From NCBI RefSeq assembly GCF_900105115.1, contig NZ_FNRV01000001.1, positions 5,893,501 to 5,957,500 on the forward strand: DNA of 64,000 nt, read 5' to 3'. Within the stretch, counting starts at the first letter, position 1. Every line of letters begins with the position of its first letter. Shown here in pieces: positions 1 through 64,000 of this stretch. The notes beneath the pieces were generated by a model. It was not told the DNA's origin. It ran no database searches and worked only from the letters and a program-made list of their open reading frames with translations. The DNA is from Pseudomonas mohnii. GTDB taxonomy: Bacteria; Pseudomonadota; Gammaproteobacteria; Pseudomonadales; Pseudomonadaceae. The translations under genes and the position numbers were made by a program.

Positions 1-75
1 CAGTTGATAATGGTCGGGAAACACTCCTCCCGGCAACATAAGCAGCACCGCCGAGATGAAAGTAAGGATCGATAT

Positions 76-447
76 ATGCTTTTGAGCAAGCGCGAACAGG
101 CACAACTTGAGCGTCGCCTGATTACCGCCCTTACCGAGGCCTGCGAGACGGCCAAAGCGGAGATTGTGGGTTTCTCCTGGTTGACCCACGAGGTGGATTA
201 CGCGCTGTTCCCATCCAGCCTGATAGTTGTTTGGGTTTTCGACACCCTCGCCAGCAGGAATCAAGCGCTTGCCTGTGGACAGGACAAACGTATGCTTGAG
301 CTGACCACTCAGGCGCTACTCGCAGCGGGTATTCAAATCAGCCAAGTGATGGCTCACCTGCACTTCGACAGTGAAGAGCAATGTCGGCGGATGAACGCGG
401 GTGACTGGCAGCAGCGCTTGGCGCGTAAACGCTTTATGAAGAGTTGA
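76..447 (+). CDS. Small conserved protein of unknown function
   Basis: A 123-residue protein that I do not recognise with certainty. I chose the ATG at 76 because AAGGA lies 7 bases before it; the frame is open further upstream (ATG at 10), but no ribosome site is evident there. The N-terminus is a charged helix-like stretch (KREQAQLERRL), followed by a mixed alpha/beta body with a hydrophobic strand around residues 45-55 and a basic C-terminus (LARKRFMKS). There is no signal peptide or membrane segment, so it is probably cytosolic. It lies 3 bases ahead of the DUF1289 gene and is likely co-transcribed with it. Confidence 0.6.
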   Translation: MLLSKREQAQLERRLITALTEACETAKAEIVGFSWLTHEVDYALFPSSLIVVWVFDTLASRNQALACGQDKRMLELTTQALLAAGIQISQVMAHLHFDSEEQCRRMNAGDWQQRLARKRFMKS

Positions 448-450
448 AGC

Positions 451-633
451 ATGGCCAAGGATATCGAAAACCCCTGTATTTCTGTTTGCCAACTGAACAG
501 CGAGCTTTGCCTGAGCTGCGGTCGCACCAAGGAGGACATCAAAAAATGGAAGCGCATGAAGCGCCCGGAAAAGATGGCTGCCGTGCAGCGTGCGACGCTG
601 CGTCTGAAAAGCCTGCAAAAAAAGAACGCTTGA
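451..633 (+). CDS. DUF1289 family small cysteine-rich protein
   Basis: A 60-residue protein with the DUF1289 pattern: NPCISVC near residue 8, then CLSCGRTKEDIKKW, giving four cysteines as C-x3-C and C-x2-C that could bind a metal. The C-terminus is strongly basic (KRMKRPEKM, then LKSLQKKNA). Family members are short proteins of unknown function, often beside oxidoreductase or housekeeping genes. The start ATG follows the preceding stop by 3 bases, so translation is probably coupled. The family call is firm; the function is unknown. Confidence 0.8.
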   Translation: MAKDIENPCISVCQLNSELCLSCGRTKEDIKKWKRMKRPEKMAAVQRATLRLKSLQKKNA

Positions 634-836
634 ATCTTTATACGCATCAATACCGAGCAACACCGATTGGGCTTGTTGTCGGAAAGTCAGCGTCCGGCGA
701 AGACACCTGCCCTGATGTCACATTCAGGGCATTGGCGTGCTCTGCGGCATTAGCTCAACACTATTCCTGACGCTGAAACCGGGCAACGGGGAGCCCGGGC
801 GGGTATCTTCAGGCTGCATCCGGGGCATTGTGGAGA

Positions 837-860
837 GGCGCCCAACCACGGTTGGGCGCC
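837..860. terminator. Strong hairpin between DUF1289 gene and monooxygenase
   Basis: A perfect 10-bp stem (837-846 with 851-860, GGCGCCCAAC arm) and a 4-base loop sits 7 bases beyond the stop of the minus-strand monooxygenase, between two converging genes. Neither side has a clear T-run, so intrinsic termination is plausible but not proven; it could act as an mRNA 3' end stabiliser. Confidence 0.45.
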
Positions 861-867
861 ATTTGAC

Positions 868-2691
868 TCAGCCAGTGTGGTGGCTTTCGGCAAGGCCGTA
901 GACGGATGTGTCGATGCCTTCGAAGCGCGCTTTTAACTGCAGTGCCAGATACAGCGAATAATGCCGTGACTGGTGCAGGTTGCCACCGTGGAACCAGAGG
1001 TTTTGCTGCTGTGTTGGCTTCCACATGTTGCGCAGTTCGCCCTCGTACGGGCCAGGATCATTCGTGGTTCCAGAACCCAAGCCCCAGCAGCGGCCGACCT
1101 TGTCAGCGACTTCCTGGGAAATCAGCTTCGCCGCCCAACCGTTCATTGAGCCATAGCCCGTGGCGTAGACGATCAGATCGGCCGGTAATCGGCTGCCATC
1201 GTTGAGTACGACGGCATCTGCCTCGATGCGTTCTACACCCAGGCTTGGCGCGCTCTTGAGCTTGATCGTGCCATTAGCGATCAGTTCGGAGGCGCCGACG
1301 TCGATGTAGTAACCAGAACCACGGCGTACGTACTTCATGAAAAGGCCAGACTCGTCGTCACCGAAATCGAGCATGAAGCCGGCCTTGGTCAAGCGCTCGT
1401 AGAAGTCCTTGTCACGCTCCTTGATCGCGTCAAAGATGGGTCGATGAAAGTCTGGCATGACCTTGTAGGGGATCGAGGCGAACAGCATGTCGGCCTTGTC
1501 CGTGGTCAACCCCGTCTCCAGGGCGTCTTCAGAGTAGAGCCCGCCGAAGACGAGATCCATTAAGCTGTCGGAACGCACGATGTGGGTGCTGGAGCGTTGC
1601 ACCATGGTCACCTCGGCACCGTTCTCCACCAGGTCGGCGCAGATATCGTGAGCCGAATTGTTCGCACCGATGACCACCGCACGCTTGCCGCTCCAGGCAT
1701 CTCCGCCGGGATGGCGGCTGGAATGATGCTGTTGTCCATTGAACACCTCGGCACCCGGATAACGGGGAACATTGGGTACGCCAGACATGCCGGTGGCGAG
1801 GATCAACTGGGTAGGTTGTAACGTCACACGCTCGCCATCGCGCTGCACTTCAACCTTCCAGGCGCCACTTTGCTCGTCAAAACTGGCGCTCAGGCATTCC
1901 GTACGCGGCCAATAATTGAGCTCCATCACTTTGGTGTACATTTCCAGCCAGTCGCCAATCTGGTCTTTTGGGGTAAACACTGGCCAGTGATCGGGGAAGG
2001 GCAGGTAAGGCATGTGGTCGTACCAGACAGGGTCGTGCAGGCACAGCGACTTGTAGCGGCCACGCCACTGATCGCCAGGACGTTCGGCCTTGTCGACGAT
2101 GAGGGTGGGTACGCCCATTCGCTTGAGCCGCGCAGCGAGCCCCAGCCCACCCTGGCCGCCGCCCACGATCAGGCAGTAAGGTTGGGTGCTGAAGCCGAGC
2201 GAAGCTTCTTCATCACGACGGCGTTCCAGCCAGTTGCGTTTGTCGGCATGGGTGTGACCATGATTGGCACCCATTGGACGACGGCGGCCGCTGGGCTCTT
2301 CAAAGCCTTTGAGTTCACGCATGGCCGTCAGCAGCGTCCAGCACAGTCCCTCCTTTAGACGCACGTAGCCTTTACCTCGCGCCGTATCGGTTTCCAGGCT
2401 GATCCAGCCTTCGAGCACACCGTTACTCAGCGTCGCCTCACCTTCCAGCTTCCATCGCTCAGGACGCGTCTGGTCGAGGCGTGTTTCGAGCATGTCCCGG
2501 ATGGCAGGCTTGCCTTCCAGGGTCACCAGATTCCAGCTGAAAAGTAGCAGGTCACGCCAGTGACACTCTTCGCCAAACAGTTCCAGTGCACCATCCAAAT
2601 CACGTTGGGCGAGACGCTCGCCGAGGTGTTCGACCCAAGCCGCGAGCTGAGCAGTCGGCGTTTGCAGAGGTGTTTCGACAGCGATGTTCAT
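868..2691 (-). CDS. SnoaL-fused FAD/NADP flavin monooxygenase
   Basis: A 607-residue flavoprotein. Residues 1-140 resemble a SnoaL/NTF2-like domain (HWRDLLLFSW near 44-53). The rest is an FMO/Baeyer-Villiger-type monooxygenase with an FAD Rossmann motif GGGQGG at 177-182, an NADPH motif GANNSA at 342-347 and a late ATGYGSMNGW segment. Such enzymes insert one O2 atom into a ketone, amine or sulfide; the substrate here is unknown. The start at 2691 is chosen because the frame upstream looks non-coding, a GGGAG site precedes it, and it lies about 34 bases from the predicted sigma-54 start. It is divergent from a sigma-54 activator that probably controls it. Multidomain SnoaL-FMO fusions occur in Pseudomonas as inducible oxidoreductases. 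Confidence 0.85.
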   Translation of the reverse strand: MNIAVETPLQTPTAQLAAWVEHLGERLAQRDLDGALELFGEECHWRDLLLFSWNLVTLEGKPAIRDMLETRLDQTRPERWKLEGEATLSNGVLEGWISLETDTARGKGYVRLKEGLCWTLLTAMRELKGFEEPSGRRRPMGANHGHTHADKRNWLERRRDEEASLGFSTQPYCLIVGGGQGGLGLAARLKRMGVPTLIVDKAERPGDQWRGRYKSLCLHDPVWYDHMPYLPFPDHWPVFTPKDQIGDWLEMYTKVMELNYWPRTECLSASFDEQSGAWKVEVQRDGERVTLQPTQLILATGMSGVPNVPRYPGAEVFNGQQHHSSRHPGGDAWSGKRAVVIGANNSAHDICADLVENGAEVTMVQRSSTHIVRSDSLMDLVFGGLYSEDALETGLTTDKADMLFASIPYKVMPDFHRPIFDAIKERDKDFYERLTKAGFMLDFGDDESGLFMKYVRRGSGYYIDVGASELIANGTIKLKSAPSLGVERIEADAVVLNDGSRLPADLIVYATGYGSMNGWAAKLISQEVADKVGRCWGLGSGTTNDPGPYEGELRNMWKPTQQQNLWFHGGNLHQSRHYSLYLALQLKARFEGIDTSVYGLAESHHTG

Positions 2692-2735
2692 GGGGGTGTC
2701 TCCCGATCTTGTTGTTTTTGTACAACTTGGCCCAC

Positions 2736-2751
2736 AGCAAGGCTCGGGCCA
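2736..2751 (-). promoter_or_regulatory. Sigma-54 (-24/-12) promoter of the monooxygenase gene
   Basis: Read on the minus strand this is TGGCCCGAGCCTTGCT, which matches the sigma-54 consensus TGGCAC-N5-TTGCW at all but one position, with exactly 10 bases between the GG and GC doublets. Transcription would start near 2725, about 34 bases before the monooxygenase ATG. The neighbouring gene encodes a sigma-54 activator, which supports the call. Confidence 0.8.
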
Positions 2752-2815
2752 CCTTCGTGAAAGCACCATTGCAGAGCCGCTGCAGCCATATTGCTCAGGC
2801 TTGGATCCGGAGATC

Positions 2816-2853
2816 TGTCACGATTCTGGAAAGGGTGGGTGACAGAGTGTCAC
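2816..2853. promoter_or_regulatory. Palindromic upstream activator sites for the sigma-54 regulator
   Basis: A perfect inverted repeat GTGACA-GAG-TGTCAC spans 2839-2853, and a further half site TGTCAC lies at 2816-2821. They sit about 90-130 bases upstream of the predicted sigma-54 start, the usual place for enhancer-like sites bound by AcoR-type activators. The same bases lie 80-120 bases ahead of the activator gene, so autoregulation is possible. Confidence 0.65.
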
Positions 2854-2936
2854 TTGGTACAAAAAACGCTCGTTGCGGTCTTTTCATATAAGCTGCGAAC
2901 AGACCCGTGTCCTGACCGTAACGGAGAACAAGAATA

Positions 2937-4832
2937 ATGAAGCCGGCCTTGATCAACGCCCATGCACAACAAGTGCTGCAAGCCGTCCAGGGCGCTCACG
3001 CCACCCATGGCCCTCTTGCTGACCTGGCCATCACACGATCCTGGCGCCGGTGCCTGGATCAGTATCAGCTCGATCCTGCCAGCCGCCGCGCGACAAATGT
3101 CGTGGAGCACCCACGCTTGCAGGATCACCGCGCGCCACTGGAACACATCATCTGCGTGGCGCACTGGCAGATGAGCAACTTGCACCAACAACTCGGGCGT
3201 GACGGCCACGTGGTGCTACTCACCGATGCTCGCGGTGTGGCGATTGACAGTGTGTTCAACGAATCCGAACGGGCCGAGTTCCAGCGCGCCGGGCTGTGGC
3301 TCGGTTCGGTATGGAGCGAGGATTGCGAGGGTACCAACGGTGTCGGCACCTGCCTGGTCGAGCGTCAGGACGTCACCATCCGTCGTGATGAACATTTTCG
3401 TGGCAAGCACGTTGGTTTGACGTGTTCGGCCAGCCCGATATTTGATGCGAGCGGAGAGTTGCTTGCCGTGCTCAACCTCTCCTCTGTGGGGGAAGAACAC
3501 AGTCTTCAGCAACACTTCAAGGCCATGGCGTTGACCAACCTGTCAGCCAAGTTGATCGAGAGCTGTTTTTTCCTGGGGCATGATCCGCAACGATATTTGC
3601 TGCGCTTCCACCCTGAGGCAGGCTTCGTCGGGTTACTGGGTGAAGGTCTGCTCAGTTTCGACGAGAGTGCCCGTATCTGTTCAGTCAACCATGCAGCGCT
3701 GGGTCTGCTGGGCCTGCGTCGTGACCAGGTGGTTGGGCAGTCTCTGACGATGCTGCTGGAAACACCGATCGATCAAGTGATGAGTCAGGCCAGCGCTCAG
3801 CCGAGTGTCTGTTGGCCAATGCGGCTGGTCGACGGGCGCCTGCTCTACGGACAGTTGCGAGAACCCTTGCGCCGAGTGCCTTTGGTCACGCCTGCAATCC
3901 CCCAAATCAACGATGTGCACGTGTGCCTGGAAGACCCGCGCCTGCAACGCGGCTTTACTCGCGCATTGCGCGTTTTGGAGCGTGACGTTCCGGTGTTTTT
4001 GCAGGGCGAAACCGGTACCGGCAAAGAAGCTTTTGCTGCGGCGCTGCACCGCGCCAGCTCCAGGGCGAGCCAGCCGTTTGTGGCGATCAATTGCGCAGCC
4101 ATTCCAGAAACGCTGATCGAGAGTGAGCTGTTCGGCTATCGCGGCGGCAGCTTCACCGGCGCACGCAAGGACGGGATGATCGGCAAGTTGGAGCAGGCCC
4201 ATGGCGGCATTCTGTTTCTCGATGAGATCGCCGATATGCCACTGGCGTTACAGACTCGCTTGCTGCGTGTGCTGGAGGAGCGTCAGGTGGTGCCGCTGGG
4301 CGGCGCGACGGCACGTGCGCTCGACGTACGCCTTATCAGTGCCAGCCACCAGGATTTGAACGTCTGTGTGGCCGAGGGGCGTTTTCGCGAAGATCTGTTT
4401 TATCGCATTGCCGGGTTCGCTGTGCAGCTCCCGCCGTTGCGTGAGCGTTCAGACAAAGGCCGTTTGCTTGACCTGTTGCTGCGCGAGGAGGCAGCAGGGG
4501 CCAGAGTTCGGCTGGACGCGGGTGTCAGAGAGCGCTTGTTGACGCAGCCTTGGCCAGGCAATGTCCGGCAGCTGCGTACGTGTCTGCGCACACTGGTAGC
4601 GTTGGCATCGGAGGGGCGTGTCACTCTCGACGACTTGGCGGAGTTGCTGCCGGCAGCACCCGCGACAGCCGCGCTGGCCGACAATCCGCTGGGAGTATCC
4701 GAACGGCAGACGTTGCTAACGTTGATTGAGGCGGAACACTGGCATATCGCCCATGTTGCCGCCCGCCTGGGAATCAGCCGCAATACGCTCTATCGCAAAC
4801 TGCGTCATCACGGTATTTCACGACCCGGTTGA
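2937..4832 (+). CDS. AcoR-type sigma-54-dependent transcriptional activator
   Basis: A 631-residue enhancer-binding protein. Residues 60-215 form a GAF-type sensor domain (VLLTDARGVAIDS, EGTNGVGTC), 235-300 look PAS-like, and about 325-560 are the AAA+ domain with Walker A GETGTGKE (357-364), the sigma-54 contact loop GSFTGA (404-409) and Walker B GGILFLDE (423-430). A Fis-type helix-turn-helix closes the protein (ARLGISRNTLYRKLR). The architecture matches AcoR/acetoin-type regulators that respond to small ketones or alcohols. It is divergent from the flavin monooxygenase, whose promoter is a sigma-54 site, so that gene is the likely target. The contact loop has Ser where most family members have Ala (GAFTGA). 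Confidence 0.9.
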   Translation: MKPALINAHAQQVLQAVQGAHATHGPLADLAITRSWRRCLDQYQLDPASRRATNVVEHPRLQDHRAPLEHIICVAHWQMSNLHQQLGRDGHVVLLTDARGVAIDSVFNESERAEFQRAGLWLGSVWSEDCEGTNGVGTCLVERQDVTIRRDEHFRGKHVGLTCSASPIFDASGELLAVLNLSSVGEEHSLQQHFKAMALTNLSAKLIESCFFLGHDPQRYLLRFHPEAGFVGLLGEGLLSFDESARICSVNHAALGLLGLRRDQVVGQSLTMLLETPIDQVMSQASAQPSVCWPMRLVDGRLLYGQLREPLRRVPLVTPAIPQINDVHVCLEDPRLQRGFTRALRVLERDVPVFLQGETGTGKEAFAAALHRASSRASQPFVAINCAAIPETLIESELFGYRGGSFTGARKDGMIGKLEQAHGGILFLDEIADMPLALQTRLLRVLEERQVVPLGGATARALDVRLISASHQDLNVCVAEGRFREDLFYRIAGFAVQLPPLRERSDKGRLLDLLLREEAAGARVRLDAGVRERLLTQPWPGNVRQLRTCLRTLVALASEGRVTLDDLAELLPAAPATAALADNPLGVSERQTLLTLIEAEHWHIAHVAARLGISRNTLYRKLRHHGISRPG

Positions 4833-5005
4833 ATGCGGCGCGGAGCTTCGCTGTAGCAGGGGGGGCGCGATTGTCAGCCTCAGTCGCCCACCGCCCACCA
4901 CCATTCGTTCAGTCGATAGTTATCATCAAGGAATGCAAGTTTTGTTTTGCCGGAAAAAGAGGAGACTGGCGATACACCAAAGCGGTTTCTGAAGGAGCAA
5001 ACGCG

Positions 5006-5677
5006 ATGAGAACTTCCACCCTGCTGACGCTTGTCGCCTTTTTAAGCTGTGGTGTCGCAGCCATGACGCCAGCCTTCGGCGCTGATCAGGAGTCCTGCCA
5101 CTTCTTGCCGATGGCTGATAGCGCTGCTGGCCTGCGGCACGCGCAATCGGTGGCGGTGCTCTACAGCGAAAACACCGTCAACACCCAGCAATACCTTGAG
5201 AGCTACCACGCCGTGGCGGTCAATGGCGCGAAGAACCCGCAGATGAATCCGCAAATCGCCAAGGCGTTCGTCGACAGTTCCGATCCGCAGCGTGCGCTCA
5301 ACGGGTTGATGGCGTCGCTGCAGAAACAGTTCGCCTCGGTGACTGTCTACGACAACCTCGACGCCGCCGTACAGGCGCATCCCGATGTGGTGGTGATGCT
5401 CGACACCTTCAGCCGCCTGGTGTCCAAGCGCAACGACCAGGTCGAAGCGCGGTTTGTCGCCAAGTTCTACGATGCGAACCTGCAATACATCGGCCAGGCT
5501 GAAGGTTCACGCGCCAAGCAAATGCCCTCGGTGTGGGTGCATGGCAAAGCCGCTCCGCAAATCGCCGCGCAAATCAACGAGCAAACCGAGTTGCAGGTGA
5601 ATGCGCTGAAACAGTTCGATGCGTCGCTCAAGGCGCTGGTGATGACGGGCAACGTGGATCACGTTGCCAGCAACTGA
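5006..5677 (+). CDS. Exported protein of unknown function
   Basis: A 223-residue protein. The ATG at 5006 is preceded by GAAGGAG and starts a clear signal peptide (MRTSTLLTLVAFLSCGVAAM, cleavage probably after TPAFGA at about residue 26). The mature part has no membrane segments and looks alpha/beta; the stretch VTVYDNLDAAVQAHPDVVVMLD resembles bacterial exported proteins annotated as uncharacterised or ATPase-like. It is single-gene transcribed and converges with the two-component genes. I do not assign a function. Confidence 0.75.
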   Translation: MRTSTLLTLVAFLSCGVAAMTPAFGADQESCHFLPMADSAAGLRHAQSVAVLYSENTVNTQQYLESYHAVAVNGAKNPQMNPQIAKAFVDSSDPQRALNGLMASLQKQFASVTVYDNLDAAVQAHPDVVVMLDTFSRLVSKRNDQVEARFVAKFYDANLQYIGQAEGSRAKQMPSVWVHGKAAPQIAAQINEQTELQVNALKQFDASLKALVMTGNVDHVASN

Positions 5678-5706
5678 CGGCCGGTTGATCGGCCGTCAAG
5701 GCATGC

Positions 5707-7053
5707 TCAGTTGCTGACGCGCAACCACAACGACACACACAAGCCGCTTCTGGCCCGTTCATCCGTGAAACCCAATTTCACCCGCGCCCCGTTACGGTCC
5801 ATGATCGCCTTGACGATCGACAGCCCCAGCCCCGAGCCGGATTCATCGGTGCCCAGGCTGCGATAGAACGGATCGAACACCCGCTCCTGTTCCTCCACGA
5901 CAATACCTGGCCCCGAGTCCCTGATCTGCAACAGGGCCTGGCCGCTCTCCCTCTTCAGCGTCAGATCGACGCGGCCGTGCGCCGGCGTGTAGCGGATAGC
6001 GTTGTCCACCAGGTTTTTCACCACGGCCGTCAGGTCGATTTCGTTGATGCACACCCGCGCGTCTTGTTCGATCTCGACTCCAATGTCGAGGTGCTTGCGT
6101 TCGGCCAGCGGCAATAGATCTTCCAGCACGCGGCGATAGACCTCATGCACGGAGGTCGTTGATGCCCCGCAGGTCGCAGTGGACTGTGCCTTGGCCAGTG
6201 TCAGCAACTGGTCAATCAATTGTCTGCCGCGCTCGATGCCCCGTCGCAAGGGCACCAGCCGCTCTCGCGCCGGCGCCGGCATGTCGACGGCGGCCAGTCG
6301 CTCGGCCTGCAGGGACAGGGCCGTCAGCGGCGAGCGCAGTTCGTGGGCGGCGTCGGCGACGAAGCGGCGCTGGCTCTCCATGGACTGCGCGACACGGTTG
6401 AGCAACCGATTGATCGCCACCACGAAGGGGCGGATTTCGAGGGGCAGGTGGTGTTCGTCGATCGGATGCAGTTCCTGCTCGTCGCGGCGGTCGATTTCGG
6501 ACGAAAGCATGGCAATGGGGCGGAACAGTTTGCGCACCAGGTCGCTGACCACCAGCAACAGAATGGGCAGCAGAACCAGGAACGGCAGGACACTGCGCCA
6601 GGCACTGGCGCGGGCGTCCTTGTCGCGGGCGCCGGTTTCCTGGGCGACGGCGATGCGCTCGCCCTGGGCAGTGGTCTTGACCAGGACACGAAAGGCTTCG
6701 CCGGCAATGGGCACGGTCGACAGGCCGTCGGGCAGGGTCGTGGGGAAGGGCAGCGGGGTGCCGGCATCATCGTCTCCCGAGGCTTTGCTGCCGTCGGCCA
6801 GGTACTGAAGAATGATGCGCGCCTCGTCGTCATCCGCCGCGCCATTTTCCGGGTACTGGAGTGTCATGTGCTGGCGGTCGAAGAGCTTGGCCATCTGGCG
6901 CAAGGTGTCGTCCTGCATGTCGTGGGCTTCATCGAAGGCCGAAACGTAGGCGAAGACCCCGGCCACGATGGCGACCGTCAGGATGGCCAGCGACAGGGCC
7001 ACGCTCAGCCTGAGCTGGACCGACTCGCCTAAACGTTTTTTGAAACCATCCAT
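5707..7053 (-). CDS. Two-component sensor histidine kinase
   Basis: A 448-residue inner-membrane kinase of the EnvZ/QseC type. It has two membrane segments (about residues 17-38 and 153-172) around a periplasmic sensor of about 115 residues, a HAMP-like linker, the H-box AHELRSPLTA, an N-box NLVDNAIRYTP, then DSGPGI and GSGLGLSIV ATP-lid motifs. It overlaps the end of its response regulator gene by 25 bases, so the two are translationally coupled. The signal is unknown. The downstream-orientated neighbours (lipoprotein and COG4705 membrane protein) are candidates for its regulon. Confidence 0.92.
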   Translation of the reverse strand: MDGFKKRLGESVQLRLSVALSLAILTVAIVAGVFAYVSAFDEAHDMQDDTLRQMAKLFDRQHMTLQYPENGAADDDEARIILQYLADGSKASGDDDAGTPLPFPTTLPDGLSTVPIAGEAFRVLVKTTAQGERIAVAQETGARDKDARASAWRSVLPFLVLLPILLLVVSDLVRKLFRPIAMLSSEIDRRDEQELHPIDEHHLPLEIRPFVVAINRLLNRVAQSMESQRRFVADAAHELRSPLTALSLQAERLAAVDMPAPARERLVPLRRGIERGRQLIDQLLTLAKAQSTATCGASTTSVHEVYRRVLEDLLPLAERKHLDIGVEIEQDARVCINEIDLTAVVKNLVDNAIRYTPAHGRVDLTLKRESGQALLQIRDSGPGIVVEEQERVFDPFYRSLGTDESGSGLGLSIVKAIMDRNGARVKLGFTDERARSGLCVSLWLRVSN

Positions 7054-7694
7054 CCCATACCCCTGACATTTTTGATGACATGGCTTCCCAGCTTGCGGCG
7101 CAGCGCATGAATCAGGAACTCCACCGCATTGCTTTCCACTTCATTGCCCCAGCCATACAGACGGTCTTCGAGTTCGCTGCGCGACAGGATGGCCCCCGGC
7201 CGGATCAACAGCGCCTGGAGCAAGGCGAACTCGCGACTGGAGAGCAGAACGCCGGGATTTTCTTCCGTGCTGGCTTCCTTGGAAATCAGGTCCAGGGCCA
7301 CGACGCCGTTGTCGAGTCGCGACAGGGCGCTGCCACCGTGACGGCGCAGTACCGCACGCATGCGCGCCAGCAGTTCGGCCATCTCGAAGGGTTTGAGCAG
7401 GTAATCGTCGGCGCCGCCATCGAGCCCGCGCAAGCGATCATCGAGGTTGTCGCGGGCGGTGATGATGAGCAGCGGCACGGGGTTGTTCTGGCCACGAATA
7501 CTGTCGAGTACATCGAGCCCGTCCTTGCCGGGCAGACCGAGGTCCAGCAACACCAGATCGTAGTGCTGGGTCTGCAACGCAGCCAGGGCCAGCAGGCCGT
7601 TCTTGACCCAGTCGGCGGCGTAACTGGCATCCGTGAGGGCGCTCTGGATCACGTCGCCGATCATCGGGTCGTCTTCGACCAGCAGTATCCGCAT
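7029..7694 (-). CDS. OmpR-family response regulator
   Basis: A 221-residue regulator partnered with the adjacent kinase. The receiver domain has acidic residues at 8-9, the phospho-acceptor Asp at 51 (LLDLGLPG) and Lys101 (LLKPF); the C-terminal half is a winged helix (SSREFALLQ, then NVRGMGWM). It most resembles the QseB/TctD/PmrA branch. The start at 7694 gives the canonical MRILLVEDDP N-terminus; the open frame further upstream is not protein-like. It is preceded on the same strand by a lipoprotein gene 108 bases away, which may or may not share the transcript. Confidence 0.92.
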   Translation of the reverse strand: MRILLVEDDPMIGDVIQSALTDASYAADWVKNGLLALAALQTQHYDLVLLDLGLPGKDGLDVLDSIRGQNNPVPLLIITARDNLDDRLRGLDGGADDYLLKPFEMAELLARMRAVLRRHGGSALSRLDNGVVALDLISKEASTEENPGVLLSSREFALLQALLIRPGAILSRSELEDRLYGWGNEVESNAVEFLIHALRRKLGSHVIKNVRGMGWMVSKNV

Positions 7695-7802
7695 GTTCGG
7701 CTCCGGTAAGAAAAGACGCGACGGTGATGGCCGTCGCGCCTGTATTGAAGCACCTGTGTCCGGGTTTGTCCGCTGTCGCCTCACGGAGGTAGCGGCCATC
7801 GG

Positions 7803-8240
7803 TCAGGGGGTGGCTTTCATGGCGTCGAAGGCCTTGAGCAGGTCATCCATGGCGATTTTGCAGTCGCTCTGGACCGGGCTGCTCTTGCGCAGCGCAGACA
7901 GTGCGCGGTCGATGGCCTTGTCCACCACATGCCAGTCGCTGGCGGCACGGGGCTTGATGCCGGCTTCGGCTTCATCCCAGGAGGTTTCCAGGTCCTTGAT
8001 CCGGGCTTTCGCCGCAGGCAGGTCATTTTTGTCGACCCGCCCGGCGACGTCGGCGGCAATGCTGCGGAACGCTGACAAGTCGCCCAGTCTGGAGCCCGCG
8101 ACGGCCTGGTTGCTGACCGCGCCCGAAGCGGCACCGGCATTGGGTTTGTCCGCCGGTTTCGAGCAGCCGGTCGCGACGCCGAGCAGGGCAATGGCGCCAA
8201 CAATGGCAAGGTGGCGAATGGCGTTTTGAACGTAGCGCAT
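7803..8240 (-). CDS. Putative lipoprotein
   Basis: A 145-residue protein with an n-region (MRYVQNAIRH), a hydrophobic core and a lipobox-like ATGC ending at Cys26, so it is probably an outer- or inner-membrane lipoprotein. The mature chain is helical and Ala/Lys/Asp rich with conserved-looking Trp residues (LETSWDEAE, SDWHVVDKAIDRAL). It lies 28 bases after the COG4705 gene on the same strand and directly ahead of the two-component genes, suggesting one transcription unit. AGGGA precedes the start. Function unknown. Confidence 0.75.
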   Translation of the reverse strand: MRYVQNAIRHLAIVGAIALLGVATGCSKPADKPNAGAASGAVSNQAVAGSRLGDLSAFRSIAADVAGRVDKNDLPAAKARIKDLETSWDEAEAGIKPRAASDWHVVDKAIDRALSALRKSSPVQSDCKIAMDDLLKAFDAMKATP

Positions 8241-8268
8241 GAAGTGTCCCTGAATGGCTGTTGAAGGA

Positions 8269-9033
8269 TTACGCAGTGGTGTGTTTGCGGCTGCCGACGC
8301 TTATTTGCGCGACGGCCACCAGAATGACGATGACGCACAGGAACAGCGCGCTGGTCCAGCTCGCGCCCATGCCCAGGCCACCGTAGGTTTTGGCTTGCGT
8401 CAGCAGGTCGCCGAGGGAGGCGCCGAAGGGGCGGGTCAGGATGTAGGCGATCCAGAAGGTCAGCACGACGTTGCCGCCCAGGCGCCAGGCGACGAGGGTG
8501 GCGCCAATCAATACGCCGAATATCACCGCGCCGAGGGTGAAGCCCAGGCCCAGCGCTTCTGTGGCCAGGTCGCCCGCAGCGGTGCCCAGGGCAAAGGTGC
8601 AGAGCACGGTCGTCCAATAGAACCACTCGCGCCGTGGGGTGACGATTTCGCGGATGGAGAGGTTGTGTTCGGTCCGGTACCAGACCAGAAAATTGACCGC
8701 CAGCAGTACGGAGAAGACAGCCGTGCTGGTGTACAGGCTGACGTCCAGCATGTCGGTGAGGATGTCGGTGATCTGCGTGCCGACGATGCTCACCAGCACA
8801 ACGGTGAGCCAATAGATCCAGGGGGTGTAGGCCTTGGTGCGCAGTTGGCCGGTCAGCGCGATGGCCAGCAGCGCCGCCATGCCGATACTGGTCCAGCCCG
8901 CGCCGAGGCCTGCGTTGACGGCCAGAAAGTCGGCGCCGGTTTCACCGACCGTGGTGGACATGATCTTGATGACCCAAAATGACAGCGTCACTTCGGGCAC
9001 CTTGTTGAGCCAGCCGGCGGGTGTCGGGTTCAT
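8269..9033 (-). CDS. COG4705-type multi-pass membrane protein
   Basis: A 254-residue protein of about eight hydrophobic segments with short loops. The N-terminal LNKVPEVTLSFWVIKIMSTT and later VGETGADFLAVN are typical of the COG4705 family of uncharacterised inner-membrane proteins. The family has no established activity; members often sit next to OmpR-type two-component systems, as here, which hints at a regulated transport or stress role. AGGAG is 11 bases ahead of the ATG. The family call is firm; the role is inference. Confidence 0.8.
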   Translation of the reverse strand: MNPTPAGWLNKVPEVTLSFWVIKIMSTTVGETGADFLAVNAGLGAGWTSIGMAALLAIALTGQLRTKAYTPWIYWLTVVLVSIVGTQITDILTDMLDVSLYTSTAVFSVLLAVNFLVWYRTEHNLSIREIVTPRREWFYWTTVLCTFALGTAAGDLATEALGLGFTLGAVIFGVLIGATLVAWRLGGNVVLTFWIAYILTRPFGASLGDLLTQAKTYGGLGMGASWTSALFLCVIVILVAVAQISVGSRKHTTA

Positions 9034-9143
9034 GTCGAGCGATTCTCCTGGGCAGCGCTGTTAAGTGCGCAGGAGAAAGGCTACCGACTGAAACTTAGCT
9101 GGGACTGAGCAAGGCAGGATCGAGCAATGCCGGGCACTTTGAA

Positions 9144-9212
9144 TCAGGCGTGGCCCAGCGCGATGGCAAACGAGACCACGATCATGCAGGCGAAGGCGAA
9201 ATTGAGATTCAT
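9144..9212 (-). CDS. Possible 22-residue single-span membrane peptide
   Basis: Reads MNLNFAFACMIVVSFAIALG followed by His-Ala and a stop. It is almost entirely one hydrophobic helix, the composition of a bacterial small membrane protein. A GGATGGA sequence lies a short distance upstream of the ATG. It sits upstream of and on the same strand as the COG4705 gene. A longer frame-shifted reading frame over the same bases looks like random sequence. No homology can be checked here, so this is a candidate only. Confidence 0.4.
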   Translation of the reverse strand: MNLNFAFACMIVVSFAIALGHA

Positions 9213-9364
9213 GAGATGTCCATCCGGTGCTTTTTGTGATGGCGCTCATCTTGAACAGGTCACGCGCAAATAAAAAATTCGCCTTCGTGATTTGAAAGAT
9301 CGAAACAATTGATATCCGGCCTCGTCCTGTTTGTGTTTATGGCACGGTTTGACTAATCTCGCAA

Positions 9365-9393
9365 AAACACGCATCTAAACGCATAAACAGGCA
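9365..9393. promoter_or_regulatory. Ten-base phased repeats ahead of the DeoR gene
   Basis: AAACACGCAT, CTAAACGCAT and AAACAGGCA follow each other in 10-base register just before the DeoR-family ATG at 9399. DeoR-family repressors commonly bind clustered short direct or inverted repeats, so this may be an autoregulatory operator. Confidence 0.35.
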
Positions 9394-9398
9394 AAGAC

Positions 9399-10187
9399 AT
9401 GCATGATCAACATTCCGCGGCCGAACTCCCTCATCTGCGTCGGCAGAAAATCCTCCTGATCCTCGAGCGCGACGGCAAGGTCATGGCCTCCGGGTTGAGC
9501 CAGCATTTCGCCGTGTCCGAAGACACCATCCGCCGCGATCTTGCCGAGCTGGACAGCGCCGGCCTGGTTCAGCGGGTGCACGGCGGGGCGCTGCCGCGAC
9601 CCAAGGACACCGGCAAGGATTACTTCACCCGCATCAGCGAAACCGACGAGGTGAAAACCCGACTGGCGCAGCTCGCCGCTGAAAGGGTGGAGGACGGCCA
9701 GATCGTGATGTTCGATTCGGGCACGACCACGCTGCAGATCGCGCGTTCGCTGCCCTCGGACATTTCCATCACCGCCATCACGACTTCGCCGATGACTGCC
9801 ATCACCCTGGCTGAATACAAAGGCATCAAGGTCATCCTCGCGGGCGGGCAACTCAACCTGGCGACCCTGTCCGTCAGTGGCCACGAGACCCTTCGCTTGC
9901 TGCAGGGAATCAAGGCCGACCTGCTGTTCACCGGGGTTTGCGCGATTCATCCCGAGGTGGGCATCAGCTCGCTGCATTTCGATGAGGTGCCGGTGAAACA
10001 GGCACTGATCGACAGTGCCTCGCAGGTGATCGCCGTCACCACGGCGGACAAACTGGGCGCGGTCGAACCGTTCGTGGTGGCGCCCTGTTCGCGCCTGCAT
10101 ACGCTGATCACCGAGCGTCATGTGGCGACGGGCAACATCGATGATTACCGCAAGCTGGGCATCGAGGTGGTTCAGGTGGAGACCTGA
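9399..10187 (+). CDS. DeoR/GlpR-family transcriptional regulator
   Basis: A 262-residue repressor. The N-terminal winged helix (RRQKILLILERDGKV, then SEDTIRRDLAELDSAG and RVHGGAL) is diagnostic for the DeoR family; the C-terminal sugar-phosphate sensor domain has the FDSGTTTLQIA and later ITTADKLG segments of the family's SIS/NagB-like fold. The inducer is probably a phosphorylated sugar or polyol. It has no obvious target next to it: the following genes converge on it and the previous ones run away from it. Phased repeats directly before the ATG may be its own operator. Confidence 0.88.
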   Translation: MHDQHSAAELPHLRRQKILLILERDGKVMASGLSQHFAVSEDTIRRDLAELDSAGLVQRVHGGALPRPKDTGKDYFTRISETDEVKTRLAQLAAERVEDGQIVMFDSGTTTLQIARSLPSDISITAITTSPMTAITLAEYKGIKVILAGGQLNLATLSVSGHETLRLLQGIKADLLFTGVCAIHPEVGISSLHFDEVPVKQALIDSASQVIAVTTADKLGAVEPFVVAPCSRLHTLITERHVATGNIDDYRKLGIEVVQVET

Positions 10188-10275
10188 GCAGCGATGGGTT
10201 GAATGACTGAAGACCAAACTGTGGGCGCTGGCCTGTTCCGGGCGGTGTGCAGATTATGGCGGCGTGCGACGGCCT

Positions 10276-10300
10276 CATCGCACGCACGCTCGCTCCCACC
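10276..10300. repeat. Single degenerate REP element
   Basis: The sequence CATCGCACGCACGCTCGCTC followed by CCACC resembles one arm of the Pseudomonas REP family found elsewhere in the window, between converging genes. Confidence 0.4.
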
Positions 10301-10328
10301 GCCGATTCGGGTGTATCCCGTGGATACC

Positions 10329-11627
10329 TCAGCGCAGGCGTTCAAGCATTTGGTAGTACCACATGCCGGCGGCGAGCATCGGGTTGCCGAGCAGGTCGCC
10401 CATGGGGACGCGGATGTGCTGGCAGGCGGCGAAGGTGTCGAAGTGCTCCAGTTGTCCTGTGATCGCGCGGCCCATGATTTCGCCCATGATGTGCGTGGTG
10501 GCGATGCCGTGCCCGGAGTAGCCCTGGCAGTACCAGACGTTGTCCGAGAGCTTGCCCAATTGCGGGATGCGGTTGATCACGATGCCCATCGCGCAGCTCC
10601 ACTGGTAATCGATGGCCACGCCCTTGAGTGCCGGGAACGTTTGCTCGATGCAGGGGCGCAACTCGGCGGCGATGTCGCGGGAATCCTTGCCGCTGTAATT
10701 GGCGCCGCCACCGAACAGCAAACGACCGTCCGCAGTCAGGCGGTAGTAATCGAGCACGAAGCGGCAGTCGTAGACGGCCAGGTCTTCGGGGTTGATCTGT
10801 CTGGCCAGGTCGCCCAGCGGCGCGGTGGTGACGATGCCGCCCATGGCCGGGAAGATCTTGCCCTTGAGTTGGCCCGGTTCCAGTTTGTGGTAGACGTCGC
10901 CGGCCAGCAGCACCTGGTTGGCGTCGATGCGACCGTGGGCGGTGCGTACGCCAGGGCGCTTGTGCGGGCCATCACCGTGAATGATCTCCAGCACTTCGCT
11001 GTTTTCGAAGATCAGCGCGCCCAGGCTCTCGGCCGCGCGGGCTTCGCCGATGCACAGGTTCAGCGGGTGCAGGTGCATGTTGCGGGTGTTCTTGATTGCC
11101 CCGTGGTAAAGGTCGCTTTGCAGCAGGTCGCGCACCTGGCTGCGGTCGAGCAGGCTGACCTCGTCGCCCATGCCACGGCGCACGGCTTCGTCGTAATCCT
11201 TGCGCAAGCCCTCCATGTGGCCTGGCTTGTAGGCCGCGTGCAGGTGGCCGTGCTTGAGGTCGCAGGCGATGCCGTATTTTTCCACCCGTTGCCGGATGAT
11301 CTGGTGTCCGCGCCAGCGCAGGTGCCAGATGAAGTCGTCGACGTCTTCGCCGAGGGTACGGCGCATTTGCTTGCGCATGGCCTCGTCGCCCGAGAGGCTG
11401 CCGGTGACCTGGCCACCGTTGCGTCCGGTCGCGCCCCAGCCGATTTTGTGGCTTTCGACGATGGCGACTTTCAGGCCTTTTTCAGCCAGTTCGACGGCGG
11501 TGGCGACGCCGGTGAAGCCGCCGCCGATGATCACCACGTCAACCCGGTGTTGGCCTTGCAGGGTCGGGTAATCGGTGTCCTGGTTGAGGGTGGCGGTGTA
11601 GTAGGAATTGCAGCGTTGGTTAGTCAT
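10329..11627 (-). CDS. Gamma-glutamylpolyamine oxidase-like FAD protein (PuuB/PauB type)
   Basis: A 432-residue DAO-family flavoprotein with the FAD motif IIGGGFTG at about residues 33-40, an ESHKIGWGATGRNGGQ segment and a C-terminal GYSGHGIATTHIMGE motif shared with PuuB. In the Pau/Puu pathways such enzymes oxidise gamma-glutamyl-putrescine or related polyamines to the aldehyde. The gene lies 68 bases downstream of a glutamine-synthetase-like gamma-glutamylpolyamine synthetase on the same strand, which supports the assignment. The start at 11627 (MTNQRCNSYY) is the usual family N-terminus. Pseudomonas carries several paralogues, so the exact amine is uncertain. Confidence 0.85.
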   Translation of the reverse strand: MTNQRCNSYYTATLNQDTDYPTLQGQHRVDVVIIGGGFTGVATAVELAEKGLKVAIVESHKIGWGATGRNGGQVTGSLSGDEAMRKQMRRTLGEDVDDFIWHLRWRGHQIIRQRVEKYGIACDLKHGHLHAAYKPGHMEGLRKDYDEAVRRGMGDEVSLLDRSQVRDLLQSDLYHGAIKNTRNMHLHPLNLCIGEARAAESLGALIFENSEVLEIIHGDGPHKRPGVRTAHGRIDANQVLLAGDVYHKLEPGQLKGKIFPAMGGIVTTAPLGDLARQINPEDLAVYDCRFVLDYYRLTADGRLLFGGGANYSGKDSRDIAAELRPCIEQTFPALKGVAIDYQWSCAMGIVINRIPQLGKLSDNVWYCQGYSGHGIATTHIMGEIMGRAITGQLEHFDTFAACQHIRVPMGDLLGNPMLAAGMWYYQMLERLR

Positions 11628-11695
11628 GTCAGGGTCCAGGCAAAAATGAAGAGCAGTTAGCGCGCTCCCACAGGGGGTTGGGGGGCTGATTGGGC

Positions 11696-13060
11696 TCACG
11701 CCTCAGTCAAATACCAGCGCCAGTCCTGCTCTCCCACTTCGCCCATGAACTGCCGATACTCGGCACGCTTGACCGCCAGATAAACCCCAAGAAATTCCTG
11801 ACCCAGTGCATCCCGCGCCCACGCCGAATTTTCCAGTGCCGTCAGGGACGTCAGCCAGTCGGTGGGCAGCAACTGCGTGGCTTGCGCATAACCGTTGCCT
11901 TGCACCGGTTCGCCCGGATCGAGGTTTTCACGGATGCCGCGATGGATGCCGGCCAGAATCGCCGCCGCCGCCAGATACGGGTTGGCGTCGGCGCCGCAGA
12001 TGCGGTGTTCGATGTGGCGGCTGTTGGCCGGGCCACCCGGCACGCGCAGGCTCACCGTGCGGTTATCGACGCCCCAGGTCGGTGCCAGCGGCGCATAGCT
12101 GTTGGCCTGGAAACGCCGGTAGGAGTTGGCGTTGGGGCAGAACAGCAACAACGAATCCAGCAGCGAGGCGAGCATGCCGCCGATGGCGGTGCGCAGCAGC
12201 GGGGTGCCGGCCGGGTCCTCGGAGGCGAACAGGTTGCGACCTTCGGCGTCGGCGATGCTGACGTGCATGTGCATGCCGGTGCCGGCCAGATCGTCGAACG
12301 GCTTGGCCATGAACGTCGCCTGCATGCCGTGCTTGTGGGCGACGGCTTTCACCAGGCGCTTGTAACGCACGGCCTGGTCCATCGCCTGCAAGGCATCGCC
12401 GTGTTCCAGGGTGATTTCCACCTGGCCCGGGGCGTATTCGGAAATCGCCGTGCGCGCCGGAATCTCGTGCAGTTTGCACGCGGCATAGAGGTCGGCGAGG
12501 AACGGTTCGATCTGTTCCAGCTCACGCAGGCCATAGACCTGAGTGTGCCGTGGGCGACCCCCGTCAGCGTCCAGCGCCGGTTGCGGGCGACCGTTGTGAT
12601 CGCGCTTGCTGTCAAGCAGATAGAACTCCAGCTCACAGGCCATCACCGGGTGGTAACCCTCGGCTTTGAGGCCGTCGACGACCTTGATCAGCAGGTGGCG
12701 CGGGTCGGCGATGCTCGCCGGCATGCCTTCTTGCGGGTGCATGCTGACCTGCACCGCCGCCGTCGGAATCTGCCGCCACGGCAAGCGCACCAGGCTGCCT
12801 TCGAGCGGGTAGGCGCGGCAGTCGATGTCGCCGACGTCCCACACCAGCCCGGAGTTCTCGACGTCTTCGCCCTGCAAGGTCAGGCCGAGGATGGTGCTGG
12901 GCAGCGGACGACCGCTTTCATACACCGCCAGCAGCTCTTCGCGGTGCAACAGTTTGCCCCGTGGCACGCCGTTGGCATCGAGAATGAACAGCTCGATCAT
13001 GTCGATATCGGGGTTGTTCGCCAGAAAGCGTTGGGCATCTTCAAGGGCTGCGAATTTCAT
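11696..13060 (-). CDS. Gamma-glutamylpolyamine synthetase, glutamine-synthetase family (PuuA/PauA type)
   Basis: A 454-residue type I-like glutamine synthetase paralogue that should ligate glutamate to an amine using ATP. Family signatures are visible: ELEFYLLD in the first metal-binding stretch, AGTGMHMHVSI, PNANSYRRF, and NRTVSLRVPGG with EHRICGADANPYL near the C-terminus. It lacks the adenylylation-loop Tyr context of GlnA. The paired FAD oxidase downstream is the next step of polyamine breakdown. Pseudomonas has up to seven PauA paralogues with different amine preferences, so the substrate cannot be fixed from sequence alone. Confidence 0.88.
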   Translation of the reverse strand: MKFAALEDAQRFLANNPDIDMIELFILDANGVPRGKLLHREELLAVYESGRPLPSTILGLTLQGEDVENSGLVWDVGDIDCRAYPLEGSLVRLPWRQIPTAAVQVSMHPQEGMPASIADPRHLLIKVVDGLKAEGYHPVMACELEFYLLDSKRDHNGRPQPALDADGGRPRHTQVYGLRELEQIEPFLADLYAACKLHEIPARTAISEYAPGQVEITLEHGDALQAMDQAVRYKRLVKAVAHKHGMQATFMAKPFDDLAGTGMHMHVSIADAEGRNLFASEDPAGTPLLRTAIGGMLASLLDSLLLFCPNANSYRRFQANSYAPLAPTWGVDNRTVSLRVPGGPANSRHIEHRICGADANPYLAAAAILAGIHRGIRENLDPGEPVQGNGYAQATQLLPTDWLTSLTALENSAWARDALGQEFLGVYLAVKRAEYRQFMGEVGEQDWRWYLTEA

Positions 13061-13460
13061 GGTTCGTCACTCACGTTGGCGTCCCGCGGACGCACGGATT
13101 CAGGCCGCGGCACGATCACGGATAAACATCCGTTGCGTGCTGGCAGCGATAGCAAAAAAGGCTGGGGGCTCGATGCGTCGAAGACGCGATCAGGCGAGCA
13201 GGGAGCTATCCGGCGGGCGTGCGGAGTGACGCAGTTTTGAGCGGCGCAGGGCCATGGGGAGGTTGACGATGCGTTTCATCAGGCAATGCCGTCCGCGACC
13301 AGCAGCGAGGGGGTCAGGATCGAGACATCCAGCAAGTGGGGCTCTGACGGCGAAGTGCGCATGACTCATGTTTCCAGAAGGAAAACGTCGGTGGCAGGTA
13401 AACAGCCATCCGGGGATGGCTGGATACTAGGGGTGAACGGGGCACATGTAAATCTTTGAT
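13061..13460. other. Gene-poor gap between PauA-type and chromate transporter genes
   Basis: About 400 bases without a convincing gene. The part next to 13060 must hold the promoter of the polyamine genes. A few short minus-strand open frames (around 13190-13375) lack ribosome sites and known motifs. No REP element or clear terminator is seen apart from a 5-bp hairpin near 13172-13186. Confidence 0.4.
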
Positions 13461-14819
13461 TCAATGCAGCAGGTGCACGACCAGTCCGATCAGGCCACAA
13501 CCGAACAACACTTCGATGACTCCGCGCTTGAACCGAAGCAAGGCAATGGCGGCGGCGATGGCGATCGCCAGTGAAGGCCAGTCCAGTTGACCGGCGAAGC
13601 CCTTGGGCCACAGCACGTGATAACCAAAAAAGCACGCCAGGTTAAGAATCACGCCGACCACTGCGGCAGTGATGGCCGTCAGTGGCGCGGTGAATTTCAG
13701 TTCATTATGGGTGGATTCCACCAGTGGCCCACCGGCGAGGATGAACAGGAACGAAGGCAGGAAAGTGAACCAGGTCACCAGCGTGGCCGCGAGGGCGCCG
13801 GCGACAAACGCCTGATCAGGGCCGAACACTTGATGGACATAGGCACCGATAAAACCGACGAAGGCCACGATCATGATCAGCGGCCCCGGCGTGGTTTCGC
13901 CCAGCGCCAGGCCGTCGATCATCTGTGTCGGCGTCAGCCAGCCATAGTGGCCGACCGCGCCCTGATACACATAGGGCAGCACCGCGTAGGCACCGCCGAA
14001 GGTCAGCAGTGCCGCTTTGGTGAAGAACCAGCTCATTTGCGTGAGCGTGCCTTCCCAGCCGAACAGGGCAGTGAGGGTCGCCATCGGCAGTGTCCACAAC
14101 ACCACGCCGATCAGCGCCAGGCGCAACAGGTACCAGCGACTGAAACGGGCATGTTCGGGGGGCGGCGTGTCGTCGTCGATCAGTGCCGGGCCGAAAGATT
14201 TTTTCGCCGCACCGTGGCCGCCCGTCGTGAATTTATCCGGTGCCAGGCGCCCGCCGAAGTAACCGATGACGGCCGCGCCCAGCACGATCAGCGGAAACGG
14301 CACGTTGCCGAGGAAGATCGCGGCGAATGACGCTGCGGCGATCGCCCACATCCAGCCGTTCTTCAGCGCACGGGAGCCGATCCGGTGCGCGGCTTGCAGC
14401 ACAATCGCGGTCACCGCTGGCTTGATCCCGTAAAACAGCCCGGCCACCACCGGCACTTCACCGAAGGCGATGTACACCCAGGACAGCGCAATCAGGATGA
14501 ACAGCGACGGCAGCACAAACAGCGCACCGGCGATCACGCCACCCCAGGTACGGTGCATCAGCCAGCCGAGGTAGGTCGCCAGTTGCTGGGCCTCGGGACC
14601 GGGCAGCAACATGCAGTAGTTGAGGGCATGCAGGAAGCGTCGCTCGGAGATCCAGCGGCGGCGCACGACCAGTTCCTGGTGCATGATCGAAATCTGTCCG
14701 GCCGGCCCGCCGAAGCTGATGAAACCGAGCTTGAGCCAGAAACGGAACGCTTCTCGCAAGCTGATCGGCGCAGGCTTGGTCAGTTCGGGGGCGCTGTTTG
14801 GGGAGGGCGTGAGGCTCAA
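13461..14819 (-). CDS. chrA: Chromate transporter, long two-domain form
   Basis: A 452-residue CHR-family inner-membrane carrier. Two homologous halves are visible: the first begins FWLKLGFISFGGPAGQISIMH, and the second has KAALLTFGGAYAVLPYV and LGETTPGPLIMIVAFVGF. The FGGPAGQ and FGGAYAV motifs are the duplicated signatures of long-chain ChrA, which exports chromate. I prefer the TTG at 14819 because AAGGA lies 8 bases before it; an ATG at 14867 in the same frame has no such site. No ChrB-like regulator is adjacent, so it may be a constitutive or general anion CHR protein. Confidence 0.88.
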   Translation of the reverse strand: MSLTPSPNSAPELTKPAPISLREAFRFWLKLGFISFGGPAGQISIMHQELVVRRRWISERRFLHALNYCMLLPGPEAQQLATYLGWLMHRTWGGVIAGALFVLPSLFILIALSWVYIAFGEVPVVAGLFYGIKPAVTAIVLQAAHRIGSRALKNGWMWAIAAASFAAIFLGNVPFPLIVLGAAVIGYFGGRLAPDKFTTGGHGAAKKSFGPALIDDDTPPPEHARFSRWYLLRLALIGVVLWTLPMATLTALFGWEGTLTQMSWFFTKAALLTFGGAYAVLPYVYQGAVGHYGWLTPTQMIDGLALGETTPGPLIMIVAFVGFIGAYVHQVFGPDQAFVAGALAATLVTWFTFLPSFLFILAGGPLVESTHNELKFTAPLTAITAAVVGVILNLACFFGYHVLWPKGFAGQLDWPSLAIAIAAAIALLRFKRGVIEVLFGCGLIGLVVHLLH

Positions 14820-14903
14820 GCGAATGTTCCTTGTGCTGGGGCGCTTTGAGCCGGTGACTGTAGCCATGAAGCGGCGCTTTGAACAGTCGGTTTTGCCCGA
14901 CCG

Positions 14904-14930
14904 CCATCGCGGGCAAGCCGCGCTCCTGCA
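14904..14930. repeat. Single REP element
   Basis: One REP arm of the CGCGGGCAAGC-GCTCC family between the bestrophin and chrA genes. Confidence 0.5.
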
Positions 14931-14940
14931 AGCTTGCTTT

Positions 14941-15840
14941 TCAGTTCAGGACAAAGTCCACCGGCTCCAGTTGTGGCGGCAGTTCCGTCACGCCCAGTGC
15001 GTCCAGGATGTCGCGTTCGATGTTGCGCACGATGGCGTCGGTGGGCAGATCGTTTTCGTCGCGTCCGAACGGGTCTTCCAATTCATCGGCAATCGCGTCC
15101 AGCCCGAAAAAGGTGTAGCTGACGATCGCGGTGAAAATGGGTGTCAGCCAGCCCAGGGGTTCGGCCATCGCAAACGGCAACAGGATGCAGAACAGATAGA
15201 TGGTCCGGTGCAGCAGCAAGGTGTACGGGAACGGCAGCGGGGTGTTTTTGATCCGTTCACAGATCGCCTGGGCGCGGGTCAGGTTGGACAGGTGACCGGA
15301 GATGATGGTGTAGCGCCATTCATTGATGGCGCCCGACTCGCTGAGTGCCGAGCACTGTTGGCCAACCTGCATCAGTATTTGCCCGCTGATGTCCTGGGTG
15401 CCGCCCTTGGGAATTGGCTGCAACCAGTCACCGCTGGCGGCCAGTTCGTTCTCCTTGCGCAACCGGGCGTTAAGCGCATGGGCGAAGCCGCAGAGGTTGC
15501 CGAGGATCGTGTGTCGTTCACGGGCGTCCTTGATGACCCGGGTTTCGCGAATCATCGACCGGACTTCCACGATGATGTCGCCCCACGCCTTGCGCGCTTC
15601 ATACCAGCGGTCATAACAGGCGTTGTTGCGAAAGCTCATGAAGATCGACAGCGACAAACCCAGCAGGGTGAAGGGTGTCGCACTGACCTTGGAAAAGTAG
15701 CTGGGGTGCAGCGTTTCGATCAGCACGATGGCCGAGGCCAGCAGCGTCACCATCAGGCTGCGCAGGGCAATGCGCTTGGCGATCGAGCCCTTGAGTGATG
15801 TCAGGACACCGATCAGGTTGGGTTTGGGTCTGACGATCAT
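14941..15840 (-). CDS. Bestrophin/UPF0187 family membrane channel
   Basis: A 299-residue membrane protein. Family hallmarks are FMSFRNNACYDRWYEARKAWG in the first third and EDPFGRDENDLPTD near the C-terminus, the acidic segment corresponding to the Ca-clasp region of animal bestrophins. Four hydrophobic stretches are seen. Bacterial homologues form pentameric channels, cation-selective in the studied Klebsiella protein. It starts 6 bases after the moaA stop, so the two are probably co-transcribed, though no functional link is evident. Confidence 0.85.
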   Translation of the reverse strand: MIVRPKPNLIGVLTSLKGSIAKRIALRSLMVTLLASAIVLIETLHPSYFSKVSATPFTLLGLSLSIFMSFRNNACYDRWYEARKAWGDIIVEVRSMIRETRVIKDARERHTILGNLCGFAHALNARLRKENELAASGDWLQPIPKGGTQDISGQILMQVGQQCSALSESGAINEWRYTIISGHLSNLTRAQAICERIKNTPLPFPYTLLLHRTIYLFCILLPFAMAEPLGWLTPIFTAIVSYTFFGLDAIADELEDPFGRDENDLPTDAIVRNIERDILDALGVTELPPQLEPVDFVLN

Positions 15841-15846
15841 GGTCTT

Positions 15847-16845
15847 TCAGCCGCCTGTCATGTTCATGAAGCGAACCACCTGGACATCGTCGTTCACTTC
15901 GAAATGGTGCCGATAAGGTTTGAGTTTCATCGCCTCGATGATGGCGTGTTCCAGGCGTTCGGGCTGGCCGGGGTGGCTGCGCAAGACGGCCTTGAGGTCG
16001 ACCGCGTGCTCGTTGCCCAGGCACAGCAGCAGGCGACCCTCCACGGTCAGCCGCACCCGGTTGCAGGTGGCGCAAAAATTGTGGCTGTGGGGCGAAATGA
16101 ACCCCAGGCGAATGTGCGGCGCTTCGGCCAGGCGCCAGTAGCGCGAAGGGCCCTGGGTCGACTCGGCGGAATCAATCAAAGTGTAGCGTTCGGCGATTTT
16201 TTCACGTACCTGGGCACTGGAGAAAAACGACTCGGCGCGGCTGTGTTCGAGGATGGTGCCCAAGGGCATTTCTTCAATGAAGGAGATGTCCAGGTGACGG
16301 TCGATGGCAAAGCTCACCAGGTCATTGATCTCGTGATCGTTGCGGCCCTTCATCACCACGCAGTTGAGCTTGGTGTTGCGAAATCCCGCCTTGTTGGCGG
16401 CGTCGATGCCTTTGATGACCTGCGCCAGTTCACCGGTGCGGGTCAGTTCGCGAAAGCGTTGCGGGTCGAGGCAATCGAGGCTGATATTGAGGCGCTTGAC
16501 CCCGGCCTCGAACAACGGCTCAGCCAGTCTGGCCAACTGCGAACCGTTGGTGGTCATGCACAGTTCGCGCAGGCCGGGCAGGGCGGCGATCTTCTGGCAC
16601 AGTTGCACCACACCCGGGCGGATCAGCGGTTCGCCCCCGGTCAGGCGGATCTTGCGGGTGCCCAGTGCGACGAAACTGTGGGCCACCTGATAGATCTCTT
16701 CCAGGGTCAGCACGCGCTGCCGGGGCAGGAACTGCATGTCCTCGGCCATGCAATATACGCAACGGAAATCGCAGCGATCGGTGACCGACATGCGCAGGTA
16801 GTCCACCCGCCGGGAGAACCCATCGACCAAGACTCGCTCTGACAT
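15847..16845 (-). CDS. moaA: GTP 3',8-cyclase, molybdenum cofactor synthesis
   Basis: A 332-residue radical-SAM enzyme making the first intermediate of molybdopterin from GTP. Both Fe-S motifs are present: N-terminal CDFRCVYC (C-x3-C-x2-C, SAM cluster) and C-terminal [18 protein letters not shown] (C-x2-C-x13-C, substrate cluster). [12 protein letters not shown] is the SAM-binding GGE motif, and the protein ends in the conserved Gly-Gly (MTGG). No other moa genes are adjacent; in Pseudomonas moaA paralogues are often separated from moaBCDE. Confidence 0.95.
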
Positions 16846-17283
16846 GATTTCCTCAGGTGGCGCCGCACGTATTGAATGAATGTCCGCAAAACCTGTAGGA
16901 GCTCGCTGCTACAGTGACGAATGACGTGATGTGCGGATTTGTTGAGGAGAGGCTAAGTGCAACTCTGGAGAACGTCCAATCACTATGAGTAACCGGTTGA
17001 TCGACGGCATCTATGAAGAGCTTTTTTTCTTCCGGTATTGGCTTTCTGGTTGTTTAAGTTATTGATGAACAAGAATAAAAAATTCTAATGGATGTCGTCG
17101 GTAGCGGGGGTGCAATGAGTGATAAGGCGATATTAAACGCGCATTCCTGTTCTTTTCTGCGTCAAACGATCGATGACCTCAATCAGGTCAACGTCCGCTG
17201 TGTGCATCGCTGTGGGAGCGGGCTTGTCGGTCATAACAGTCCGACAAGTTCCTTCGCCACAGAGGTCGTTTCAGGTCAGGCCC
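16846..17283. other. Gene-poor gap with REP fragments
   Basis: About 440 bases between the 5' end of moaA and the 3' end of the CAP-domain gene. It holds a small palindrome of the REP type (16893-16914) and a lone REP arm near 17208-17235 (GTGGGAGCGGGCTTGTCGG). The middle is AT-richer than its surroundings; the open frame at 17088 has no codon character of a real gene. No RNA gene is recognised. Confidence 0.4.
16893..16914. repeat. Short REP-like palindrome
   Basis: CTGTAG and CTACAG flank GAGCTCGCTG, a collapsed REP-type hairpin close upstream of moaA. Confidence 0.4.
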
Positions 17284-18135
17284 TTACTGCGCCCCGAACA
17301 TCACCGTCCAGTAAATCCCCGCATCGCTCTTCGGATCGGTCGCGTAGGCCGCGCCCAGATCACGGAACAGCGGGTTCATCACGTTGGCGCAATGACTGGG
17401 GCTGTCCAGCCAGCCATCGACCACCTTGCGCACGGTGTCCTGCCCGGCGGCGATGGTCTCGCCGATCTGCTGGAAGTCGTAGCCCGCCAGTTCCGCCCGG
17501 TCGCCCGGTGTGCGGCCATCCAGGTCCTTGTGGTCGAAGAAGTTTTTATTGGCCATGTTGCGCGCGTGCGCTTCGGCGGCGGTCGCCAGCGTGGCGTTCC
17601 AGGTCAGCGGCGCGGTGGCGCCGAAGGGCTGCGTGCCACATTGGCGCGCTTTGCTGCGAGCGATGTTGAGTTCGGCCAGCAGTTTCTGGCCTTCGGTCTG
17701 CCAGTCGCCCAAGCGTGCGCTGAGCAACGGACGGGCGACGACGATTCGCCAGTCACGGTCCTGATGGCTGACACCGACATCGACGAATTGCGGGTCCAGC
17801 ACGATCTGGCAAAAACTCTCCTGTATCGCTTTCATCGCCGAGGCCGCATCACGGGGCCCGGACAAGCTGATCGCCTGCACGTTCTTCATGGGGTAACCGG
17901 CGGTCACCATGGCCTGCTGCAAATTGCCGATGCTGGTGGCGGACAGCGCCAGGCGCGGGTCGGCCGACAGCGGCGGCAGCTCCGACGACACTTGACCGGC
18001 GCACCGTTGCAACTGGCTGCGGTAGGCATTGATCGATTCGATCAGCTGTGACTCTTCGCCCGCCATCGCGCTGGAGGCGAACAGCAGACCCAGTGACAAC
18101 CCGGTAAAGCGCATTGCGGATGATAGTGAACGCAT
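17284..18135 (-). CDS. Exported CAP/SCP-domain protein
   Basis: A 283-residue secreted protein. The ATG at 18135 follows AAGGGGG and begins a signal peptide ending ASSAMA at about residue 25. The C-terminal 130 residues form a CAP (SCP/PR-1-like) domain, with EAHARNMANKNFFDHKDLDG and VVDGWLDSPSHCANVMNP carrying the conserved His and Glu/Ser-His motifs. The N-terminal half is a less familiar region with Cys pairs. CAP proteins are extracytoplasmic; bacterial roles are mostly unknown. Confidence 0.85.
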   Translation of the reverse strand: MRSLSSAMRFTGLSLGLLFASSAMAGEESQLIESINAYRSQLQRCAGQVSSELPPLSADPRLALSATSIGNLQQAMVTAGYPMKNVQAISLSGPRDAASAMKAIQESFCQIVLDPQFVDVGVSHQDRDWRIVVARPLLSARLGDWQTEGQKLLAELNIARSKARQCGTQPFGATAPLTWNATLATAAEAHARNMANKNFFDHKDLDGRTPGDRAELAGYDFQQIGETIAAGQDTVRKVVDGWLDSPSHCANVMNPLFRDLGAAYATDPKSDAGIYWTVMFGAQ

Positions 18136-18278
18136 GGAAATCCCCCTTGAGCTGACTGCGCCCATGATGCGCGAAATTACCCCATCAAAGGCAGTGGATT
18201 TTCCAGAATGTTGTGGGGGGGCATGCAATCCGTTCACTACTACACTGAATCGATATTGCCCACTGAGTTCTTCCCATC

Positions 18279-18899
18279 ATGCGCCTCGACTGGATTGCAA
18301 CCTGCCTCGCAATAACGCTGCTGGTCGGCCCGGCCTTCGCCAGCGATCAGGATCAAAAACAACAAGTCGCCAAAGACAAGGCCCAGGTCCTGGAGCAAAA
18401 GGCTGCGGATAACAGCAGTCCGGCACCGGTACCCAAGTCTCAAGCCATTACCCAACCTGAAGTCCAGGCAGTCGATCCGGCGGGCAAAGCACCCATGGAC
18501 GACGCGATCACCTGTCTGGCCCGTTCGATCTACTGGGAAGCCAAGGGCAAGGACTCCACCGACATGGAGGCCGTCGCCAATGTGGTGATGAACCGACTGG
18601 GTCACGAAGGCTTCCCGGATACGGTGTGCGCGGTGGTCAAACAGGGCTCGGAAACCAAGAGCTGCCAGTTCTCCTGGTGGTGTGACGGCAAGTCCGACTC
18701 GGCTCAGGAGGAGGCTCCCTACGCGATCGCCAAGGAAATCGCACGCAAGGCGCTGAACAAACAATTGCCGGACCACACGGGCGGCGCGTTGTATTTCCAC
18801 GACCGCACCGTCAAGCCCGATTGGGCGGACAAGTACGTCAAGACCGCTGAAATCGGCTTGTTCCGGTTTTATAAGCCCCGTGACGGGGATGCGAAATAA
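18279..18899 (+). CDS. SleB-family cell-wall hydrolase, exported
   Basis: A 206-residue protein with a signal peptide (MRLDWIATCLAITLLVGPAF, then AS) and a Gln/Lys/Pro-rich linker (residues 25-65), followed by a Hydrolase_2 (SleB-like) domain: ARSIYWEAKGKD, AVANVVMNRLGHEGFPDTVC, CQFSWWCDGK and GGALYFHDRTVKPDW. The Glu in YWEAKG is the probable catalytic acid. Family members cleave peptidoglycan (amidase or lytic transglycosylase activity). It is divergent from the CAP-domain gene. Confidence 0.88.
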   Translation: MRLDWIATCLAITLLVGPAFASDQDQKQQVAKDKAQVLEQKAADNSSPAPVPKSQAITQPEVQAVDPAGKAPMDDAITCLARSIYWEAKGKDSTDMEAVANVVMNRLGHEGFPDTVCAVVKQGSETKSCQFSWWCDGKSDSAQEEAPYAIAKEIARKALNKQLPDHTGGALYFHDRTVKPDWADKYVKTAEIGLFRFYKPRDGDAK

Positions 18900-19068
18900 T
18901 CCGATCAAGTTTTTCTGAACCACCGAAACTGAAACATTTCTGTTTTATAAGCTTCATGACGGAGTCACGCATCAGAAACGTCATGGGCAGGAACAGAAGC
19001 ATGAAGCAGGCGTGGGTATTGAGCAGCAACACTGCACCGGTCGGTGCGCCATCGTGGCGTACTGGCCA

Positions 19069-20046
19069 GTGACGGTTCTCGTCACCGGCGTCGCCGGGTT
19101 CATTGGATTTCACACCGCCCGGCGTCTATGTCTGGACGGCCATGCAGTGGTTGGCATCGACAACCTCAATGACTATTACGACGTCACGCTCAAGCGCGCA
19201 CGACTCAAGGAACTGGAGTGTTTGCCGGGCTTTCGTTTCGAGAAAATGGACATTGTCGATAAGCCGGCGTTGATGGCGTTGTTTCGCGATCAGCCGTTTA
19301 GCGAAGTGGTGCATCTGGCCGCCCAGGCCGGTGTGCGCTACTCCCTGGACAATCCCGACGTTTACGCCCAATCAAACCTGGTGGGCTTTCTCAATGTGCT
19401 GGAAGCCTGCCGGCACCATCGCCCTGAGCATCTGATCTACGCCTCGAGCAGCTCGGTGTACGGCAGCAACAGCAAAATGCCGTTCAGTGTCGAAGACGCG
19501 GTCGATCACCCTGTTTCGCTGTACGCCGCGACCAAACGCGCCAATGAGCTGCTGGCCGAGAGTTATTGCCACCTGTACGGCCTCAAGGCCAGCGGGCTGC
19601 GCTTCTTCACGGTTTACGGGCCATGGGGCCGACCCGACATGGCGCTGTTCAGGTTTACCGAGGCCATGCTCAAAGGTTTGCCGATCGACATCTATAACCA
19701 GGGGCGGATGGCGCGGGATTTCACGTATATCGACGACATCGTCGAAAGCATCGCCCGTTTGCGCACGCGCCCGCCGCTGGCGGATGAGCCCGGCGCGGGC
19801 GCCAACCGGTTGTTCAATATCGGTCGCGGCCAGCCAGTGGCGCTGCTGGAGTTCGTCGACTGCCTGGAAGCGGCGCTGGGGATGCCGGCGCAACGTAACT
19901 ATCTACCGCTGCAGGCTGGCGATGTGGTCAAGACCTGGGCCGATGTCTCGGCGCTGACCGAATGGGTCGACTTCCACCCTCAAGTCCCGGTTGCAGCCGG
20001 CGTAGGGGCGTTTGTGACGTGGTATCGGCAGTTTTATCAAATTTGA
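19069..20046 (+). CDS. UDP-glucuronate 4-epimerase-like SDR
   Basis: An extended SDR of about 325 residues. It has the NAD motif GVAGFIG at 9-15, YASSSSVYG, the active-site YAATKRANE (Tyr/Lys) and DFTYIDDIVE, the pattern of CapI/LpsL-type epimerases that convert UDP-glucuronate to UDP-galacturonate. I place the start at the GTG at 19069, which gives the family N-terminus MTVLVTGVAG; the frame is open back to an ATG-like start at 19012 and no strong ribosome site decides. It heads a run of four same-strand genes (epimerase, GT2, LAB_N, GT39), which points to a lipid-linked uronic acid. Confidence 0.8.
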   Translation: MTVLVTGVAGFIGFHTARRLCLDGHAVVGIDNLNDYYDVTLKRARLKELECLPGFRFEKMDIVDKPALMALFRDQPFSEVVHLAAQAGVRYSLDNPDVYAQSNLVGFLNVLEACRHHRPEHLIYASSSSVYGSNSKMPFSVEDAVDHPVSLYAATKRANELLAESYCHLYGLKASGLRFFTVYGPWGRPDMALFRFTEAMLKGLPIDIYNQGRMARDFTYIDDIVESIARLRTRPPLADEPGAGANRLFNIGRGQPVALLEFVDCLEAALGMPAQRNYLPLQAGDVVKTWADVSALTEWVDFHPQVPVAAGVGAFVTWYRQFYQI

Positions 20047-20093
20047 AACGTTCGCCTTTGACAGCGGAAAAACCACAAGGCGAGGGAGACACC

Positions 20094-20834
20094 ATGAGCC
20101 AGGACATTTTTGTATCGGTACTGATCCCCGCGAAGAACGAAGCGAACAATCTCAAGCCCTTGCTTGAGGAAGTCCGCGTGGCGCTGGCCGACGAGTCTTA
20201 TGAAATCATCGTGGTCGACGATGGCAGTACCGACGCGACCTTGCACGAATTACTGCAGGCCAAAAACAATGGTCTGAGCCAGTTACGCATCCTGCACCAT
20301 GATCGCTCGCTGGGCCAAAGCACCTCGCTCTATCATGCGGCGCGTGAGGCCCGGGGGCAGTGGCTGGCGACCCTCGATGGCGACGGGCAGAACGACCCGG
20401 CGGACATCCCGGGCATGCTGGCGCTGGTGCGCGGCGGGCGAGGCAGGGGCGAGGTGCAATTGGTGGCCGGTCACCGCACCAACCGCCGCGACACCGCGAG
20501 CAAGCGCTGGGCTTCGCGTTTCGCCAATGGCCTGCGCAGCCGCCTGCTCAAGGACGCCACGCCCGACACTGGCTGTGGCTTGAAACTGATTCAACGCGCG
20601 GCGTTTTTGCGCCTGCCGTATTTCGACCATATGCATCGGTACATTCCAGCACTGATCCAGCGCCACAATGGCCGAATGATCGTCCATCCGGTCAACCACC
20701 GGCACCGCACTGCCGGTGTGTCCAAGTACGGCAATATCGACCGCGCCCTTGTCGGCATTCTCGACCTGATCGGCGTCTGGTGGCTGATCAAGCGCACTCG
20801 GCTCAACACCCAGGCCCAGGAGGTCGAGGGATGA
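20094..20834 (+). CDS. GT2 polyprenyl-phosphate glycosyltransferase
   Basis: A 246-residue family-2 glycosyltransferase of the DPM1/ArnC type. The N-terminal SVLIPAKNEANNL, the DxD-like IIVVDDGSTD and LDGDGQNDPADIP are the nucleotide-sugar binding signatures; a single hydrophobic segment lies near the C-terminus (VGILDLIGVWWLI). It probably loads the sugar made by the preceding epimerase onto polyprenyl phosphate on the inner face of the membrane. GAGGGAG precedes the ATG, and its stop overlaps the next start (ATGA). Confidence 0.88.
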   Translation: MSQDIFVSVLIPAKNEANNLKPLLEEVRVALADESYEIIVVDDGSTDATLHELLQAKNNGLSQLRILHHDRSLGQSTSLYHAAREARGQWLATLDGDGQNDPADIPGMLALVRGGRGRGEVQLVAGHRTNRRDTASKRWASRFANGLRSRLLKDATPDTGCGLKLIQRAAFLRLPYFDHMHRYIPALIQRHNGRMIVHPVNHRHRTAGVSKYGNIDRALVGILDLIGVWWLIKRTRLNTQAQEVEG

Positions 20835-21109
20835 CCCTGTCGCGCGAAGTGCTGTGGCTGGTGATCGGCTTTGCCGGGCAAATTGCGTTCACCGGCCGCT
20901 TCGTCCTGCAGTGGCTGTACAGTGAGTACAAAAAACGCAGCGTGATCCCGGTGAGCTTCTGGTACTTGAGCATCGTCGGCAGCACATTGCTGTTTGCGTA
21001 CGCCATTTACCGACAGGACCCGGTGTTCATTGCCGGTCAGGCCTTTGGCTCCATCGTGTATCTGCGCAACTTGCAATTGATTGCGAAAAGCAAACACCTC
21101 AAGGAATGA
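20831..21109 (+). CDS. Small LAB_N-domain membrane protein
   Basis: A 92-residue protein with three hydrophobic segments and the lipid-A-biosynthesis N-terminal domain pattern (GFAGQIAFTGRFVLQWLYSE, then VIPVSFWYLSIVGS). Such stand-alone LAB_N proteins are small, multi-span and occur with GT2/GT39 pairs, where a role in moving or presenting the polyprenyl-phosphate sugar is suspected. The ATG overlaps the GT2 stop by 4 bases. It lacks the transferase domain of LpxB. Confidence 0.85.
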   Translation: MTLSREVLWLVIGFAGQIAFTGRFVLQWLYSEYKKRSVIPVSFWYLSIVGSTLLFAYAIYRQDPVFIAGQAFGSIVYLRNLQLIAKSKHLKE

Positions 21110-21112
21110 ATC

Positions 21113-22636
21113 ATGCGTCGAACCCTGTCGCCCCGCGTCGAATGCCTGGCCCTGATGCTGCTCGCCCTGCTTTTGGTCGGTGCCGGCCTGGGGCTGCGTG
21201 AAGCGCAGAATGTCGATGAAGAACGTTTCCTCGGCGTGGCCCTGGAGATGCTGCAAAACGGTTCGTGGCTGATTCCACACCGCGCCGCAGAAATCTACGG
21301 TGACAAGCCGCCGATCTTCATGTGGACGGTGGCGTTCTTCACCTGGCTCACGGGTAAGCCCAACATCGCGTTGTATATTCCGGGGCTGTTTTCCGCCGTG
21401 ACCGTCACGGCGATGGTCTATGACCTGGGCCGCCGGTTGTGGAGCCAGCGCATCGGGCGTAACGCCGCGCTGTTGTACCTGGCGACCTACCAGACCTACA
21501 GCATCCTGCGCACCGGGCAGATCGACAGTTTTCTGATTCTGTTCACCACGCTGGGGCTGTACGGCCTGGCCCGTCATTTGTTGCTGGGGCCGGCATGGCG
21601 TTGGTTCTATGTGGGTTGCGCGGCCATGGGCATCGGCGTGATCACCAAAGGCGTGGGCTTTCTGCCGGCGCTGATGCTGATCCCTTATGCCTATGCGGTA
21701 CGCAAGGATTGGTCGGGCGTGGTGGCCATGCCGGGCCAGGCGCGCAAATGGTGGCTCGGGTTGCTGGTAATGCTGGCGGCGATTGCGGTCTGGCTGTTAC
21801 CCCTGGCCTTGTCCATCGTGCTCAACGGCGGCGCTGACGAGGTGGCTTATGCCCGGGAAATCCTCTTGCGCCAGACGGCCGGGCGCTACGCCAACTCGTG
21901 GCATCACCGCGAACCGTTCTGGTACTTCTTCACCAACGTCATTCCGCAATACTGGCTGCCGTTGGTACTGGCCTTGCCATGGCTGGTGCCGGCCTGGCGC
22001 CGTCAGCTGCAAAAGCGTGACGGTCGGGTGCTGGTGCTGCTCGGTTGGGTCACGCTGGTGGTGCTGTTCTTTTGCATCAGTGCCGGCAAGCGCAAGTTGT
22101 ACATCTACCCGGCGCTACCGGGACTGGTACTGGCGGCCGCGCCGCTGATTCCCTGGCTGCTGCAGCGCTGGTTCAAGCGGCGTCCGCGCCTGCGCCGGGC
22201 ATTTCCGGCCCTGGTGGCAGGCTGGTTCGTGTTGTGGTTCGCCCGCGGGTTTATCGAACCGTTCGCCGATGGCGTCAACCCGGATCAGGCGATCATGTCC
22301 CAGGCCGCGACCATGAGCCACGGTGCGGACCTGGTGCTGGTCAATTGGGAGGAGGGGCACTGGTTGTTCGCCCGCCAGCCAATCGTGCATTTCGGCATGG
22401 ACAACTCCACGGTCGAAAGGGCCGCCCAATGGCTGCGCGAGCACCCGCAGGCCTATGCCCTGGTGCCGGACGAAGTCCTGACCCGGTGCTTCAAGCCCGA
22501 AGCCGCCCATGAACTGGGCGAAAACTCCCGTGCACAGTGGTCGATCGTCGGCGCCGATGCCGATAACGGTCAATGCCAGCCAGGACCGTCCCCCAGGTCC
22601 TATCGGTTCGAATGGGCGCCGCTTGCCGCGAAATGA
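21113..22636 (+). CDS. GT39/ArnT-like lipid-linked sugar transferase
   Basis: A 507-residue integral membrane glycosyltransferase. The first periplasmic loop carries the family's acidic pair NVDEERFLGVALEM (DE at residues about 33-34) and GDKPPIFMW; about ten hydrophobic segments follow, then a C-terminal periplasmic domain. ArnT/Rgt-type enzymes move a sugar from polyprenyl phosphate to lipid A or LPS core on the periplasmic side. It is the last of four tightly spaced genes (3 bases after LAB_N). Given a UDP-glucuronate-epimerase-like first gene, galacturonate is the best guess for the sugar. Confidence 0.85.
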   Translation: MRRTLSPRVECLALMLLALLLVGAGLGLREAQNVDEERFLGVALEMLQNGSWLIPHRAAEIYGDKPPIFMWTVAFFTWLTGKPNIALYIPGLFSAVTVTAMVYDLGRRLWSQRIGRNAALLYLATYQTYSILRTGQIDSFLILFTTLGLYGLARHLLLGPAWRWFYVGCAAMGIGVITKGVGFLPALMLIPYAYAVRKDWSGVVAMPGQARKWWLGLLVMLAAIAVWLLPLALSIVLNGGADEVAYAREILLRQTAGRYANSWHHREPFWYFFTNVIPQYWLPLVLALPWLVPAWRRQLQKRDGRVLVLLGWVTLVVLFFCISAGKRKLYIYPALPGLVLAAAPLIPWLLQRWFKRRPRLRRAFPALVAGWFVLWFARGFIEPFADGVNPDQAIMSQAATMSHGADLVLVNWEEGHWLFARQPIVHFGMDNSTVERAAQWLREHPQAYALVPDEVLTRCFKPEAAHELGENSRAQWSIVGADADNGQCQPGPSPRSYRFEWAPLAAK

Positions 22637-22649
22637 TCAGGGGCATCAA

Positions 22650-22682
22650 CCTTGCGATTGACGTGCAACAGCAATCGCAAGG
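22650..22682. terminator. Hairpin between converging genes
   Basis: A perfect 11-bp stem (22650-22660 with 22672-22682, arm CCTTGCGATTG) and an 11-base loop lies between the converging GT39 gene and the large receptor-like gene. No T-run follows, so it may be a terminator or mRNA end structure. Confidence 0.45.
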
Positions 22683-22705
22683 CTTCTGATCCAGGGGGCT
22701 GCGCC

Positions 22706-25700
22706 TTAAAACTTTGCAAAATTCAGCGCATCGACAATCGCCGAGCCGCCAATCCCGGTCAGCGACAACAGCAAGGCCTTGATCAGCGGGTCTTCGGCAT
22801 AGCGTGAGAAGGAGCCGGTATTGAGCGTCGCCACCCGCTCGCGGATCATCTTGAACTTGCCGTAGCAGGGCGAGGATTCCTGGGTTTCCAGCAGGTAGGC
22901 GTCGAGTCGCTGCAAGGCCCGGGTGCGGGCCTTTTCTGCGGCGCGTCGCAGTGACAGCGCGGAACCGAGCAGCAACAGCGCCGTGACCAGGTAGGAAATG
23001 ACCAGGCCGGGCGGTGTCGGCCAGTTGTCGAACAGGCTGCTGCGTGAGGCCACCAGGATCAACATGACCACCGTCGGCGCGTAAATCAGTCGGTTGACGG
23101 CCGAGGTGCGCTTGGCGATCAGCTGCATATCCACCCACTCATCGATACAGGGGTGCTTGAGCGTTCCGAAGATTTTCTTGTGCTCAGCCTGCAACGAACC
23201 CGGCCAGATCGCATGATGCTCGCTGAGATGGCGGATAAATCGGGTCAACAGCAGATTGGCGTCCATGACCCAGAACACCAGAACCTGGAACGTCAGGGTG
23301 GGAATCAGCCAGCTCACCATCCACCAGATCGATTGACCGCGAACGGGCATGCCTTCCATGGGCCAGACGACAAACAGTACGCTGGTCACGACCACGTAAA
23401 GCCAGGTGGCGAGGCCCGCCCGCAGCATGCGGGCACCGAATGAACCACAGATGCAATGCTCGCCCCAGAAGCGTGCAATGGAGATCATCTTGCGCCCGTC
23501 GGTGCAATTGACCTGAGCCGACGCACAGGGTTTTGACCAGTCCTCGCTGGCGCTCATCAACGGGAAAAATATCAGCAGCAACCAGTGACCCAGTTCATTG
23601 CACCAGCGCCGCAAGCTCCAGCCTTTGCCACGGCGCAGCAAGCGTCGAACCTGGCCCCACAAGGTCATCTCGTATTTGCGCATGTGCAGGCGCAAGTGAA
23701 AGGTGGTTTCGATCTCGGCGCGGTTGATGCGCAACTTGCGCCAGCCCCAGGTCAATGCCGAGATGGATATCAGCACCGCCAGCAAGCGCAACGCCACGGT
23801 CGGCCAGGCACTGATGCCTTCGAACAGAAACATCGGCTCGCCCAGGCCGTTGTCGGTCAGGGTGCTGCGCATCTGGTACGCCAGCATCAGCGCGAGGATG
23901 AACATCACCAGCGGAACCACGATGTACCACACCCAGGCGTCGTCGGAGGCCGGGACAGGACTGGCCATCGGATCCTCGGCCAGCGCCAGTTTTCGGGTGG
24001 AGCGCCGGGTCAGGTTCAATGACAGGATGCCCAGCAGGATCAACACGAAGGTGAACCAGAGAAACTCCGCGTGCCAGAAGCGCGTGGCGATGAAGGCGCA
24101 CACCGCCGCGACCATGAACAGGCTGATCGGCACGCCGCGCACCCAGGCCAGCCGCGCGTCGTGATCGTCCTGCGGACCTTCGATCCGCCACCAGAGGATG
24201 AAACTGGCGATCATCAGCAAGGAGAACGTCAGCGGCCCGGCCCAGAAAAAGGATTGGGTTTGTTTGAAACGCTCGCGGATCGACGGGGACGGTTCGGGGT
24301 AGGGAGGGGGCGAAGGGTCCTGGAGGCAGCGCAGGGCCATCAGGTCGTGGGGGCGGATGCCGCGATCGGATTGCGATTGGGTCGGCGCCTGGCAATTGGC
24401 CGGGCGTGAGGCGCTAAGCCGGGTCGCCAGAGGAATGAAACCACTGATGCCGATTTCATAAATGCCCGGCGATAGCAGCTCCGATTTGGAGTAGTCGAAC
24501 TTCGCGCGCTTGGCATCGAACGACTGCGGCGCCAGCGCCGCCAGCACCGAGACAAACACCGCACTTTGCAGGCTGTCGCGGAACGGCGGCACGTCTTGTT
24601 GCAGGGCGCGCGTCAGGGTGAGCCCGTAAGGGGCCGCCAGGATCAGGTTGCGGGTGGTCTGCGCCTGGCCCCGTTGCAGCATGCGGGCATCGAGGTCGGT
24701 GGAAAAGTACAGTTTGTAGGGCATCCGGGTCTTGAGTGCCTGCAACACCAGCAGCTTGTCGTAGGCATCGACGCCCAGTATGCCGATGGCACCGATGCCG
24801 CTTTCGCCATTGCGTCGATAGGCCTCGTCTTCGCGGGCGATGTGGTCGGCCAGGCGTCGCAGGTAGTCGAGCTGAGCATTACCGTCGGCCTTTTCCAGCG
24901 GGCTGAGGTCGATCGGGGGGCTGCCGGGTGTGTTTTTGCCGGCATCGGTGCTGGCGGTTTTGTCGGTGCTCGCCGACTCTTCCGGCAGGCGCCCATCCAG
25001 GCCGCGTAAATAGCTGAAGCGCAAAATCCATTGGTCGACCGCTTCACGCGGGTTCTTTTCGCTGTCATTCAGGTGCGCGTCGCGGGCCACTTGCAGCTTG
25101 AAGCTCTCGATCAGCGCGCGGCTGTAGAAACTGTCCCACTCGGAAATCAAGGCGATGCGGTTGTCGCTGCGCCGTAGCGTGCGCGTGCAGGGTGAATCGA
25201 CCCGGCGCTGGGTACCGTCGCTACAACGCACGCCGGCGGCCGGGTCGACGCGGCGCAACTTCAGCTCGTCGAGCATCAATTGGGTCATGGTGCCGTCGTC
25301 GCTGACGGTGCGCAGCAACTTCATGGGTGGCCGATTGACCAGCGGCGGTGACAGCCGTTGGTAGCCGCGATCCAGGGTTTCGTTATCGGCGGTGGCCAAC
25401 GGTGAGTAGATTTCCACATTCGGCGTGGCCTTGCCGATGTCCTGATCCTGGAACATGTCTCGCAGCACCGTCGAGGTCGACGGCCCGATGACCTTCAGCA
25501 CGGCGCGCTCCGGCTGTTCGGAGCAGCCAGTTGGCGCGCACGCCGCAGTGACTTTGTGATTCAGGGTCTGGCGCAGGGTTTCCAGGTTTTGCAACGGCGT
25601 CGCACCGAGGGCGTCCTGTTTCAACCAGAACACGATCGTGCGGTCCGCAGGTGGTGAGGCGCCTTCCAGCGCGGTCGGCGGATCGAAGGGGTTGGAGACG

Positions 25701-26197
25701 AACACTTCGTAGGGCGCGTCGACGACGGCGTTTTTCTGTGGCGCATCGGGGGACAGGTTGTCGGCCAGTCTCAGGCAGTGAATGTACTGCTCCTGATCCG
25801 GCACTCGATGGGAATTCTTGAAGCCGGCGAGCAAGGCGTAGCGAATGCGCCGGCGACGCTCGACCTCATCGGCGTAGGGGCCGCCCTCGACCAGCGCGAC
25901 CATGATATCGGGCGCCTGTTTTGCGCCGGACAGTGGCGAAAGGTCGGGGCTGCACACGTTCTCGGCATCAGGGTTTTTGCTGTCGCCGAGCTTTTTGCGA
26001 TAGCGCTCGACCGCGTCGAAAGGGTCCTGCCAGAGCCGTGCTTCGATAGGCAGTTGCGCCTGGAATTGCGCACCGATGGGGCGCGGTTCCAGGAAGGGTT
26101 CGCGGTTGAGGGCGAACATCGATACCACCAGACTCAGGATGACCGCACTGCCTGGCAACCAAAAGGCCAGATTCGTGCCCGAACCCTTGCTGTCCAC
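22706..26197 (-). CDS. Very large receptor-like membrane protein, unknown
   Basis: A protein of about 1163 residues that I cannot name. It has an N-terminal membrane anchor (near residues 10-32), an extracytoplasmic region of about 610 residues, then about ten hydrophobic segments in the C-terminal 500 residues with a short cytosolic tail. The outer region reads like a type I periplasmic-binding-protein fold: VIGPSTSTVLRDMF, SDDGTMTQLMLDELK, RIALISEWDSFYSRAL, GILGVDAYDKLLVLQALK and LYFSTDLDARML. That would make it a ligand-sensing or transport protein. The start GTG at 26197 follows AAGAGG by 8 bases; a GTG at 26224 is also in frame. It lies alone, downstream of the REPIN array. Confidence 0.7.
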   Translation of the reverse strand: MDSKGSGTNLAFWLPGSAVILSLVVSMFALNREPFLEPRPIGAQFQAQLPIEARLWQDPFDAVERYRKKLGDSKNPDAENVCSPDLSPLSGAKQAPDIMVALVEGGPYADEVERRRRIRYALLAGFKNSHRVPDQEQYIHCLRLADNLSPDAPQKNAVVDAPYEVFVSNPFDPPTALEGASPPADRTIVFWLKQDALGATPLQNLETLRQTLNHKVTAACAPTGCSEQPERAVLKVIGPSTSTVLRDMFQDQDIGKATPNVEIYSPLATADNETLDRGYQRLSPPLVNRPPMKLLRTVSDDGTMTQLMLDELKLRRVDPAAGVRCSDGTQRRVDSPCTRTLRRSDNRIALISEWDSFYSRALIESFKLQVARDAHLNDSEKNPREAVDQWILRFSYLRGLDGRLPEESASTDKTASTDAGKNTPGSPPIDLSPLEKADGNAQLDYLRRLADHIAREDEAYRRNGESGIGAIGILGVDAYDKLLVLQALKTRMPYKLYFSTDLDARMLQRGQAQTTRNLILAAPYGLTLTRALQQDVPPFRDSLQSAVFVSVLAALAPQSFDAKRAKFDYSKSELLSPGIYEIGISGFIPLATRLSASRPANCQAPTQSQSDRGIRPHDLMALRCLQDPSPPPYPEPSPSIRERFKQTQSFFWAGPLTFSLLMIASFILWWRIEGPQDDHDARLAWVRGVPISLFMVAAVCAFIATRFWHAEFLWFTFVLILLGILSLNLTRRSTRKLALAEDPMASPVPASDDAWVWYIVVPLVMFILALMLAYQMRSTLTDNGLGEPMFLFEGISAWPTVALRLLAVLISISALTWGWRKLRINRAEIETTFHLRLHMRKYEMTLWGQVRRLLRRGKGWSLRRWCNELGHWLLLIFFPLMSASEDWSKPCASAQVNCTDGRKMISIARFWGEHCICGSFGARMLRAGLATWLYVVVTSVLFVVWPMEGMPVRGQSIWWMVSWLIPTLTFQVLVFWVMDANLLLTRFIRHLSEHHAIWPGSLQAEHKKIFGTLKHPCIDEWVDMQLIAKRTSAVNRLIYAPTVVMLILVASRSSLFDNWPTPPGLVISYLVTALLLLGSALSLRRAAEKARTRALQRLDAYLLETQESSPCYGKFKMIRERVATLNTGSFSRYAEDPLIKALLLSLTGIGGSAIVDALNFAKF

Positions 26198-26310
26198 GGC
26201 CTGTGCCTCTTGTTGTCGGCCCACTGCGTACAGTTATGTATAGACCCAAACAACCAAGGGGTTTGGCCTGAATGGACGATTATTTGCCCGATTTGCCGCT
26301 GACTGACCTC

Positions 26311-26813
26311 TGTAGGAGCGAGCTCGCTCGCGATGGACGTCAACGATAACGCGTGTGATCTGGATGAACGCGGCGTGCTTGAGTCCATCGCCAGCAGGCT
26401 GGCTCCTACAGGTATTGCGTGACCCCTGCCTGGGCATGGTCTCTTGTAGGAGCGAGCTCGCTCGCGATGGACGTCAACGATAACGCGTGTGATCTGGATG
26501 AACGCGGCGTGCTTGAGTCCATCGCCAGCAGGCTGGCTCCTACAGGAATTGCGTGACCCATGCCTGGGCATGGTCTCTTGTAGGAGCGAGCTCGCTCGCG
26601 ATGGACGTCAACGATAACGCGTGTGATCTGGATGAACGCGGCGTACTGGAGACCATCGCCAGCAGGCTGGCTCCTACAGGTATTGCGTGACCCATGCCTG
26701 GGCATGGTCTCTTGTAGGAGCGAGCTCGCTCGCGATGGACGTCAACGATAACGCGTGTGGTCTGGATGAACGCGGCGTGCTTGAGTCCATCGCCAGCAGG
26801 CTGGCTCCTACAG
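26311..26813. repeat. Tandem array of four REPIN units, 134-bp period
   Basis: TGTAGGAGCGAGCTCGCTCG begins at 26311, 26445, 26579 and 26713, exactly 134 bases apart. Each unit carries that arm, a spacer (ACGTCAACGATAACGCGTGT and onward) and an inverted partner arm GCCAGCAGGCTGGCTCCTAC, so each unit is a REP pair (REPIN) of about 101 bases plus a 33-base link. Copies differ by only a few bases; the link contains CCTGGGCATGG. The last copy lacks the link. This fills the gap between the receptor-like gene and doxX. Open frames across it are repeat artefacts. Confidence 0.95.
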
Positions 26814-26821
26814 GTGTTGAT

Positions 26822-27337
26822 TCAGACAGGGCTACGGCGCCAGAAGCATCGGGCCAGCAGCGCATCGAGACTGAACTTGCCAGGGCCTGACAGCACCAGT
26901 GGTACCAGCGCCGCGAGGTAAATCAGCGGCAGTTTGAAGTTGCCATAGCCTTTGTTGGTGATCGAGTAACCCTGGGCCAGGTCACTCAAGGTCGACCAAT
27001 CGGCCGGCCAGTGAACAGCGGCGGTGGCGACGATGGTGACCACCATCAGGCTGATCGCCGAAAAGCGTGTGGCCAGGCCCACCAGCAAGGCGAGGGCGCA
27101 GATCAATTCCACCCACATCGACAGTTCCCAGTTCAACGTGGCCGGCAGGTGGTTGAACGGAAACAGGAAGCGGTCCTGGATGTCGGCGAACCAGTTTTCG
27201 CCATTGAATTTTTCCAGTCCGGATTCGAAGAACTCCCAGGCCAGAAAAATCCGCAGGGTCAAAGGCGCGATCCAGGTGCCGGCGCGGTCAAGGTTCAGGT
27301 GCAGGCCTTTGACGGTGGATGAAATGAAAGTGCTCAT
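26822..27337 (-). CDS. DoxX family membrane protein
   Basis: A 171-residue protein with four hydrophobic segments and the DoxX pattern: APLTLRIFLAWEFFESGLEKF, then MWVELICALALLVGLATRFSA and a C-terminal IYLAALVPLVLSGPGKFSLDALL. DoxX proteins are small inner-membrane proteins linked in some bacteria to thiol or quinone redox balance. GGAG is about 10 bases ahead of the ATG. The longer upstream frame is not protein-like. Its 3' end abuts the REPIN array. Confidence 0.85.
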   Translation of the reverse strand: MSTFISSTVKGLHLNLDRAGTWIAPLTLRIFLAWEFFESGLEKFNGENWFADIQDRFLFPFNHLPATLNWELSMWVELICALALLVGLATRFSAISLMVVTIVATAAVHWPADWSTLSDLAQGYSITNKGYGNFKLPLIYLAALVPLVLSGPGKFSLDALLARCFWRRSPV

Positions 27338-27751
27338 GGACAGGGGTCTCCTACAGATCAGGGATGTCGGGCGACTGTGCGCCCGTTCGGCGCAAGGATC
27401 GGCTTGGCCAATCGACAGGCGCATTTCATCAACCGGGTGTATCTGCGGTGTGTCTTTGGGGTGGGGTTTTAAGTGCGGGGTGTGTCTGGGGCAGGGCTGT
27501 ACACACTTTGATACGCAACCATCCCGAGTCATCACCGCCCTCCTGTGGGAGCGGGCTTGCCCGCGATGACGGTTGCGCATCCAGCATTGAGGGTGGCTGA
27601 CCCACCGCTATCGCGAGCAAGCTCGCTCCCACAGGACATTGGCGGTGTGGTGGCGTGCGGTTAATTCGTCAAATTGGATCTGTTACCCGGTGCCGTTCAT
27701 TCGTATCGTCCGCGCTTTTGACGCGTTGCGTCATGGGCAGGGGGAGTGACG
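27338..27751. other. Gap holding a REPIN and the chemoreceptor promoter
   Basis: About 415 bases between divergent doxX and chemoreceptor genes. It contains the REPIN at 27541-27636 and otherwise no convincing gene; the short open frames there are repeat-derived or antisense. Confidence 0.5.
27541..27636. repeat. REPIN, GTGGGAGC family
   Basis: TCCTGTGGGAGC at 27541-27552 is exactly inverted at 27625-27636, with GGGCTTGCCCGCGAT and ATCGCGAGCAAGCTC inside: two REPs facing each other about 95 bases in all. Confidence 0.9.
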
Positions 27752-28828
27752 ATGAATTTCACATGGCGCAGGAAAACCGCCGGGCATAGCGTTGAGCCCT
27801 CCGCGGCGGTGCCGCAACCGACGGTCGTGGCATCCCCGGACGACGCGCTTCTGATCGCGCACCAGGCCGATCGACGTGATCGCGACTTCTTCCGTGGCCT
27901 GGCGCAACACCTGTTGACCTGCGGTAACTCGTTGTCGCCGGTCAGCGAATCCTTCTCGATGCTCAACCAGCGCCTCAAGCTCAATCACCAACGGGCGCAA
28001 ACCGTGGCCCGCGCCGCCATCGACAATCGCGAGCAGGTCGGTCATCTGCAAGAACAATCGCGGGTCATGGCCGCCGGGCTGGATGCGCTGGAAGGCGTGA
28101 TCACTCATTTGGTCGGCCGGGCCAGTGAGATTGATCGCATCGTCGATTTGATCAGCGACATTGCCCGTAAAACCAACCTGTTGGCGCTCAATGCAGCCAT
28201 CGAAGCCGCGCGCGCCGGGGACACCGGGCGCGGCTTCGCGGTGGTGGCCGGGGAGGTGCGCCTGCTGGCGGAGAAAACCGCCGAAGCGACCCGGGAAATC
28301 GTTAAGGAAACTTCGGCCATCCAGCAGGAAATCAGCCAGGCCAAACAGGCGATTTCGCAACAGAGCCAGATTTCCAGTGCCTTCGGCGCGGTGATCGATA
28401 AAACCGCCGAAGCCATGGCCGGCATGTACAGCGAAGCGCAGCTGATGCAGCGGGAAATCGACCAGTCGCACCTGTTGTCCAACGTCGAGCTGGCCAACCT
28501 GCAGGAGCTGACGCTCAAGGTCACGGTGTATGACCGCCTGCTCAATCCCAAGCCCGGTTCGCCCTTGACCCTGCCAGATGAAACCGAGTGCCTGTTCGGC
28601 CAGTGGTATTACGGCGAAGGCAACGAGGCCGAGCGTAACGCGGATTTCCGGCGCATGGAGGTGCCGCATCGTCTGGTGCACAGCAGCGGCCAGGCGGCGA
28701 TGCAAGCCCATGCCCGTGGCGAGCTGGAAGAAGCCTTGAAGCAGGTGGCTCAGATGGAGCAGGCGAATGCCGCCGTGATGCGCACGGTCAAGGGCTTGCT
28801 CCATTCGCGCCTGCAATCGGCGGTCTGA
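27752..28828 (+). CDS. Soluble chemoreceptor with C-terminal CZB domain
   Basis: A 358-residue methyl-accepting chemotaxis-type protein with no membrane segment. The signalling hairpin tip is visible ([20 protein letters not shown], then [20 protein letters not shown]) at about residues 130-170. The C-terminal CZB (chemoreceptor zinc-binding) domain has [11 protein letters not shown] and [13 protein letters not shown] with the Cys/His ligands. Cytosolic CZB receptors are known to sense zinc or oxidants such as hypochlorous acid. The ATG at 27752 is 5 bases after GGGGAG. It stands alone. Confidence 0.88.
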
Positions 28829-28876
28829 GGTCCCATGCCCCGCTGCACCTGCGGGGCCGTTTGCGTGGGCATCGAG

Positions 28877-29668
28877 TCAGTCCGATAACGCCAGGACCCG
28901 GTTGCGCAAATGTTCCAGGGTTTCGTCATTGAGCACCGTGGTCGAGTCCAGTCCTTCCTTGGCCTGGAACAGGTTCATTGCGTCCCGGGTCTGCTTGCCG
29001 ACGATGCCGTCGATGGCGCCAGGGTGCCAGCCCAGGTACGTGAGGTAGGTTTGCGCCATACGGATTCGCAGGTCCGGCGTGCCCCCATAAGAGAACTTTT
29101 GATACGCGGCGCTGAGTCGCAAGTCGTAGTTGTTGATGGCGTAGTTGGGGCCGTTGTAACGACGGGCGAAGTTCACCCAGTCCCTGGCCCGCAGCGCCGC
29201 GACCGATCCCCCCTCGATCAGTTGGTTCACGGTGCACAGCAGTTGTTCGTTTTCGGATGCAACCATGCGCTTGATCATCGCCTCGACATCCGCCGACCCC
29301 GTTGCGGCGAAATTGAAGCCCATCGTCTGGCCCAGTCCCCAGGAAGCGCTTTGCAGGGCCGCGTTGCGGTTCAGGCTGATGGCCTGATTCAGCCGATCAT
29401 ATTGATGCGCGCCCGTTGCGCCGTAGCTGCCGGGGGATTTGCTGCTGATATCGGGGTGTTGTGCGTCAAACGTCTGATGGGTCAAGCGGCTGAAGACGTG
29501 ACGTTCGTAAAGGATTTTCGGGCGCCGGTCGGAAAAGAATCCGTTGCCGGAGGTTTCTACTGCTAGCACAGCCCAGAGTTGCGCAGCGCTGACTTTGGCC
29601 AGGTCCAGGGCATTTTCCATTCCTTCGTCGTCAAGCGCTGCGCCATGGCTGGTGAATTCATCGCTCAT
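28877..29668 (-). CDS. N-acetylmuramidase with peptidoglycan-binding domain
   Basis: A 263-residue lysozyme-like enzyme. Residues about 25-185 match the DUF3380 N-acetylmuramidase family (VETSGNGFF with the catalytic Glu, PKILYERHVFSRLT, SASWGLGQTMGFN, RRYNGPNY). Residues about 200-263 are a peptidoglycan-binding_1 repeat (YLGWHPGAIDGIVGKQTRDA). There is no signal peptide, as in phage endolysins and pyocin or T6SS-type lysozymes, so export may need a partner or holin. No phage genes flank it; it may be a domesticated endolysin. Confidence 0.88.
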   Translation of the reverse strand: MSDEFTSHGAALDDEGMENALDLAKVSAAQLWAVLAVETSGNGFFSDRRPKILYERHVFSRLTHQTFDAQHPDISSKSPGSYGATGAHQYDRLNQAISLNRNAALQSASWGLGQTMGFNFAATGSADVEAMIKRMVASENEQLLCTVNQLIEGGSVAALRARDWVNFARRYNGPNYAINNYDLRLSAAYQKFSYGGTPDLRIRMAQTYLTYLGWHPGAIDGIVGKQTRDAMNLFQAKEGLDSTTVLNDETLEHLRNRVLALSD

Positions 29669-29833
29669 GACGGCCTCCGTCGAAAACAGGAAACGCGGGT
29701 ACGCGCTTTAAGCGTAGGCGGGCCGGGCCCGGGCAGAGGGTTTTACGATCATCGGTGCTGGCCAACGGCGGATGACGCTCAGGGACTTTTGCTATACATT
29801 TTCCGCCCGCCCATTGCATGGTGATACTGCTTC

Positions 29834-31336
29834 ATGTCTCTCGCGCTCGAACGTCTAGTCGCTGGCACGCCGATCCCTTTCGCTGGTAATCGTGTCACTG
29901 TGGTCAGCCCCGAACTGGCGGCACGCTTCCAGCCCGGTGACCACCTGTTGGTGGAGCAGGTCAGCGGTGAACTGCTGCTGATTCCAGTGGCTGACCAGCA
30001 GGCGGCGTCCGTCGCGATTGCCCGTGCCGAAGCGGCGTTTACCGCAATGTCGTTGGTGTCGGATCAAGCCATCAGCACCTTCTTCGATCTGTTTGCCCAA
30101 CGTCTGGAAAACCCGGAGTGCTGGGCCTTGATCGAGGCGGCCAACCTGGCTGACATCGAACGGGCCAAGGCTCGCGGTCGTTCGACCACCCGTTTGCTGG
30201 CCGATGAGCGCATGCGCCGCGACATGATTGCCGGCCTGCGCGCCTGGCGCGATGCCGCGGCCACCCGCGGCCAAGTGGTCAGCTGCGTCGAGCATGACGG
30301 CTGGAAAGTCGAGCAGGTGGTTTCGCCGCTGGGCATTGTCGCGTTCGTCTTCGAAGGCCGGCCGAACGTCTTCGCCGACGCCGCCGGTGTGCTGCGCACC
30401 GGTAACACTGCCGTACTGCGCATTGGCAGTGATGCCTTGGGCACCGCCCAGGCCATCGTCACTCACGCGTTGAATCCGGCGCTGGCCGACGCAGGGTTGC
30501 CGACCGGTGCGGTGTCGCTGGTGGAGAGCGTCAATCATGCCGCCGGTTGGGCGATGTTTGCCGACCGCCGTCTATCGCTGGCGGTGGCCCGGGGTTCGGG
30601 TCGCGCCGTCAGCCAGTTGGGCAGCATCGCGCAACAGGCCGGCACTGCCGTCAGCCTGCACGGCACCGGTGGCGCCTGGTTGATCGCCCACAGAGACGCC
30701 GACGCCACGCGTTTCGCCGCGGTGGTGCGCAACTCCCTCGACCGCAAGGTCTGCAATACCCTCAACGTCTGCCTGATCCACCGCGACCGCGCCGCCGAAC
30801 TGGTGCCACTGTTTCTGGACGCACTGCAACAGGCCGGCAAGGCGCGGGGCCAGGGCTGCAAATTGCACATCGTCGAAGGCAGCGAAACGTTCCTGCCGGC
30901 GCAGTGGCAAGGCGCGACCGTCGAGGTCTACCGTGCTGAAGGCTATCGCACCGAAGCACTGGCCGAGCCGCTGCCGGAAGATCAGCTGGGCCGCGAGTGG
31001 GAATGGGAAGAAACCCCTGAAGTGAGCCTGAAGATCGTCGACGACCTGGACAGCGCCATCGCCTTGTTCAATCGCTACAGCCCTCAGTTCACCGTGTCGC
31101 TGCTCAGCGAAGACGCGGCGACCCAGGAGCGTTTCTACAATGCGGTCAATGCGCCCTTTGTCGGCAATGGCATTACCCGTTGGGTCGATGGCCAGTACGC
31201 GCTCAACAAGCCCGAGCTGGGCCTGTCGAACTGGGAAAGCGGACGCCTGTTTGCCCGTAGCGCGATTCTCTCGGGCGATGGCGTGTTCACGATCCGTAGC
31301 CGCATGACCCAGACGAATCTGTCGGTCAAACGTTAA
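29834..31336 (+). CDS. ProA-like aldehyde dehydrogenase with N-terminal extension
   Basis: A 500-residue protein, about 80 longer than typical ProA (about 420). Residues 1-60 form an added domain (FAGNRVTVVSPELAARFQPG) that looks beta-rich. From about residue 75 on it follows gamma-glutamyl-phosphate reductase: LGIVAFVFEGRPNVFADAA, RTGNTAVLRIGSDA, the presumed catalytic Cys307 in DRKVCNTLN, and a C-terminal GLSNWESGRLFARS. True proA in Pseudomonas normally lies beside nadD, so this is a paralogue and may use another acyl phosphate or CoA-type substrate. A rho-independent terminator follows at 31416. Confidence 0.75.
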   Translation: MSLALERLVAGTPIPFAGNRVTVVSPELAARFQPGDHLLVEQVSGELLLIPVADQQAASVAIARAEAAFTAMSLVSDQAISTFFDLFAQRLENPECWALIEAANLADIERAKARGRSTTRLLADERMRRDMIAGLRAWRDAAATRGQVVSCVEHDGWKVEQVVSPLGIVAFVFEGRPNVFADAAGVLRTGNTAVLRIGSDALGTAQAIVTHALNPALADAGLPTGAVSLVESVNHAAGWAMFADRRLSLAVARGSGRAVSQLGSIAQQAGTAVSLHGTGGAWLIAHRDADATRFAAVVRNSLDRKVCNTLNVCLIHRDRAAELVPLFLDALQQAGKARGQGCKLHIVEGSETFLPAQWQGATVEVYRAEGYRTEALAEPLPEDQLGREWEWEETPEVSLKIVDDLDSAIALFNRYSPQFTVSLLSEDAATQERFYNAVNAPFVGNGITRWVDGQYALNKPELGLSNWESGRLFARSAILSGDGVFTIRSRMTQTNLSVKR

Positions 31337-31415
31337 AAAAGCGCCTGACGCAGCGGCCTTTGCGGTCAAGTTCGCTGGCAAATGTGAACGTCGGTCAGCA
31401 GGTCTATCAGGCATT

Positions 31416-31454
31416 AAAAAGGGCCTGCTCCTTGTGGGGAGCAGGCCCTTTTTT
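31416..31454. terminator. Bidirectional intrinsic terminator
   Basis: An 11-bp GC-rich stem (31421-31431 with 31438-31448, arm GGGCCTGCTCC), a 6-base loop, an A-run before it and a T-run after it. It can end both the ProA-like gene and the converging small gene at 31484. Confidence 0.92.
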
Positions 31455-31483
31455 ATGGGTAAGTCAGTGATGACGCTTCCTGA

Positions 31484-31813
31484 TCAGTAGAACCGGTCAA
31501 TCACCCGAACTTCGTTCTGGTTCTGCATCGATGCCCAGGTCTGTTTCAGCGTTTGCAGAACATTACCGATGAAGTCCTTGTCGGCCGCCGCTTTCTTGCC
31601 GACATAGCCCTGGCCGCGACGGTACATCTTCAGTCGGGCGAGCAGGTTCTGGTTGTTCTGGTCAAACTCGGTTTCATGGGCATGTGGCGACAGGCAGTCG
31701 ATATGAACCTGGCCCGACTTGCTGATCCACAGAATATGGCTGTCGTGGCTGTCTTTTTGCGCAGCGAACATACGAGCCAGTTCTTCGATAGTTGGTTGAT
31801 TGTTCAGATTCAT
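31484..31813 (-). CDS. Small hypothetical protein
   Basis: A 109-residue cytosolic protein I do not recognise. It is polar, with an N-terminal TIEELARMFAAQKDSHDSH, a strand-rich centre (ILWISKSGQVHIDC) and a basic helix (KMYRRGQGYVGKKAAADKDF). AAGGGG lies 7 bases ahead of the ATG and an intrinsic terminator follows, so it has the frame of a real monocistronic gene. The first part resembles short Pseudomonas orphans of unknown role. Confidence 0.7.
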   Translation of the reverse strand: MNLNNQPTIEELARMFAAQKDSHDSHILWISKSGQVHIDCLSPHAHETEFDQNNQNLLARLKMYRRGQGYVGKKAAADKDFIGNVLQTLKQTWASMQNQNEVRVIDRFY

Positions 31814-32373
31814 TTTAAAACCCCTTGACCATTTGGTGATCTTTCAAAGTTGATTCGCTAATACAAGTAGCCCATCGGTTAGTTGATCCCTGGCACCGAA
31901 ACCAGGACGTCAGCAGTCGTCCGCCATATTCGACGGGGTCCCGCATCTGTTGCATGTAGTCGTGTTGAATAACTGCTACGCGTTAGCGTCACAACGAAGA
32001 GAAGCAGCGAATACCTTCAGGCCACTGCCGACGTTTTCAGGGTCGGGCACAAGCTTCATGAGGATGGATCGCTAGCGCTTCTCGTCCTTGTACTGGACGT
32101 TCGGGCCAGGTCAGCTTCTTCAATCTGCCTTGTGGGCAGGGTGTATCCGGAAAAAACAGCTCGGCGGTCAGACGAGCTTGCTCAAGCGTGTTGCGTGTAC
32201 TCCCGATCGGGGAGACGTCTGCATCATGCAAGGGCAAATCGAAGGCGTCAACGGTTTTGTAGTGAATATTTTTCGTCACTACATATTGTCTGACAAAGCT
32301 GTTTGGAATTAGCACAAAGGGTTTAGGGGGCTGTGGGGCGGATGGATCGCCAGGATCGGAGCCTTTGGCGGTT
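31814..32373. other. AT-richer gap with a possible gene remnant
   Basis: A 560-base stretch poorer in GC than its neighbours. On the minus strand, 32037 to about 32340 reads a plausible but headless chain (KPFVLIPNSFVRQYVVTKN, then HYKTVDAFDLPLHDADVSPI) that runs into the GNAT gene with no ribosome site or good start inside the gap. This looks like a decayed or truncated gene; I cannot name a family. The part near 31814-31960 holds the promoter of the small gene. Confidence 0.4.
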
Positions 32374-32895
32374 CTACGGGATTGGGCCTGGTGCTGGTGA
32401 AGGTGGCGATTTTTCAAAGCGGTAAAGGGTGCATGGATAACCGCCAATCGACGGGTGATGCAGGCTGTACTCGCCACCCGTGAGATGGGGCATGACCGCA
32501 GCCCAGAACAGTCGCGCCGTTTGGTTCGCCTCGATGTGGAAAATCTGCCATTGACCGGGGAAACGGCTCAAGAGGGTGGAAACGACAAACTTCGCGACAC
32601 CCTGGCCACGAAAGCGCCGGGTCACGAACAGGTAACCGATGTTGTGCTCGATACCGGGCCGATGGGTTTCATCGTCCACGGTCACGAACCCGGCCAATTC
32701 CCCGTCCACCCTGATGAGAAACGGCCGGGTCGCGGGTTTTCGCCAGTAATCGGTCAGGGGCAGGATGTTGAAGAAACCGTGTTCAGCCAGTTTCAACGGC
32801 AACCACTCGCTGAAGTCATAGGTATAGAACTGCATCAGGCATTCAAGGGTTTCCAGGTCGTCGCGCTGTGCGGCGTGCAGATTGATCGTACGCAT
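32374..32895 (-). CDS. GNAT-family N-acetyltransferase
   Basis: A 173-residue acetyltransferase. The acetyl-CoA loop pattern is FVTRRFRGQGVAKFVVSTLL (R-x-x-G-x-G), preceded by the substrate-side strands GELAGFVTVDDE and IGYLF, and followed by EANQTARLFWAAVMPHL. The ATG at 32895 follows AGGAG; the 10 residues further upstream lack support. The substrate is unknown. Confidence 0.85.
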   Translation of the reverse strand: MRTINLHAAQRDDLETLECLMQFYTYDFSEWLPLKLAEHGFFNILPLTDYWRKPATRPFLIRVDGELAGFVTVDDETHRPGIEHNIGYLFVTRRFRGQGVAKFVVSTLLSRFPGQWQIFHIEANQTARLFWAAVMPHLTGGEYSLHHPSIGGYPCTLYRFEKSPPSPAPGPIP

Positions 32896-32946
32896 CACCG
32901 GTGGCTCCTGATATCCGTCAGTCAAGGATAGTTGGAACGGCGAATG

Positions 32947-32982
32947 AACCGTGGCGAGGGAGCGGGCTCCCTCGCCACGGTT
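32947..32982. terminator. Long perfect hairpin, REP-derived
   Basis: A 17-bp perfect stem with a 2-base loop (arm AACCGTGGCGAGGGAGC at 32947-32963). It lies between the 3' end of the porin gene and the 5' end of the GNAT gene on the same strand. The arm belongs to the GTGGCGAGGGAGC REP family, collapsed to a hairpin; it could attenuate or terminate minus-strand transcription. Confidence 0.55.
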
Positions 32983-33039
32983 GTGACGATGCCACTTCTG
33001 GCTGAATTCAGTTCCGGGACAATGGGCGTAAACCTCGGC

Positions 33040-34341
33040 CTACCAGAACTTGAACGTGTACGCGACGATCAGGCGATTTTCATCCACGTCGGTCGTTGCG
33101 CTGCCGCGATACGTGACATTGCGCCAGCGCAGGCTCAGGTTTCGTAAAGGCCCGCTCTGGATCACGTAGGCAATGTCGGTATTGCGCTCCCACTCTTTGG
33201 CGGCAACGCCTCGAATCTCGAAATCATTGCCTCGCATGTAGCGGGTCATCAATGTCAGTCCGGGCAGGCCCATGGGGGCAAAGTCATAGTCATAGCGCAA
33301 TTGCCAGGAATCTTCCCTGGCCCGGACAAAGGGTTGGTATGTGCCGTTATTCAAGGCCCAGGGATCGGCAACCGACAAATAGGGAAGTCCGGTGTCGCCA
33401 CGTTGGTTTTGATAACCAAGGCCCAGGGAATGGCCGCGGCTGCTCACCGTGAACATGCCACCCAAATAGCGGTTGTCGACGTTGGTATGGCCTTCGTTAT
33501 CGCTGCCGAAGTAGCGTAGGTCGGCCTTGAAGTTGACGCTTTCGGTCAACGCCGACTTGTATAAAAGGCTGGCGGCATTCTGGCTGTAATTGTCCTTCAG
33601 TTCGGCGCGGTAAAACGTGGCGCTGAGATTGGGCTGGAGGGCGTAGGTCGCGCCTGCGTAGTTGAAACGGTCTGTGGGCACGCCGCCGGTAGAGCCATCG
33701 GCCGCCATGCGCATGTCTTCATAGTCTGACGAGTCGCGCTGATGGGCCTGGCGAAATTGTCCGGCGGTGAGGCTCAGGTTCTGGATGTCAGTGGAGACGA
33801 CCTGACCACCCTGATAGGTTTGTGGCAACAGCCGTGTGTCATTGCGGAACAACACGGGCATGACCGGTTCGTGGTTGCCGAGGGTGACCAGGGTCTTGGC
33901 GACTTTGAGCTTGGCGGTCGGCGCCAGGAAACTGTACTCGTCGACGGGCTCGCCAGTCCGTTGATTGCGCTGCAGGACACCCGTACCACTGCTGCCGCCG
34001 CCGGAGTCGAGCTTGACGCCGACCAGCCCCAGGACATCAAGGCCAACGCCGACCGTACCCTCGGTGAACCCGGAGTTACCGCGCAGAATGAAGCCTTGTG
34101 CCCAGTCTTCGGCCTTGCTCTGAGGCTTGCCATCATGGCGCGGTCCGTCGGACAGACCCGCATCCCGGTAATCGCGATTCATGTAGAAATTTCGTGTTTC
34201 CAGGCTCATGTGGCTGTCGGCGACCAGGTCTGCATGGGCCTGTGTCGCGAGCAATAACGCAGACACACAAGTGGCTTTCAAGGAATACCGGGCGCGAGTC
34301 GGCCCGGCCAGATGCCCAGTGACGGGATTGGCTGTACGCAT
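33040..34341 (-). CDS. OprD-family outer-membrane porin
   Basis: A 433-residue OprD/OpdK-type channel with a signal peptide ending in LLLATQAHA at about residue 37. The mature chain begins with the family's SHMSLETRNFYMNRDYRD, contains alternating beta strands, and ends in Phe/Trp (YTFKFW), the BAM recognition end. OprD family channels import small acids; BenF- and OpdK-like members take up aromatic and hydroaromatic acids. It is the last gene in a minus-strand run with aliB and the MarR regulator, so it is the likely uptake porin for cyclohexanecarboxylate. A poor match with classical OprD loops leaves the substrate open. Confidence 0.88.
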   Translation of the reverse strand: MRTANPVTGHLAGPTRARYSLKATCVSALLLATQAHADLVADSHMSLETRNFYMNRDYRDAGLSDGPRHDGKPQSKAEDWAQGFILRGNSGFTEGTVGVGLDVLGLVGVKLDSGGGSSGTGVLQRNQRTGEPVDEYSFLAPTAKLKVAKTLVTLGNHEPVMPVLFRNDTRLLPQTYQGGQVVSTDIQNLSLTAGQFRQAHQRDSSDYEDMRMAADGSTGGVPTDRFNYAGATYALQPNLSATFYRAELKDNYSQNAASLLYKSALTESVNFKADLRYFGSDNEGHTNVDNRYLGGMFTVSSRGHSLGLGYQNQRGDTGLPYLSVADPWALNNGTYQPFVRAREDSWQLRYDYDFAPMGLPGLTLMTRYMRGNDFEIRGVAAKEWERNTDIAYVIQSGPLRNLSLRWRNVTYRGSATTDVDENRLIVAYTFKFW

Positions 34342-34459
34342 GATGTGATGTTCCTGCCTGCCGTGAGTTGTTTTTGTTGTTCAGCCAGCCCCTGGAAAGG
34401 GCTGTTCAGGGTTTTATGAACAATGACGCTTGGGCGAGGGCAGGAAGGTTGGGATCAGC

Positions 34460-34939
34460 CTATTGCGCCTCGTCGTCTTGCTGCTCGCTACCGAGCGATA
34501 TGGCGGCCATGTCGCCCTGTAGCTTGTTGAGGTAATGCAGCAGGCTGACGCTGTCGTCGAAACTGAAGCCTTTCAATGCCTGCTGGTAAAACGTCTGGAT
34601 CCTTTCCTGCAGAGAGTCCCAGAATGTCCTGCCGGTATCGGTCAACTGCACCAGGCGGGCACGTCCGTCATCCGGGTGGGGCACGCGCAGCACATGGTTG
34701 TCGCGCTCCATGCGCTTGAGTACACCGTCCAGGCTCTGGCGACTGACGAACAGGTATTCGGTCAGTTCAAAGAACGAAATACCCCCTTCATAACGTTCGC
34801 GTGACAGTGCGCCGAGCACGGCCCATTGCACCGTGCTGATGCCCATCTCTTTCTGGACTTGCCTTTGCAGCACGTTACCGGTCTGGAACAACCGGAAAAA
34901 CAGCGTATTGGGTACGGATCGGGTATCGCTATTGTTCAT
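34460..34939 (-). CDS. badR: MarR-family regulator, BadR-like
   Basis: A 159-residue winged-helix regulator (VQWAVLGALSRE, LFVSRQSLDGVLKRMERDNHV, HPDDGRARLVQLTDTG). In Rhodopseudomonas palustris the MarR protein BadR controls the badHI-aliAB-badK genes and responds to a CoA intermediate. Here the gene lies 73 bases after aliB and just before the porin, within the same set of genes, so it is probably the local controller. The ATG at 34939 follows AAGGA by 6 bases. Its site is probably the 39604-39613 palindrome. The symbol is by analogy. Confidence 0.75.
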   Translation of the reverse strand: MNNSDTRSVPNTLFFRLFQTGNVLQRQVQKEMGISTVQWAVLGALSRERYEGGISFFELTEYLFVSRQSLDGVLKRMERDNHVLRVPHPDDGRARLVQLTDTGRTFWDSLQERIQTFYQQALKGFSFDDSVSLLHYLNKLQGDMAAISLGSEQQDDEAQ

Positions 34940-35012
34940 CAATGTTCCTTGTCGGCTCCGTAAGGACGAGCGCGGCTGTATGAGCGCCCGGCCTGGCGGA
35001 GCAGGCAGGGCA

Positions 35013-36152
35013 TCAGTTGGGGACAAATTCGCGCGCGATGATATTTTTCATGATCTGCGCGGTGCCGTCACCGATTTGCAGGCCAAGTACATCGCGCAAG
35101 CGCTGGGCGAACGGCAGGTCCTCGCCGTAACCGGTGTGCCCATGGGCCAGCAGGCACTGCTTGACCACATCGAACGCCAGTTTCGGTCCCCACCATTTGT
35201 TCATGGCCGCCTCGGCATTGTGCGGCAGCTTATTATCCTTGAGCCACAAGGCGTAATAGCACTGCAGGCGCGCAGCATGCACGTAGGTCTGCAATTCTGC
35301 CAGTGGGTGGGTCAAACCCTGAAAGGAAGACAACGCCTGGCCGAAGGCCTTGCGTTCGGTCAGCCATTGCCAGGTTTCATCCAGCGACTGCTGGGCCAAT
35401 GCCAGGCACTGCAGGCCGATCAGGGCGCGGCTGTAGTCGAAGCCCTGCATCACCTGTTTGAATCCCTTATTTTCATCGCCCAGGCGATGGCTGGCCGGCA
35501 CTTCAACGTTGTCGAAGAAAATCGACCCGCGGCCAATGGCACGCTCGCCGGCATCCTCGAAACGGGTGGTGCTGATGCCCGGCAGGTTCATGGGCACCAG
35601 AAAAGCGCTGATGCCGCTGGCGCGTTGCTCCACGGTGCCGGTGCGGGCGAAGACCACGGCGACATCCGCCTGATCGGCCATGGATATAGACGTCTTCTCG
35701 CCGTTGAGCACATAGACGTCGCCTTTGAGTTCGGCCTTCAGGCGCAAGCTGGCAGCGTCGGACCCGCCGCCGGGTTCGGTCAGGGCAATACAGGCGACCT
35801 TGCGCCCGGCCGTCATTTCACCCAGCCATTCCCGGGCCAGCGATGCGTCGGCGTAGCGGGCGATGATCTGGCCGTTCAACGACGTCAGCAGTGGGATGTA
35901 CGCGACGTTGAAGTCGCCACGGGCCAGTTCTTCGATGATCAGGCCGGCGGTGACACAGTCCAGGCCGCTGCCGCCGAACTCCTCAGGCAGTTCGCCGCCA
36001 AGCAGGCCCATTTCGCCCATTTGGGCAATGACTTCGCGCTCGATGCGGCCGTCGCGATCCCGCTGGCGGTAACCGGGGGCGAGGACGTCAGCGCTGAATC
36101 GTGCAACGCTGTCGCGGATGGCATTTTGTTGTTCTGTGAATGCGAAATTCAT
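35013..36152 (-). CDS. aliB: Cyclohexanecarboxyl-CoA dehydrogenase-like acyl-CoA dehydrogenase
   Basis: A 379-residue FAD acyl-CoA dehydrogenase. ACIALTEPGGGSDAASLRL is the FAD/substrate segment; the C-terminus reads LQIGDGTAQIMKNIIAREF. It should oxidise cyclohexanecarboxyl-CoA to cyclohex-1-ene-1-carboxyl-CoA, passing electrons to ETF. The neighbours (badI 60 bases ahead, badH, aliA) fix the pathway. At the position of the usual catalytic Glu (YEG in MCAD-type enzymes) the sequence has Asp362 (GDG). The ATG at 36152 gives the conserved start MNFAFTEQQ. Confidence 0.85.
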   Translation of the reverse strand: MNFAFTEQQNAIRDSVARFSADVLAPGYRQRDRDGRIEREVIAQMGEMGLLGGELPEEFGGSGLDCVTAGLIIEELARGDFNVAYIPLLTSLNGQIIARYADASLAREWLGEMTAGRKVACIALTEPGGGSDAASLRLKAELKGDVYVLNGEKTSISMADQADVAVVFARTGTVEQRASGISAFLVPMNLPGISTTRFEDAGERAIGRGSIFFDNVEVPASHRLGDENKGFKQVMQGFDYSRALIGLQCLALAQQSLDETWQWLTERKAFGQALSSFQGLTHPLAELQTYVHAARLQCYYALWLKDNKLPHNAEAAMNKWWGPKLAFDVVKQCLLAHGHTGYGEDLPFAQRLRDVLGLQIGDGTAQIMKNIIAREFVPN

Positions 36153-36211
36153 GATGCTCTCCAGGCCATTCGGGTGCTGAACCGGCAGCGCCATGGCTGC
36201 CGGCGCAGGGA

Positions 36212-36994
36212 TCATTTGTAGAATTTACGGAACTCGGGCTTGCGCTTTTCCTTGAAAGCGGCGACGCCTTCCCTGGACTCCTCAGTGTCGTAGTACAGGC
36301 TCAGGGCCTGCATGCCGAGGCCGCCGATGCCGCCGATGTTGGCGCTGTCGGCATTGAACGAGCGCTTGGCGATGGACAGCGCGGTAGGGCTCTTCTCGAG
36401 AATTTCCTCGCACCATTTCTGTACTTCTTCATCGAGCTGATCGTGGGGCACCACGGCGTTGACCAGCCCCCAGTCAAGCGCCTGGCGGGCGCTGTACTTG
36501 CGGCACAGGTACCAGATTTCGCGGGCGCGTTTTTCGCCGATCAGGCGCGACAGGTAGGCGGTGCCGTAGCCTGGGTCGACCGAGCCGACCTTGGGGCCGA
36601 CCTGGCCGAACACCGCGTTTTCGGAGGCGATGCTCAGGTCGCAGACCACGTGCAGCACGTGCCCGCCACCGATGGCGAAGCCGTTGACCCGTGCGATCAC
36701 TGGCTTGGGTACTTCGCGGATCAGGTTCTGCAGCTCTTCGACCGGCAGGCCGATCAGGCCGCGGCCGTCGTACTGGCCTTCATGAGCGCCCTGGTCGCCT
36801 CCGGTGCAGAAGGCCTTGTCGCCTGCGCCGGTGAAGACGATGACGCCGATTTCCTTGTTCCAGCCGGCGCGGTTGAACGCGTCAATCAGCTCCATGCAGG
36901 TCTGGCCGCGGAATGCGTTGTAGCGCTCGGGGCGGTTGATGGTGATGGTCGCGACACCGTTGAGTTCTTGGTACAGGATGTCTTCGTAGTTCAT
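36212..36994 (-). CDS. badI: 2-ketocyclohexanecarboxyl-CoA hydrolase (ring-opening)
   Basis: A 260-residue crotonase-superfamily enzyme with the same length as R. palustris BadI. It opens the ring of 2-ketocyclohexanecarboxyl-CoA to pimeloyl-CoA. The MenB-like signature is clear: FCTGGDQGAHEGQYDGRG, GPKVGSVDPGYGTAYLSRLI and REIWYLCRKYSA, which is the mark of BadI and MenB (Dieckmann or retro-Dieckmann chemistry) rather than ordinary hydratases. It ends in RKPEFRKFYK. The ATG at 36994 follows GGGAGAG. It lies 31 bases downstream of badH. Confidence 0.93.
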   Translation of the reverse strand: MNYEDILYQELNGVATITINRPERYNAFRGQTCMELIDAFNRAGWNKEIGVIVFTGAGDKAFCTGGDQGAHEGQYDGRGLIGLPVEELQNLIREVPKPVIARVNGFAIGGGHVLHVVCDLSIASENAVFGQVGPKVGSVDPGYGTAYLSRLIGEKRAREIWYLCRKYSARQALDWGLVNAVVPHDQLDEEVQKWCEEILEKSPTALSIAKRSFNADSANIGGIGGLGMQALSLYYDTEESREGVAAFKEKRKPEFRKFYK

Positions 36995-37025
36995 TGCATG
37001 CTCTCCCATATGAGTATCGTCTGGC

Positions 37026-37793
37026 TTAGCCAGCCATCGTCAGGCCGCCGGACACGCTGATGACTTGACCGGTGATGAAATTGGCATCGTCGCTGGCGAG
37101 CAGGGCGATGATTCCCGGATAGTCTTCCGGTTGGCCGAGTCGGCGCATCGGCACGGCATTCTTGAAGGCTTCCAGGAGCTTTTCCGGGTTGCTGGAGGTT
37201 TCGGCCACGCTTTTGAGCAGCGCGGTGTCGGTCGGACCGGGGCAGACCACGTTGACGTTGATGTTCTTGGTCGCCAGCTCCCGCGCCAGGGTTTTGCTCA
37301 AGCCCACCAGGCCAGCCTTGCAGGCTGCATAGACGGCCTCGCCCGACGAGCCGACGCGGGCGGCATCAGAGGCAATGTTGATGACTTTGCCGCCACCGGC
37401 CTCGAGCATTTTCGGCAGCACCACGTGGTGCATGTTCAGGGCACCGGTCAGGTTGATCGAAATCAGCTGCTCCCAGAGCTTTGGTTCGGTCTTGAGAAAC
37501 GGCATGAAGCGGTCGAACCCGGCGTTGTTGACCAGTACGGTCGGCACACCCAAGTCTTTTTCGATGGCCGCCACGGTCTGGGTGATGGCGTCGTAGTCGG
37601 CGATGTCGGCGGCATAGGCGACTGCTTTTCCACCGGCTTCGCGGATCAGGTCGACGGTGACCTGCGCCGCAGCGCTGTCGCGATCCAGCACCGCCACCCG
37701 GCTGCCTTCGGCGGCGAAGCGCTGGCACACCGCGCGGCCGATGCCGCCGCCCCCGCCAGTGATGATCACGGTTTTTCCACTAAGGCCTTTCAT
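37026..37793 (-). CDS. badH: 2-hydroxycyclohexanecarboxyl-CoA dehydrogenase
   Basis: A 255-residue short-chain dehydrogenase, the same length as BadH. It has NAD motif TGGGGGIG at 12-19, LVNNAGFDRF, the catalytic Ser in INIASDAARVGSSG and YAACKAG (Tyr/Lys). BadH oxidises 2-hydroxycyclohexanecarboxyl-CoA to the 2-keto ester with NAD. The gene starts 46 bases after the aliA stop and is followed by badI, the same order as in R. palustris. General SDR similarity alone would allow other substrates; the neighbours settle it. Confidence 0.9.
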   Translation of the reverse strand: MKGLSGKTVIITGGGGGIGRAVCQRFAAEGSRVAVLDRDSAAAQVTVDLIREAGGKAVAYAADIADYDAITQTVAAIEKDLGVPTVLVNNAGFDRFMPFLKTEPKLWEQLISINLTGALNMHHVVLPKMLEAGGGKVINIASDAARVGSSGEAVYAACKAGLVGLSKTLARELATKNINVNVVCPGPTDTALLKSVAETSSNPEKLLEAFKNAVPMRRLGQPEDYPGIIALLASDDANFITGQVISVSGGLTMAG

Positions 37794-37839
37794 GGGGCAT
37801 TCTCCAAGTCAGTTGAGTTGCGTGTATCGAGTGTGTTGA

Positions 37840-39504
37840 TCAGCGACGCTTGGCCGGGTCGATGCGAATGTTCGCGGCCCGCTCGTGCAGCTTGAATTTC
37901 TGGATCTTCCCGGAGGGCGTGCGGGGCAGGGCAGGCAGCACCTCCAGGTACTCGGGCAAATAGTTGCGCGACAGACTGTGTTCGAGCAGAAAGGTCACCG
38001 CGTCATCGAGGCTCAGCTCCGTGTAGCCGTCATGCAACGTGACGTAAGCGCAGACACGCTCACCGAGTCGCTCGTCGGGGCAGCCCACCAGGGCCGCCGC
38101 CGAAATGGCCGGGTGCTTGTAGAGCAGGTTTTCCACCTCAACCACCGGAATGTTTTCGCCGCCGCGGATGACGACATCCTTTGTTCGTCCGGTGATGCGG
38201 ATGTAGCCCTGGGCATCCATACGGGCCAGGTCTCCGGTGGAGAACCAGCCCTGGGCGTCAACGCCGTAGAGATCGGGGCGCTTGAGGTAGCCCACGAACA
38301 GGCTCGCGCCGCGGACCTGAAGATGGCCTTCGCTGCCGGCGGGCAGCGCAAGCCCGGCATCATCGACCACCCGCACATCCATGAGCGGTAGCACCACGCC
38401 GTCGCTGTAGATGGCCCGCTCGGGATCGTCCTGCGGACGCGTCATGGTGGCAGCGCCGGTTTCGGTCATGCCCCAGGCCGAGATGATTTTCGCGTTGATG
38501 CTGTTGCCAGCCTTTTCCACCAGGCTTTCCGGAATGGGCGCGCCGGCCGAGACAAAAAAACGCAGGCTCGTGAGCGCGTCACCATTGTCCGGTGCGAGCT
38601 CGATCAAATCGGCGAGAAACGGTGTTGAGGCCATCGTGAAAGTCGGGCGCTCGGCGGCGGCGATCCTTATGGCGGTGCGCGCATCCCAGACGTCTTGCAG
38701 TACCGCTGCCGCGCCGAGGTAGATGGGCATCATCAGACCGTAGAGAAAACCGGTCTGGTGAGCCATGGGCGAGGCCATGAAGATAATGTCTTCGTGGCCA
38801 AGCCCCAGGCGCTCGGCATAAGGAATGATATTGCTCAGCAGGGTCCTGGAGGTGTGCAGCACCCCTTTGGGTTCACCCGTGGTGCCGGAAGTGAAGAGCA
38901 GCTGGAGAATATCGTCGGCCTGGGGGCGTCGTTCTGCGAACAGCGCCTGGGTATCGCAGTGCTTTTCCCATTCCCGCTCGAGCAGTTGCTGTTCAAAGCT
39001 GTTGTGACCGTCACCCCCTATCACCAGTACATGGCGCAGTTCCGGCAGGTCGGTGCGCAGGCCTTCGGCCATGCTGGCGTAATCGAAACCCCGGAAGTGT
39101 TTGGGCACGACCAGAAGATGACTGCGGGCGTGGCCGAGCATGAAGCGCAGTTCGCGTTCCCGAAAGATCGGCATCAGCGGGTTGAACACCGCGCCGATAC
39201 GGGCACAGGCCAGGAACAAGGCTGTCATCTGCCAGCCGTTGGGCAACTGGCAGGACACCACACTGCCTTTTTCCACACCCAGGGCGGCCAGGCCGGCACC
39301 CATGCGGGTGACCACGGCATCCAGTTCGCCGTAGGTAAACGAGACAGGATTGTTCTCGCCAGCCTGGTAGCTCGACAGGGCGCGACAGCCTTGGCCTCGT
39401 GCAACCTGTATACCCCAGTAATCTGTAATGATCATGTCACTGATAGCGCTTGTGGAGGACGCTTCCGGATGACGATCTGGTGGTGTGGCTGTCCAGGTGT
39501 TCAT
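37840..39504 (-). CDS. aliA: Cyclohexanecarboxylate-CoA ligase
   Basis: A 554-residue AMP-forming acyl-CoA synthetase with the P-loop TSGTTGEPKG, the later GMTETGAATMT, YGVDAQGWFSTGDLARMD and the catalytic C-terminal Lys in RTPSGKIQKFKLHER. AliA activates the acid to the CoA ester at the cost of ATP. It is the first gene of the minus-strand operon and divergent from badK. I keep the ATG at 39504; the leader of about 20 residues (MNTWTATPPDRHPEASSTSA) is poorly conserved, and an ATG at 39435 (MIITDYWG) is an alternative. Confidence 0.88.
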   Translation of the reverse strand: MNTWTATPPDRHPEASSTSAISDMIITDYWGIQVARGQGCRALSSYQAGENNPVSFTYGELDAVVTRMGAGLAALGVEKGSVVSCQLPNGWQMTALFLACARIGAVFNPLMPIFRERELRFMLGHARSHLLVVPKHFRGFDYASMAEGLRTDLPELRHVLVIGGDGHNSFEQQLLEREWEKHCDTQALFAERRPQADDILQLLFTSGTTGEPKGVLHTSRTLLSNIIPYAERLGLGHEDIIFMASPMAHQTGFLYGLMMPIYLGAAAVLQDVWDARTAIRIAAAERPTFTMASTPFLADLIELAPDNGDALTSLRFFVSAGAPIPESLVEKAGNSINAKIISAWGMTETGAATMTRPQDDPERAIYSDGVVLPLMDVRVVDDAGLALPAGSEGHLQVRGASLFVGYLKRPDLYGVDAQGWFSTGDLARMDAQGYIRITGRTKDVVIRGGENIPVVEVENLLYKHPAISAAALVGCPDERLGERVCAYVTLHDGYTELSLDDAVTFLLEHSLSRNYLPEYLEVLPALPRTPSGKIQKFKLHERAANIRIDPAKRR

Positions 39505-39577
39505 TTATAAGTATCGACTCTTAAGGGTTGGAATTGTTGTTTTCTTACGATCTGGTATTGCCCTTTCGATGAGCTGA

Positions 39578-39606
39578 AGATAAGGCTTTCAAAATTAATG
39601 TGTCAA
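39578..39606 (-). promoter_or_regulatory. Sigma-70 promoter of the aliA operon
   Basis: On the minus strand: -35 TTGACA (39601-39606), 17-base spacer, -10 TTATCT (39578-39583). The -35 is a perfect consensus. Transcription would start near 39571, about 67 bases before the aliA ATG. Confidence 0.8.
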
Positions 39607-39613
39607 CATGTTG
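39604..39613. promoter_or_regulatory. Palindromic operator shared by both operons
   Basis: CAACATGTTG is a perfect 10-bp palindrome. It overlaps the last three bases of the aliA-side -35 (39601-39606) and the first three of the badK-side -35 (39611-39616), so one bound dimer could block both. MarR-family dimers bind palindromes of this kind; BadR-like 34460-34939 is the obvious candidate. Confidence 0.7.
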
Positions 39614-39639
39614 TCTTTAATTTTTTCTGTGGATATATT
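39611..39639 (+). promoter_or_regulatory. Sigma-70 promoter of the badK operon
   Basis: -35 TTGTCT (39611-39616), 17-base spacer, -10 TATATT (39634-39639). Start near 39646, about 28 bases before the badK ATG. Confidence 0.75.
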
Positions 39640-39673
39640 CGAAACCCATACCGAACAACAAGAGGTAGGTGAC

Positions 39674-40450
39674 ATGGCTTTCCTGAATATCCTTGTCGAG
39701 CAGCGTGCAGCCGTCGGCCTGATCCGTTTGAATCGCCCGGCTGTCCATAACGCCCTCAATGATGCCTTGATGACCGAGCTGGGCCAGGCGCTGCTGGCCT
39801 TCGAGGCCGATGAGCGGATTCGGGCCGTCGTCATTACCGGCAACGACAAAGCCTTCGCGGCCGGTGCCGATCTCAGCGAATTGCAGTTCAAGGGGTTTGC
39901 CGATGTGTACCTGGAGGATTTCGTCACGGCCAACTGGGAGACCGTCACCCGCTGCCGCAAGCCGGTGATCGCCGCGGTTGCCGGCCTGGCGCTGGGCGGG
40001 GGCTGCGAGTTGGCGATGATGTGCGACATGGTCATCGCCGCCGACAACGCTCGATTCGGCCAGCCCGAAGTCAAGGTCGGCACGTTGCCCGGTGCCGGCG
40101 GCACCCAGCGCCTGACCCGCGCCATCGGCAAGGCCAAGGCCATGGACCTGTGCCTGACCGGGCGCTTCATGGAAGTCGATGAGGCCGAGCGCTGCGGCTT
40201 GATCAGTCGCGTGGTGCCCCTGGCAGACCTGCTGGATGAAGCCCTGGCCGTGGCCGCACAGATTGCCGCTCACCCGGCGATCGCGGTGAAACTCAATAAA
40301 GAAGCGGTCAACCGTGCCTTCGAAACCACCCTGGCCGAGGGTGTGCAGTTCGAGCGGCGATTGATGCACGCCAGTTTCGCCAGTCAGGACCAGAAGGAGG
40401 GCATGCAGGCCTTCGCTCAGAAGCGCCAGCCGGTATGGACCCATCGCTGA
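39674..40450 (+). CDS. badK: Cyclohex-1-ene-1-carboxyl-CoA hydratase
   Basis: A 258-residue crotonase, the same length as BadK. It adds water to cyclohex-1-ene-1-carboxyl-CoA. The oxyanion-hole segments AAGADLSELQF and VAGLALGGGCELAMMCD and the two catalytic Glu contexts (GGCELA, and PEVKVGTLPGAGGTQRL) are present. It is the first gene of the plus-strand operon, preceded by AGAGGTAGGTGAC. Sequence alone looks like a general enoyl-CoA hydratase; the badK call rests on the divergent aliA-badHI-aliB operon and shared control region. Confidence 0.82.
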   Translation: MAFLNILVEQRAAVGLIRLNRPAVHNALNDALMTELGQALLAFEADERIRAVVITGNDKAFAAGADLSELQFKGFADVYLEDFVTANWETVTRCRKPVIAAVAGLALGGGCELAMMCDMVIAADNARFGQPEVKVGTLPGAGGTQRLTRAIGKAKAMDLCLTGRFMEVDEAERCGLISRVVPLADLLDEALAVAAQIAAHPAIAVKLNKEAVNRAFETTLAEGVQFERRLMHASFASQDQKEGMQAFAQKRQPVWTHR

Positions 40451-40501
40451 GAAACGCGATCGATTGGCAAGCCGCATAACTATAAGAAGAGGAGCTGTCC
40501 G

Positions 40502-41362
40502 ATGACTTCAGTCGTACAAATGACGCGAGAGGCAGGCGTGGCCTTGATCCGGGTCGACAACCCGCCGGTCAATGCCCTCGGTCACGCCGTGCGCGTCGGG
40601 CTGTTGCAAGCGTTCATGGCGGCCGAGCGGGACGGGCAGGTCGAGTTGATCATGCTCTATTGCGCAGGCAAGACCTTTATTGCCGGTGCCGATATTCGCG
40701 AGTTCGGCCAACCGGCCCAGGCGCCGATCCTGCAGGAACTGACCCTGGCCATCGAGAACGGCAGCAAGCCCTCGCTGGCGGTGTTGCACGGCTCCGTGCT
40801 GGGTGGCGGGCTGGAAGTCGCGCTGGGCTGTCACTACCGCATCGCTCACCGTGCCACCCGGCTCGGCCTGCCGGAAACCCGTCTGGGTTTGCTGCCCGGG
40901 GGCGGCGGCAGCCAACGCCTGCCGCGCTTGGTGGGTGTGCAAAGCGCGCTGGACATGATCATCGGCGGCGAGCCGATCGAGGCAACCCGGGCACTGGAGC
41001 TCGGTCTTGTTGACGCACTGTTCGACGATGAGCCTCTGGTTGCAGGCCTTGCGCATGCGCGGCACCTGTTGGCCGAGCGCGTGGGCGTGCGGCGCGTCGG
41101 CCAGATGACGATACCAACGACGTCTGCCGAGGCCAGTGCATTGATCGCGGCCCGGCGCAGCGAAATCGGCCGCACCCAGGCTGATTCGTTCTCGGCACCG
41201 CGCTGCCTCGCTGCGATCGAAGCGGCGATCCATATGCCATTGATCGAAGGGTTGCAGCGCGAGCGCGCGCTGTTTCTCGAATGCATGGCATCGCCCCAGC
41301 GCGCAGCGCTGATCGAAGATTTCTTTGCCCGGCGCCAGACAGCCAAGAGCGGCCGACGCTGA
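40502..41362 (+). CDS. Enoyl-CoA hydratase, stand-alone FadB/PimF N-domain type
   Basis: A 286-residue crotonase that hydrates the linear enoyl-CoA of the lower pathway. VDNPPVNALGHAVRVGL, GKTFIAGADIREFGQ, VLHGSVLGGGLEVALGCHYR and LPETRLGLLPGGGGSQRLPR fit the N-terminal half of multifunctional FadB/FadJ/PimF proteins; the C-terminal ALFLECMASPQRAALIEDFF is the linker seen there before the dehydrogenase half. Here the dehydrogenase half is a separate gene (45500-47020). Expected substrate: 2-heptenedioyl-CoA from pimeloyl-CoA. Confidence 0.82.
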   Translation: MTSVVQMTREAGVALIRVDNPPVNALGHAVRVGLLQAFMAAERDGQVELIMLYCAGKTFIAGADIREFGQPAQAPILQELTLAIENGSKPSLAVLHGSVLGGGLEVALGCHYRIAHRATRLGLPETRLGLLPGGGGSQRLPRLVGVQSALDMIIGGEPIEATRALELGLVDALFDDEPLVAGLAHARHLLAERVGVRRVGQMTIPTTSAEASALIAARRSEIGRTQADSFSAPRCLAAIEAAIHMPLIEGLQRERALFLECMASPQRAALIEDFFARRQTAKSGRR

Positions 41363-41410
41363 ACCTGCGGCCAGCCTGGTGTTGGCCTGACCATCGACCG
41401 AGGATTTTGC

Positions 41411-42607
41411 ATGGACATCCACTACACACCCGCCGAGCTTGAGTTCCGCACCGAGGTGCGTGCTTTCCTGCGTGACGCGCTGCCGGCGGACATCGCCAAT
41501 AGCGTTCGCCTGGGCAAGCGTCTGAGCAAGGACGACCACCAACGCTGGCAGCGCATCCTTGCCCGGCGTGGCTGGTACGCGGCCAATTGGCCGGTGACCT
41601 TTGGTGGCACCGGTTGGAGCGTGGTGCAAAAACACATTTTCGAGCAGGAGTGCGCCGCCTTCGGTGCGCCGCGCCTGATCTCCTTCGGCGTCAATATGGT
41701 TGCGCCGGTGATCATGAAATTCGGCAACCCGGCGCAGCAGGCGCATTACCTGCCACGCATCCTGAGCGGAGAAGACTGGTGGTGCCAGGGCTACTCGGAA
41801 CCGGGTGCCGGTTCGGACCTGGCCAGCCTCAAGACCCGCGCCGTGCGCGAGGGCGACCACTATGTGGTCAATGGCCAGAAGACCTGGACCACGCTCGGCC
41901 AGCACGCCAACATGATTTTCTGCCTGGTGCGCACGGACAGCGAAGCCCGGCAGCAGCGGGGCATTTCTTTCCTGCTGATCGACATGACCACGCCGGGCAT
42001 CAGCGTTCGCCCGATCATCACGCTCGAGGGCGAGCATGAGGTCAACGAAGTGTTCTTCGACAACGTCCGCGTGCCAGTGGAAAACCTGGTGGGCGAAGAG
42101 AACCAGGGCTGGACCTGCGCCAAATACCTGCTGACCCACGAGCGCACCGGGCAGGCTGGCATCGGCCAATCCAAGGCAGCCTTGGCGCACCTCAAAGCGG
42201 TCGCCCGGCAGGAGTTGCGCAACGGCCGGCCGTTGCTGCAGGACCCGCAGTTTCGCTTGCAGGTCGCCCAGGTGGAGATTGAGCTGCTGGCCATCGAGAT
42301 GAGCACCTTGCGCATCCTCGCTGCTGCCCAGGCCGGCGGTGTGCCCGGTGCCGAAAGCTCGATCCTGAAAATCAAAGGCTCGGAAATTCGCCAGGCCATC
42401 AGTCACCTGTTGCGCAAGGCGCTGGGCGCCAAGGCGTTGCCTTTCGTCGAAGCGCAATTGACCGACGACTTTACCGGCACTGCGCTGCACAGCGACTACA
42501 GCGCCGCCCCCGCCAGCCAGTATTTCAACCTTCGCAAGCTGTCTATCTACGGCGGCTCCAATGAAATTCAAAAGAACATCATCGCCAAGATGATTCTTGA
42601 GCTTTAA
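41411..42607 (+). CDS. pimC: Acyl-CoA dehydrogenase, PimC-like subunit
   Basis: A 398-residue acyl-CoA dehydrogenase close in length to PimC (about 396) of R. palustris, the large subunit of pimeloyl-CoA dehydrogenase. Features: ANWPVTFGGTGWS, CQGYSEPGAGSDLASLKT, QKTWTTLGQHA and FNLRKLSIYGGSNEIQKNII. The usual catalytic Glu in the C-terminal YEG position is Gly here (YGG), as in large subunits that work only with a partner. The partner gene follows 11 bases later. The pim name is by analogy. Confidence 0.8.
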   Translation: MDIHYTPAELEFRTEVRAFLRDALPADIANSVRLGKRLSKDDHQRWQRILARRGWYAANWPVTFGGTGWSVVQKHIFEQECAAFGAPRLISFGVNMVAPVIMKFGNPAQQAHYLPRILSGEDWWCQGYSEPGAGSDLASLKTRAVREGDHYVVNGQKTWTTLGQHANMIFCLVRTDSEARQQRGISFLLIDMTTPGISVRPIITLEGEHEVNEVFFDNVRVPVENLVGEENQGWTCAKYLLTHERTGQAGIGQSKAALAHLKAVARQELRNGRPLLQDPQFRLQVAQVEIELLAIEMSTLRILAAAQAGGVPGAESSILKIKGSEIRQAISHLLRKALGAKALPFVEAQLTDDFTGTALHSDYSAAPASQYFNLRKLSIYGGSNEIQKNIIAKMILEL

Positions 42608-42618
42608 GGAGGCACGCA

Positions 42619-43761
42619 ATGGACTTCACACTCAGCTCCGAGCAGCAAATGCTGCAAGACACCGTGGCCCGACTGGCCCGCGATCACTACAGCTTCGAAG
42701 CCCGCGAAGGCTATTACCACAGCGAAGCCGGCATGAGCCCGGTGTTCTGGAACCAGATGGCAGAACTGGGCCTGTGTTCGGTGCCGATTGCCCAGGAACA
42801 TGGCGGCTTCGGTGGCAGCGGCGTGGACAACCTGCTGATCATGACCGAGCTCGGTCGCCACCTGTGCCTGGAGCCCTTCCTGCAGTCGCAGATTCACGCG
42901 GCCGGCCTGCTGCAACAACTCGGTGATGCCAGCCAAAAGGCAGACCTGCTGCCGCGGGTGGCCGAAGGCTCACTGCAACTGGCGGTGGCTCTGGAAGAAC
43001 TGCAAAGCCATTACCAGCTGCACGATGTGCAGACCCAGGCGCGCCCGGTCGAGGGTGGCTGGTGCCTGTCCGGGCGCAAGATCTGTGTGGTGGGCGCGGC
43101 CAGTGCGGGATTGATCCTGGTGTCGGCACGAACCAGCGGTGATACACGTTGCGAACAGGGCATCAGCCTGTTTCTGGTCGAGGCGCAAGTCCATGGGTTG
43201 CAGCGTCGCGATTACCCCTGCATCGATGGCCCGCGAGCCAGTGATCTGATTCTCGACGATGTCTTTGTGTCCCGGGGTGCTTTGCTCGGTGACATCGGCG
43301 AAGCCTTGCCGGCGTTGCGTTATCAGCAGGGTCGGGCCATTGCCGGGCAGTGCGCCGAGGCCGTCGGCGGTATGCAGGAAGCTTTTCGCCTGACCCTCGA
43401 CTACCTGAAGACGCGCAAGCAGTTCGGCACGCCAATCGGCAAATTCCAGGTGCTGCAGCATCGCATGGCCGACATGTGCGGCGAGCTGGAAATGGCCACC
43501 TCCATGGCCATCCTTGCCGCCTGTGTGGCTGATCAAGCCGACGGCGACGAACGCAGCCGGCAACTGGCCGCCGCGAAGTTCGTGGTGGTCCGCGCCGCGC
43601 GCCTGATCGCCGAGCAAGCGATCCAGTTGCACGGTGGTATCGGCATGACCTGGGAGTACAGCCTGGCCCATCACGCCAAGCGCCTGGTGATGCTGGGTCA
43701 TCAATTGGGCGATGACGATCACCATTTGCAGGCCTACGCCGAGCTGCTGCACAGCGCCTGA
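42619..43761 (+). CDS. pimD: Acyl-CoA dehydrogenase, PimD-like subunit
   Basis: A 380-residue acyl-CoA dehydrogenase of the same length as R. palustris PimD. It begins [20 protein letters not shown] and has the [20 protein letters not shown] segment and [20 protein letters not shown]. PimC and PimD-type subunits form a heteromer; together they should oxidise pimeloyl-CoA to the 2-enoyl ester. Spacing to pimC (11 bases) suggests tightly coupled expression. The FAD-binding centre is less conserved than in homomeric enzymes. Confidence 0.78.
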
Positions 43762-43795
43762 CCGATCACTGCACTCACACGGGAACACACTATCT

Positions 43796-44545
43796 ATGAA
43801 AGTACTGGTTGCGGTAAAACGTGTGGTTGATTTCAACGTCAAGGTTCGCGTGAAGGCGGACCACTCCGGCGTTGACCTTGCCAACGTCAAGATGGCGATG
43901 AACCCCTTCTGCGAAATCGCCGTGGAAGAAGCGGTGCGCCTCAAAGAACAAGGGATTGCCACCGAGGTGGTGGTCGTCAGCATCGGCGGCAGTGCGGCAC
44001 AGGAGCAACTGCGCACCGCGCTGGCGCTGGGTGCCGACCGCGCCATCCTGGTCGAATCCGCCGAAGATCTGACGTCCCTGGCCGTTGCCAAACTGTTGAA
44101 AGCGGTTGTCGACAAGGAACAGCCTCAGCTGGTGATCCTTGGCAAACAGGCCATCGACAGCGACAACAACCAGACAGGCCAGATGCTCGCTGCGTTGAGC
44201 GGTTACGGTCAGGGCACGTTCGCGTCCAAAGTCGAAATCAGCGGCGACAGCGTCGCGGTGACCCGCGAAATCGACGGCGGCGCGCAGACTGTTTCCCTGA
44301 AGCTGCCAGCCATCGTCACCACCGACCTGCGGTTGAACGAGCCGCGCTACGCGTCGTTACCCAACATCATGAAAGCCAAGAAGAAGCCGCTGGAGGTGCT
44401 CACGCCGAACGCCCTGGGCGTCAGCTGTGCCAGCACTGTGCACACCTTGAAAGTCCAGGCACCGGCCGCGCGTAGCGCCGGGATCAAGGTCAAGTCGGTG
44501 GCCGAACTGGTCGAAAAACTGAAGAACGAGGCGAAGGTAATCTAA
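43796..44545 (+). CDS. etfB: Electron transfer flavoprotein beta subunit
   Basis: A 249-residue ETF beta chain. [20 protein letters not shown] is the classic N-terminus, followed by [33 protein letters not shown] and [20 protein letters not shown]. It carries AMP and, with the alpha chain, one FAD, and takes electrons from the acyl-CoA dehydrogenases of the operon. Its stop overlaps the next start (TAATG). Pseudomonas has a housekeeping etfBA elsewhere, so this pair appears dedicated. Confidence 0.95.
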
Positions 44546-45489
44546 TGGCTATCCTGGTTATCGCTGAACACACCCACGCAGCACTGGCGGCTGCCACCCT
44601 CAACACCGTGACGGCTGCGCAGCAGATCGGCGGCGATATTCATGTGCTGGTCGCCGGTCAGGGCGCGGGCGCCGCGGCAGAGGCGGCGGCGAAGGTGGCA
44701 GGCGTGACGAAAGTGCTGCTGGCCGACAACGCTGCCTACGCGCACGGGTTGCCGGAAAACGTCGCGCCGTTGATCGTCGCGCTTGTTCAAGAAGCCGGGG
44801 CTGACAGCTACAGCCATATCCTGGCTGCCGCCACGTCCAATGGCAAAAACATCCTGCCGCGCGTCGCCGCCGCACTGGACGTCGACCAGATCTCCGAGAT
44901 CATCGCGGTCGAAAGCGCCGATACCTTCAAGCGCCCGATCTATGCGGGCAACGCCATCGCGACGGTGCAGTCCTCTGCCCGCGTGAAGGTGATCACCGTG
45001 CGCGGCACCGGATTCGATGCCGCTGCCGCCGAAGGGGGCAACGCCGTCATCGAAGCGCTCGCCTTGGTCACCGACAGCGGTCAGTCGGTCTTCGTCAGTG
45101 AAGAATTGGCCAAGTCCGATCGCCCGGAGCTGACCGCCGCGAAGATTGTTGTGTCGGGTGGCCGTGGCATGCAGAACGGTGACAACTTCAAACACCTCTA
45201 TGCGCTGGCCGACAAGCTTGGCGCGGGCGTGGGTGCATCGCGTGCCGCCGTCGATGCCGGTTTTGTACCCAACGACATGCAAGTCGGTCAGACCGGCAAG
45301 ATCGTCGCGCCGCAGTTGTACATCGCGGTGGGCATCTCGGGTGCCATCCAGCATCTGGCCGGCATGAAGGACTCCAGGGTCATCGTGGCGATCAACAAGG
45401 ACGAAGAGGCGCCGATCTTCCAGGTCGCCGACTACGGCCTGGTGGCGGATCTGTTCGACGTCGTGCCGGAACTGGAACGGGCGATTTGA
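44545..45489 (+). CDS. etfA: Electron transfer flavoprotein alpha subunit
   Basis: A 314-residue ETF alpha chain. The C-terminal FAD domain is clear: [55 protein letters not shown] and the final [19 protein letters not shown]. It donates electrons to ETF-quinone oxidoreductase. The gene overlaps etfB by one base and is followed 10 bases later by the 3-hydroxyacyl-CoA dehydrogenase. Confidence 0.95.
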
Positions 45490-45499
45490 GGAGGTGCTT

Positions 45500-47020
45500 G
45501 TGAATACGTTCAAACAGATCGGTGTGATCGGCAGCGGCGCGATGGGCCGGGGGATCGCCCACTTGTTCGCCACCGCTGGTGTTCCGGTGTTGCTGTATGA
45601 CAGTCGCAGTGAAGCGACGCAGGAGGCGCTGCAAGCCAATCGGGCGTTGCTTGAGCGTGCCGCCGCCAAGGGCAAGTTGAGCCGTGAAGCACTGGCCGGC
45701 GCACTGGCTTGCATGGGGGCGGCCACTCACCTTGAAGCCCTTGCCGATTGCGATTTATTGATCGAGGCGATCGTTGAAAACCTTGAGGCCAAGCAGGGGT
45801 TGTTCCGTGCGCTGGAACAAGTGGTCAGGGCCGACGCGGTGCTGGCGACCAACACCTCATCCTTGTCGGTGAGCCTGATTGCCAGTGCCTGCCGGCATCC
45901 CGAGCGAGTGGCCGGGTTTCACTTTTTCAACCCGGTGCCACTGATGAAAATCGTCGAAGTGGTGCGTGGTGAACTGACCGACCCGCAGGTGGTTCAGCGC
46001 CTGGCGGCGTTGGCCGGGCACGCCGGTCACTTTGCCGCGACGACCCCCGACTCTCCGGGCTTCCTGGTCAATCATGCCGGGCGGGCCTTCGGTCCGGAGG
46101 CCTTGCGTATCCTGGGCGAGGGGATCGCCACCCCGGCGCAGATCGATCGCATCCTCAAGGACAGCCTCGGCTTTCGCATGGGGCCGTTCGAGCTGTTTGA
46201 CCTGGTTGGCCTCGACATTTCCCATGCGGTGATGGAGTCGATACACGCGCAGTTTTATCAGGACCCGCGCTACACCCCGTCGGCACTGGTGCCACCTCGC
46301 CTGGCCAGCGGCCTGCTGGGGCGCAAGACAGGCCAGGGCTTCTATCGCTATCAGGACGGTAGCGTGGTCGAGGAAGCGCCGCAGGCGCCGCCGCAGGTGG
46401 CCATCACCCAGCCATTCTGGCTGGACTGCGACGACTCGGTCATGCGCGAGCGGATAGCCGCGGTGCTGTCCGTTGCCGGCGTTGTGCTGGAGCAGGGCGA
46501 TCAACCCAGTGCGAGCGCCATCTGCCTGGTGACGCCGCTGGGGGAGGATGCCAGCAGCGTGATCGCCCGCAAGCGACTGCCGTCGCGACGCAGCCTGGCA
46601 CTGGAAACCTTCGTCGGTTTCGACGCGCGTCGCGTACTGATGCGTCAACCGGCGCTCGACGCGCTGGTTCTGGCTCAGGCGTGCCAGGCCCTGGGCGCCG
46701 ATGGCGTGCCGGTGGAAGTCATCAATGACTCGCCAGGCTTTATCGCCCAGCGTGTGCTCGCCGGGATCGTCAACCTGGGTTGCGAGATTGCCCAGCGTCG
46801 CATCGCCGAGCCGGCCACCCTGGACCGTGCGGTGCAGTTGGCCCTCGGTTACCCCCATGGTCCGTTGGCTTTTGGTGACCGATACGGGGCGTTGCAGATC
46901 TGGCAGATCCTGCACCAACTGCATGAGCTGTATCAGGAGCCGCGCTATCGGGCCAGCCCCTGGCTGCGCCGCCGGGTCCAGCTCGGCCTGCCCCTGACCA
47001 CCCCCGAGGACCCAGCATGA
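45500..47020 (+). CDS. 3-hydroxyacyl-CoA dehydrogenase, PaaH-type
   Basis: A 506-residue NAD-dependent dehydrogenase with two C-terminal 3HCDH domains, as in PaaH/PaaC. It has NAD motif [25 protein letters not shown], the catalytic-site [17 protein letters not shown] and [15 protein letters not shown], and again [18 protein letters not shown] in the second unit. It oxidises the 3-hydroxy acyl-CoA (here 3-hydroxypimeloyl-CoA). The start is a GTG at 45500 after GAGGAGG. It overlaps the thiolase gene by 4 bases. Confidence 0.9.
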
Positions 47021-48219
47021 CGGCTTATATCTACGATGGCCTGCGTTCACCCTTCGGTCGCCACGGTGGCGCGTTGGCCGGTGTGCGTCCCGATGACCTG
47101 CTGGCCTCTGTCGTGCGCGCGCTGGTGGCGCGTAACCCGTTTGAGGTGCGCGACTATGAAGACTTGATCGCCGGCTGCAGCAGCCAGGCCGGTGAGGACG
47201 GGCGCAACCTGGCGCGCCATGTTGCGCTGCTGTCCGGCTTGCCGACGGCCGTTGGCGGTTTGACCGTCAATCGTCTCTGCGGCTCTGGCCTGGCGGCTGT
47301 ACTGGATGCTGCCCGCGCCGTGCGCTGCGGCGAAGGCGAGCTGTTTATTGCGGGCGGCGTGGAGAGCATGAGCCGGGCGCCGTTCGTGGTGGCCAAGGCG
47401 CCAAGCGCCTGGTCCCGTGACTTTCAAGTGTACGACAGCACCCTCGGCCCGCGTTTTCCCAACCCGAAGGTAGAGTCCGGGTTCGGTGCCGATTCGATGC
47501 CGCAGACAGCGGACAACGTCGCTCATGAACTGGGCATTACTCGCGAACAAGTCGACCGCTATGCCGCACGCAGCCAGGCGCTGTTCGACGCGGCGGTGCG
47601 GGAGGGTTTCCAGGCCGGTGAAATCCTGCCGATCGAAGTGCCGTCAGGGCGCAAGCAGCCGCCGAAGATCGTCGACCGTGACGAGCATCCGCGTCCACAA
47701 AGCAACTTCGAGGCGCTGTCGGGCCTGCAACCACTGTTTGACGACGGCGTTGTCACCGCAGGCAACGCCTCGGGCATCAATGATGGCGCGGCCGCGCTAC
47801 TGATTGGCTCGCGGGCCATGGGTGAGAAGGCGGGTCTGAGGCCTCGTGCGCGCATTTTGGCCGGAGCCGTGGCGGGGGTCGAACCACGATTGATGGGCCT
47901 TGGCCCGGTGCCGGCCTGCACCAAGGCCTTGCAGCGTGCAGGTTTGAGCCTGGCCGACATGGACCTGATCGAAATCAATGAAGCGTTTGCCGCGCAAGTG
48001 CTCGGCTGTGCCCGGCAACTTGACATCGCCTTCGATGATTCGCGCCTCAATCCCAACGGCGGTGCCATTGCCATTGGTCATCCGCTCGGTGCTTCCGGCG
48101 CACGCCTGGCCTATAGCGCGGTGCGACAACTGGAGCGCAGCAGCGGGCGCTACGCCCTGGTCAGTCTGTGCATTGGCCTGGGCCAGGGCATTGCGTGCGT
48201 GATCGAACGCCTCGACTGA
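47017..48219 (+). CDS. Thiolase, PcaF/PaaJ-type acyl-CoA acetyltransferase
   Basis: A 400-residue thiolase. It has nucleophilic Cys88 in NRLCGSGLAAV, ESMSRAPFV, NASGINDGAAALL, the catalytic His in GGAIAIGHPLGASGAR and the second Cys in CIGLGQGIA. It cleaves 3-oxoacyl-CoA; in this operon the expected products are glutaryl-CoA and acetyl-CoA from 3-oxopimeloyl-CoA, as in the dicarboxylyl thiolases PcaF/PaaJ. The ATG overlaps the preceding stop (ATGA). Confidence 0.92.
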   Translation: MTAYIYDGLRSPFGRHGGALAGVRPDDLLASVVRALVARNPFEVRDYEDLIAGCSSQAGEDGRNLARHVALLSGLPTAVGGLTVNRLCGSGLAAVLDAARAVRCGEGELFIAGGVESMSRAPFVVAKAPSAWSRDFQVYDSTLGPRFPNPKVESGFGADSMPQTADNVAHELGITREQVDRYAARSQALFDAAVREGFQAGEILPIEVPSGRKQPPKIVDRDEHPRPQSNFEALSGLQPLFDDGVVTAGNASGINDGAAALLIGSRAMGEKAGLRPRARILAGAVAGVEPRLMGLGPVPACTKALQRAGLSLADMDLIEINEAFAAQVLGCARQLDIAFDDSRLNPNGGAIAIGHPLGASGARLAYSAVRQLERSSGRYALVSLCIGLGQGIACVIERLD

Positions 48220-48255
48220 CAAAACACCACCCTCAAGAACCCGGAGAAATCACCC

Positions 48256-49437
48256 ATGGCGAACAAGGCAAGTTTCAACTGGATCGACCCGCTGCTGCTG
48301 GACCAGCAACTCACCGAAGAAGAGCGCATGGTGCGCGACAGTGCCCGGCAGTTCGCCGCCGATAAGCTGGCACCACGGGTGCTGGAGGCTTTTCGTCATG
48401 AGCAGACCGACCCGGCCATCTTTCGCGAGATGGGCGAAACAGGCCTGCTCGGTGCCACTCTTCCGCAAGCCTACGGCGGCAGCGGCCTGAACGCTGTGTG
48501 CTATGGCCTGATCGCTCGGGAAGTCGAGCGCGTGGACTCTGGCTACCGTTCAATGATGAGCGTGCAGTCCTCGCTGGTCATGGTGCCGATCAATGAGTTC
48601 GGTAACGAAGCCACCAAACAGAAGTACCTGCCGAAGCTGGCCAGCGGTCATTACATCGGTTGCTTCGGCCTGACCGAACCGAACCACGGCTCCGATCCGG
48701 GCTCGATGATTACCCGGGCAAGAAAAGTCGAAGGCGGCTACCGCCTCACCGGGAACAAGATGTGGATCACCAACAGCCCGATCGCCGATGTCTTCGTGGT
48801 CTGGGCCAAAGACGATGAAGGGCAGATTCGCGGCTTCGTCCTGGAGAAAGGCTGGCAGGGCCTGAGCGCGCCGGTGATCCATGGCAAGGTCGGGCTGCGT
48901 GCATCGATTACCGGCGAAATCGTCATGGATAACGTGTTCTGCCCTGAAGAGAACGCTTTCCCTGAAGTGCGCGGTCTGCGCGGCCCGTTCACCTGCCTGA
49001 ACTCGGCACGCTACGGGATCGCCTGGGGCGCGCTCGGTGCGGCTGAAGATTGTTGGCACACTGCGCGCCAGTACGTGCTGGATCGCATCCAGTTTGGCCG
49101 CCCGTTGGCTGCCAACCAGTTGATCCAGAAGAAGCTGGCGGACATGCAGACCGAAATAACCCTGGCCTTGCAAGGTTGCCTGCGCCTGGGGCGGATGAAG
49201 GACGAAGGCACGGCCGCGGTTGAAATCACTTCGATCATGAAGCGCAACAGCTGCGGCAAGTCGCTGGAGATCGCGCGCCTGGCGCGGGATATGTTGGGCG
49301 GTAACGGCATCAGTGACGAATTTGGCGTGGCCCGTCATCTGGTCAATCTGGAGGTGGTCAATACCTACGAAGGCACCCACGATGTGCATGCGCTGATCCT
49401 CGGTCGTGCGCAGACCGGTATTCAGGCGTTTTTCTGA
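48256..49437 (+). CDS. gcdH: Glutaryl-CoA dehydrogenase (decarboxylating)
   Basis: A 393-residue GcdH. It converts glutaryl-CoA to crotonyl-CoA and CO2, with electrons to ETF. Diagnostic are [15 protein letters not shown] with Arg98, matching the human Arg94 that holds the gamma-carboxylate, [15 protein letters not shown], and the catalytic Glu372 in [12 protein letters not shown]. It is the last gene of the plus-strand operon. Pseudomonas usually has gcdH with gcdR/gcdG for lysine breakdown elsewhere, so this copy looks pathway-specific. Confidence 0.93.
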
Positions 49438-49470
49438 TGGTTGCCTGAAAAGCATCCCTTGGGTTTGTTT

Positions 49471-49488
49471 GCCGGGCGTTTGCCCGGC
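49471..49488. terminator. Small hairpin after gcdH
   Basis: A 7-bp stem GCCGGGC/GCCCGGC with a GTTT loop, 33 bases beyond the gcdH stop. No T-run follows on the plus strand. Confidence 0.35.
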
Positions 49489-49576
49489 CAGTCTGAAGCG
49501 GTACAGCCTTGGGTGATCTCTCAGGGGCAATGGGCGACAGAAAGGGCATGATGTTGTCTTTGTTTCGGAGTGTGCC

Positions 49577-49616
49577 CGGCTTGTAGACGCGTCGGATATC
49601 CGCCTCGACAAGCCGG
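49577..49616. terminator. Convergent hairpin between the two catabolic loci
   Basis: A 9-bp stem CCGGCTTGT (49577-49585) and ACAAGCCGG (49608-49616), with CGGATATCCG in the loop, placed right after the converging minus-strand gene. It may terminate one or both directions; there is no clear T-run. Confidence 0.35.
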
Positions 49617-49623
49617 AGGTGCC

Positions 49624-51330
49624 TTATGCCTGCGCTGGCAGACCGGCCAGTGTTTTTCCTGCGATGTACCCAAACGTCATGCCTGGTCCCAGGGTGATGC
49701 CGCCGCTTGGGTAGTACCCGTTCATGATGCTGTTCATGTCATTGCCCACGGCAAACAGCCCTGGGATCGGCGTGCCGTGTTCATCGAGGGCGCGGGCGCA
49801 GGCGTCGGTGTTCAGGCCGGCGAAGGTGCCGAGGCTGCCGGGGACCAGTTTCACGGCATAGAAAGGCCCTTCGCGCAGGCTGCCCAAGGACGGGTTCGGC
49901 TCGTGCAGCGCTTCCCCCTGCGCTTTGTTGTACAGCGACTCTCCACGCTGAAACAGCGGGTCTCGACCTTGCTCCGCACCCTGGTTGAAGGCATTGACGG
50001 TGGCTTCGAGTTGTTGCGCGTCGATACCGCATTGGCGTGCCAGTTCACTCAAGGTCCGGGCTTTGAACAGGTAGCCGCCGCGTACATGGGGCGCTGTCGG
50101 AAACGGAAAGGGTTTCGACCAGCCCAGCCCATAGCGGCGCTGGGCGCGGTGATCGCAGATCAGCCAGGACACCGGAGCTTCTTGCGCACCTGAGGCTTTG
50201 AACAACGCGCACATATAGTCGTGGTAGGAGTCGGCCTCGTTGACGAAGCGCCGACCATCCTGACGCACGGCGATGAAACCGGGTTTGGCCCGTTCCATCA
50301 GGTGGGGAAAACCACTGAAACCACCGTCCTCCCGTGGCACCCGGGATACCGGTGCCCACGCAGCGGCATGGGGCAATCCGGTTGCAACGCATCCACCCAC
50401 GCTTTCGCCCAGGCGCAGCCCGTCACCGGTATTACCCTTGGGCGCCGCGCTCAAATGTTCGGTGCCATTGGGCGCGTGTTTGAACAACTGCGCGATGCGC
50501 CGCTGATCGTGGGGGAAGCCACCACAAGCCAGCACCACACCTCGCCGGGCGCGAACATCGATCCGTTGCCCTGCGGATTCAACACGCGCGCCCACTACCC
50601 GGTCGCCCTCGCGTAGCAGCGTGCGCACGGGGGTTTCAGTGAACAGGCGCACCTGGCGGTCCACTGCGCTTTTGAGCAGGCGGGCGACCAGGGCATTGCC
50701 ATTGACCAGGTGCATGCCTCGACCATGCCGCAGCAGGTCGCGGGTATGACGCAACACCCGCCTGGCGCTGTAAAGCAGCGAAGACGGCGAGCGCCGGGCA
50801 TTGAGGAAATGATTGAGGTCGGTGCCGCCGGCGATGCCCATTCCATACAGGCTGATGAGGTCGAGCGGGCGTCGCAGCTTGTTGATCCAGGGCCCGAGTC
50901 GACGACCGTCGAAGGGTTGTGCGCAGACCGAGCGCCCCCCTTTGGCGTGGCCTTCGCTGGCGTGAAAGTCCGGCATCTTGCTGCCGGAGAAAAACTGCAC
51001 CTCGGTATGGCGCTGAAAAAATTCGACCATCTTCGGCCCTTGTTCGAGGAACATCTCTACACGCGCGTCGAGCGCTTCGTTGTGCAGTTCCCGACGCAGA
51101 TAAATGCGTGCTTGTTCAGGGTCTTCGACGATGCCGTCGGCGATGGCCAGCGGATTGCGCGGGATCCACAGCCAGCCGCCGGACCAGGCGCTGGTGCCGC
51201 CCAGTTGCGGCTCTTTTTCCACCACGATGACATCCAGACCGAGTTCAGCGGCGGTCACCGCCGTCGCCAGGCCGGAGGCGCCGGAGCCAATGACCAGAAC
51301 GTCACAAAGCAGGGGATTGCTGATGTGCAT
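49624..51330 (-). CDS. FAD dehydrogenase, 3-ketosteroid-1-dehydrogenase type (copy 1)
   Basis: A 568-residue flavoprotein of the fumarate-reductase/KstD family. It has FAD motif VIGSGASGLATA at 13-24, GGTSAWSGGWLWIP, GRRFVNEADSYHDYM and the C-terminal NGYYPSGGITLGPGMTFGYI. Family members desaturate a ring next to a ketone: 3-ketosteroids, and in coryneform bacteria 4-oxocyclohexanecarboxylate to 4-hydroxybenzoate (ChcC). It lies with a second such gene, a NIPSNAP protein and a shikimate-dehydrogenase-like gene, so an alicyclic keto acid is more likely than a steroid. The exact substrate is inference. Confidence 0.82.
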   Translation of the reverse strand: MHISNPLLCDVLVIGSGASGLATAVTAAELGLDVIVVEKEPQLGGTSAWSGGWLWIPRNPLAIADGIVEDPEQARIYLRRELHNEALDARVEMFLEQGPKMVEFFQRHTEVQFFSGSKMPDFHASEGHAKGGRSVCAQPFDGRRLGPWINKLRRPLDLISLYGMGIAGGTDLNHFLNARRSPSSLLYSARRVLRHTRDLLRHGRGMHLVNGNALVARLLKSAVDRQVRLFTETPVRTLLREGDRVVGARVESAGQRIDVRARRGVVLACGGFPHDQRRIAQLFKHAPNGTEHLSAAPKGNTGDGLRLGESVGGCVATGLPHAAAWAPVSRVPREDGGFSGFPHLMERAKPGFIAVRQDGRRFVNEADSYHDYMCALFKASGAQEAPVSWLICDHRAQRRYGLGWSKPFPFPTAPHVRGGYLFKARTLSELARQCGIDAQQLEATVNAFNQGAEQGRDPLFQRGESLYNKAQGEALHEPNPSLGSLREGPFYAVKLVPGSLGTFAGLNTDACARALDEHGTPIPGLFAVGNDMNSIMNGYYPSGGITLGPGMTFGYIAGKTLAGLPAQA

Positions 51331-51389
51331 GGGGATTACCGCGAGAAAGGATGAGGGCCGCTTCGAACATCGAAGCGGCGCGACCGGGT

Positions 51390-51710
51390 TTACTTGAGGG
51401 GGGAGAAGTCTGTCGGGCGCAGCAGTCGTGATTCCAGGGTCACCACGGCGTCCAGTTCCTTGTTCTGTCGTGCGAACTCTTGCCAGCGCGGATCGGCCGC
51501 CATGGCGTTGCGGCGGGCCATGCGATCGTCAAGGCTGGTGTAGCCCCAGATGTGCACCACTTGATTGGCTTCGCCGATTTCAGTGGTGAAGAAACCGATC
51601 AGGTTGCCCAGGTGCTCTTGCTGGACGGCCAGTGCGGCGCTTTTGTACAGGGACAGCCAGTCGCCGAGCCTGGTCGGTTTAATCGTGTAGGTGCGCAGTT
51701 CGTAATACAT
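51390..51710 (-). CDS. NIPSNAP-family small protein
   Basis: A 106-residue protein with the NIPSNAP pattern (MYYELRTYTIKPTRLGDWLS, IGFFTTEIGEANQVVHIWGY, RRNAMAADPRWQEF). It is a ferredoxin-like alpha/beta fold of the dimeric alpha-beta barrel superfamily. Bacterial members often lie in catabolic clusters without a known reaction. It overlaps the end of the upstream FAD dehydrogenase gene by 32 bases and lies 59 bases before copy 1, indicating one operon. Confidence 0.85.
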   Translation of the reverse strand: MYYELRTYTIKPTRLGDWLSLYKSAALAVQQEHLGNLIGFFTTEIGEANQVVHIWGYTSLDDRMARRNAMAADPRWQEFARQNKELDAVVTLESRLLRPTDFSPLK

Positions 51711-53457
51711 GCTGTTCTCCAGTGCGGGATGGTTGTGTGGGGTGTTGATCGAGCCGGCCGGCGATGTCGCTGGCGGCGAGGTAACCGAAGGTGATGCCGG
51801 GGCCCAGGGTGATGCCGGGACCGGGGTAGGTGCCGTCCATGATCGAATTCATTTCGTTGCCGGCGGCGTACAAGCCGGGAATCGGTGCGCCGCTGCGATC
51901 CAGCACCCTGGCCTTGCCGTTGGTGACCAGCCCGCGGGCCGAGCCAAGGTCGCCGGTCAACAAACGGACGGCGTAGAACGGCGCCTTGTGCAACGGCTTG
52001 AGGCACGGATTGGGCTGGTGCAGCGGGTCCCCCATGTACCGGTTGTAGGCCGTGCTGCCCTTGCCGAACTGGCGGTCGACGCCTTGTTCGGCATCGGCGT
52101 TGTATTGCGCCAGGGTCTGCACCAGGGCGGGCGCATCAATGCCGGCGATCCGGGCCAGTTCGGCAAGGCTGTCGGCGCGCAGCAGGTAACCGGCGTCAAT
52201 CAGTGCGCTGTTGTCGACCGGCCGTGGACGGGCCAGTCCCATGCCGTAGTTGTTCATGGCGTCGCTGTCGCAGATCAGCCAGCAGGGTGCATTGGCGCCG
52301 CCGTTGGCGAACATGCCCTCGACGAAACAGTGGTAGGAGTCGGACTCATTGACGAAACGGCGCCCGGCGCGGTTGACCGCAATCACACCCGGCTTGGCGC
52401 GGTCGGTGACCAGGTGCGGAAAGCGTTCGACGCTGCCATCGGCCTTGTGCAGCACCGAGACCGGCGCCCAGAAGAAGTTCGCCGAGAGGTGGTCGCCGAT
52501 GGCCGCGTTGACCGACTCGGCCAGGCGATGTCCGTCACCGACGTTGGCCGGCGGTGACATGGTCCAGTGCTCCGAGTCGGTGGCCGGCCGCTGCCCGGCG
52601 GCTTGGTCGCCAGCGGCAAAACCACCCGTGGCCAACACGACGCCGCCGCGCGCCCACACCACACGGGTCGCGTCGCGCCAGGCAATTCGCACGCCTTTGA
52701 CCGTTCCCTGTTCAACGATCAACGACTCCGCCGACGCTTGCAGCCAGAGGTCGACGCCATTGGCGAAGGCGGTGCTGGCCAGGCGCGCGATCAAGGCATT
52801 GCCCACGGTCAGGCGGGTGCCGCGTGGATGGCTGAGCCGGTCGACGGCGTAGCGCCCCATCAGTTTGAGGCAATGCCAGAGGGATTTTGCCGAGCGCTTG
52901 AAACTGAGGAAGTGTTGGATATCGACACGATTGACCATCATGCCGCCGAACAGCAGCATGCCGTCCGGTGGCCGTTTCAGGTGCTTGAAATGCTCGCCCA
53001 GCCGACGCCCATCGTATTCGTCGATTTCCAGCGCTCGGCCGGTTTGTGTGCCGCCGGGCAGGTTGGGGTAATAGTCGGGCGACAGCGGCCGCAGGCTGTA
53101 ACTCAGTTCGCTGTGGGTTTCCAGGTAGTGCAGGGCTTCGCGACCCTGTTCGATAAAGGCGTCGATCAGCTCCGGGTTGTAGCCGGCGCCGATGACCTCC
53201 TTGAGGTAACGGCGCATCTGCTCGGCGGGCAGGTGATGCCCGGCGGCCCGGGCCTGATCGGTATCGTGCAGCCAGACCGCGCCACCGGAAATCGCCGACG
53301 TACCGCCAAAGGCCTCGGTCTTTTCCACCAGCAAGACCTTGAGGCCTCGGCAGCTGGCCGTCACGGCGGCGGCGAAGCCGGCCGCGCCGCTGCCCAGGAC
53401 AATCACGTCATAGGTCAGGTCGGCGTTGTCAGAGGGCAGGGAAGTCGTCGTGTTCAT
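51679..53457 (-). CDS. FAD dehydrogenase, 3-ketosteroid-1-dehydrogenase type (copy 2)
   Basis: A 592-residue homologue of the 49624-51330 protein. It has FAD motif VLGSGAAGFAAAV at 21-33, GGTSAISGGAVWLHD, GRRFVNESDSYHCFV and DGTYPGPGITLGPGITFGYL. Both copies have the Tyr/Gly-rich C-terminal motif of the KstD group. Two successive desaturations are needed to aromatise an oxocyclohexane ring, which could explain the pair. The last 25 or so residues extend past the fold and overlap NIPSNAP. Confidence 0.82.
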   Translation of the reverse strand: MNTTTSLPSDNADLTYDVIVLGSGAAGFAAAVTASCRGLKVLLVEKTEAFGGTSAISGGAVWLHDTDQARAAGHHLPAEQMRRYLKEVIGAGYNPELIDAFIEQGREALHYLETHSELSYSLRPLSPDYYPNLPGGTQTGRALEIDEYDGRRLGEHFKHLKRPPDGMLLFGGMMVNRVDIQHFLSFKRSAKSLWHCLKLMGRYAVDRLSHPRGTRLTVGNALIARLASTAFANGVDLWLQASAESLIVEQGTVKGVRIAWRDATRVVWARGGVVLATGGFAAGDQAAGQRPATDSEHWTMSPPANVGDGHRLAESVNAAIGDHLSANFFWAPVSVLHKADGSVERFPHLVTDRAKPGVIAVNRAGRRFVNESDSYHCFVEGMFANGGANAPCWLICDSDAMNNYGMGLARPRPVDNSALIDAGYLLRADSLAELARIAGIDAPALVQTLAQYNADAEQGVDRQFGKGSTAYNRYMGDPLHQPNPCLKPLHKAPFYAVRLLTGDLGSARGLVTNGKARVLDRSGAPIPGLYAAGNEMNSIMDGTYPGPGITLGPGITFGYLAASDIAGRLDQHPTQPSRTGEQHVLRTAHLHD

Positions 53458-53490
53458 TGTCTAGTGCCTGTTGAGGACGTGGCTGGAGGT

Positions 53491-54309
53491 TCAGATGTCC
53501 AGCGGCGTCACGCCCATGAAATGACCGAGGTTGCCCAGTTGCGCCAGGGCCATTTCCGGCCCGGTCTGAATCGCGCAGCCCATGCGTCGGGCGCAGGCGA
53601 GAAAGGGCGTGACCTGCGGCGAAGTCACGACATCGGCCACCAGGGCGGTGGCGCTCAAGGTTTCCATCAGCGCATTCGGCAACGGCATCGGGCCGTCATC
53701 GGTAGCCGCGCCCATGCCAACCGGTGAAGCGTTCACCACCAGATCAAAGTGCTTCAGGGTGAGCGGATTGGCGCTGACCACAATCTCCGGGAAGGCGCTG
53801 CGCAAAAGCTCGCCCAGCACTTCGACGCGCTCCTGGCTCAGGTCGCTGATGACCAGGTGGCTGACGCCGGCCTGGCACAACGAATAGGCAATCGCGCTGC
53901 CGACGCCGCCCGTGCCGATCACCAGCGCCTGCTTGTCCTTGGGATTGAACGCGTGTTTGCGCGCGGCATTGAGAAAGCCTTCGCCGTCGACGATATCGCC
54001 CACCAGCCGCCCGTCGGCCTCGCGGCGGATGACATTGACCGAGCGCAGGGCCGCCGAACGTTCGCTGAGGCTGTCCAGGCGGCTGGCCAACAGTTGTTTG
54101 TAAGGGACGGTCACCACGCAACCGCGCATGTTTTGCCAGCCGCGCAGGGTCTGGATGAAGTTCTGCAAGGCGGTCGGTGCGAGGTCGATGGCCAGCATCG
54201 CAACGTTTTGCTGGTGGTCGGCGAACCAGCGATTGAAGTTTTCCGGCGATTTCACCTGGGCGATCGGTGAGCCGACGATGGCGACCAATTCAGTCGAACC
54301 CTGAATCAT
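53491..54309 (-). CDS. Shikimate-dehydrogenase-like NAD(P) oxidoreductase
   Basis: A 272-residue AroE-family protein. It has the fold's conserved Lys (VTVPYK), the NAD(P) motif VIGTGGVGSAIAY and a Gln in PEMALAQLG. It differs from biosynthetic AroE: the substrate serines sit in QVKSPENFN instead of the usual SLSP form, and the usual NTD motif reads DIVDGEGF with the Asp kept. That pattern fits the catabolic or SDHL/RifI2-like branch rather than aroE itself. The start at 54309 gives MIQGSTELVAIVGSP. It leads the minus-strand gene set and is divergent from the IclR regulator. Confidence 0.8.
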   Translation of the reverse strand: MIQGSTELVAIVGSPIAQVKSPENFNRWFADHQQNVAMLAIDLAPTALQNFIQTLRGWQNMRGCVVTVPYKQLLASRLDSLSERSAALRSVNVIRREADGRLVGDIVDGEGFLNAARKHAFNPKDKQALVIGTGGVGSAIAYSLCQAGVSHLVISDLSQERVEVLGELLRSAFPEIVVSANPLTLKHFDLVVNASPVGMGAATDDGPMPLPNALMETLSATALVADVVTSPQVTPFLACARRMGCAIQTGPEMALAQLGNLGHFMGVTPLDI

Positions 54310-54397
54310 GAGATGTACCCGCTTATTGGCTGTGTTGTGGGGCCGATACTGCAAGCGGGCCACAAGACGAACAATCACAGCCTGGGACGAATACGTT

Positions 54398-54427
54398 GAT
54401 AATCGCAATGAGAGTGCGATAATCGCA
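54398..54427. promoter_or_regulatory. Phased repeats, likely IclR operator
   Basis: GATAATCGCA occurs at 54398-54407 and 54418-54427, exactly 20 bases apart (two helical turns). The second copy is part of the inverted repeat TGCGAT-A-ATCGCA (54415-54427). They lie between the divergent IclR and shikimate-dehydrogenase-like genes, 29 bases before the IclR start. IclR regulators such as PcaR and PobR bind repeated palindromes of this size. Confidence 0.7.
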
Positions 54428-54455
54428 GTTTTTGCGTGATAAAGAGGCCGAATCG

Positions 54456-55229
54456 ATGAAACAACCCACCATCCATTCGCGGGATTTGATCGTCGGCCTG
54501 CAAAAAGGCCTGGCGCTGTTGCAGCTGTTTTCCCAGGAGCATCCGCGCTTGAGCGTGCCGGAAGTGGCGCGCATGGCCGACATGACCCAGAGCGCCGCCC
54601 GGCGTTTTCTGCTGACGCTGGTGCATGATGACTTTGCGCAAACCGACGGCCGCTATTACTGGCTGACCGCCAAGACCTTGCGCATCGGCCAGGCCTATGT
54701 CGATTCAGCGGTATTGCCGCGCATGCTGCGGCCCATCGTCGAGCAGGTGGCGCGAACCACTCAGGAGCACGTGTCGGTAGGCGTGCGTGACGGCGATGAC
54801 ATTGTGCATGTGGTGCGCAGCCGCTACAGCCACATCACTTCGATGTCGATTCGCCCGGGTTCGAGGGTACCGATGTATTGCACCTGCAGCGGTCGGCTGT
54901 GGCTGGCGAGCCTTGCCGAAGAGGCACTTGCCGCCTATTTCGCGCGCAATCGGCCACGGGCCATCACGCCTTACACCCTGACCGACGAAGCGCAGATCCG
55001 CAGCGAAATAGCCTTGGCCGCGGAGCGGGGTTACGTACTGGTGGATCAGGAATATGAAGTGGGCATGCGGGTTTTGAGCGTGCCGCTGATCGATCGGGAA
55101 GGGCGGTTGCAGGCGACGCTCACACTCACCACGCACGCGTCGCGCATGACCATCGAGGACATGCGCGAGCGTTATCTGTCGGCGCTCTACGAAGGGCAGG
55201 CACTGCTGCGGCCGATCATGACACTCTGA
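54456..55229 (+). CDS. IclR-family regulator, PcaR/PobR-like
   Basis: A 257-residue regulator. The N-terminal winged helix (GLQKGLALLQLFSQEHPRLS, DMTQSAARRFLLTLVH) and the effector domain (VSVGVRDGDDIVHVVRS, RVPMYCTCSGRLWLASL, GYVLVDQEYEVGMRVLSVPL) match the branch that includes PcaR and PobR, which sense aromatic and hydroaromatic acids. It is divergent from the shikimate-dehydrogenase-like gene, whose operon is the probable target. The ATG at 54456 follows AAAGAGG. A hairpin overlaps the end of the converging topB. Confidence 0.88.
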   Translation: MKQPTIHSRDLIVGLQKGLALLQLFSQEHPRLSVPEVARMADMTQSAARRFLLTLVHDDFAQTDGRYYWLTAKTLRIGQAYVDSAVLPRMLRPIVEQVARTTQEHVSVGVRDGDDIVHVVRSRYSHITSMSIRPGSRVPMYCTCSGRLWLASLAEEALAAYFARNRPRAITPYTLTDEAQIRSEIALAAERGYVLVDQEYEVGMRVLSVPLIDREGRLQATLTLTTHASRMTIEDMRERYLSALYEGQALLRPIMTL

Positions 55230-55296
55230 GCGTGCGCCGCTTGCTCAAGTGAACACCCTTACAACGGCGGGGCCCCGGTGTTCGTCAAACCCCATG

Positions 55297-55322
55297 AAAA
55301 ACGGCGCTGTCACGCCGGTTTT
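55297..55322. terminator. Hairpin between converging iclR and topB
   Basis: AAAACGGCG and CGCCGGTTTT pair with one bulge around a CTGTCA-type loop, with A- and T-runs on each side. It overlaps the last codons of topB and could terminate both genes. Confidence 0.55.
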
Positions 55323-57250
55323 GCTGTCCGCTTGCTGCCCGCCGTTGCTTTATGCTTGGCCGGCTTGCGCTTGTTTTTCCACGGTGTCGCGCCACGTCCG
55401 GCGGGGCTGGCCGGGCCGCTGATGGTCAGGCTCAGGCCGGCACAACGGCTGACCTGCTTGCTCATCCAGGCGGCTTGTTTGGTGACGAATTCTTCAAGGC
55501 TCATTTCGCCGCTTTGCACCATGTCCAGCGCCTGTTCCCAGATGGCCGTGGTGCCCGGATCGGCAATCGCCCGCGGGACTGCGTCGATCAGGCTGAAAGC
55601 GGCGGGGGTGGCGGCCAGCGCCTTGCCGTTCTTGACCAGGTACCCACGGTCGAGCAGGCCCTGGATGATCGAGGCGCGGGTCGCTTCGGTGCCGATGCCG
55701 GTGGTGTCCTTGAGTTTTTGCTTGAGCAGCGGATCTTCCACCAGTTTGGCCACGTTCTTCATCGCCTTGATCAGATCGCCTTCGGTGAACGGTTTGGGTG
55801 GTTGCGTCCACAGGTCCTTGAGCTGCACGTTGGCCACTGCGCAATCAATGCCTTCCTTGAGGTTGGGCAGTGTTTGCGGCGCCGGTGCTTCACGGCCCTT
55901 GGCCGGGGCAAGGGCTTCGGGCAACGCACGTTTCCAGCCGGGCTCGACGATCTGCTTGCCAACGGCACGCAAGGCTTCACCGGCGCAGTCGAAGTCGGCC
56001 TGGGTCCGGTCGTATTCGTGATTGGGCAGGAATTGTGCAAGGTAGCGTGCGCGGATCAGGGTGTAGACCGCGCGTTGTTTGCCCGCCAGTTTTTCGAGGT
56101 TCTTCGCGGCAGCGGTGGGGATGATGCCGTGGTGCGCGCTGACCTTGGCATCGTTCCAGGCCCGTGAGCGCCGCTGGGGCTCAAGGTGGTCGTGCAAGGC
56201 GTTCAGCGCGGGGTCGGCCTGACGCAGCGCCGCCAGGATACCCGGCGCTTCGCTGTGCTGACTGAGGGGCAAATAGCCGCAGTCACTGCGCGGGTAGGTG
56301 ATGACTTTATGGGTTTCATAGAGCGCCTGGGCGATGTCGAGGGTTTCCTGGGCGCCAAGCCCGAGCTTCTTCGAACAGACTTCCTGCAAGGTGCCCAGGT
56401 CGAACGGCAGCGGCGCCACCTCGCGCATGCGTTCGGTGCGCAGCTTGATCACCCGGGCGCTCGCTGCACCTGTCATCGCAGCTGCCGCTTGTTGGGCCAG
56501 CGCCTGATTCAGGCAGCGATCCTGATCGTCGCAAACCTCGGAGGCGGCCCGCCATTGCGCGGTGAACGCGGTGCCGTCGTGCAGCAGCTGGACATCGATG
56601 GCCCAGTAGGCGACCGGTACGAAGTTGGCGATGCTGCGGTCGCGATCCACCACCAGGCGCAAGGTCGGCGTTTGTACCCGACCGACCGGCAACACGCCCT
56701 GATAGCCGGACTGGCGGCCGAGCAGGGTGAACAGCCGGCTCATGTTCATGCCGATCAGCCAGTCGGCCCGGGAACGCCCCAGCGCCGAATGGTAAAGGCT
56801 GAAGGTTTCCGCCCCCGGCTTGAGCGTGGCGAGGGCCTTGCGGATCGAGGCGTCGTCCAGCGCCGACAGCCATAAGCGGCGGATCGGCCCGCGATAACGG
56901 CAATGCTCCACCAGTTCCCGGGCGATCATCTCGCCTTCACGGTCGGCGTCGGTGGCGATGATCAGTTCGTCGGCTTCGCCGAGCAGGCGTTTGACGGCCT
57001 TGTACTGACTGGCCGTGCGCGGTTTGACGGTCATTTTCCATTTGTCCGGAATGATCGGCAGGTCCGCCAGCACCCAACGCTTGTAGCGCGCGTCGTAGGC
57101 GTCCGGCGGCGCGGTTTCCAGCAGATGGCCGATGCACCAGGTCACCGTGACGTCCGTTCCCAGCCAGCAGCCATCGCCACGGCGCCTGGCACCGAGCACA
57201 GCCGCAATGTCTTTGGCCTGGGAAGGTTTTTCACAGAGGTACAGCCGCAT
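55310..57250 (-). CDS. topB: DNA topoisomerase III
   Basis: A 646-residue type IA topoisomerase that decatenates single-stranded DNA. Toprim motif DADREGE at 101-107 binds Mg; the active-site Tyr is in VITYPRSDCGYL; MNMSRLFT and GRVQTPTL are family segments. The tail after about residue 610 is basic (KNKRKPAKHKA), with no zinc fingers, as in E. coli TopB-like enzymes. The start at 57250 gives MRLYLCEKPSQAKDIAAVLG. It is not associated with an integrative element here. Confidence 0.95.
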   Translation of the reverse strand: MRLYLCEKPSQAKDIAAVLGARRRGDGCWLGTDVTVTWCIGHLLETAPPDAYDARYKRWVLADLPIIPDKWKMTVKPRTASQYKAVKRLLGEADELIIATDADREGEMIARELVEHCRYRGPIRRLWLSALDDASIRKALATLKPGAETFSLYHSALGRSRADWLIGMNMSRLFTLLGRQSGYQGVLPVGRVQTPTLRLVVDRDRSIANFVPVAYWAIDVQLLHDGTAFTAQWRAASEVCDDQDRCLNQALAQQAAAAMTGAASARVIKLRTERMREVAPLPFDLGTLQEVCSKKLGLGAQETLDIAQALYETHKVITYPRSDCGYLPLSQHSEAPGILAALRQADPALNALHDHLEPQRRSRAWNDAKVSAHHGIIPTAAAKNLEKLAGKQRAVYTLIRARYLAQFLPNHEYDRTQADFDCAGEALRAVGKQIVEPGWKRALPEALAPAKGREAPAPQTLPNLKEGIDCAVANVQLKDLWTQPPKPFTEGDLIKAMKNVAKLVEDPLLKQKLKDTTGIGTEATRASIIQGLLDRGYLVKNGKALAATPAAFSLIDAVPRAIADPGTTAIWEQALDMVQSGEMSLEEFVTKQAAWMSKQVSRCAGLSLTISGPASPAGRGATPWKNKRKPAKHKATAGSKRTAKPA

Positions 57251-57452
57251 AACCACCATCGTCGATCAGTGCCCGGAGAGGTGCACAGAATGGCGGGAGA
57301 TGGACGCGGGGGCAATCTTTATCTGTATGGATGTACAGTTTGTGCGTTGCAATGGTTTGCCTGATCCGTTCGGCTGCAAGGCGGCCGTGAGTGCGGAATT
57401 TGGGTTATACCTGATAAATCGTGGTCTCAGGTTATGGGGCTGCCGGGCAGCC

Positions 57453-57480
57453 CGTCGCGGGCAAGCCACGCTTCCACAGG
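57453..57480. repeat. Single REP element
   Basis: One GTCGCGGGCAAGC-type REP arm upstream of the DUF427 gene. Confidence 0.45.
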
Positions 57481-57509
57481 GTCAATCATCGTCATGAGGA
57501 ACGAACGCC

Positions 57510-57878
57510 ATGAAAAGCACCGGTCCCAGTCCTGTCATCACCATCGCCGAGCAACCCGGCTGTCTGCTGGTGAAGTTCCACGGTATCCAGGTGGCCGCGT
57601 CCTCGCGCGCGCTGGTGTTGCTGGAGGCCAATTATCCGCCGGTGTATTACGTGCCGCGGGAGGACATCGACGAGCAGTATTACGCCCGCACCGATCACAC
57701 CAGCTATTGCCCTTACAAGGGCGATGCCAGCTATTTCAGTTTGCAGGTGCCGGGGCATGAAGGGGCTAATGCGGTATGGAGTTACGAAAATCCCAAGGTG
57801 TCGGTGGAGCAGATTCGCGGGTATGTGGCGTTCTATCCGGACCAGGTGACATTCGAGGTGGTCGAGCTCGACGAGTGA
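57510..57878 (+). CDS. DUF427 domain protein
   Basis: A 122-residue protein with the DUF427 pattern: ALVLLEANYPPVYYVPREDI, RTDHTSYCPYKGDASYFSL, AVWSYENPKVSVEQIRGYVAF. It is a beta-rich single-domain protein, function unknown in bacteria. It stands alone next to a REPIN. Confidence 0.9.
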   Translation: MKSTGPSPVITIAEQPGCLLVKFHGIQVAASSRALVLLEANYPPVYYVPREDIDEQYYARTDHTSYCPYKGDASYFSLQVPGHEGANAVWSYENPKVSVEQIRGYVAFYPDQVTFEVVELDE

Positions 57879-57890
57879 TGTTCGCAATAC

Positions 57891-57975
57891 CGGTAGGAGC
57901 GAGCCTGCTCGCGATGATATGTCAGTCAACACGATGACAACTGATACACCATCGCGAGCAGGCTCGCTCCTACCG
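57891..57975. repeat. REPIN with perfect arms
   Basis: 57891-57916 is exactly inverted at 57950-57975, a perfect 26-bp inverted repeat with a 33-base spacer, between the DUF427 and MFS genes' 3' ends. Confidence 0.95.
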
Positions 57976-57992
57976 TTAGTTAAGGTCTTCCC

Positions 57993-59615
57993 TTAATTTT
58001 TGTGCAGGTCGACGTTGCGGGTCTCGCGCAAACAGATCAACCCCACCACCAGGCTGACGCCGGTGATCACCACCGGGTACCAGAGCCCGTAGAAAATGTC
58101 CCCGGTGTACACCACCAACGCGAACGACACCGTCGGCAGGAAGCCGCCGAACCAGCCGTTGCCGATGTGGTAGGGCAGGGACATCGAGGTGTAGCGGATG
58201 CGCGTCGGGAACAGTTCGACCATCAGCGCCGCCAGCGGCCCGTAGCACATTGCGGAAATGATGATTAGCGCCACGATCAGCGCGACGATCATCGGTTTGT
58301 TGATCTGCTGCAGGTCGGCTTGCTGCGGATACCCGGCGAGGGTAACGGCGCCGCGCAATGCCGCTTCGTCAAACCCGTCGATCTTCACGTCGCCAACGCT
58401 GACCTGCACAGTGCTGCCGGCCGGCGCCACGGCGCTGGTATAGGGCAAGCCCTGTTTGACCAGGAAGGTTTTGACCTTGTCGCACGGGCTGTCGAATTTC
58501 GCCTTGCCCACCGGGTCGAACTGAAAGGTGCAGGTGGCCGGGTCGGCCAGCACGGTGATCGGTGCCTGACGGCTGGCCAGGTCGATGGCGGGGTTGGCGT
58601 AGTGGGCCAGGGTCTTGAAGATCGGGAAGTACAGCGCGGTGGCCAGCAGCAGGCCGATCATCAGCACCGGTTTGCGCCCGACCTTGTCCGACAGCCAGCC
58701 GAAGAAGATGAAGAACGGCGCACCCAGGGTCACGCTGACAATCAGCAGGCCGTTGGCGACGGCAGGGTCCATTTTCAAGAACTGGGTGAGGAAGAACAGC
58801 ACATAGAACTGCGCGGCGTAGAAGGTCACGGCTTGCCCGGCGTTGATGCTGAACAGGGCGACGAGCACGACCTTGAGGTTTTCCCATTTGCCGAAGGAGT
58901 CGCGGATCGGCGACTTGCAGAGCTTGCCTTCCTCTTTCATTTTCACGAAGGCCGGCGACTCGTGCAGGCTCAGGCGAATCCAGGTCGAGATGCCGAGCAG
59001 GATGATCGAGAACAGGAACGGGATGCGCCAGCCCCAGACTTCGAACTGATCGCCCGTGAAGTAACGGCAACCGAGCACCACCAGCAGCGACAACAGCAGG
59101 CCAAGGGTGGCGGTGGACTGAATCCAGCTGGTGTGGAAGCCGCGTTTGCCGATGGGCGCGTGCTCTGCGACGTAGGTCGCGGCGCCGCCGTACTCGCCGC
59201 CCAGGGCCAGGCCCTGAAGCATGCGCAGCACCACGAGGATGATCGGCGCGGCGATGCCGATGCTCGCGTAGTTCGGTAGCAGCCCGACGCAGAAGGTCGC
59301 CAGGCCCATGAGGACGATGGTGGCGAGGAAGGTGTACTTGCGTCCGATCATGTCCCCCAACCGACCGAACACCAGGGCGCCGAACGGCCTCACGATGAAG
59401 CCGGCGGCGAAGGCCATCAGGGCGAAGATGAACGCCGTGGTGTCGTTGACCCCGGCGAAGAACTGCTTGCTGATTACCGCCGCGAGGGCGCCATAGAGGA
59501 AAAAGTCATACCACTCGAAGACTGTCCCGAGCGAGGAGGCGAAGATGACTTTCTGGGTGTCCTGGCTGGTACGCGCGCTGCGTAAGCTTTCCAGGGGCTG
59601 AACGTGTTCTGACAT
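57993..59615 (-). CDS. MHS-family metabolite:proton symporter
   Basis: A 540-residue MFS carrier. SSLGTVFEWYDFFLYG, GRLGDMIGRKYTFLAT, LQGLALGGEYGGAATYVAEH and the second-half GWLSDKVGRKPVLM mark the metabolite:H+ symporter branch (shikimate, alpha-ketoglutarate, proline-type). Twelve membrane segments are expected. An insert of about 90 residues (PITVLADPATCTFQF to AVTLAGYPQQ) sits between segments 8 and 9 and would face outside; it has two Cys. It lies in the same strand and downstream of the GMC oxidoreductase, with a REPIN between. The substrate is unknown. Confidence 0.85.
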   Translation of the reverse strand: MSEHVQPLESLRSARTSQDTQKVIFASSLGTVFEWYDFFLYGALAAVISKQFFAGVNDTTAFIFALMAFAAGFIVRPFGALVFGRLGDMIGRKYTFLATIVLMGLATFCVGLLPNYASIGIAAPIILVVLRMLQGLALGGEYGGAATYVAEHAPIGKRGFHTSWIQSTATLGLLLSLLVVLGCRYFTGDQFEVWGWRIPFLFSIILLGISTWIRLSLHESPAFVKMKEEGKLCKSPIRDSFGKWENLKVVLVALFSINAGQAVTFYAAQFYVLFFLTQFLKMDPAVANGLLIVSVTLGAPFFIFFGWLSDKVGRKPVLMIGLLLATALYFPIFKTLAHYANPAIDLASRQAPITVLADPATCTFQFDPVGKAKFDSPCDKVKTFLVKQGLPYTSAVAPAGSTVQVSVGDVKIDGFDEAALRGAVTLAGYPQQADLQQINKPMIVALIVALIIISAMCYGPLAALMVELFPTRIRYTSMSLPYHIGNGWFGGFLPTVSFALVVYTGDIFYGLWYPVVITGVSLVVGLICLRETRNVDLHKN

Positions 59616-59714
59616 ATCGGTATCCCTCACAGTGATTGTTTTTGTTGTTCCACTGTCGACGCCGGCTTTGTGGGCGGGCGCCGCTACTTCGATGTATCGG
59701 ATGTACGCGTTTCC

Positions 59715-59826
59715 GTAGGAGCGAGCCTGCTCCGGGCGGCGTTCCGACGATGAACTTGAGAGCGCACATGGGTGTCAGGTTGTCAGCGTTATCGTTGACG
59801 ACCATCGCGAGCAGGCTCGCTCCTAC
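59715..59826. repeat. REPIN, diverged copy
   Basis: GTAGGAGCGAGCCTGCTC at 59715-59732 is inverted at 59809-59826, separating the GMC and MFS genes. Confidence 0.85.
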
Positions 59827-59841
59827 AGTGTTCGTGTGGGT

Positions 59842-61488
59842 TCACGGGTGTGTGACCCGTTCCTTTGTCTCGGTGATGCTCCTTGTGTTGGGGTTGAGGA
59901 TCAGTTGTGCCGCTTTCTCGGCGATCATCAGCGTGGGCGAACAGGTATTGCCCGAGGTGATGCGCGGCATGATCGAGGCGTCGGCGATGCGCAGGCCTGG
60001 AATCCCGTGCACGCGCAGCTCGGCATCGACCACCGCGTGCGTGTCATTGCCCATGCGGCAAGTACCGACCGGGTGGAAAATCGTGGTGCCGATCCGGGCG
60101 GCGGCTTCGTGCAGCTCTTCTTCGCTTTGCAAGCGGTCGCCGGGCAGATATTCCACCGGTTTGAACGCCCTCAAGGCCGGTGCGGCAACGATGCGCCGGG
60201 TCAGGCGGATGGCGTCGGCGGCAACGCGCAGATCTTCCGGATGGCTCAGGTAGTTGGGTTGAATCAGCGGCGCGTCCTGCGGGTTGGCGGAGCGGATTTC
60301 CACCCGGCCGCGACTCTGCGGGCGCAGGTCGCAGACCGATGCGGTGAAGGCGGGGAAGGCGTGCAGCGGTTCACCGAAGCGCTCAAGCGACAGCGGTTGC
60401 ACGTGATATTCCAGGTTCGCCGAGGTCTGCTCCGGCCCCGAACGAGCGAACGCGCCGAGCTGACTGGGCGCCATCGACAGCGGGCCGCTGCGGTCATACA
60501 GATAGCGCAGGCCCATGCCCATCTTGCCCCACAGGCTGCCGGCGATCTGGTTCAGGGTGCGGGCATTTTGCAGTTTGTAGATCAGGCGCAATTGCAGGTG
60601 ATCCTGCAGGTTGCCGCCGACGCCGGCCAGTTCGTGCGCGACGCCGATGCCCAGCCGTTGCAGGAGTGGGCGAGGGCCGATCCCGGAACGCTGCAGGATG
60701 CTCGGCGAGCCGACCGAACCGGCGCTCAGGACGATTTCCTTGCGAGCCTTGAAGGTCCTGGCCTGGCCTTGCCAGCGAGCGACGACCGCTGCAGCGCGGC
60801 CATTGTCCAACAGCACGCGGTCGACTTCGACGCCGGTCAGCACGGTCAGGTTGGGGCGATGGCGGATGGGCTTGAGAAACGCCTTGGCCGCATTCCAGCG
60901 GACCCCGGCCTTTTGATTGACCTGAAAGTAGCCGCAGCCTTCGTTGTCGCCCTGGTTGAAGTCATCGATGCTGGCGATGCCGCTTTGCTCGGCGGCGCTG
61001 CGGAAGGCATCGAGAATCGGCCACGACAGGCGCTGGCGTTCGACCCGCCACTCGCCGGCGCCACTGTGAAACGCCGAGTCGCCGGCAAAGTGGCTTTCGC
61101 TTTTCTTGAACAGCGGCAGGACGTCTTGCCAGCGCCAGCCCGGATTGCCCTCGGCAGCCCAGCTGTCGTAGTCGCCCGCCTGGCCGCGCATGTAGATCAT
61201 GCCGTTGATCGAGGAGCAGCCACCGAGCACTTTGCCGCGTGGATAACTCAGGGCGCGGCCCTGCAAGCCGGGTTGGGCTTCGGTCTTGAAGCACCAGTCG
61301 GTGCGCGGGTTGCCGATACAGAACAGGTAACCCACCGGGATGTGAATCCACGCATAGTTATCGCGGCCGCCGGCTTCGAGCAGCAGTACGCGGTGTTGCG
61401 GGTTGGCCGACAGCCGATTGGCCAGCAAACAACCGGCGGGCCCGGCACCGACCACGATGTAGTCGTACTCATCAAGGGAAGTCTGCAT
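59842..61488 (-). CDS. GMC-family FAD alcohol dehydrogenase (BetA/AlkJ-like)
   Basis: A 548-residue GMC oxidoreductase. It has FAD motif VVGAGPAGCLLANRL near residues 12-26, PRGKVLGGCSSINGMIYMRG (GMC signature 1), SAGSVGSPSILQRSGIGP (signature 2), the catalytic His in IFHPVGTCRMG and the second active-site stretch ASIMPRITSGNTCSPT. Such enzymes oxidise alcohols at the membrane with quinone as acceptor; annotation as choline dehydrogenase is common but unproven. The start at 61488 overlaps an AGG-rich site. It is divergent from a LysR regulator. Confidence 0.88.
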   Translation of the reverse strand: MQTSLDEYDYIVVGAGPAGCLLANRLSANPQHRVLLLEAGGRDNYAWIHIPVGYLFCIGNPRTDWCFKTEAQPGLQGRALSYPRGKVLGGCSSINGMIYMRGQAGDYDSWAAEGNPGWRWQDVLPLFKKSESHFAGDSAFHSGAGEWRVERQRLSWPILDAFRSAAEQSGIASIDDFNQGDNEGCGYFQVNQKAGVRWNAAKAFLKPIRHRPNLTVLTGVEVDRVLLDNGRAAAVVARWQGQARTFKARKEIVLSAGSVGSPSILQRSGIGPRPLLQRLGIGVAHELAGVGGNLQDHLQLRLIYKLQNARTLNQIAGSLWGKMGMGLRYLYDRSGPLSMAPSQLGAFARSGPEQTSANLEYHVQPLSLERFGEPLHAFPAFTASVCDLRPQSRGRVEIRSANPQDAPLIQPNYLSHPEDLRVAADAIRLTRRIVAAPALRAFKPVEYLPGDRLQSEEELHEAAARIGTTIFHPVGTCRMGNDTHAVVDAELRVHGIPGLRIADASIMPRITSGNTCSPTLMIAEKAAQLILNPNTRSITETKERVTHP

Positions 61489-61560
61489 CCCTGACCTCAT
61501 GTTGTTGTTCTTGTTGATCCATCCTAGTTGTTAGCTTTCGTCAAAAGAATGTTAGTTTTT

Positions 61561-61577
61561 ACGCAGCTGCTGTGCGT
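61561..61577. promoter_or_regulatory. Possible LysR binding site
   Basis: ACGCA and TGCGT are inverted around 7 bases (17 bp in all), 30 bases before the LysR start in the divergent region, a usual position for a regulator's own recognition site. No further copy was found nearby. Confidence 0.35.
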
Positions 61578-61606
61578 TTTTAAACACCTGTAAACAAGGA
61601 CGATTC

Positions 61607-62503
61607 ATGTTCGACTGGAATGACCTGCGGTTTTTTCTCGAATTACAGCGCAGCGGACGTTTGTTGACCGCAGCCCGACGCTTGAACACGACCCACGCCA
61701 CCGTGGCACGGCACATCGAGGCCATCGAAAAAAGCCTCGGCACCGCGCTGTTCGTTCAGCATGCCCAGGGTTACGAGCTGACACCGGCCGGCGAGGCGCT
61801 GCTCAAGCACGCCGAAGCCATGGAGAACGTCGCGCTGCTGGCCCAGGAGGAAATCACCCAATCCACGGCGCCCTTGGGTAAGATCCGGGTCGGGGTCACG
61901 GAAGGACTGGGCATCATGTTCCTGGCCAGCCGCATGAATGGCCTGTTCGATCGCTATCCGGGGCTGGAGGTGGAACTGGTGGCGGTGCCCCGTTTCGTCA
62001 GCATCCTCAACCGCGAGGCGGAAATCAGCATTCACCTGGAACGACCGGCCGCCGACATGCTGGTGACCCGCAAACTCACCGACTATCGCCTGGCGCTTTA
62101 CGCCAGCCAGGAGTACCTCAACCGTTCGCCGGCGCTGCGTAGCCGCGAAGACCTGGGCCGGCATGCGTGGATTGGTTACGTCGACGATTTGCTGTTCAGC
62201 CAGGAACTGATGTTCCTCAACAGCTTCTGCCGCAACCCGCGGGTGGTGTTCCACAGCACCAGCGTCATCGCCCAGCAACAGGCCGCGCGCGCGGGCCTGG
62301 GGATCGCGGTGCTGCCGTGTTACATGGCCAGCGCCGATCCCGGACTGGTGCCGTTGCTGCCGGAGGAGAGCATCCAGCGCAGCTACTGGATCAGCACCCG
62401 CCGCGAGCTGCACAAATCCGTGCGGCTGCGCGTGTTGTGGGACTACGTGGTGCAATTGTGTGAACGGGAACAGGGCTTGTTGCTCGGCCCCAACCCCCTT
62501 TAG
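61607..62503 (+). CDS. LysR-family transcriptional regulator
   Basis: A 298-residue LysR protein. MFDWNDLRFFLELQRSGRLL, then TTHATVARHIEAIEKSLG and FVQHAQGYELTPAGEALL form the winged helix and linker; the rest is the inducer-binding domain (TQSTAPLGKIRVGVTEGLG). It is divergent from the GMC gene, so it probably controls it. The effector is unknown. Confidence 0.9.
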   Translation: MFDWNDLRFFLELQRSGRLLTAARRLNTTHATVARHIEAIEKSLGTALFVQHAQGYELTPAGEALLKHAEAMENVALLAQEEITQSTAPLGKIRVGVTEGLGIMFLASRMNGLFDRYPGLEVELVAVPRFVSILNREAEISIHLERPAADMLVTRKLTDYRLALYASQEYLNRSPALRSREDLGRHAWIGYVDDLLFSQELMFLNSFCRNPRVVFHSTSVIAQQQAARAGLGIAVLPCYMASADPGLVPLLPEESIQRSYWISTRRELHKSVRLRVLWDYVVQLCEREQGLLLGPNPL

Positions 62504-62523
62504 GGACGGCTCCCAAGGGGGCG

Positions 62524-63909
62524 CTAGGCAGTACTGATCGGCCGGGCATCCGGAATCGTCAGGGTTGCCTGCAACCCGCCTTCAGGTCGGTTGACCAGGG
62601 TGATGCGTCCACCCAGTCGATGGGCAATGGTGTTGACGATTGTCAGCCCCAGTCCCGCGCCTTGGGCGTTACCACGACTGTAGAAGCGTTCGAACACACG
62701 TGCGCGATCCGCTTCGTCGATACCCGGTCCCTGATCCAGAACACTCAGCGCGTAGAAACCATCGGCCTGACTCAACTGCACGGTAATGACGCCATGCTCG
62801 GGGGAGAAGTTCGCGGCATTGGTGATCAGGTTGTTCAGCGCGATGTCGATGGCGGCAGCGTCGGCGAAGACCTGGCAGGGGCGGTCACTGGCGTCGAAGG
62901 CCAGCTCCAGGTGTCTGCTCAGCAACCAGGGGGTGAGCTGGACCAGGCTGTCACGGACGGTTTCGGTCAGGTCGATAGCGTGCAGTGCCGGCTTCTGGTT
63001 TTTTGGCTCAAGGCGGGCCATGGTCAACAGCTGGTTGACCAGGCGGCTGGTACGATCGACGCCGGCGATCAGGAACGCCAGGGATTCGCGCCGCTGTTCT
63101 TCGGTGCCGGCCTCCATCAGGTTCTGCGCGTGCACCCGCAACACCGCCAGGGGCGTGCGCATTTCATGGGCGGCATCGGCAATGAAGCGCCGCTCTCGGC
63201 CGAGCACTTCCTGAATCTGCGCCAGCATGCGGTTGAGTGCCGCCTGCATCGGTTCGAGTTCGCTCGGCAGGGGCGTCAGGTGCAAAGGCTCGAGCGAGCC
63301 ACTGTGGCGTGCCCGCAGGGTCTCTGCCATGTCGGCCAAGGGCTTGAGGCCCCAGCCAATGGCCATCCAGACCATCGCAGCGAGCACCAGGCTCCCCAAT
63401 ATGTTCGGCCACAGGGTGTGACGCACGATGCGATCCACCAGATCCGCGCGTACGTCGTCGCGCTCACCGACCCAGATCCGCAGCTCATTCTGTTTGTCTT
63501 CGAGCAGGAAGGCGCGCCAGTGGCGGTTGTTCAGGTCCACCACGTCGCTGAAGCCCGGCGTGGCGGGCGGGGCGGTGAATGAGGGGGCGCTGGCGGTGTG
63601 CACCAACACCTCGCCCTTGCGGTTCCAGACCTGGAAGGCGATTTTGGTTTCATAGGGATGGCCATCGACCTTTGGCTCCGCTTCGCTCAGGGCCTGGTTG
63701 AACGCCTGATACAGCTCGGCGTGTTGCTTGCTGGCCAGCGGCATGCGCATTACGCCCTGCAGCATCCGGGCGTTCTGGGCCAGTTGAGCGTCATAGACCT
63801 CGGCGATTTCATGGTTGCTGTCATGCAGGTTGAGCACGCTGATCACGGCGAGACCGGTGAGCATCAGGCCAATGATCAGCGTCAGGGTGCGACGCCGGAT
63901 CGAAGTCAT
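62524..63909 (-). CDS. Two-component sensor histidine kinase (second system)
   Basis: A 461-residue EnvZ/QseC-type kinase with membrane segments at about residues 8-24 and 170-190, a periplasmic sensor of about 140 residues, HAMP-like linker, H-box AHEMRTPLAVL, N-box NLITNAANFSP, DQGPGI and GAGLGLTIV. Its ATG overlaps the stop of the upstream response regulator gene (ATGA), so it is the kinase of the pair cut by the window end. The QseC/TctE-like sensor gives no clue to the signal. Confidence 0.92.
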   Translation of the reverse strand: MTSIRRRTLTLIIGLMLTGLAVISVLNLHDSNHEIAEVYDAQLAQNARMLQGVMRMPLASKQHAELYQAFNQALSEAEPKVDGHPYETKIAFQVWNRKGEVLVHTASAPSFTAPPATPGFSDVVDLNNRHWRAFLLEDKQNELRIWVGERDDVRADLVDRIVRHTLWPNILGSLVLAAMVWMAIGWGLKPLADMAETLRARHSGSLEPLHLTPLPSELEPMQAALNRMLAQIQEVLGRERRFIADAAHEMRTPLAVLRVHAQNLMEAGTEEQRRESLAFLIAGVDRTSRLVNQLLTMARLEPKNQKPALHAIDLTETVRDSLVQLTPWLLSRHLELAFDASDRPCQVFADAAAIDIALNNLITNAANFSPEHGVITVQLSQADGFYALSVLDQGPGIDEADRARVFERFYSRGNAQGAGLGLTIVNTIAHRLGGRITLVNRPEGGLQATLTIPDARPISTA

Positions 63910-64000
63910 CGACGCTCCTCCACCAAATAACCGACCCCACGAATGGTGCGGATCAGATCGGTGGAGAATTTCTTGCGCAGGTGATGGATGTGCACTTCCA
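63906..64000 (-). CDS. OmpR-family response regulator, C-terminal end (partial)
   Basis: The last 31 codons of a response regulator whose N-terminus lies beyond the window. It reads VHIHHLRKKF, then DLIRTIRGVGYLVEE, which is the recognition helix and wing of the OmpR/PhoB winged helix. It overlaps the kinase start by 4 bases. Confidence 0.88.
   Translation of the reverse strand, partial: EVHIHHLRKKFSTDLIRTIRGVGYLVEERR

Follow-up and report, generated by a model that had tools for sequence, protein, structure and literature searches.

The question raised by this locus is whether a single Pseudomonas cluster encodes the whole route from cyclohexanecarboxylate (CHC) to crotonyl-CoA, and whether such a cluster is unusual. 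The window analyzed was a 64,000-nucleotide stretch of the Pseudomonas mohnii genome, and all positions refer to it. Between 33040 and 49437, open frames were found for all genes named in the initial annotation. The minus strand carries aliA-badH-badI-aliB-badR-porin, divergent from the plus-strand set badK-hydratase-pimC-pimD-etfB-etfA-hydroxyacyl-CoA dehydrogenase-thiolase-gcdH. Each step from CHC to crotonyl-CoA had an open candidate gene, as had been claimed. At the sequence level, the pathway assignment is supported by matches to family models, the order of the genes, catalytic motifs and an operator of the BadR type. The locus is very probably a catabolic cluster of the bad-ali-aab-gcdH kind that serves growth on CHC, and the biochemistry given below for its products is predicted throughout.

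Family assignments were judged against curated NCBIfam equivalog cut-offs, with Pfam domains used for the porin, BadR and the electron transfer flavoprotein (ETF). The best family matches agreed with the names given to the cluster genes. The genes aliA, aliB, badH and badI were all present and adjacent. AliB (cyclohexanecarboxyl-CoA dehydrogenase; 35013–36215, minus strand) passed TIGR03207 with 595.8 bits (cut-off 575.35). It scored 180.8 against NF043006 (cyclohexane-1-carbonyl-CoA dehydrogenase), below the cut-off of 650. The solved protein 7xp7, deposited as cyclohexanecarboxyl-CoA dehydrogenase, was absent from the 44 matches of AliB at E values up to 1e-40, which counts against the assignment. 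The starts of aliB and badR were revised by reading the sequence directly; that of aliB is probably near 36152. BadI (2-ketocyclohexanecarboxyl-CoA hydrolase, ring opening; 36212–37009, minus strand) reached 469 bits with TIGR03210 (cut-off 467.6). This narrow margin of 1.4 bits weakens the assignment; the next best BadI match within the genome had only 35% identity. BadH (2-hydroxycyclohexanecarboxyl-CoA dehydrogenase; 37026–37793, minus strand) matched TIGR03206 best, at 370.9 bits, yet fell below the cut-off of 431.2; the runner-up family scored 222.9. AliA (CHC-CoA ligase; 37840–39504, minus strand) matched TIGR03208 best, at 721.1 bits, yet below the cut-off of 792.3, with the runner-up at 428.7. 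PimC and PimD were also under their curated cut-offs, and the four shortfalls count against these assignments.

An OprD-family outer-membrane porin (33040–34341, minus strand; PF03573, 444.6 bits) is the proposed entry point of the acid. It adjoins the cluster in six other loci (L108, L109, L111, L113, L002 and L004), and no porin match above 45% identity was found in L112, L114, L115 and L116. The annotated cluster genes include no inner-membrane transporter, a point against the assignment. The porin would admit CHC, and AliA would form its CoA ester. AliB would then desaturate the ring, BadK hydrate it, BadH oxidize it, and BadI open it hydrolytically to pimeloyl-CoA.

Two hydratases are encoded. 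The one assigned here as BadK, cyclohex-1-ene-1-carboxyl-CoA hydratase (39674–40450, plus strand), passed PRK05862 with 409 bits (cut-off 396). Its start is most likely 39674 instead of 39608, because the family alignment begins at residue 23. BadK shared 61% and 69% identity with the aliA-adjoining hydratases of two plasmid clusters, neither of which gave a pimCD match on the stretch fetched. This match to aliA-adjacent hydratases suggests that badK is present. Naming through homologues was also tried and failed, since the best 120 of 8000 scored homologues carried only enoyl-CoA hydratase names or none, and never BadK.

The second hydratase (40502–41362, plus strand) was assigned from structure matches as a stand-alone 2,3-didehydropimeloyl-CoA hydratase domain (PimF-N/AabB-like). 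Its five closest solved chains all belong to longer, multifunctional enzymes whose N-terminal part is the matched region, and it is similar to the N-terminal domain of a protein of the FadB/PimF type. In one genome (G241, locus L116), a fused frame of 710 codons stands in its place. A pair of glutamates, which we take to be crotonase-type active-site residues, was conserved in both hydratases in an alignment of relatives. Rows that were cross-matches to another hydratase or to BadI were left out of that alignment, namely L007 in the BadK set and L001, L003 and L010 in that of the second hydratase.

The lower-pathway set was complete, with acyl-CoA dehydrogenase, hydratase, 3-hydroxyacyl-CoA dehydrogenase and thiolase. 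PimC, the pimeloyl-CoA dehydrogenase large subunit (41411–42607, plus strand), had TIGR03204 as best family (479.1 bits; cut-off 623.85) and 4x28_A as closest solved chain. PimD, the small subunit (42619–43761, plus strand), had TIGR03203 (342.9 bits; cut-off 652.7) and 6wy8_A. The motif LLTHERTGQ was kept in 15/15 PimC rows, all of which had Gly at the C-terminal Glu position, and TRxQF was kept in 15/15 PimD rows. The PimC glutamate is presumably catalytic, and TRxQF presumably the Arg motif of the FAD site. A catalytic Glu on one subunit only and the FAD-site Arg motif on the other point to a heteromeric α2β2 enzyme of the PimCD/ChsE type, of which PimC and PimD would each form one half. 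The 3-hydroxyacyl-CoA dehydrogenase (PaaH/AabC-like; 45494–47020, plus strand) passed PRK08268 with 621.2 bits (cut-off 508). The 3-oxoacyl-CoA thiolase (3-oxoadipyl-CoA thiolase family, AabD-like; 47017–48219, plus strand) passed PRK08131 with 676.8 bits (cut-off 622). PimCD, the second hydratase and these two enzymes would convert pimeloyl-CoA to glutaryl-CoA with removal of acetyl-CoA.

Between the dehydrogenases lie etfB (43796–44545, plus strand; PF01012) and etfA (44545–45489, plus strand; PF00766 and PF01012), for the ETF beta and alpha subunits. The etfB start was placed at about 43796, in a frame that opens at 43712, because the family alignment begins at residue 29. Flavin electrons would pass to EtfBA and then to an ETF-quinone oxidoreductase, whose gene is present elsewhere in the genome.

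The last gene, gcdH (48256–49437, plus strand), was assigned to decarboxylating glutaryl-CoA dehydrogenase, which would convert glutaryl-CoA to crotonyl-CoA. GcdH passed no NCBIfam cut-off, and NCBIfam alone left it ambiguous with an ordinary acyl-CoA dehydrogenase. The solved structures ruled out such a misnaming, GcdH being closest to the glutaryl-CoA dehydrogenases of Burkholderia (3eom, 742 bits) and human (1sir, 550 bits). Aligned with these two enzymes, GcdH keeps an Arg and a Glu, presumably the active-site residues of glutaryl-CoA dehydrogenase, which is consistent with decarboxylation. The initial annotation had called the locus self-contained. This holds as a gene list; the cluster is nevertheless redundant, because another gcdH (90% identity to the cluster copy) and two further ETF alpha genes (86% identity to etfA) are present in the genome. 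A gcdH tree was built from 11 cluster rows and 11 "house" rows, the label for copies outside the cluster. The cluster copies of this genome (G000), G088 and G263 grouped together (support 94/96), and the other copy of G000 fell among the non-cluster copies. The cluster gcdH as a recent duplicate of the second copy was rejected, as the two separate in the tree. Two of the 11 house rows (G001 and G241) lay outside the main house clade, and the deepest forks were weak. The cluster rows need two changes on this tree; therefore, a single origin is not established. A terminator 3′ of gcdH was not distinguished, with 15 terminator-like sites in the region versus 13.7 in shuffles.

The MarR-family regulator gene badR (34460–35026, minus strand; PF12802/PF01047) possibly starts at 34939. 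It adjoins aliB in L002, L004 and all eight of the other Pseudomonas genomes with a cluster; in the Marinobacter loci L001 and L010, the best BadR match was about 6 kb away. A palindrome, CAACATGTTG (39604–39613), is the proposed BadR operator from its sequence and conservation. It has the CAAN4TTG operator form of PMC9795900 and was exact in 11/11 Pseudomonas loci read. The palindrome reading was extended to L114, L005 and L009, and the AliB motif reading to L010. The palindrome overlaps the −35-like hexamers of both divergent promoter-like sites, which came from a consensus scan only: TTGACA-18-TATCTT for the aliA operon (39577–39606, minus strand) and TTGTCT-17-TATATT for the badK operon (39611–39639, plus strand). 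Two points count against this reading: the number of promoter sites was not above chance (2 versus a mean of 3.0), and the degenerate CAAN4TTG form was common in the window (30 versus 17.7 expected). The CAATnnATTG operator described for R. palustris and Aromatoleum had no exact copy in the cluster, which is a further point against; it was not supported as operator here, with 20 one-mismatch copies in the window versus 19.3 expected. The cluster has both a MarR-type badR and a CAAN4TTG site at the divergent promoter-like sites. BadR would bind this one palindrome, touching both −35 boxes, repress both operons, and be released once a pathway CoA ester appears, which would give induction. A BadR system inducible by CHC has been described in Cupriavidus necator (PMC7057948), which favors the assignment.

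The same genes could serve a related ring acid, such as a substituted cyclohexane carboxylate, cyclohexenecarboxylate, cyclopentanecarboxylate or a terpene-derived acid. The sub-cut-off scores of BadH and AliA favor this, as does the proposal of a badKHI cluster without aliAB for monoterpenes (PMC9795900). Two Pseudomonas loci with lower-identity BadI (L117 and L118) also showed only badH and badI above 45% identity on the stretch fetched, which for L118 was 6,000 of an 11,032-base contig. However, AliB and BadI are above their cut-offs, and aliA, aliB and a full pimeloyl route would fit an unsubstituted C7 skeleton, so that a related acid is very unlikely as the substrate.

It is highly improbable that the plus-strand genes mainly form a general β-oxidation operon for dicarboxylates (pimelate/adipate type) and are a mere neighbor of bad-ali, a view compatible with the CHC assignment. 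In β-proteobacteria, PimCD-like dehydrogenases affected fitness on dicarboxylic acids of greater length (PMC12543098), and the thiolase family fits this view. Against it, badK comes first on the plus strand, the single conserved palindrome touches both promoter-like sites, gene order is the same in relatives with both halves together, and in Aromatoleum CHC induced aabD and aabA and pimelate did not (PMC9795900).

Clusters of this kind are known from other bacteria, other Pseudomonas among them. The bad-ali-aab type of clustering was defined by Sanz and Diaz (2022; PMC9795900), who also gave Pseudomonas examples and pointed out the link with gcdH/etfAB, so the claim that the locus is unusual in Pseudomonas was not upheld. 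Among 298 Pseudomonas genomes sampled, this one included, nine had an orthologous cluster and five had every step plus ETF and gcdH. In other genera, pimCD and gcdH adjoin the upper genes in 4/8 Marinobacter/Halomonas loci (L001, L003, L007 and L010), and a Paracoccus plasmid carries a near-complete set. By its legend, group 3 in Figure 6 of PMC9795900 (P. silesiensis, P. fluorescens, P. sagittaria and Pseudomonas sp. TCU-HL1) is of the same genus and cluster type, and all four names occur among the second-hydratase homologues. By description, bad-ali, aab, gcdH and etfAB are likewise associated in Thauera phenolivorans, a different genus (PMC9795900). In Aromatoleum sp. CIB (PMC9795900), as here, aliA, aliB, badH, badI, badK, badR and β-oxidation genes to glutaryl-CoA stand together, with a CAAN4TTG-type operator at divergent promoters. 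Unlike in that strain, badR here lies 3′ of aliB in the same direction, two-subunit pimCD replaces aabA as first β-oxidation dehydrogenase, the cluster also contains etfBA and gcdH, and a single palindrome serves both promoters instead of two potential operators. As experimental precedent, P. putida KT2440 could grow on CHC when given the Aromatoleum bad-ali-aab cassette (PMC9795900). The introduction of the same paper names Pseudomonas among genera with an older aerobic CHC route via 4-hydroxybenzoate, which counts against the present assignment. In the accessible part of PMC8289671, gene evidence for bad genes in P. fluorescens Pf-5 was not found.

The cluster shares its upper chemistry and a MarR-type repressor BadR with the R. 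palustris bad/ali genes. In R. palustris, the pim genes stand apart from the bad/ali genes. Unlike the present cluster, R. palustris has a single badH-badI-aliB-aliA-badK operon with badR divergent (PMC9795900).

A stretch of about 22.3 kb (32979–55312, borders approximate) with the cluster and a KstD/AroE-like module was absent at the same site in six relatives, and the cluster was located elsewhere in two others. We infer that the cluster is mobile as one piece. No exact direct repeats of at least 9 bases were found between 32851–33060 and 55151–55400. GC content was uninformative, at 61.0% and 62.7% in the left and right flanks of the island, 62.2% in the cluster and 63.3% in the right module. 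The module comprises two KstD/ChcC2-like FAD dehydrogenases, an AroE-like dehydrogenase and a PcaR/PobR-like regulator. It is rather unlikely that the insert is a composite alicyclic-acid island, joining the ring-opening bad-ali-aab-gcdH cluster to a separately regulated module that aromatizes oxo-/hydroxy-cyclohexane acids. If true, both known strategies for alicyclic acids would lie in one island.

Knowledge of the pathway itself is unchanged by this cluster. The present analysis adds the shared palindrome, the site difference of about 22.3 kb, the evidence against a recent duplication of gcdH, and PimC and PimD as probable enzyme halves. Naphthenic acids are toxic, persistent components of oil residues, and CHC is a petroleum-type ring acid. 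For engineering, a compact Pseudomonas cluster that apparently has all steps, together with an electron carrier of its own and a single regulatory palindrome, would be a practical source of genes. The scattered distribution of the cluster across Pseudomonas (9/298 genomes) would be in keeping with its likely mobility.

The initial annotation had assigned the genes at 33040–49437 of the Pseudomonas mohnii window to conversion of cyclohexanecarboxylate (CHC) to crotonyl-CoA, and the frames it named were all found in place. On the minus strand, aliA, badH, badI, aliB, badR (a MarR-type regulator) and a porin gene run from 39504 down to 33040. On the plus strand, badK, a second hydratase gene, pimC, pimD, etfB, etfA and the genes for 3-hydroxyacyl-CoA dehydrogenase, thiolase and GcdH run from 39674 to 49437. 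In the family models, AliB, BadI (by 1.4 bits), the hydroxyacyl-CoA dehydrogenase and the thiolase passed curated cut-offs, and BadK exceeded the PRK05862 family cut-off. BadH, AliA, PimC and PimD each had the expected family as the clear best match, with scores below the cut-off. The NCBIfam result for GcdH was ambiguous. GcdH scored 742 bits against Burkholderia glutaryl-CoA dehydrogenase and 550 bits against the human enzyme over nearly the whole length, and its Arg and Glu, which we take to be the active-site residues, aligned with those of both. The cluster is genuine and well assigned, and is a further example of an already described cluster type.

Sanz and Diaz (PMC9795900) name the beta-oxidation (aab) genes and supraoperonic clustering, and list Pseudomonas clusters. 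There, gcdH and etfAB adjoin the cluster of Thauera phenolivorans, the gcdH association extends to other Gram-negatives, and P. putida KT2440 grows on CHC when given a bad-ali-aab cassette. The introduction of that article reports aerobic CHC degradation via 4-hydroxybenzoate in several genera, including Pseudomonas. A CHC-inducible BadR system has been characterised in Cupriavidus necator (PMC7057948).

Of 298 Pseudomonas genomes, 12 had BadI matches with E up to 1e-90, a count that includes the genome of the window, and nine of the 12 carried an orthologous aliA-badH-badI-aliB-badR cluster. All steps together with etfBA and gcdH were found on the fetched stretch in five of the nine: the window's genome G000, G088, G263, G251 and G241, where the second hydratase is part of a fusion. 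The cluster was without etfBA in G203 and without etfBA and gcdH in G284; in G244 the fetched stretch showed no etfBA, thiolase or gcdH, and in G207 the cluster was interrupted by a contig end. The remaining three genomes (G278, G082 and G254) had part of the set only on the stretch read. The cluster also occurred in Pseudomonas sp. BN102, where a contig end cuts off the locus, and in P. jinjuensis, where pimD and the dehydrogenase gene have no etfBA in between and where thiolase and gcdH were unmatched on the stretch covered. In four otherwise similar Pseudomonas clusters (L109, L112, L113 and L004), etfBA was absent from its place, which makes the ETF pair optional. Each of the eight loci from Marinobacter and Halomonas (L001, L003, L005–L010) had aliA, badH, badI, aliB and a badR match, and four of them also had pimCD and gcdH. 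On plasmids, BadI matches with E up to 1e-60 were found in 69 of 72,556 records; since 42 of the 69 were under 60% identity, some may not be BadI. Paracoccus pantotrophus plasmid pPAN3 (L162) had badR, badH, badI, aliB, aliA, hydratase, dehydrogenase, thiolase, gcdH and etfBA matches within 17 kb, at 35–72% identity. The plasmid with this near-complete bad-ali to gcdH-etfBA set is typed as conjugative.

The gene at 39674–40450 was taken as badK because the hydratases adjoining aliA in L160 and L161 were 69% and 61% identical to it. L160 and L161 are plasmid bad-ali clusters of Marinobacter salarius and Paraburkholderia aromaticivorans, and their fetched stretches gave no pimCD match. The second hydratase (gene at 40502) resembled multifunctional beta-oxidation proteins in their N-terminal part. 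The corresponding place in G241 (L116 8285–10414) held a single frame of 710 codons that matched both hydratase and dehydrogenase, and homologues of 445–479 residues are known from P. fluorescens, Marinobacterium and Halomonas. Based on these likenesses, the stand-alone second hydratase looks like a shortened PimF-type protein, the dehydrogenase function of which would have passed to the separate gene at 45494. In the alignment, two glutamates, presumably the crotonase-type residues, were kept in both hydratases. G241 also retains a separate dehydrogenase gene beside its fused frame.

Alignment of AliB (35013–36215) to solved acyl-CoA dehydrogenases showed Asp at the catalytic Glu position, preceded by Gly instead of Tyr. 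The window has the motif IGDGT, as do all 17 relatives read. Among four more distant AliB-like genes, those of L160, L161 and L163 had the motif, and it was not recovered from L162; the cluster of L163 gave no badI match. A smaller residue preceding the base has been associated with alpha- or beta-branched substrates in PMC11659651, the only article matched by a joint literature query on a catalytic-base aspartate in cyclohexane-type acyl-CoA dehydrogenases.

The closest solved chains were 4x28_A and the Tcur3483 chain of 6wy8/6wy9 for PimC, and 6wy8_A, the Tcur3481 chain, for PimD; thus, the pair maps on two different chains of entry 6wy8. We take 4x28 and 6wy8/6wy9 to be heterotetrameric sterol side-chain dehydrogenases. 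In the alignment, PimC kept LLTHERTGQ with Gly replacing the usual C-terminal Glu, and PimD kept TRxQF, each in 15 of 15 rows. Judged from sequence, PimC and PimD likely share one active site. A heterotetramer was previously suggested for PimCD-like proteins (PMC12543098).

The palindrome CAACATGTTG occurred exactly once in the window, at 39604–39613, 60 bases ahead of the badK start codon, and its 13-base form TGTCAACATGTTG occurred once in the 6.59-Mb genome. Near the aliA start, it was exact in 16 of 18 loci read (Pseudomonas 11/11, Marinobacter 4/5, Halomonas 1/2), the window counted and L008, whose sequence ends short of that place, left out; the non-exact forms were CAACATATTG in L006 and CAACTACTTG in L007. 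Plasmid locus L160 had the palindrome as well. A consensus scan gave two promoter-like sites in 16.8 kb against a shuffle mean of 3.0, which is no excess over chance; both were at the palindrome, with TTGACA (minus) and TTGTCT (plus) overlapping its two sides. The degenerate CAAN4TTG, given as the consensus in most Gram-negative clusters (PMC9795900), was unspecific alone, with 30 occurrences in the window versus 17.7 expected. In Aromatoleum, two potential operators lie over two -35 boxes (PMC9795900), whereas one palindrome was found here. It looks like a single putative operator switching both operons.

A left-flank search of 38 relatives gave some match in 22, the own genome included. Six relatives with long left-flank matches were compared; in all six, the match to the window on the left side ended at 32886–32978 and resumed at 55313–55365, towards topB, after a gap of 18 to 816 bases. 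Thus, about 22.3 kb (roughly 32979–55312) is either extra here or lost elsewhere. The cluster has other neighbours in G088 and G263: similarity to the window at the DNA level stops at 49451 in G088 and starts at 33036 in G263, almost the borders in the initial annotation; this favours gain of the island over loss from the others. No integrase or transposase was among the 19 annotated island genes, and a search for repeats at the island edges found none. The cluster gcdH was not beside the other gcdH of G000 in a tree with weak deep forks. The same insert holds a second module of four genes (49624–55229), coding for two KstD/ChcC2-like FAD dehydrogenases (508 and 449 bits; the ChcC2 cut-off, 900, is far higher), an AroE-like protein and a PcaR/PobR-like IclR regulator (282.3 bits versus a cut-off of 284.75). 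G009 and G012 have the same four genes together elsewhere. Right of topB, 57993–62503 codes for an MFS metabolite symporter, a GMC oxidoreductase and a LysR regulator; matched in five of the six island-free relatives, these genes are part of the conserved flank.

Redundancy in the genome was compared for gcdH, ETF alpha, ETF-quinone oxidoreductase and BadI. Besides the cluster copies, the genome carries another gcdH (90% identity) and two other ETF alpha genes (86%). The ETF-quinone oxidoreductase family had one match, and the next best match to BadI was 35% identical. Because further gcdH and ETF alpha copies exist and the next BadI match is so distant, the steps supplied only by the cluster seem to be the ring steps, not the last ones.
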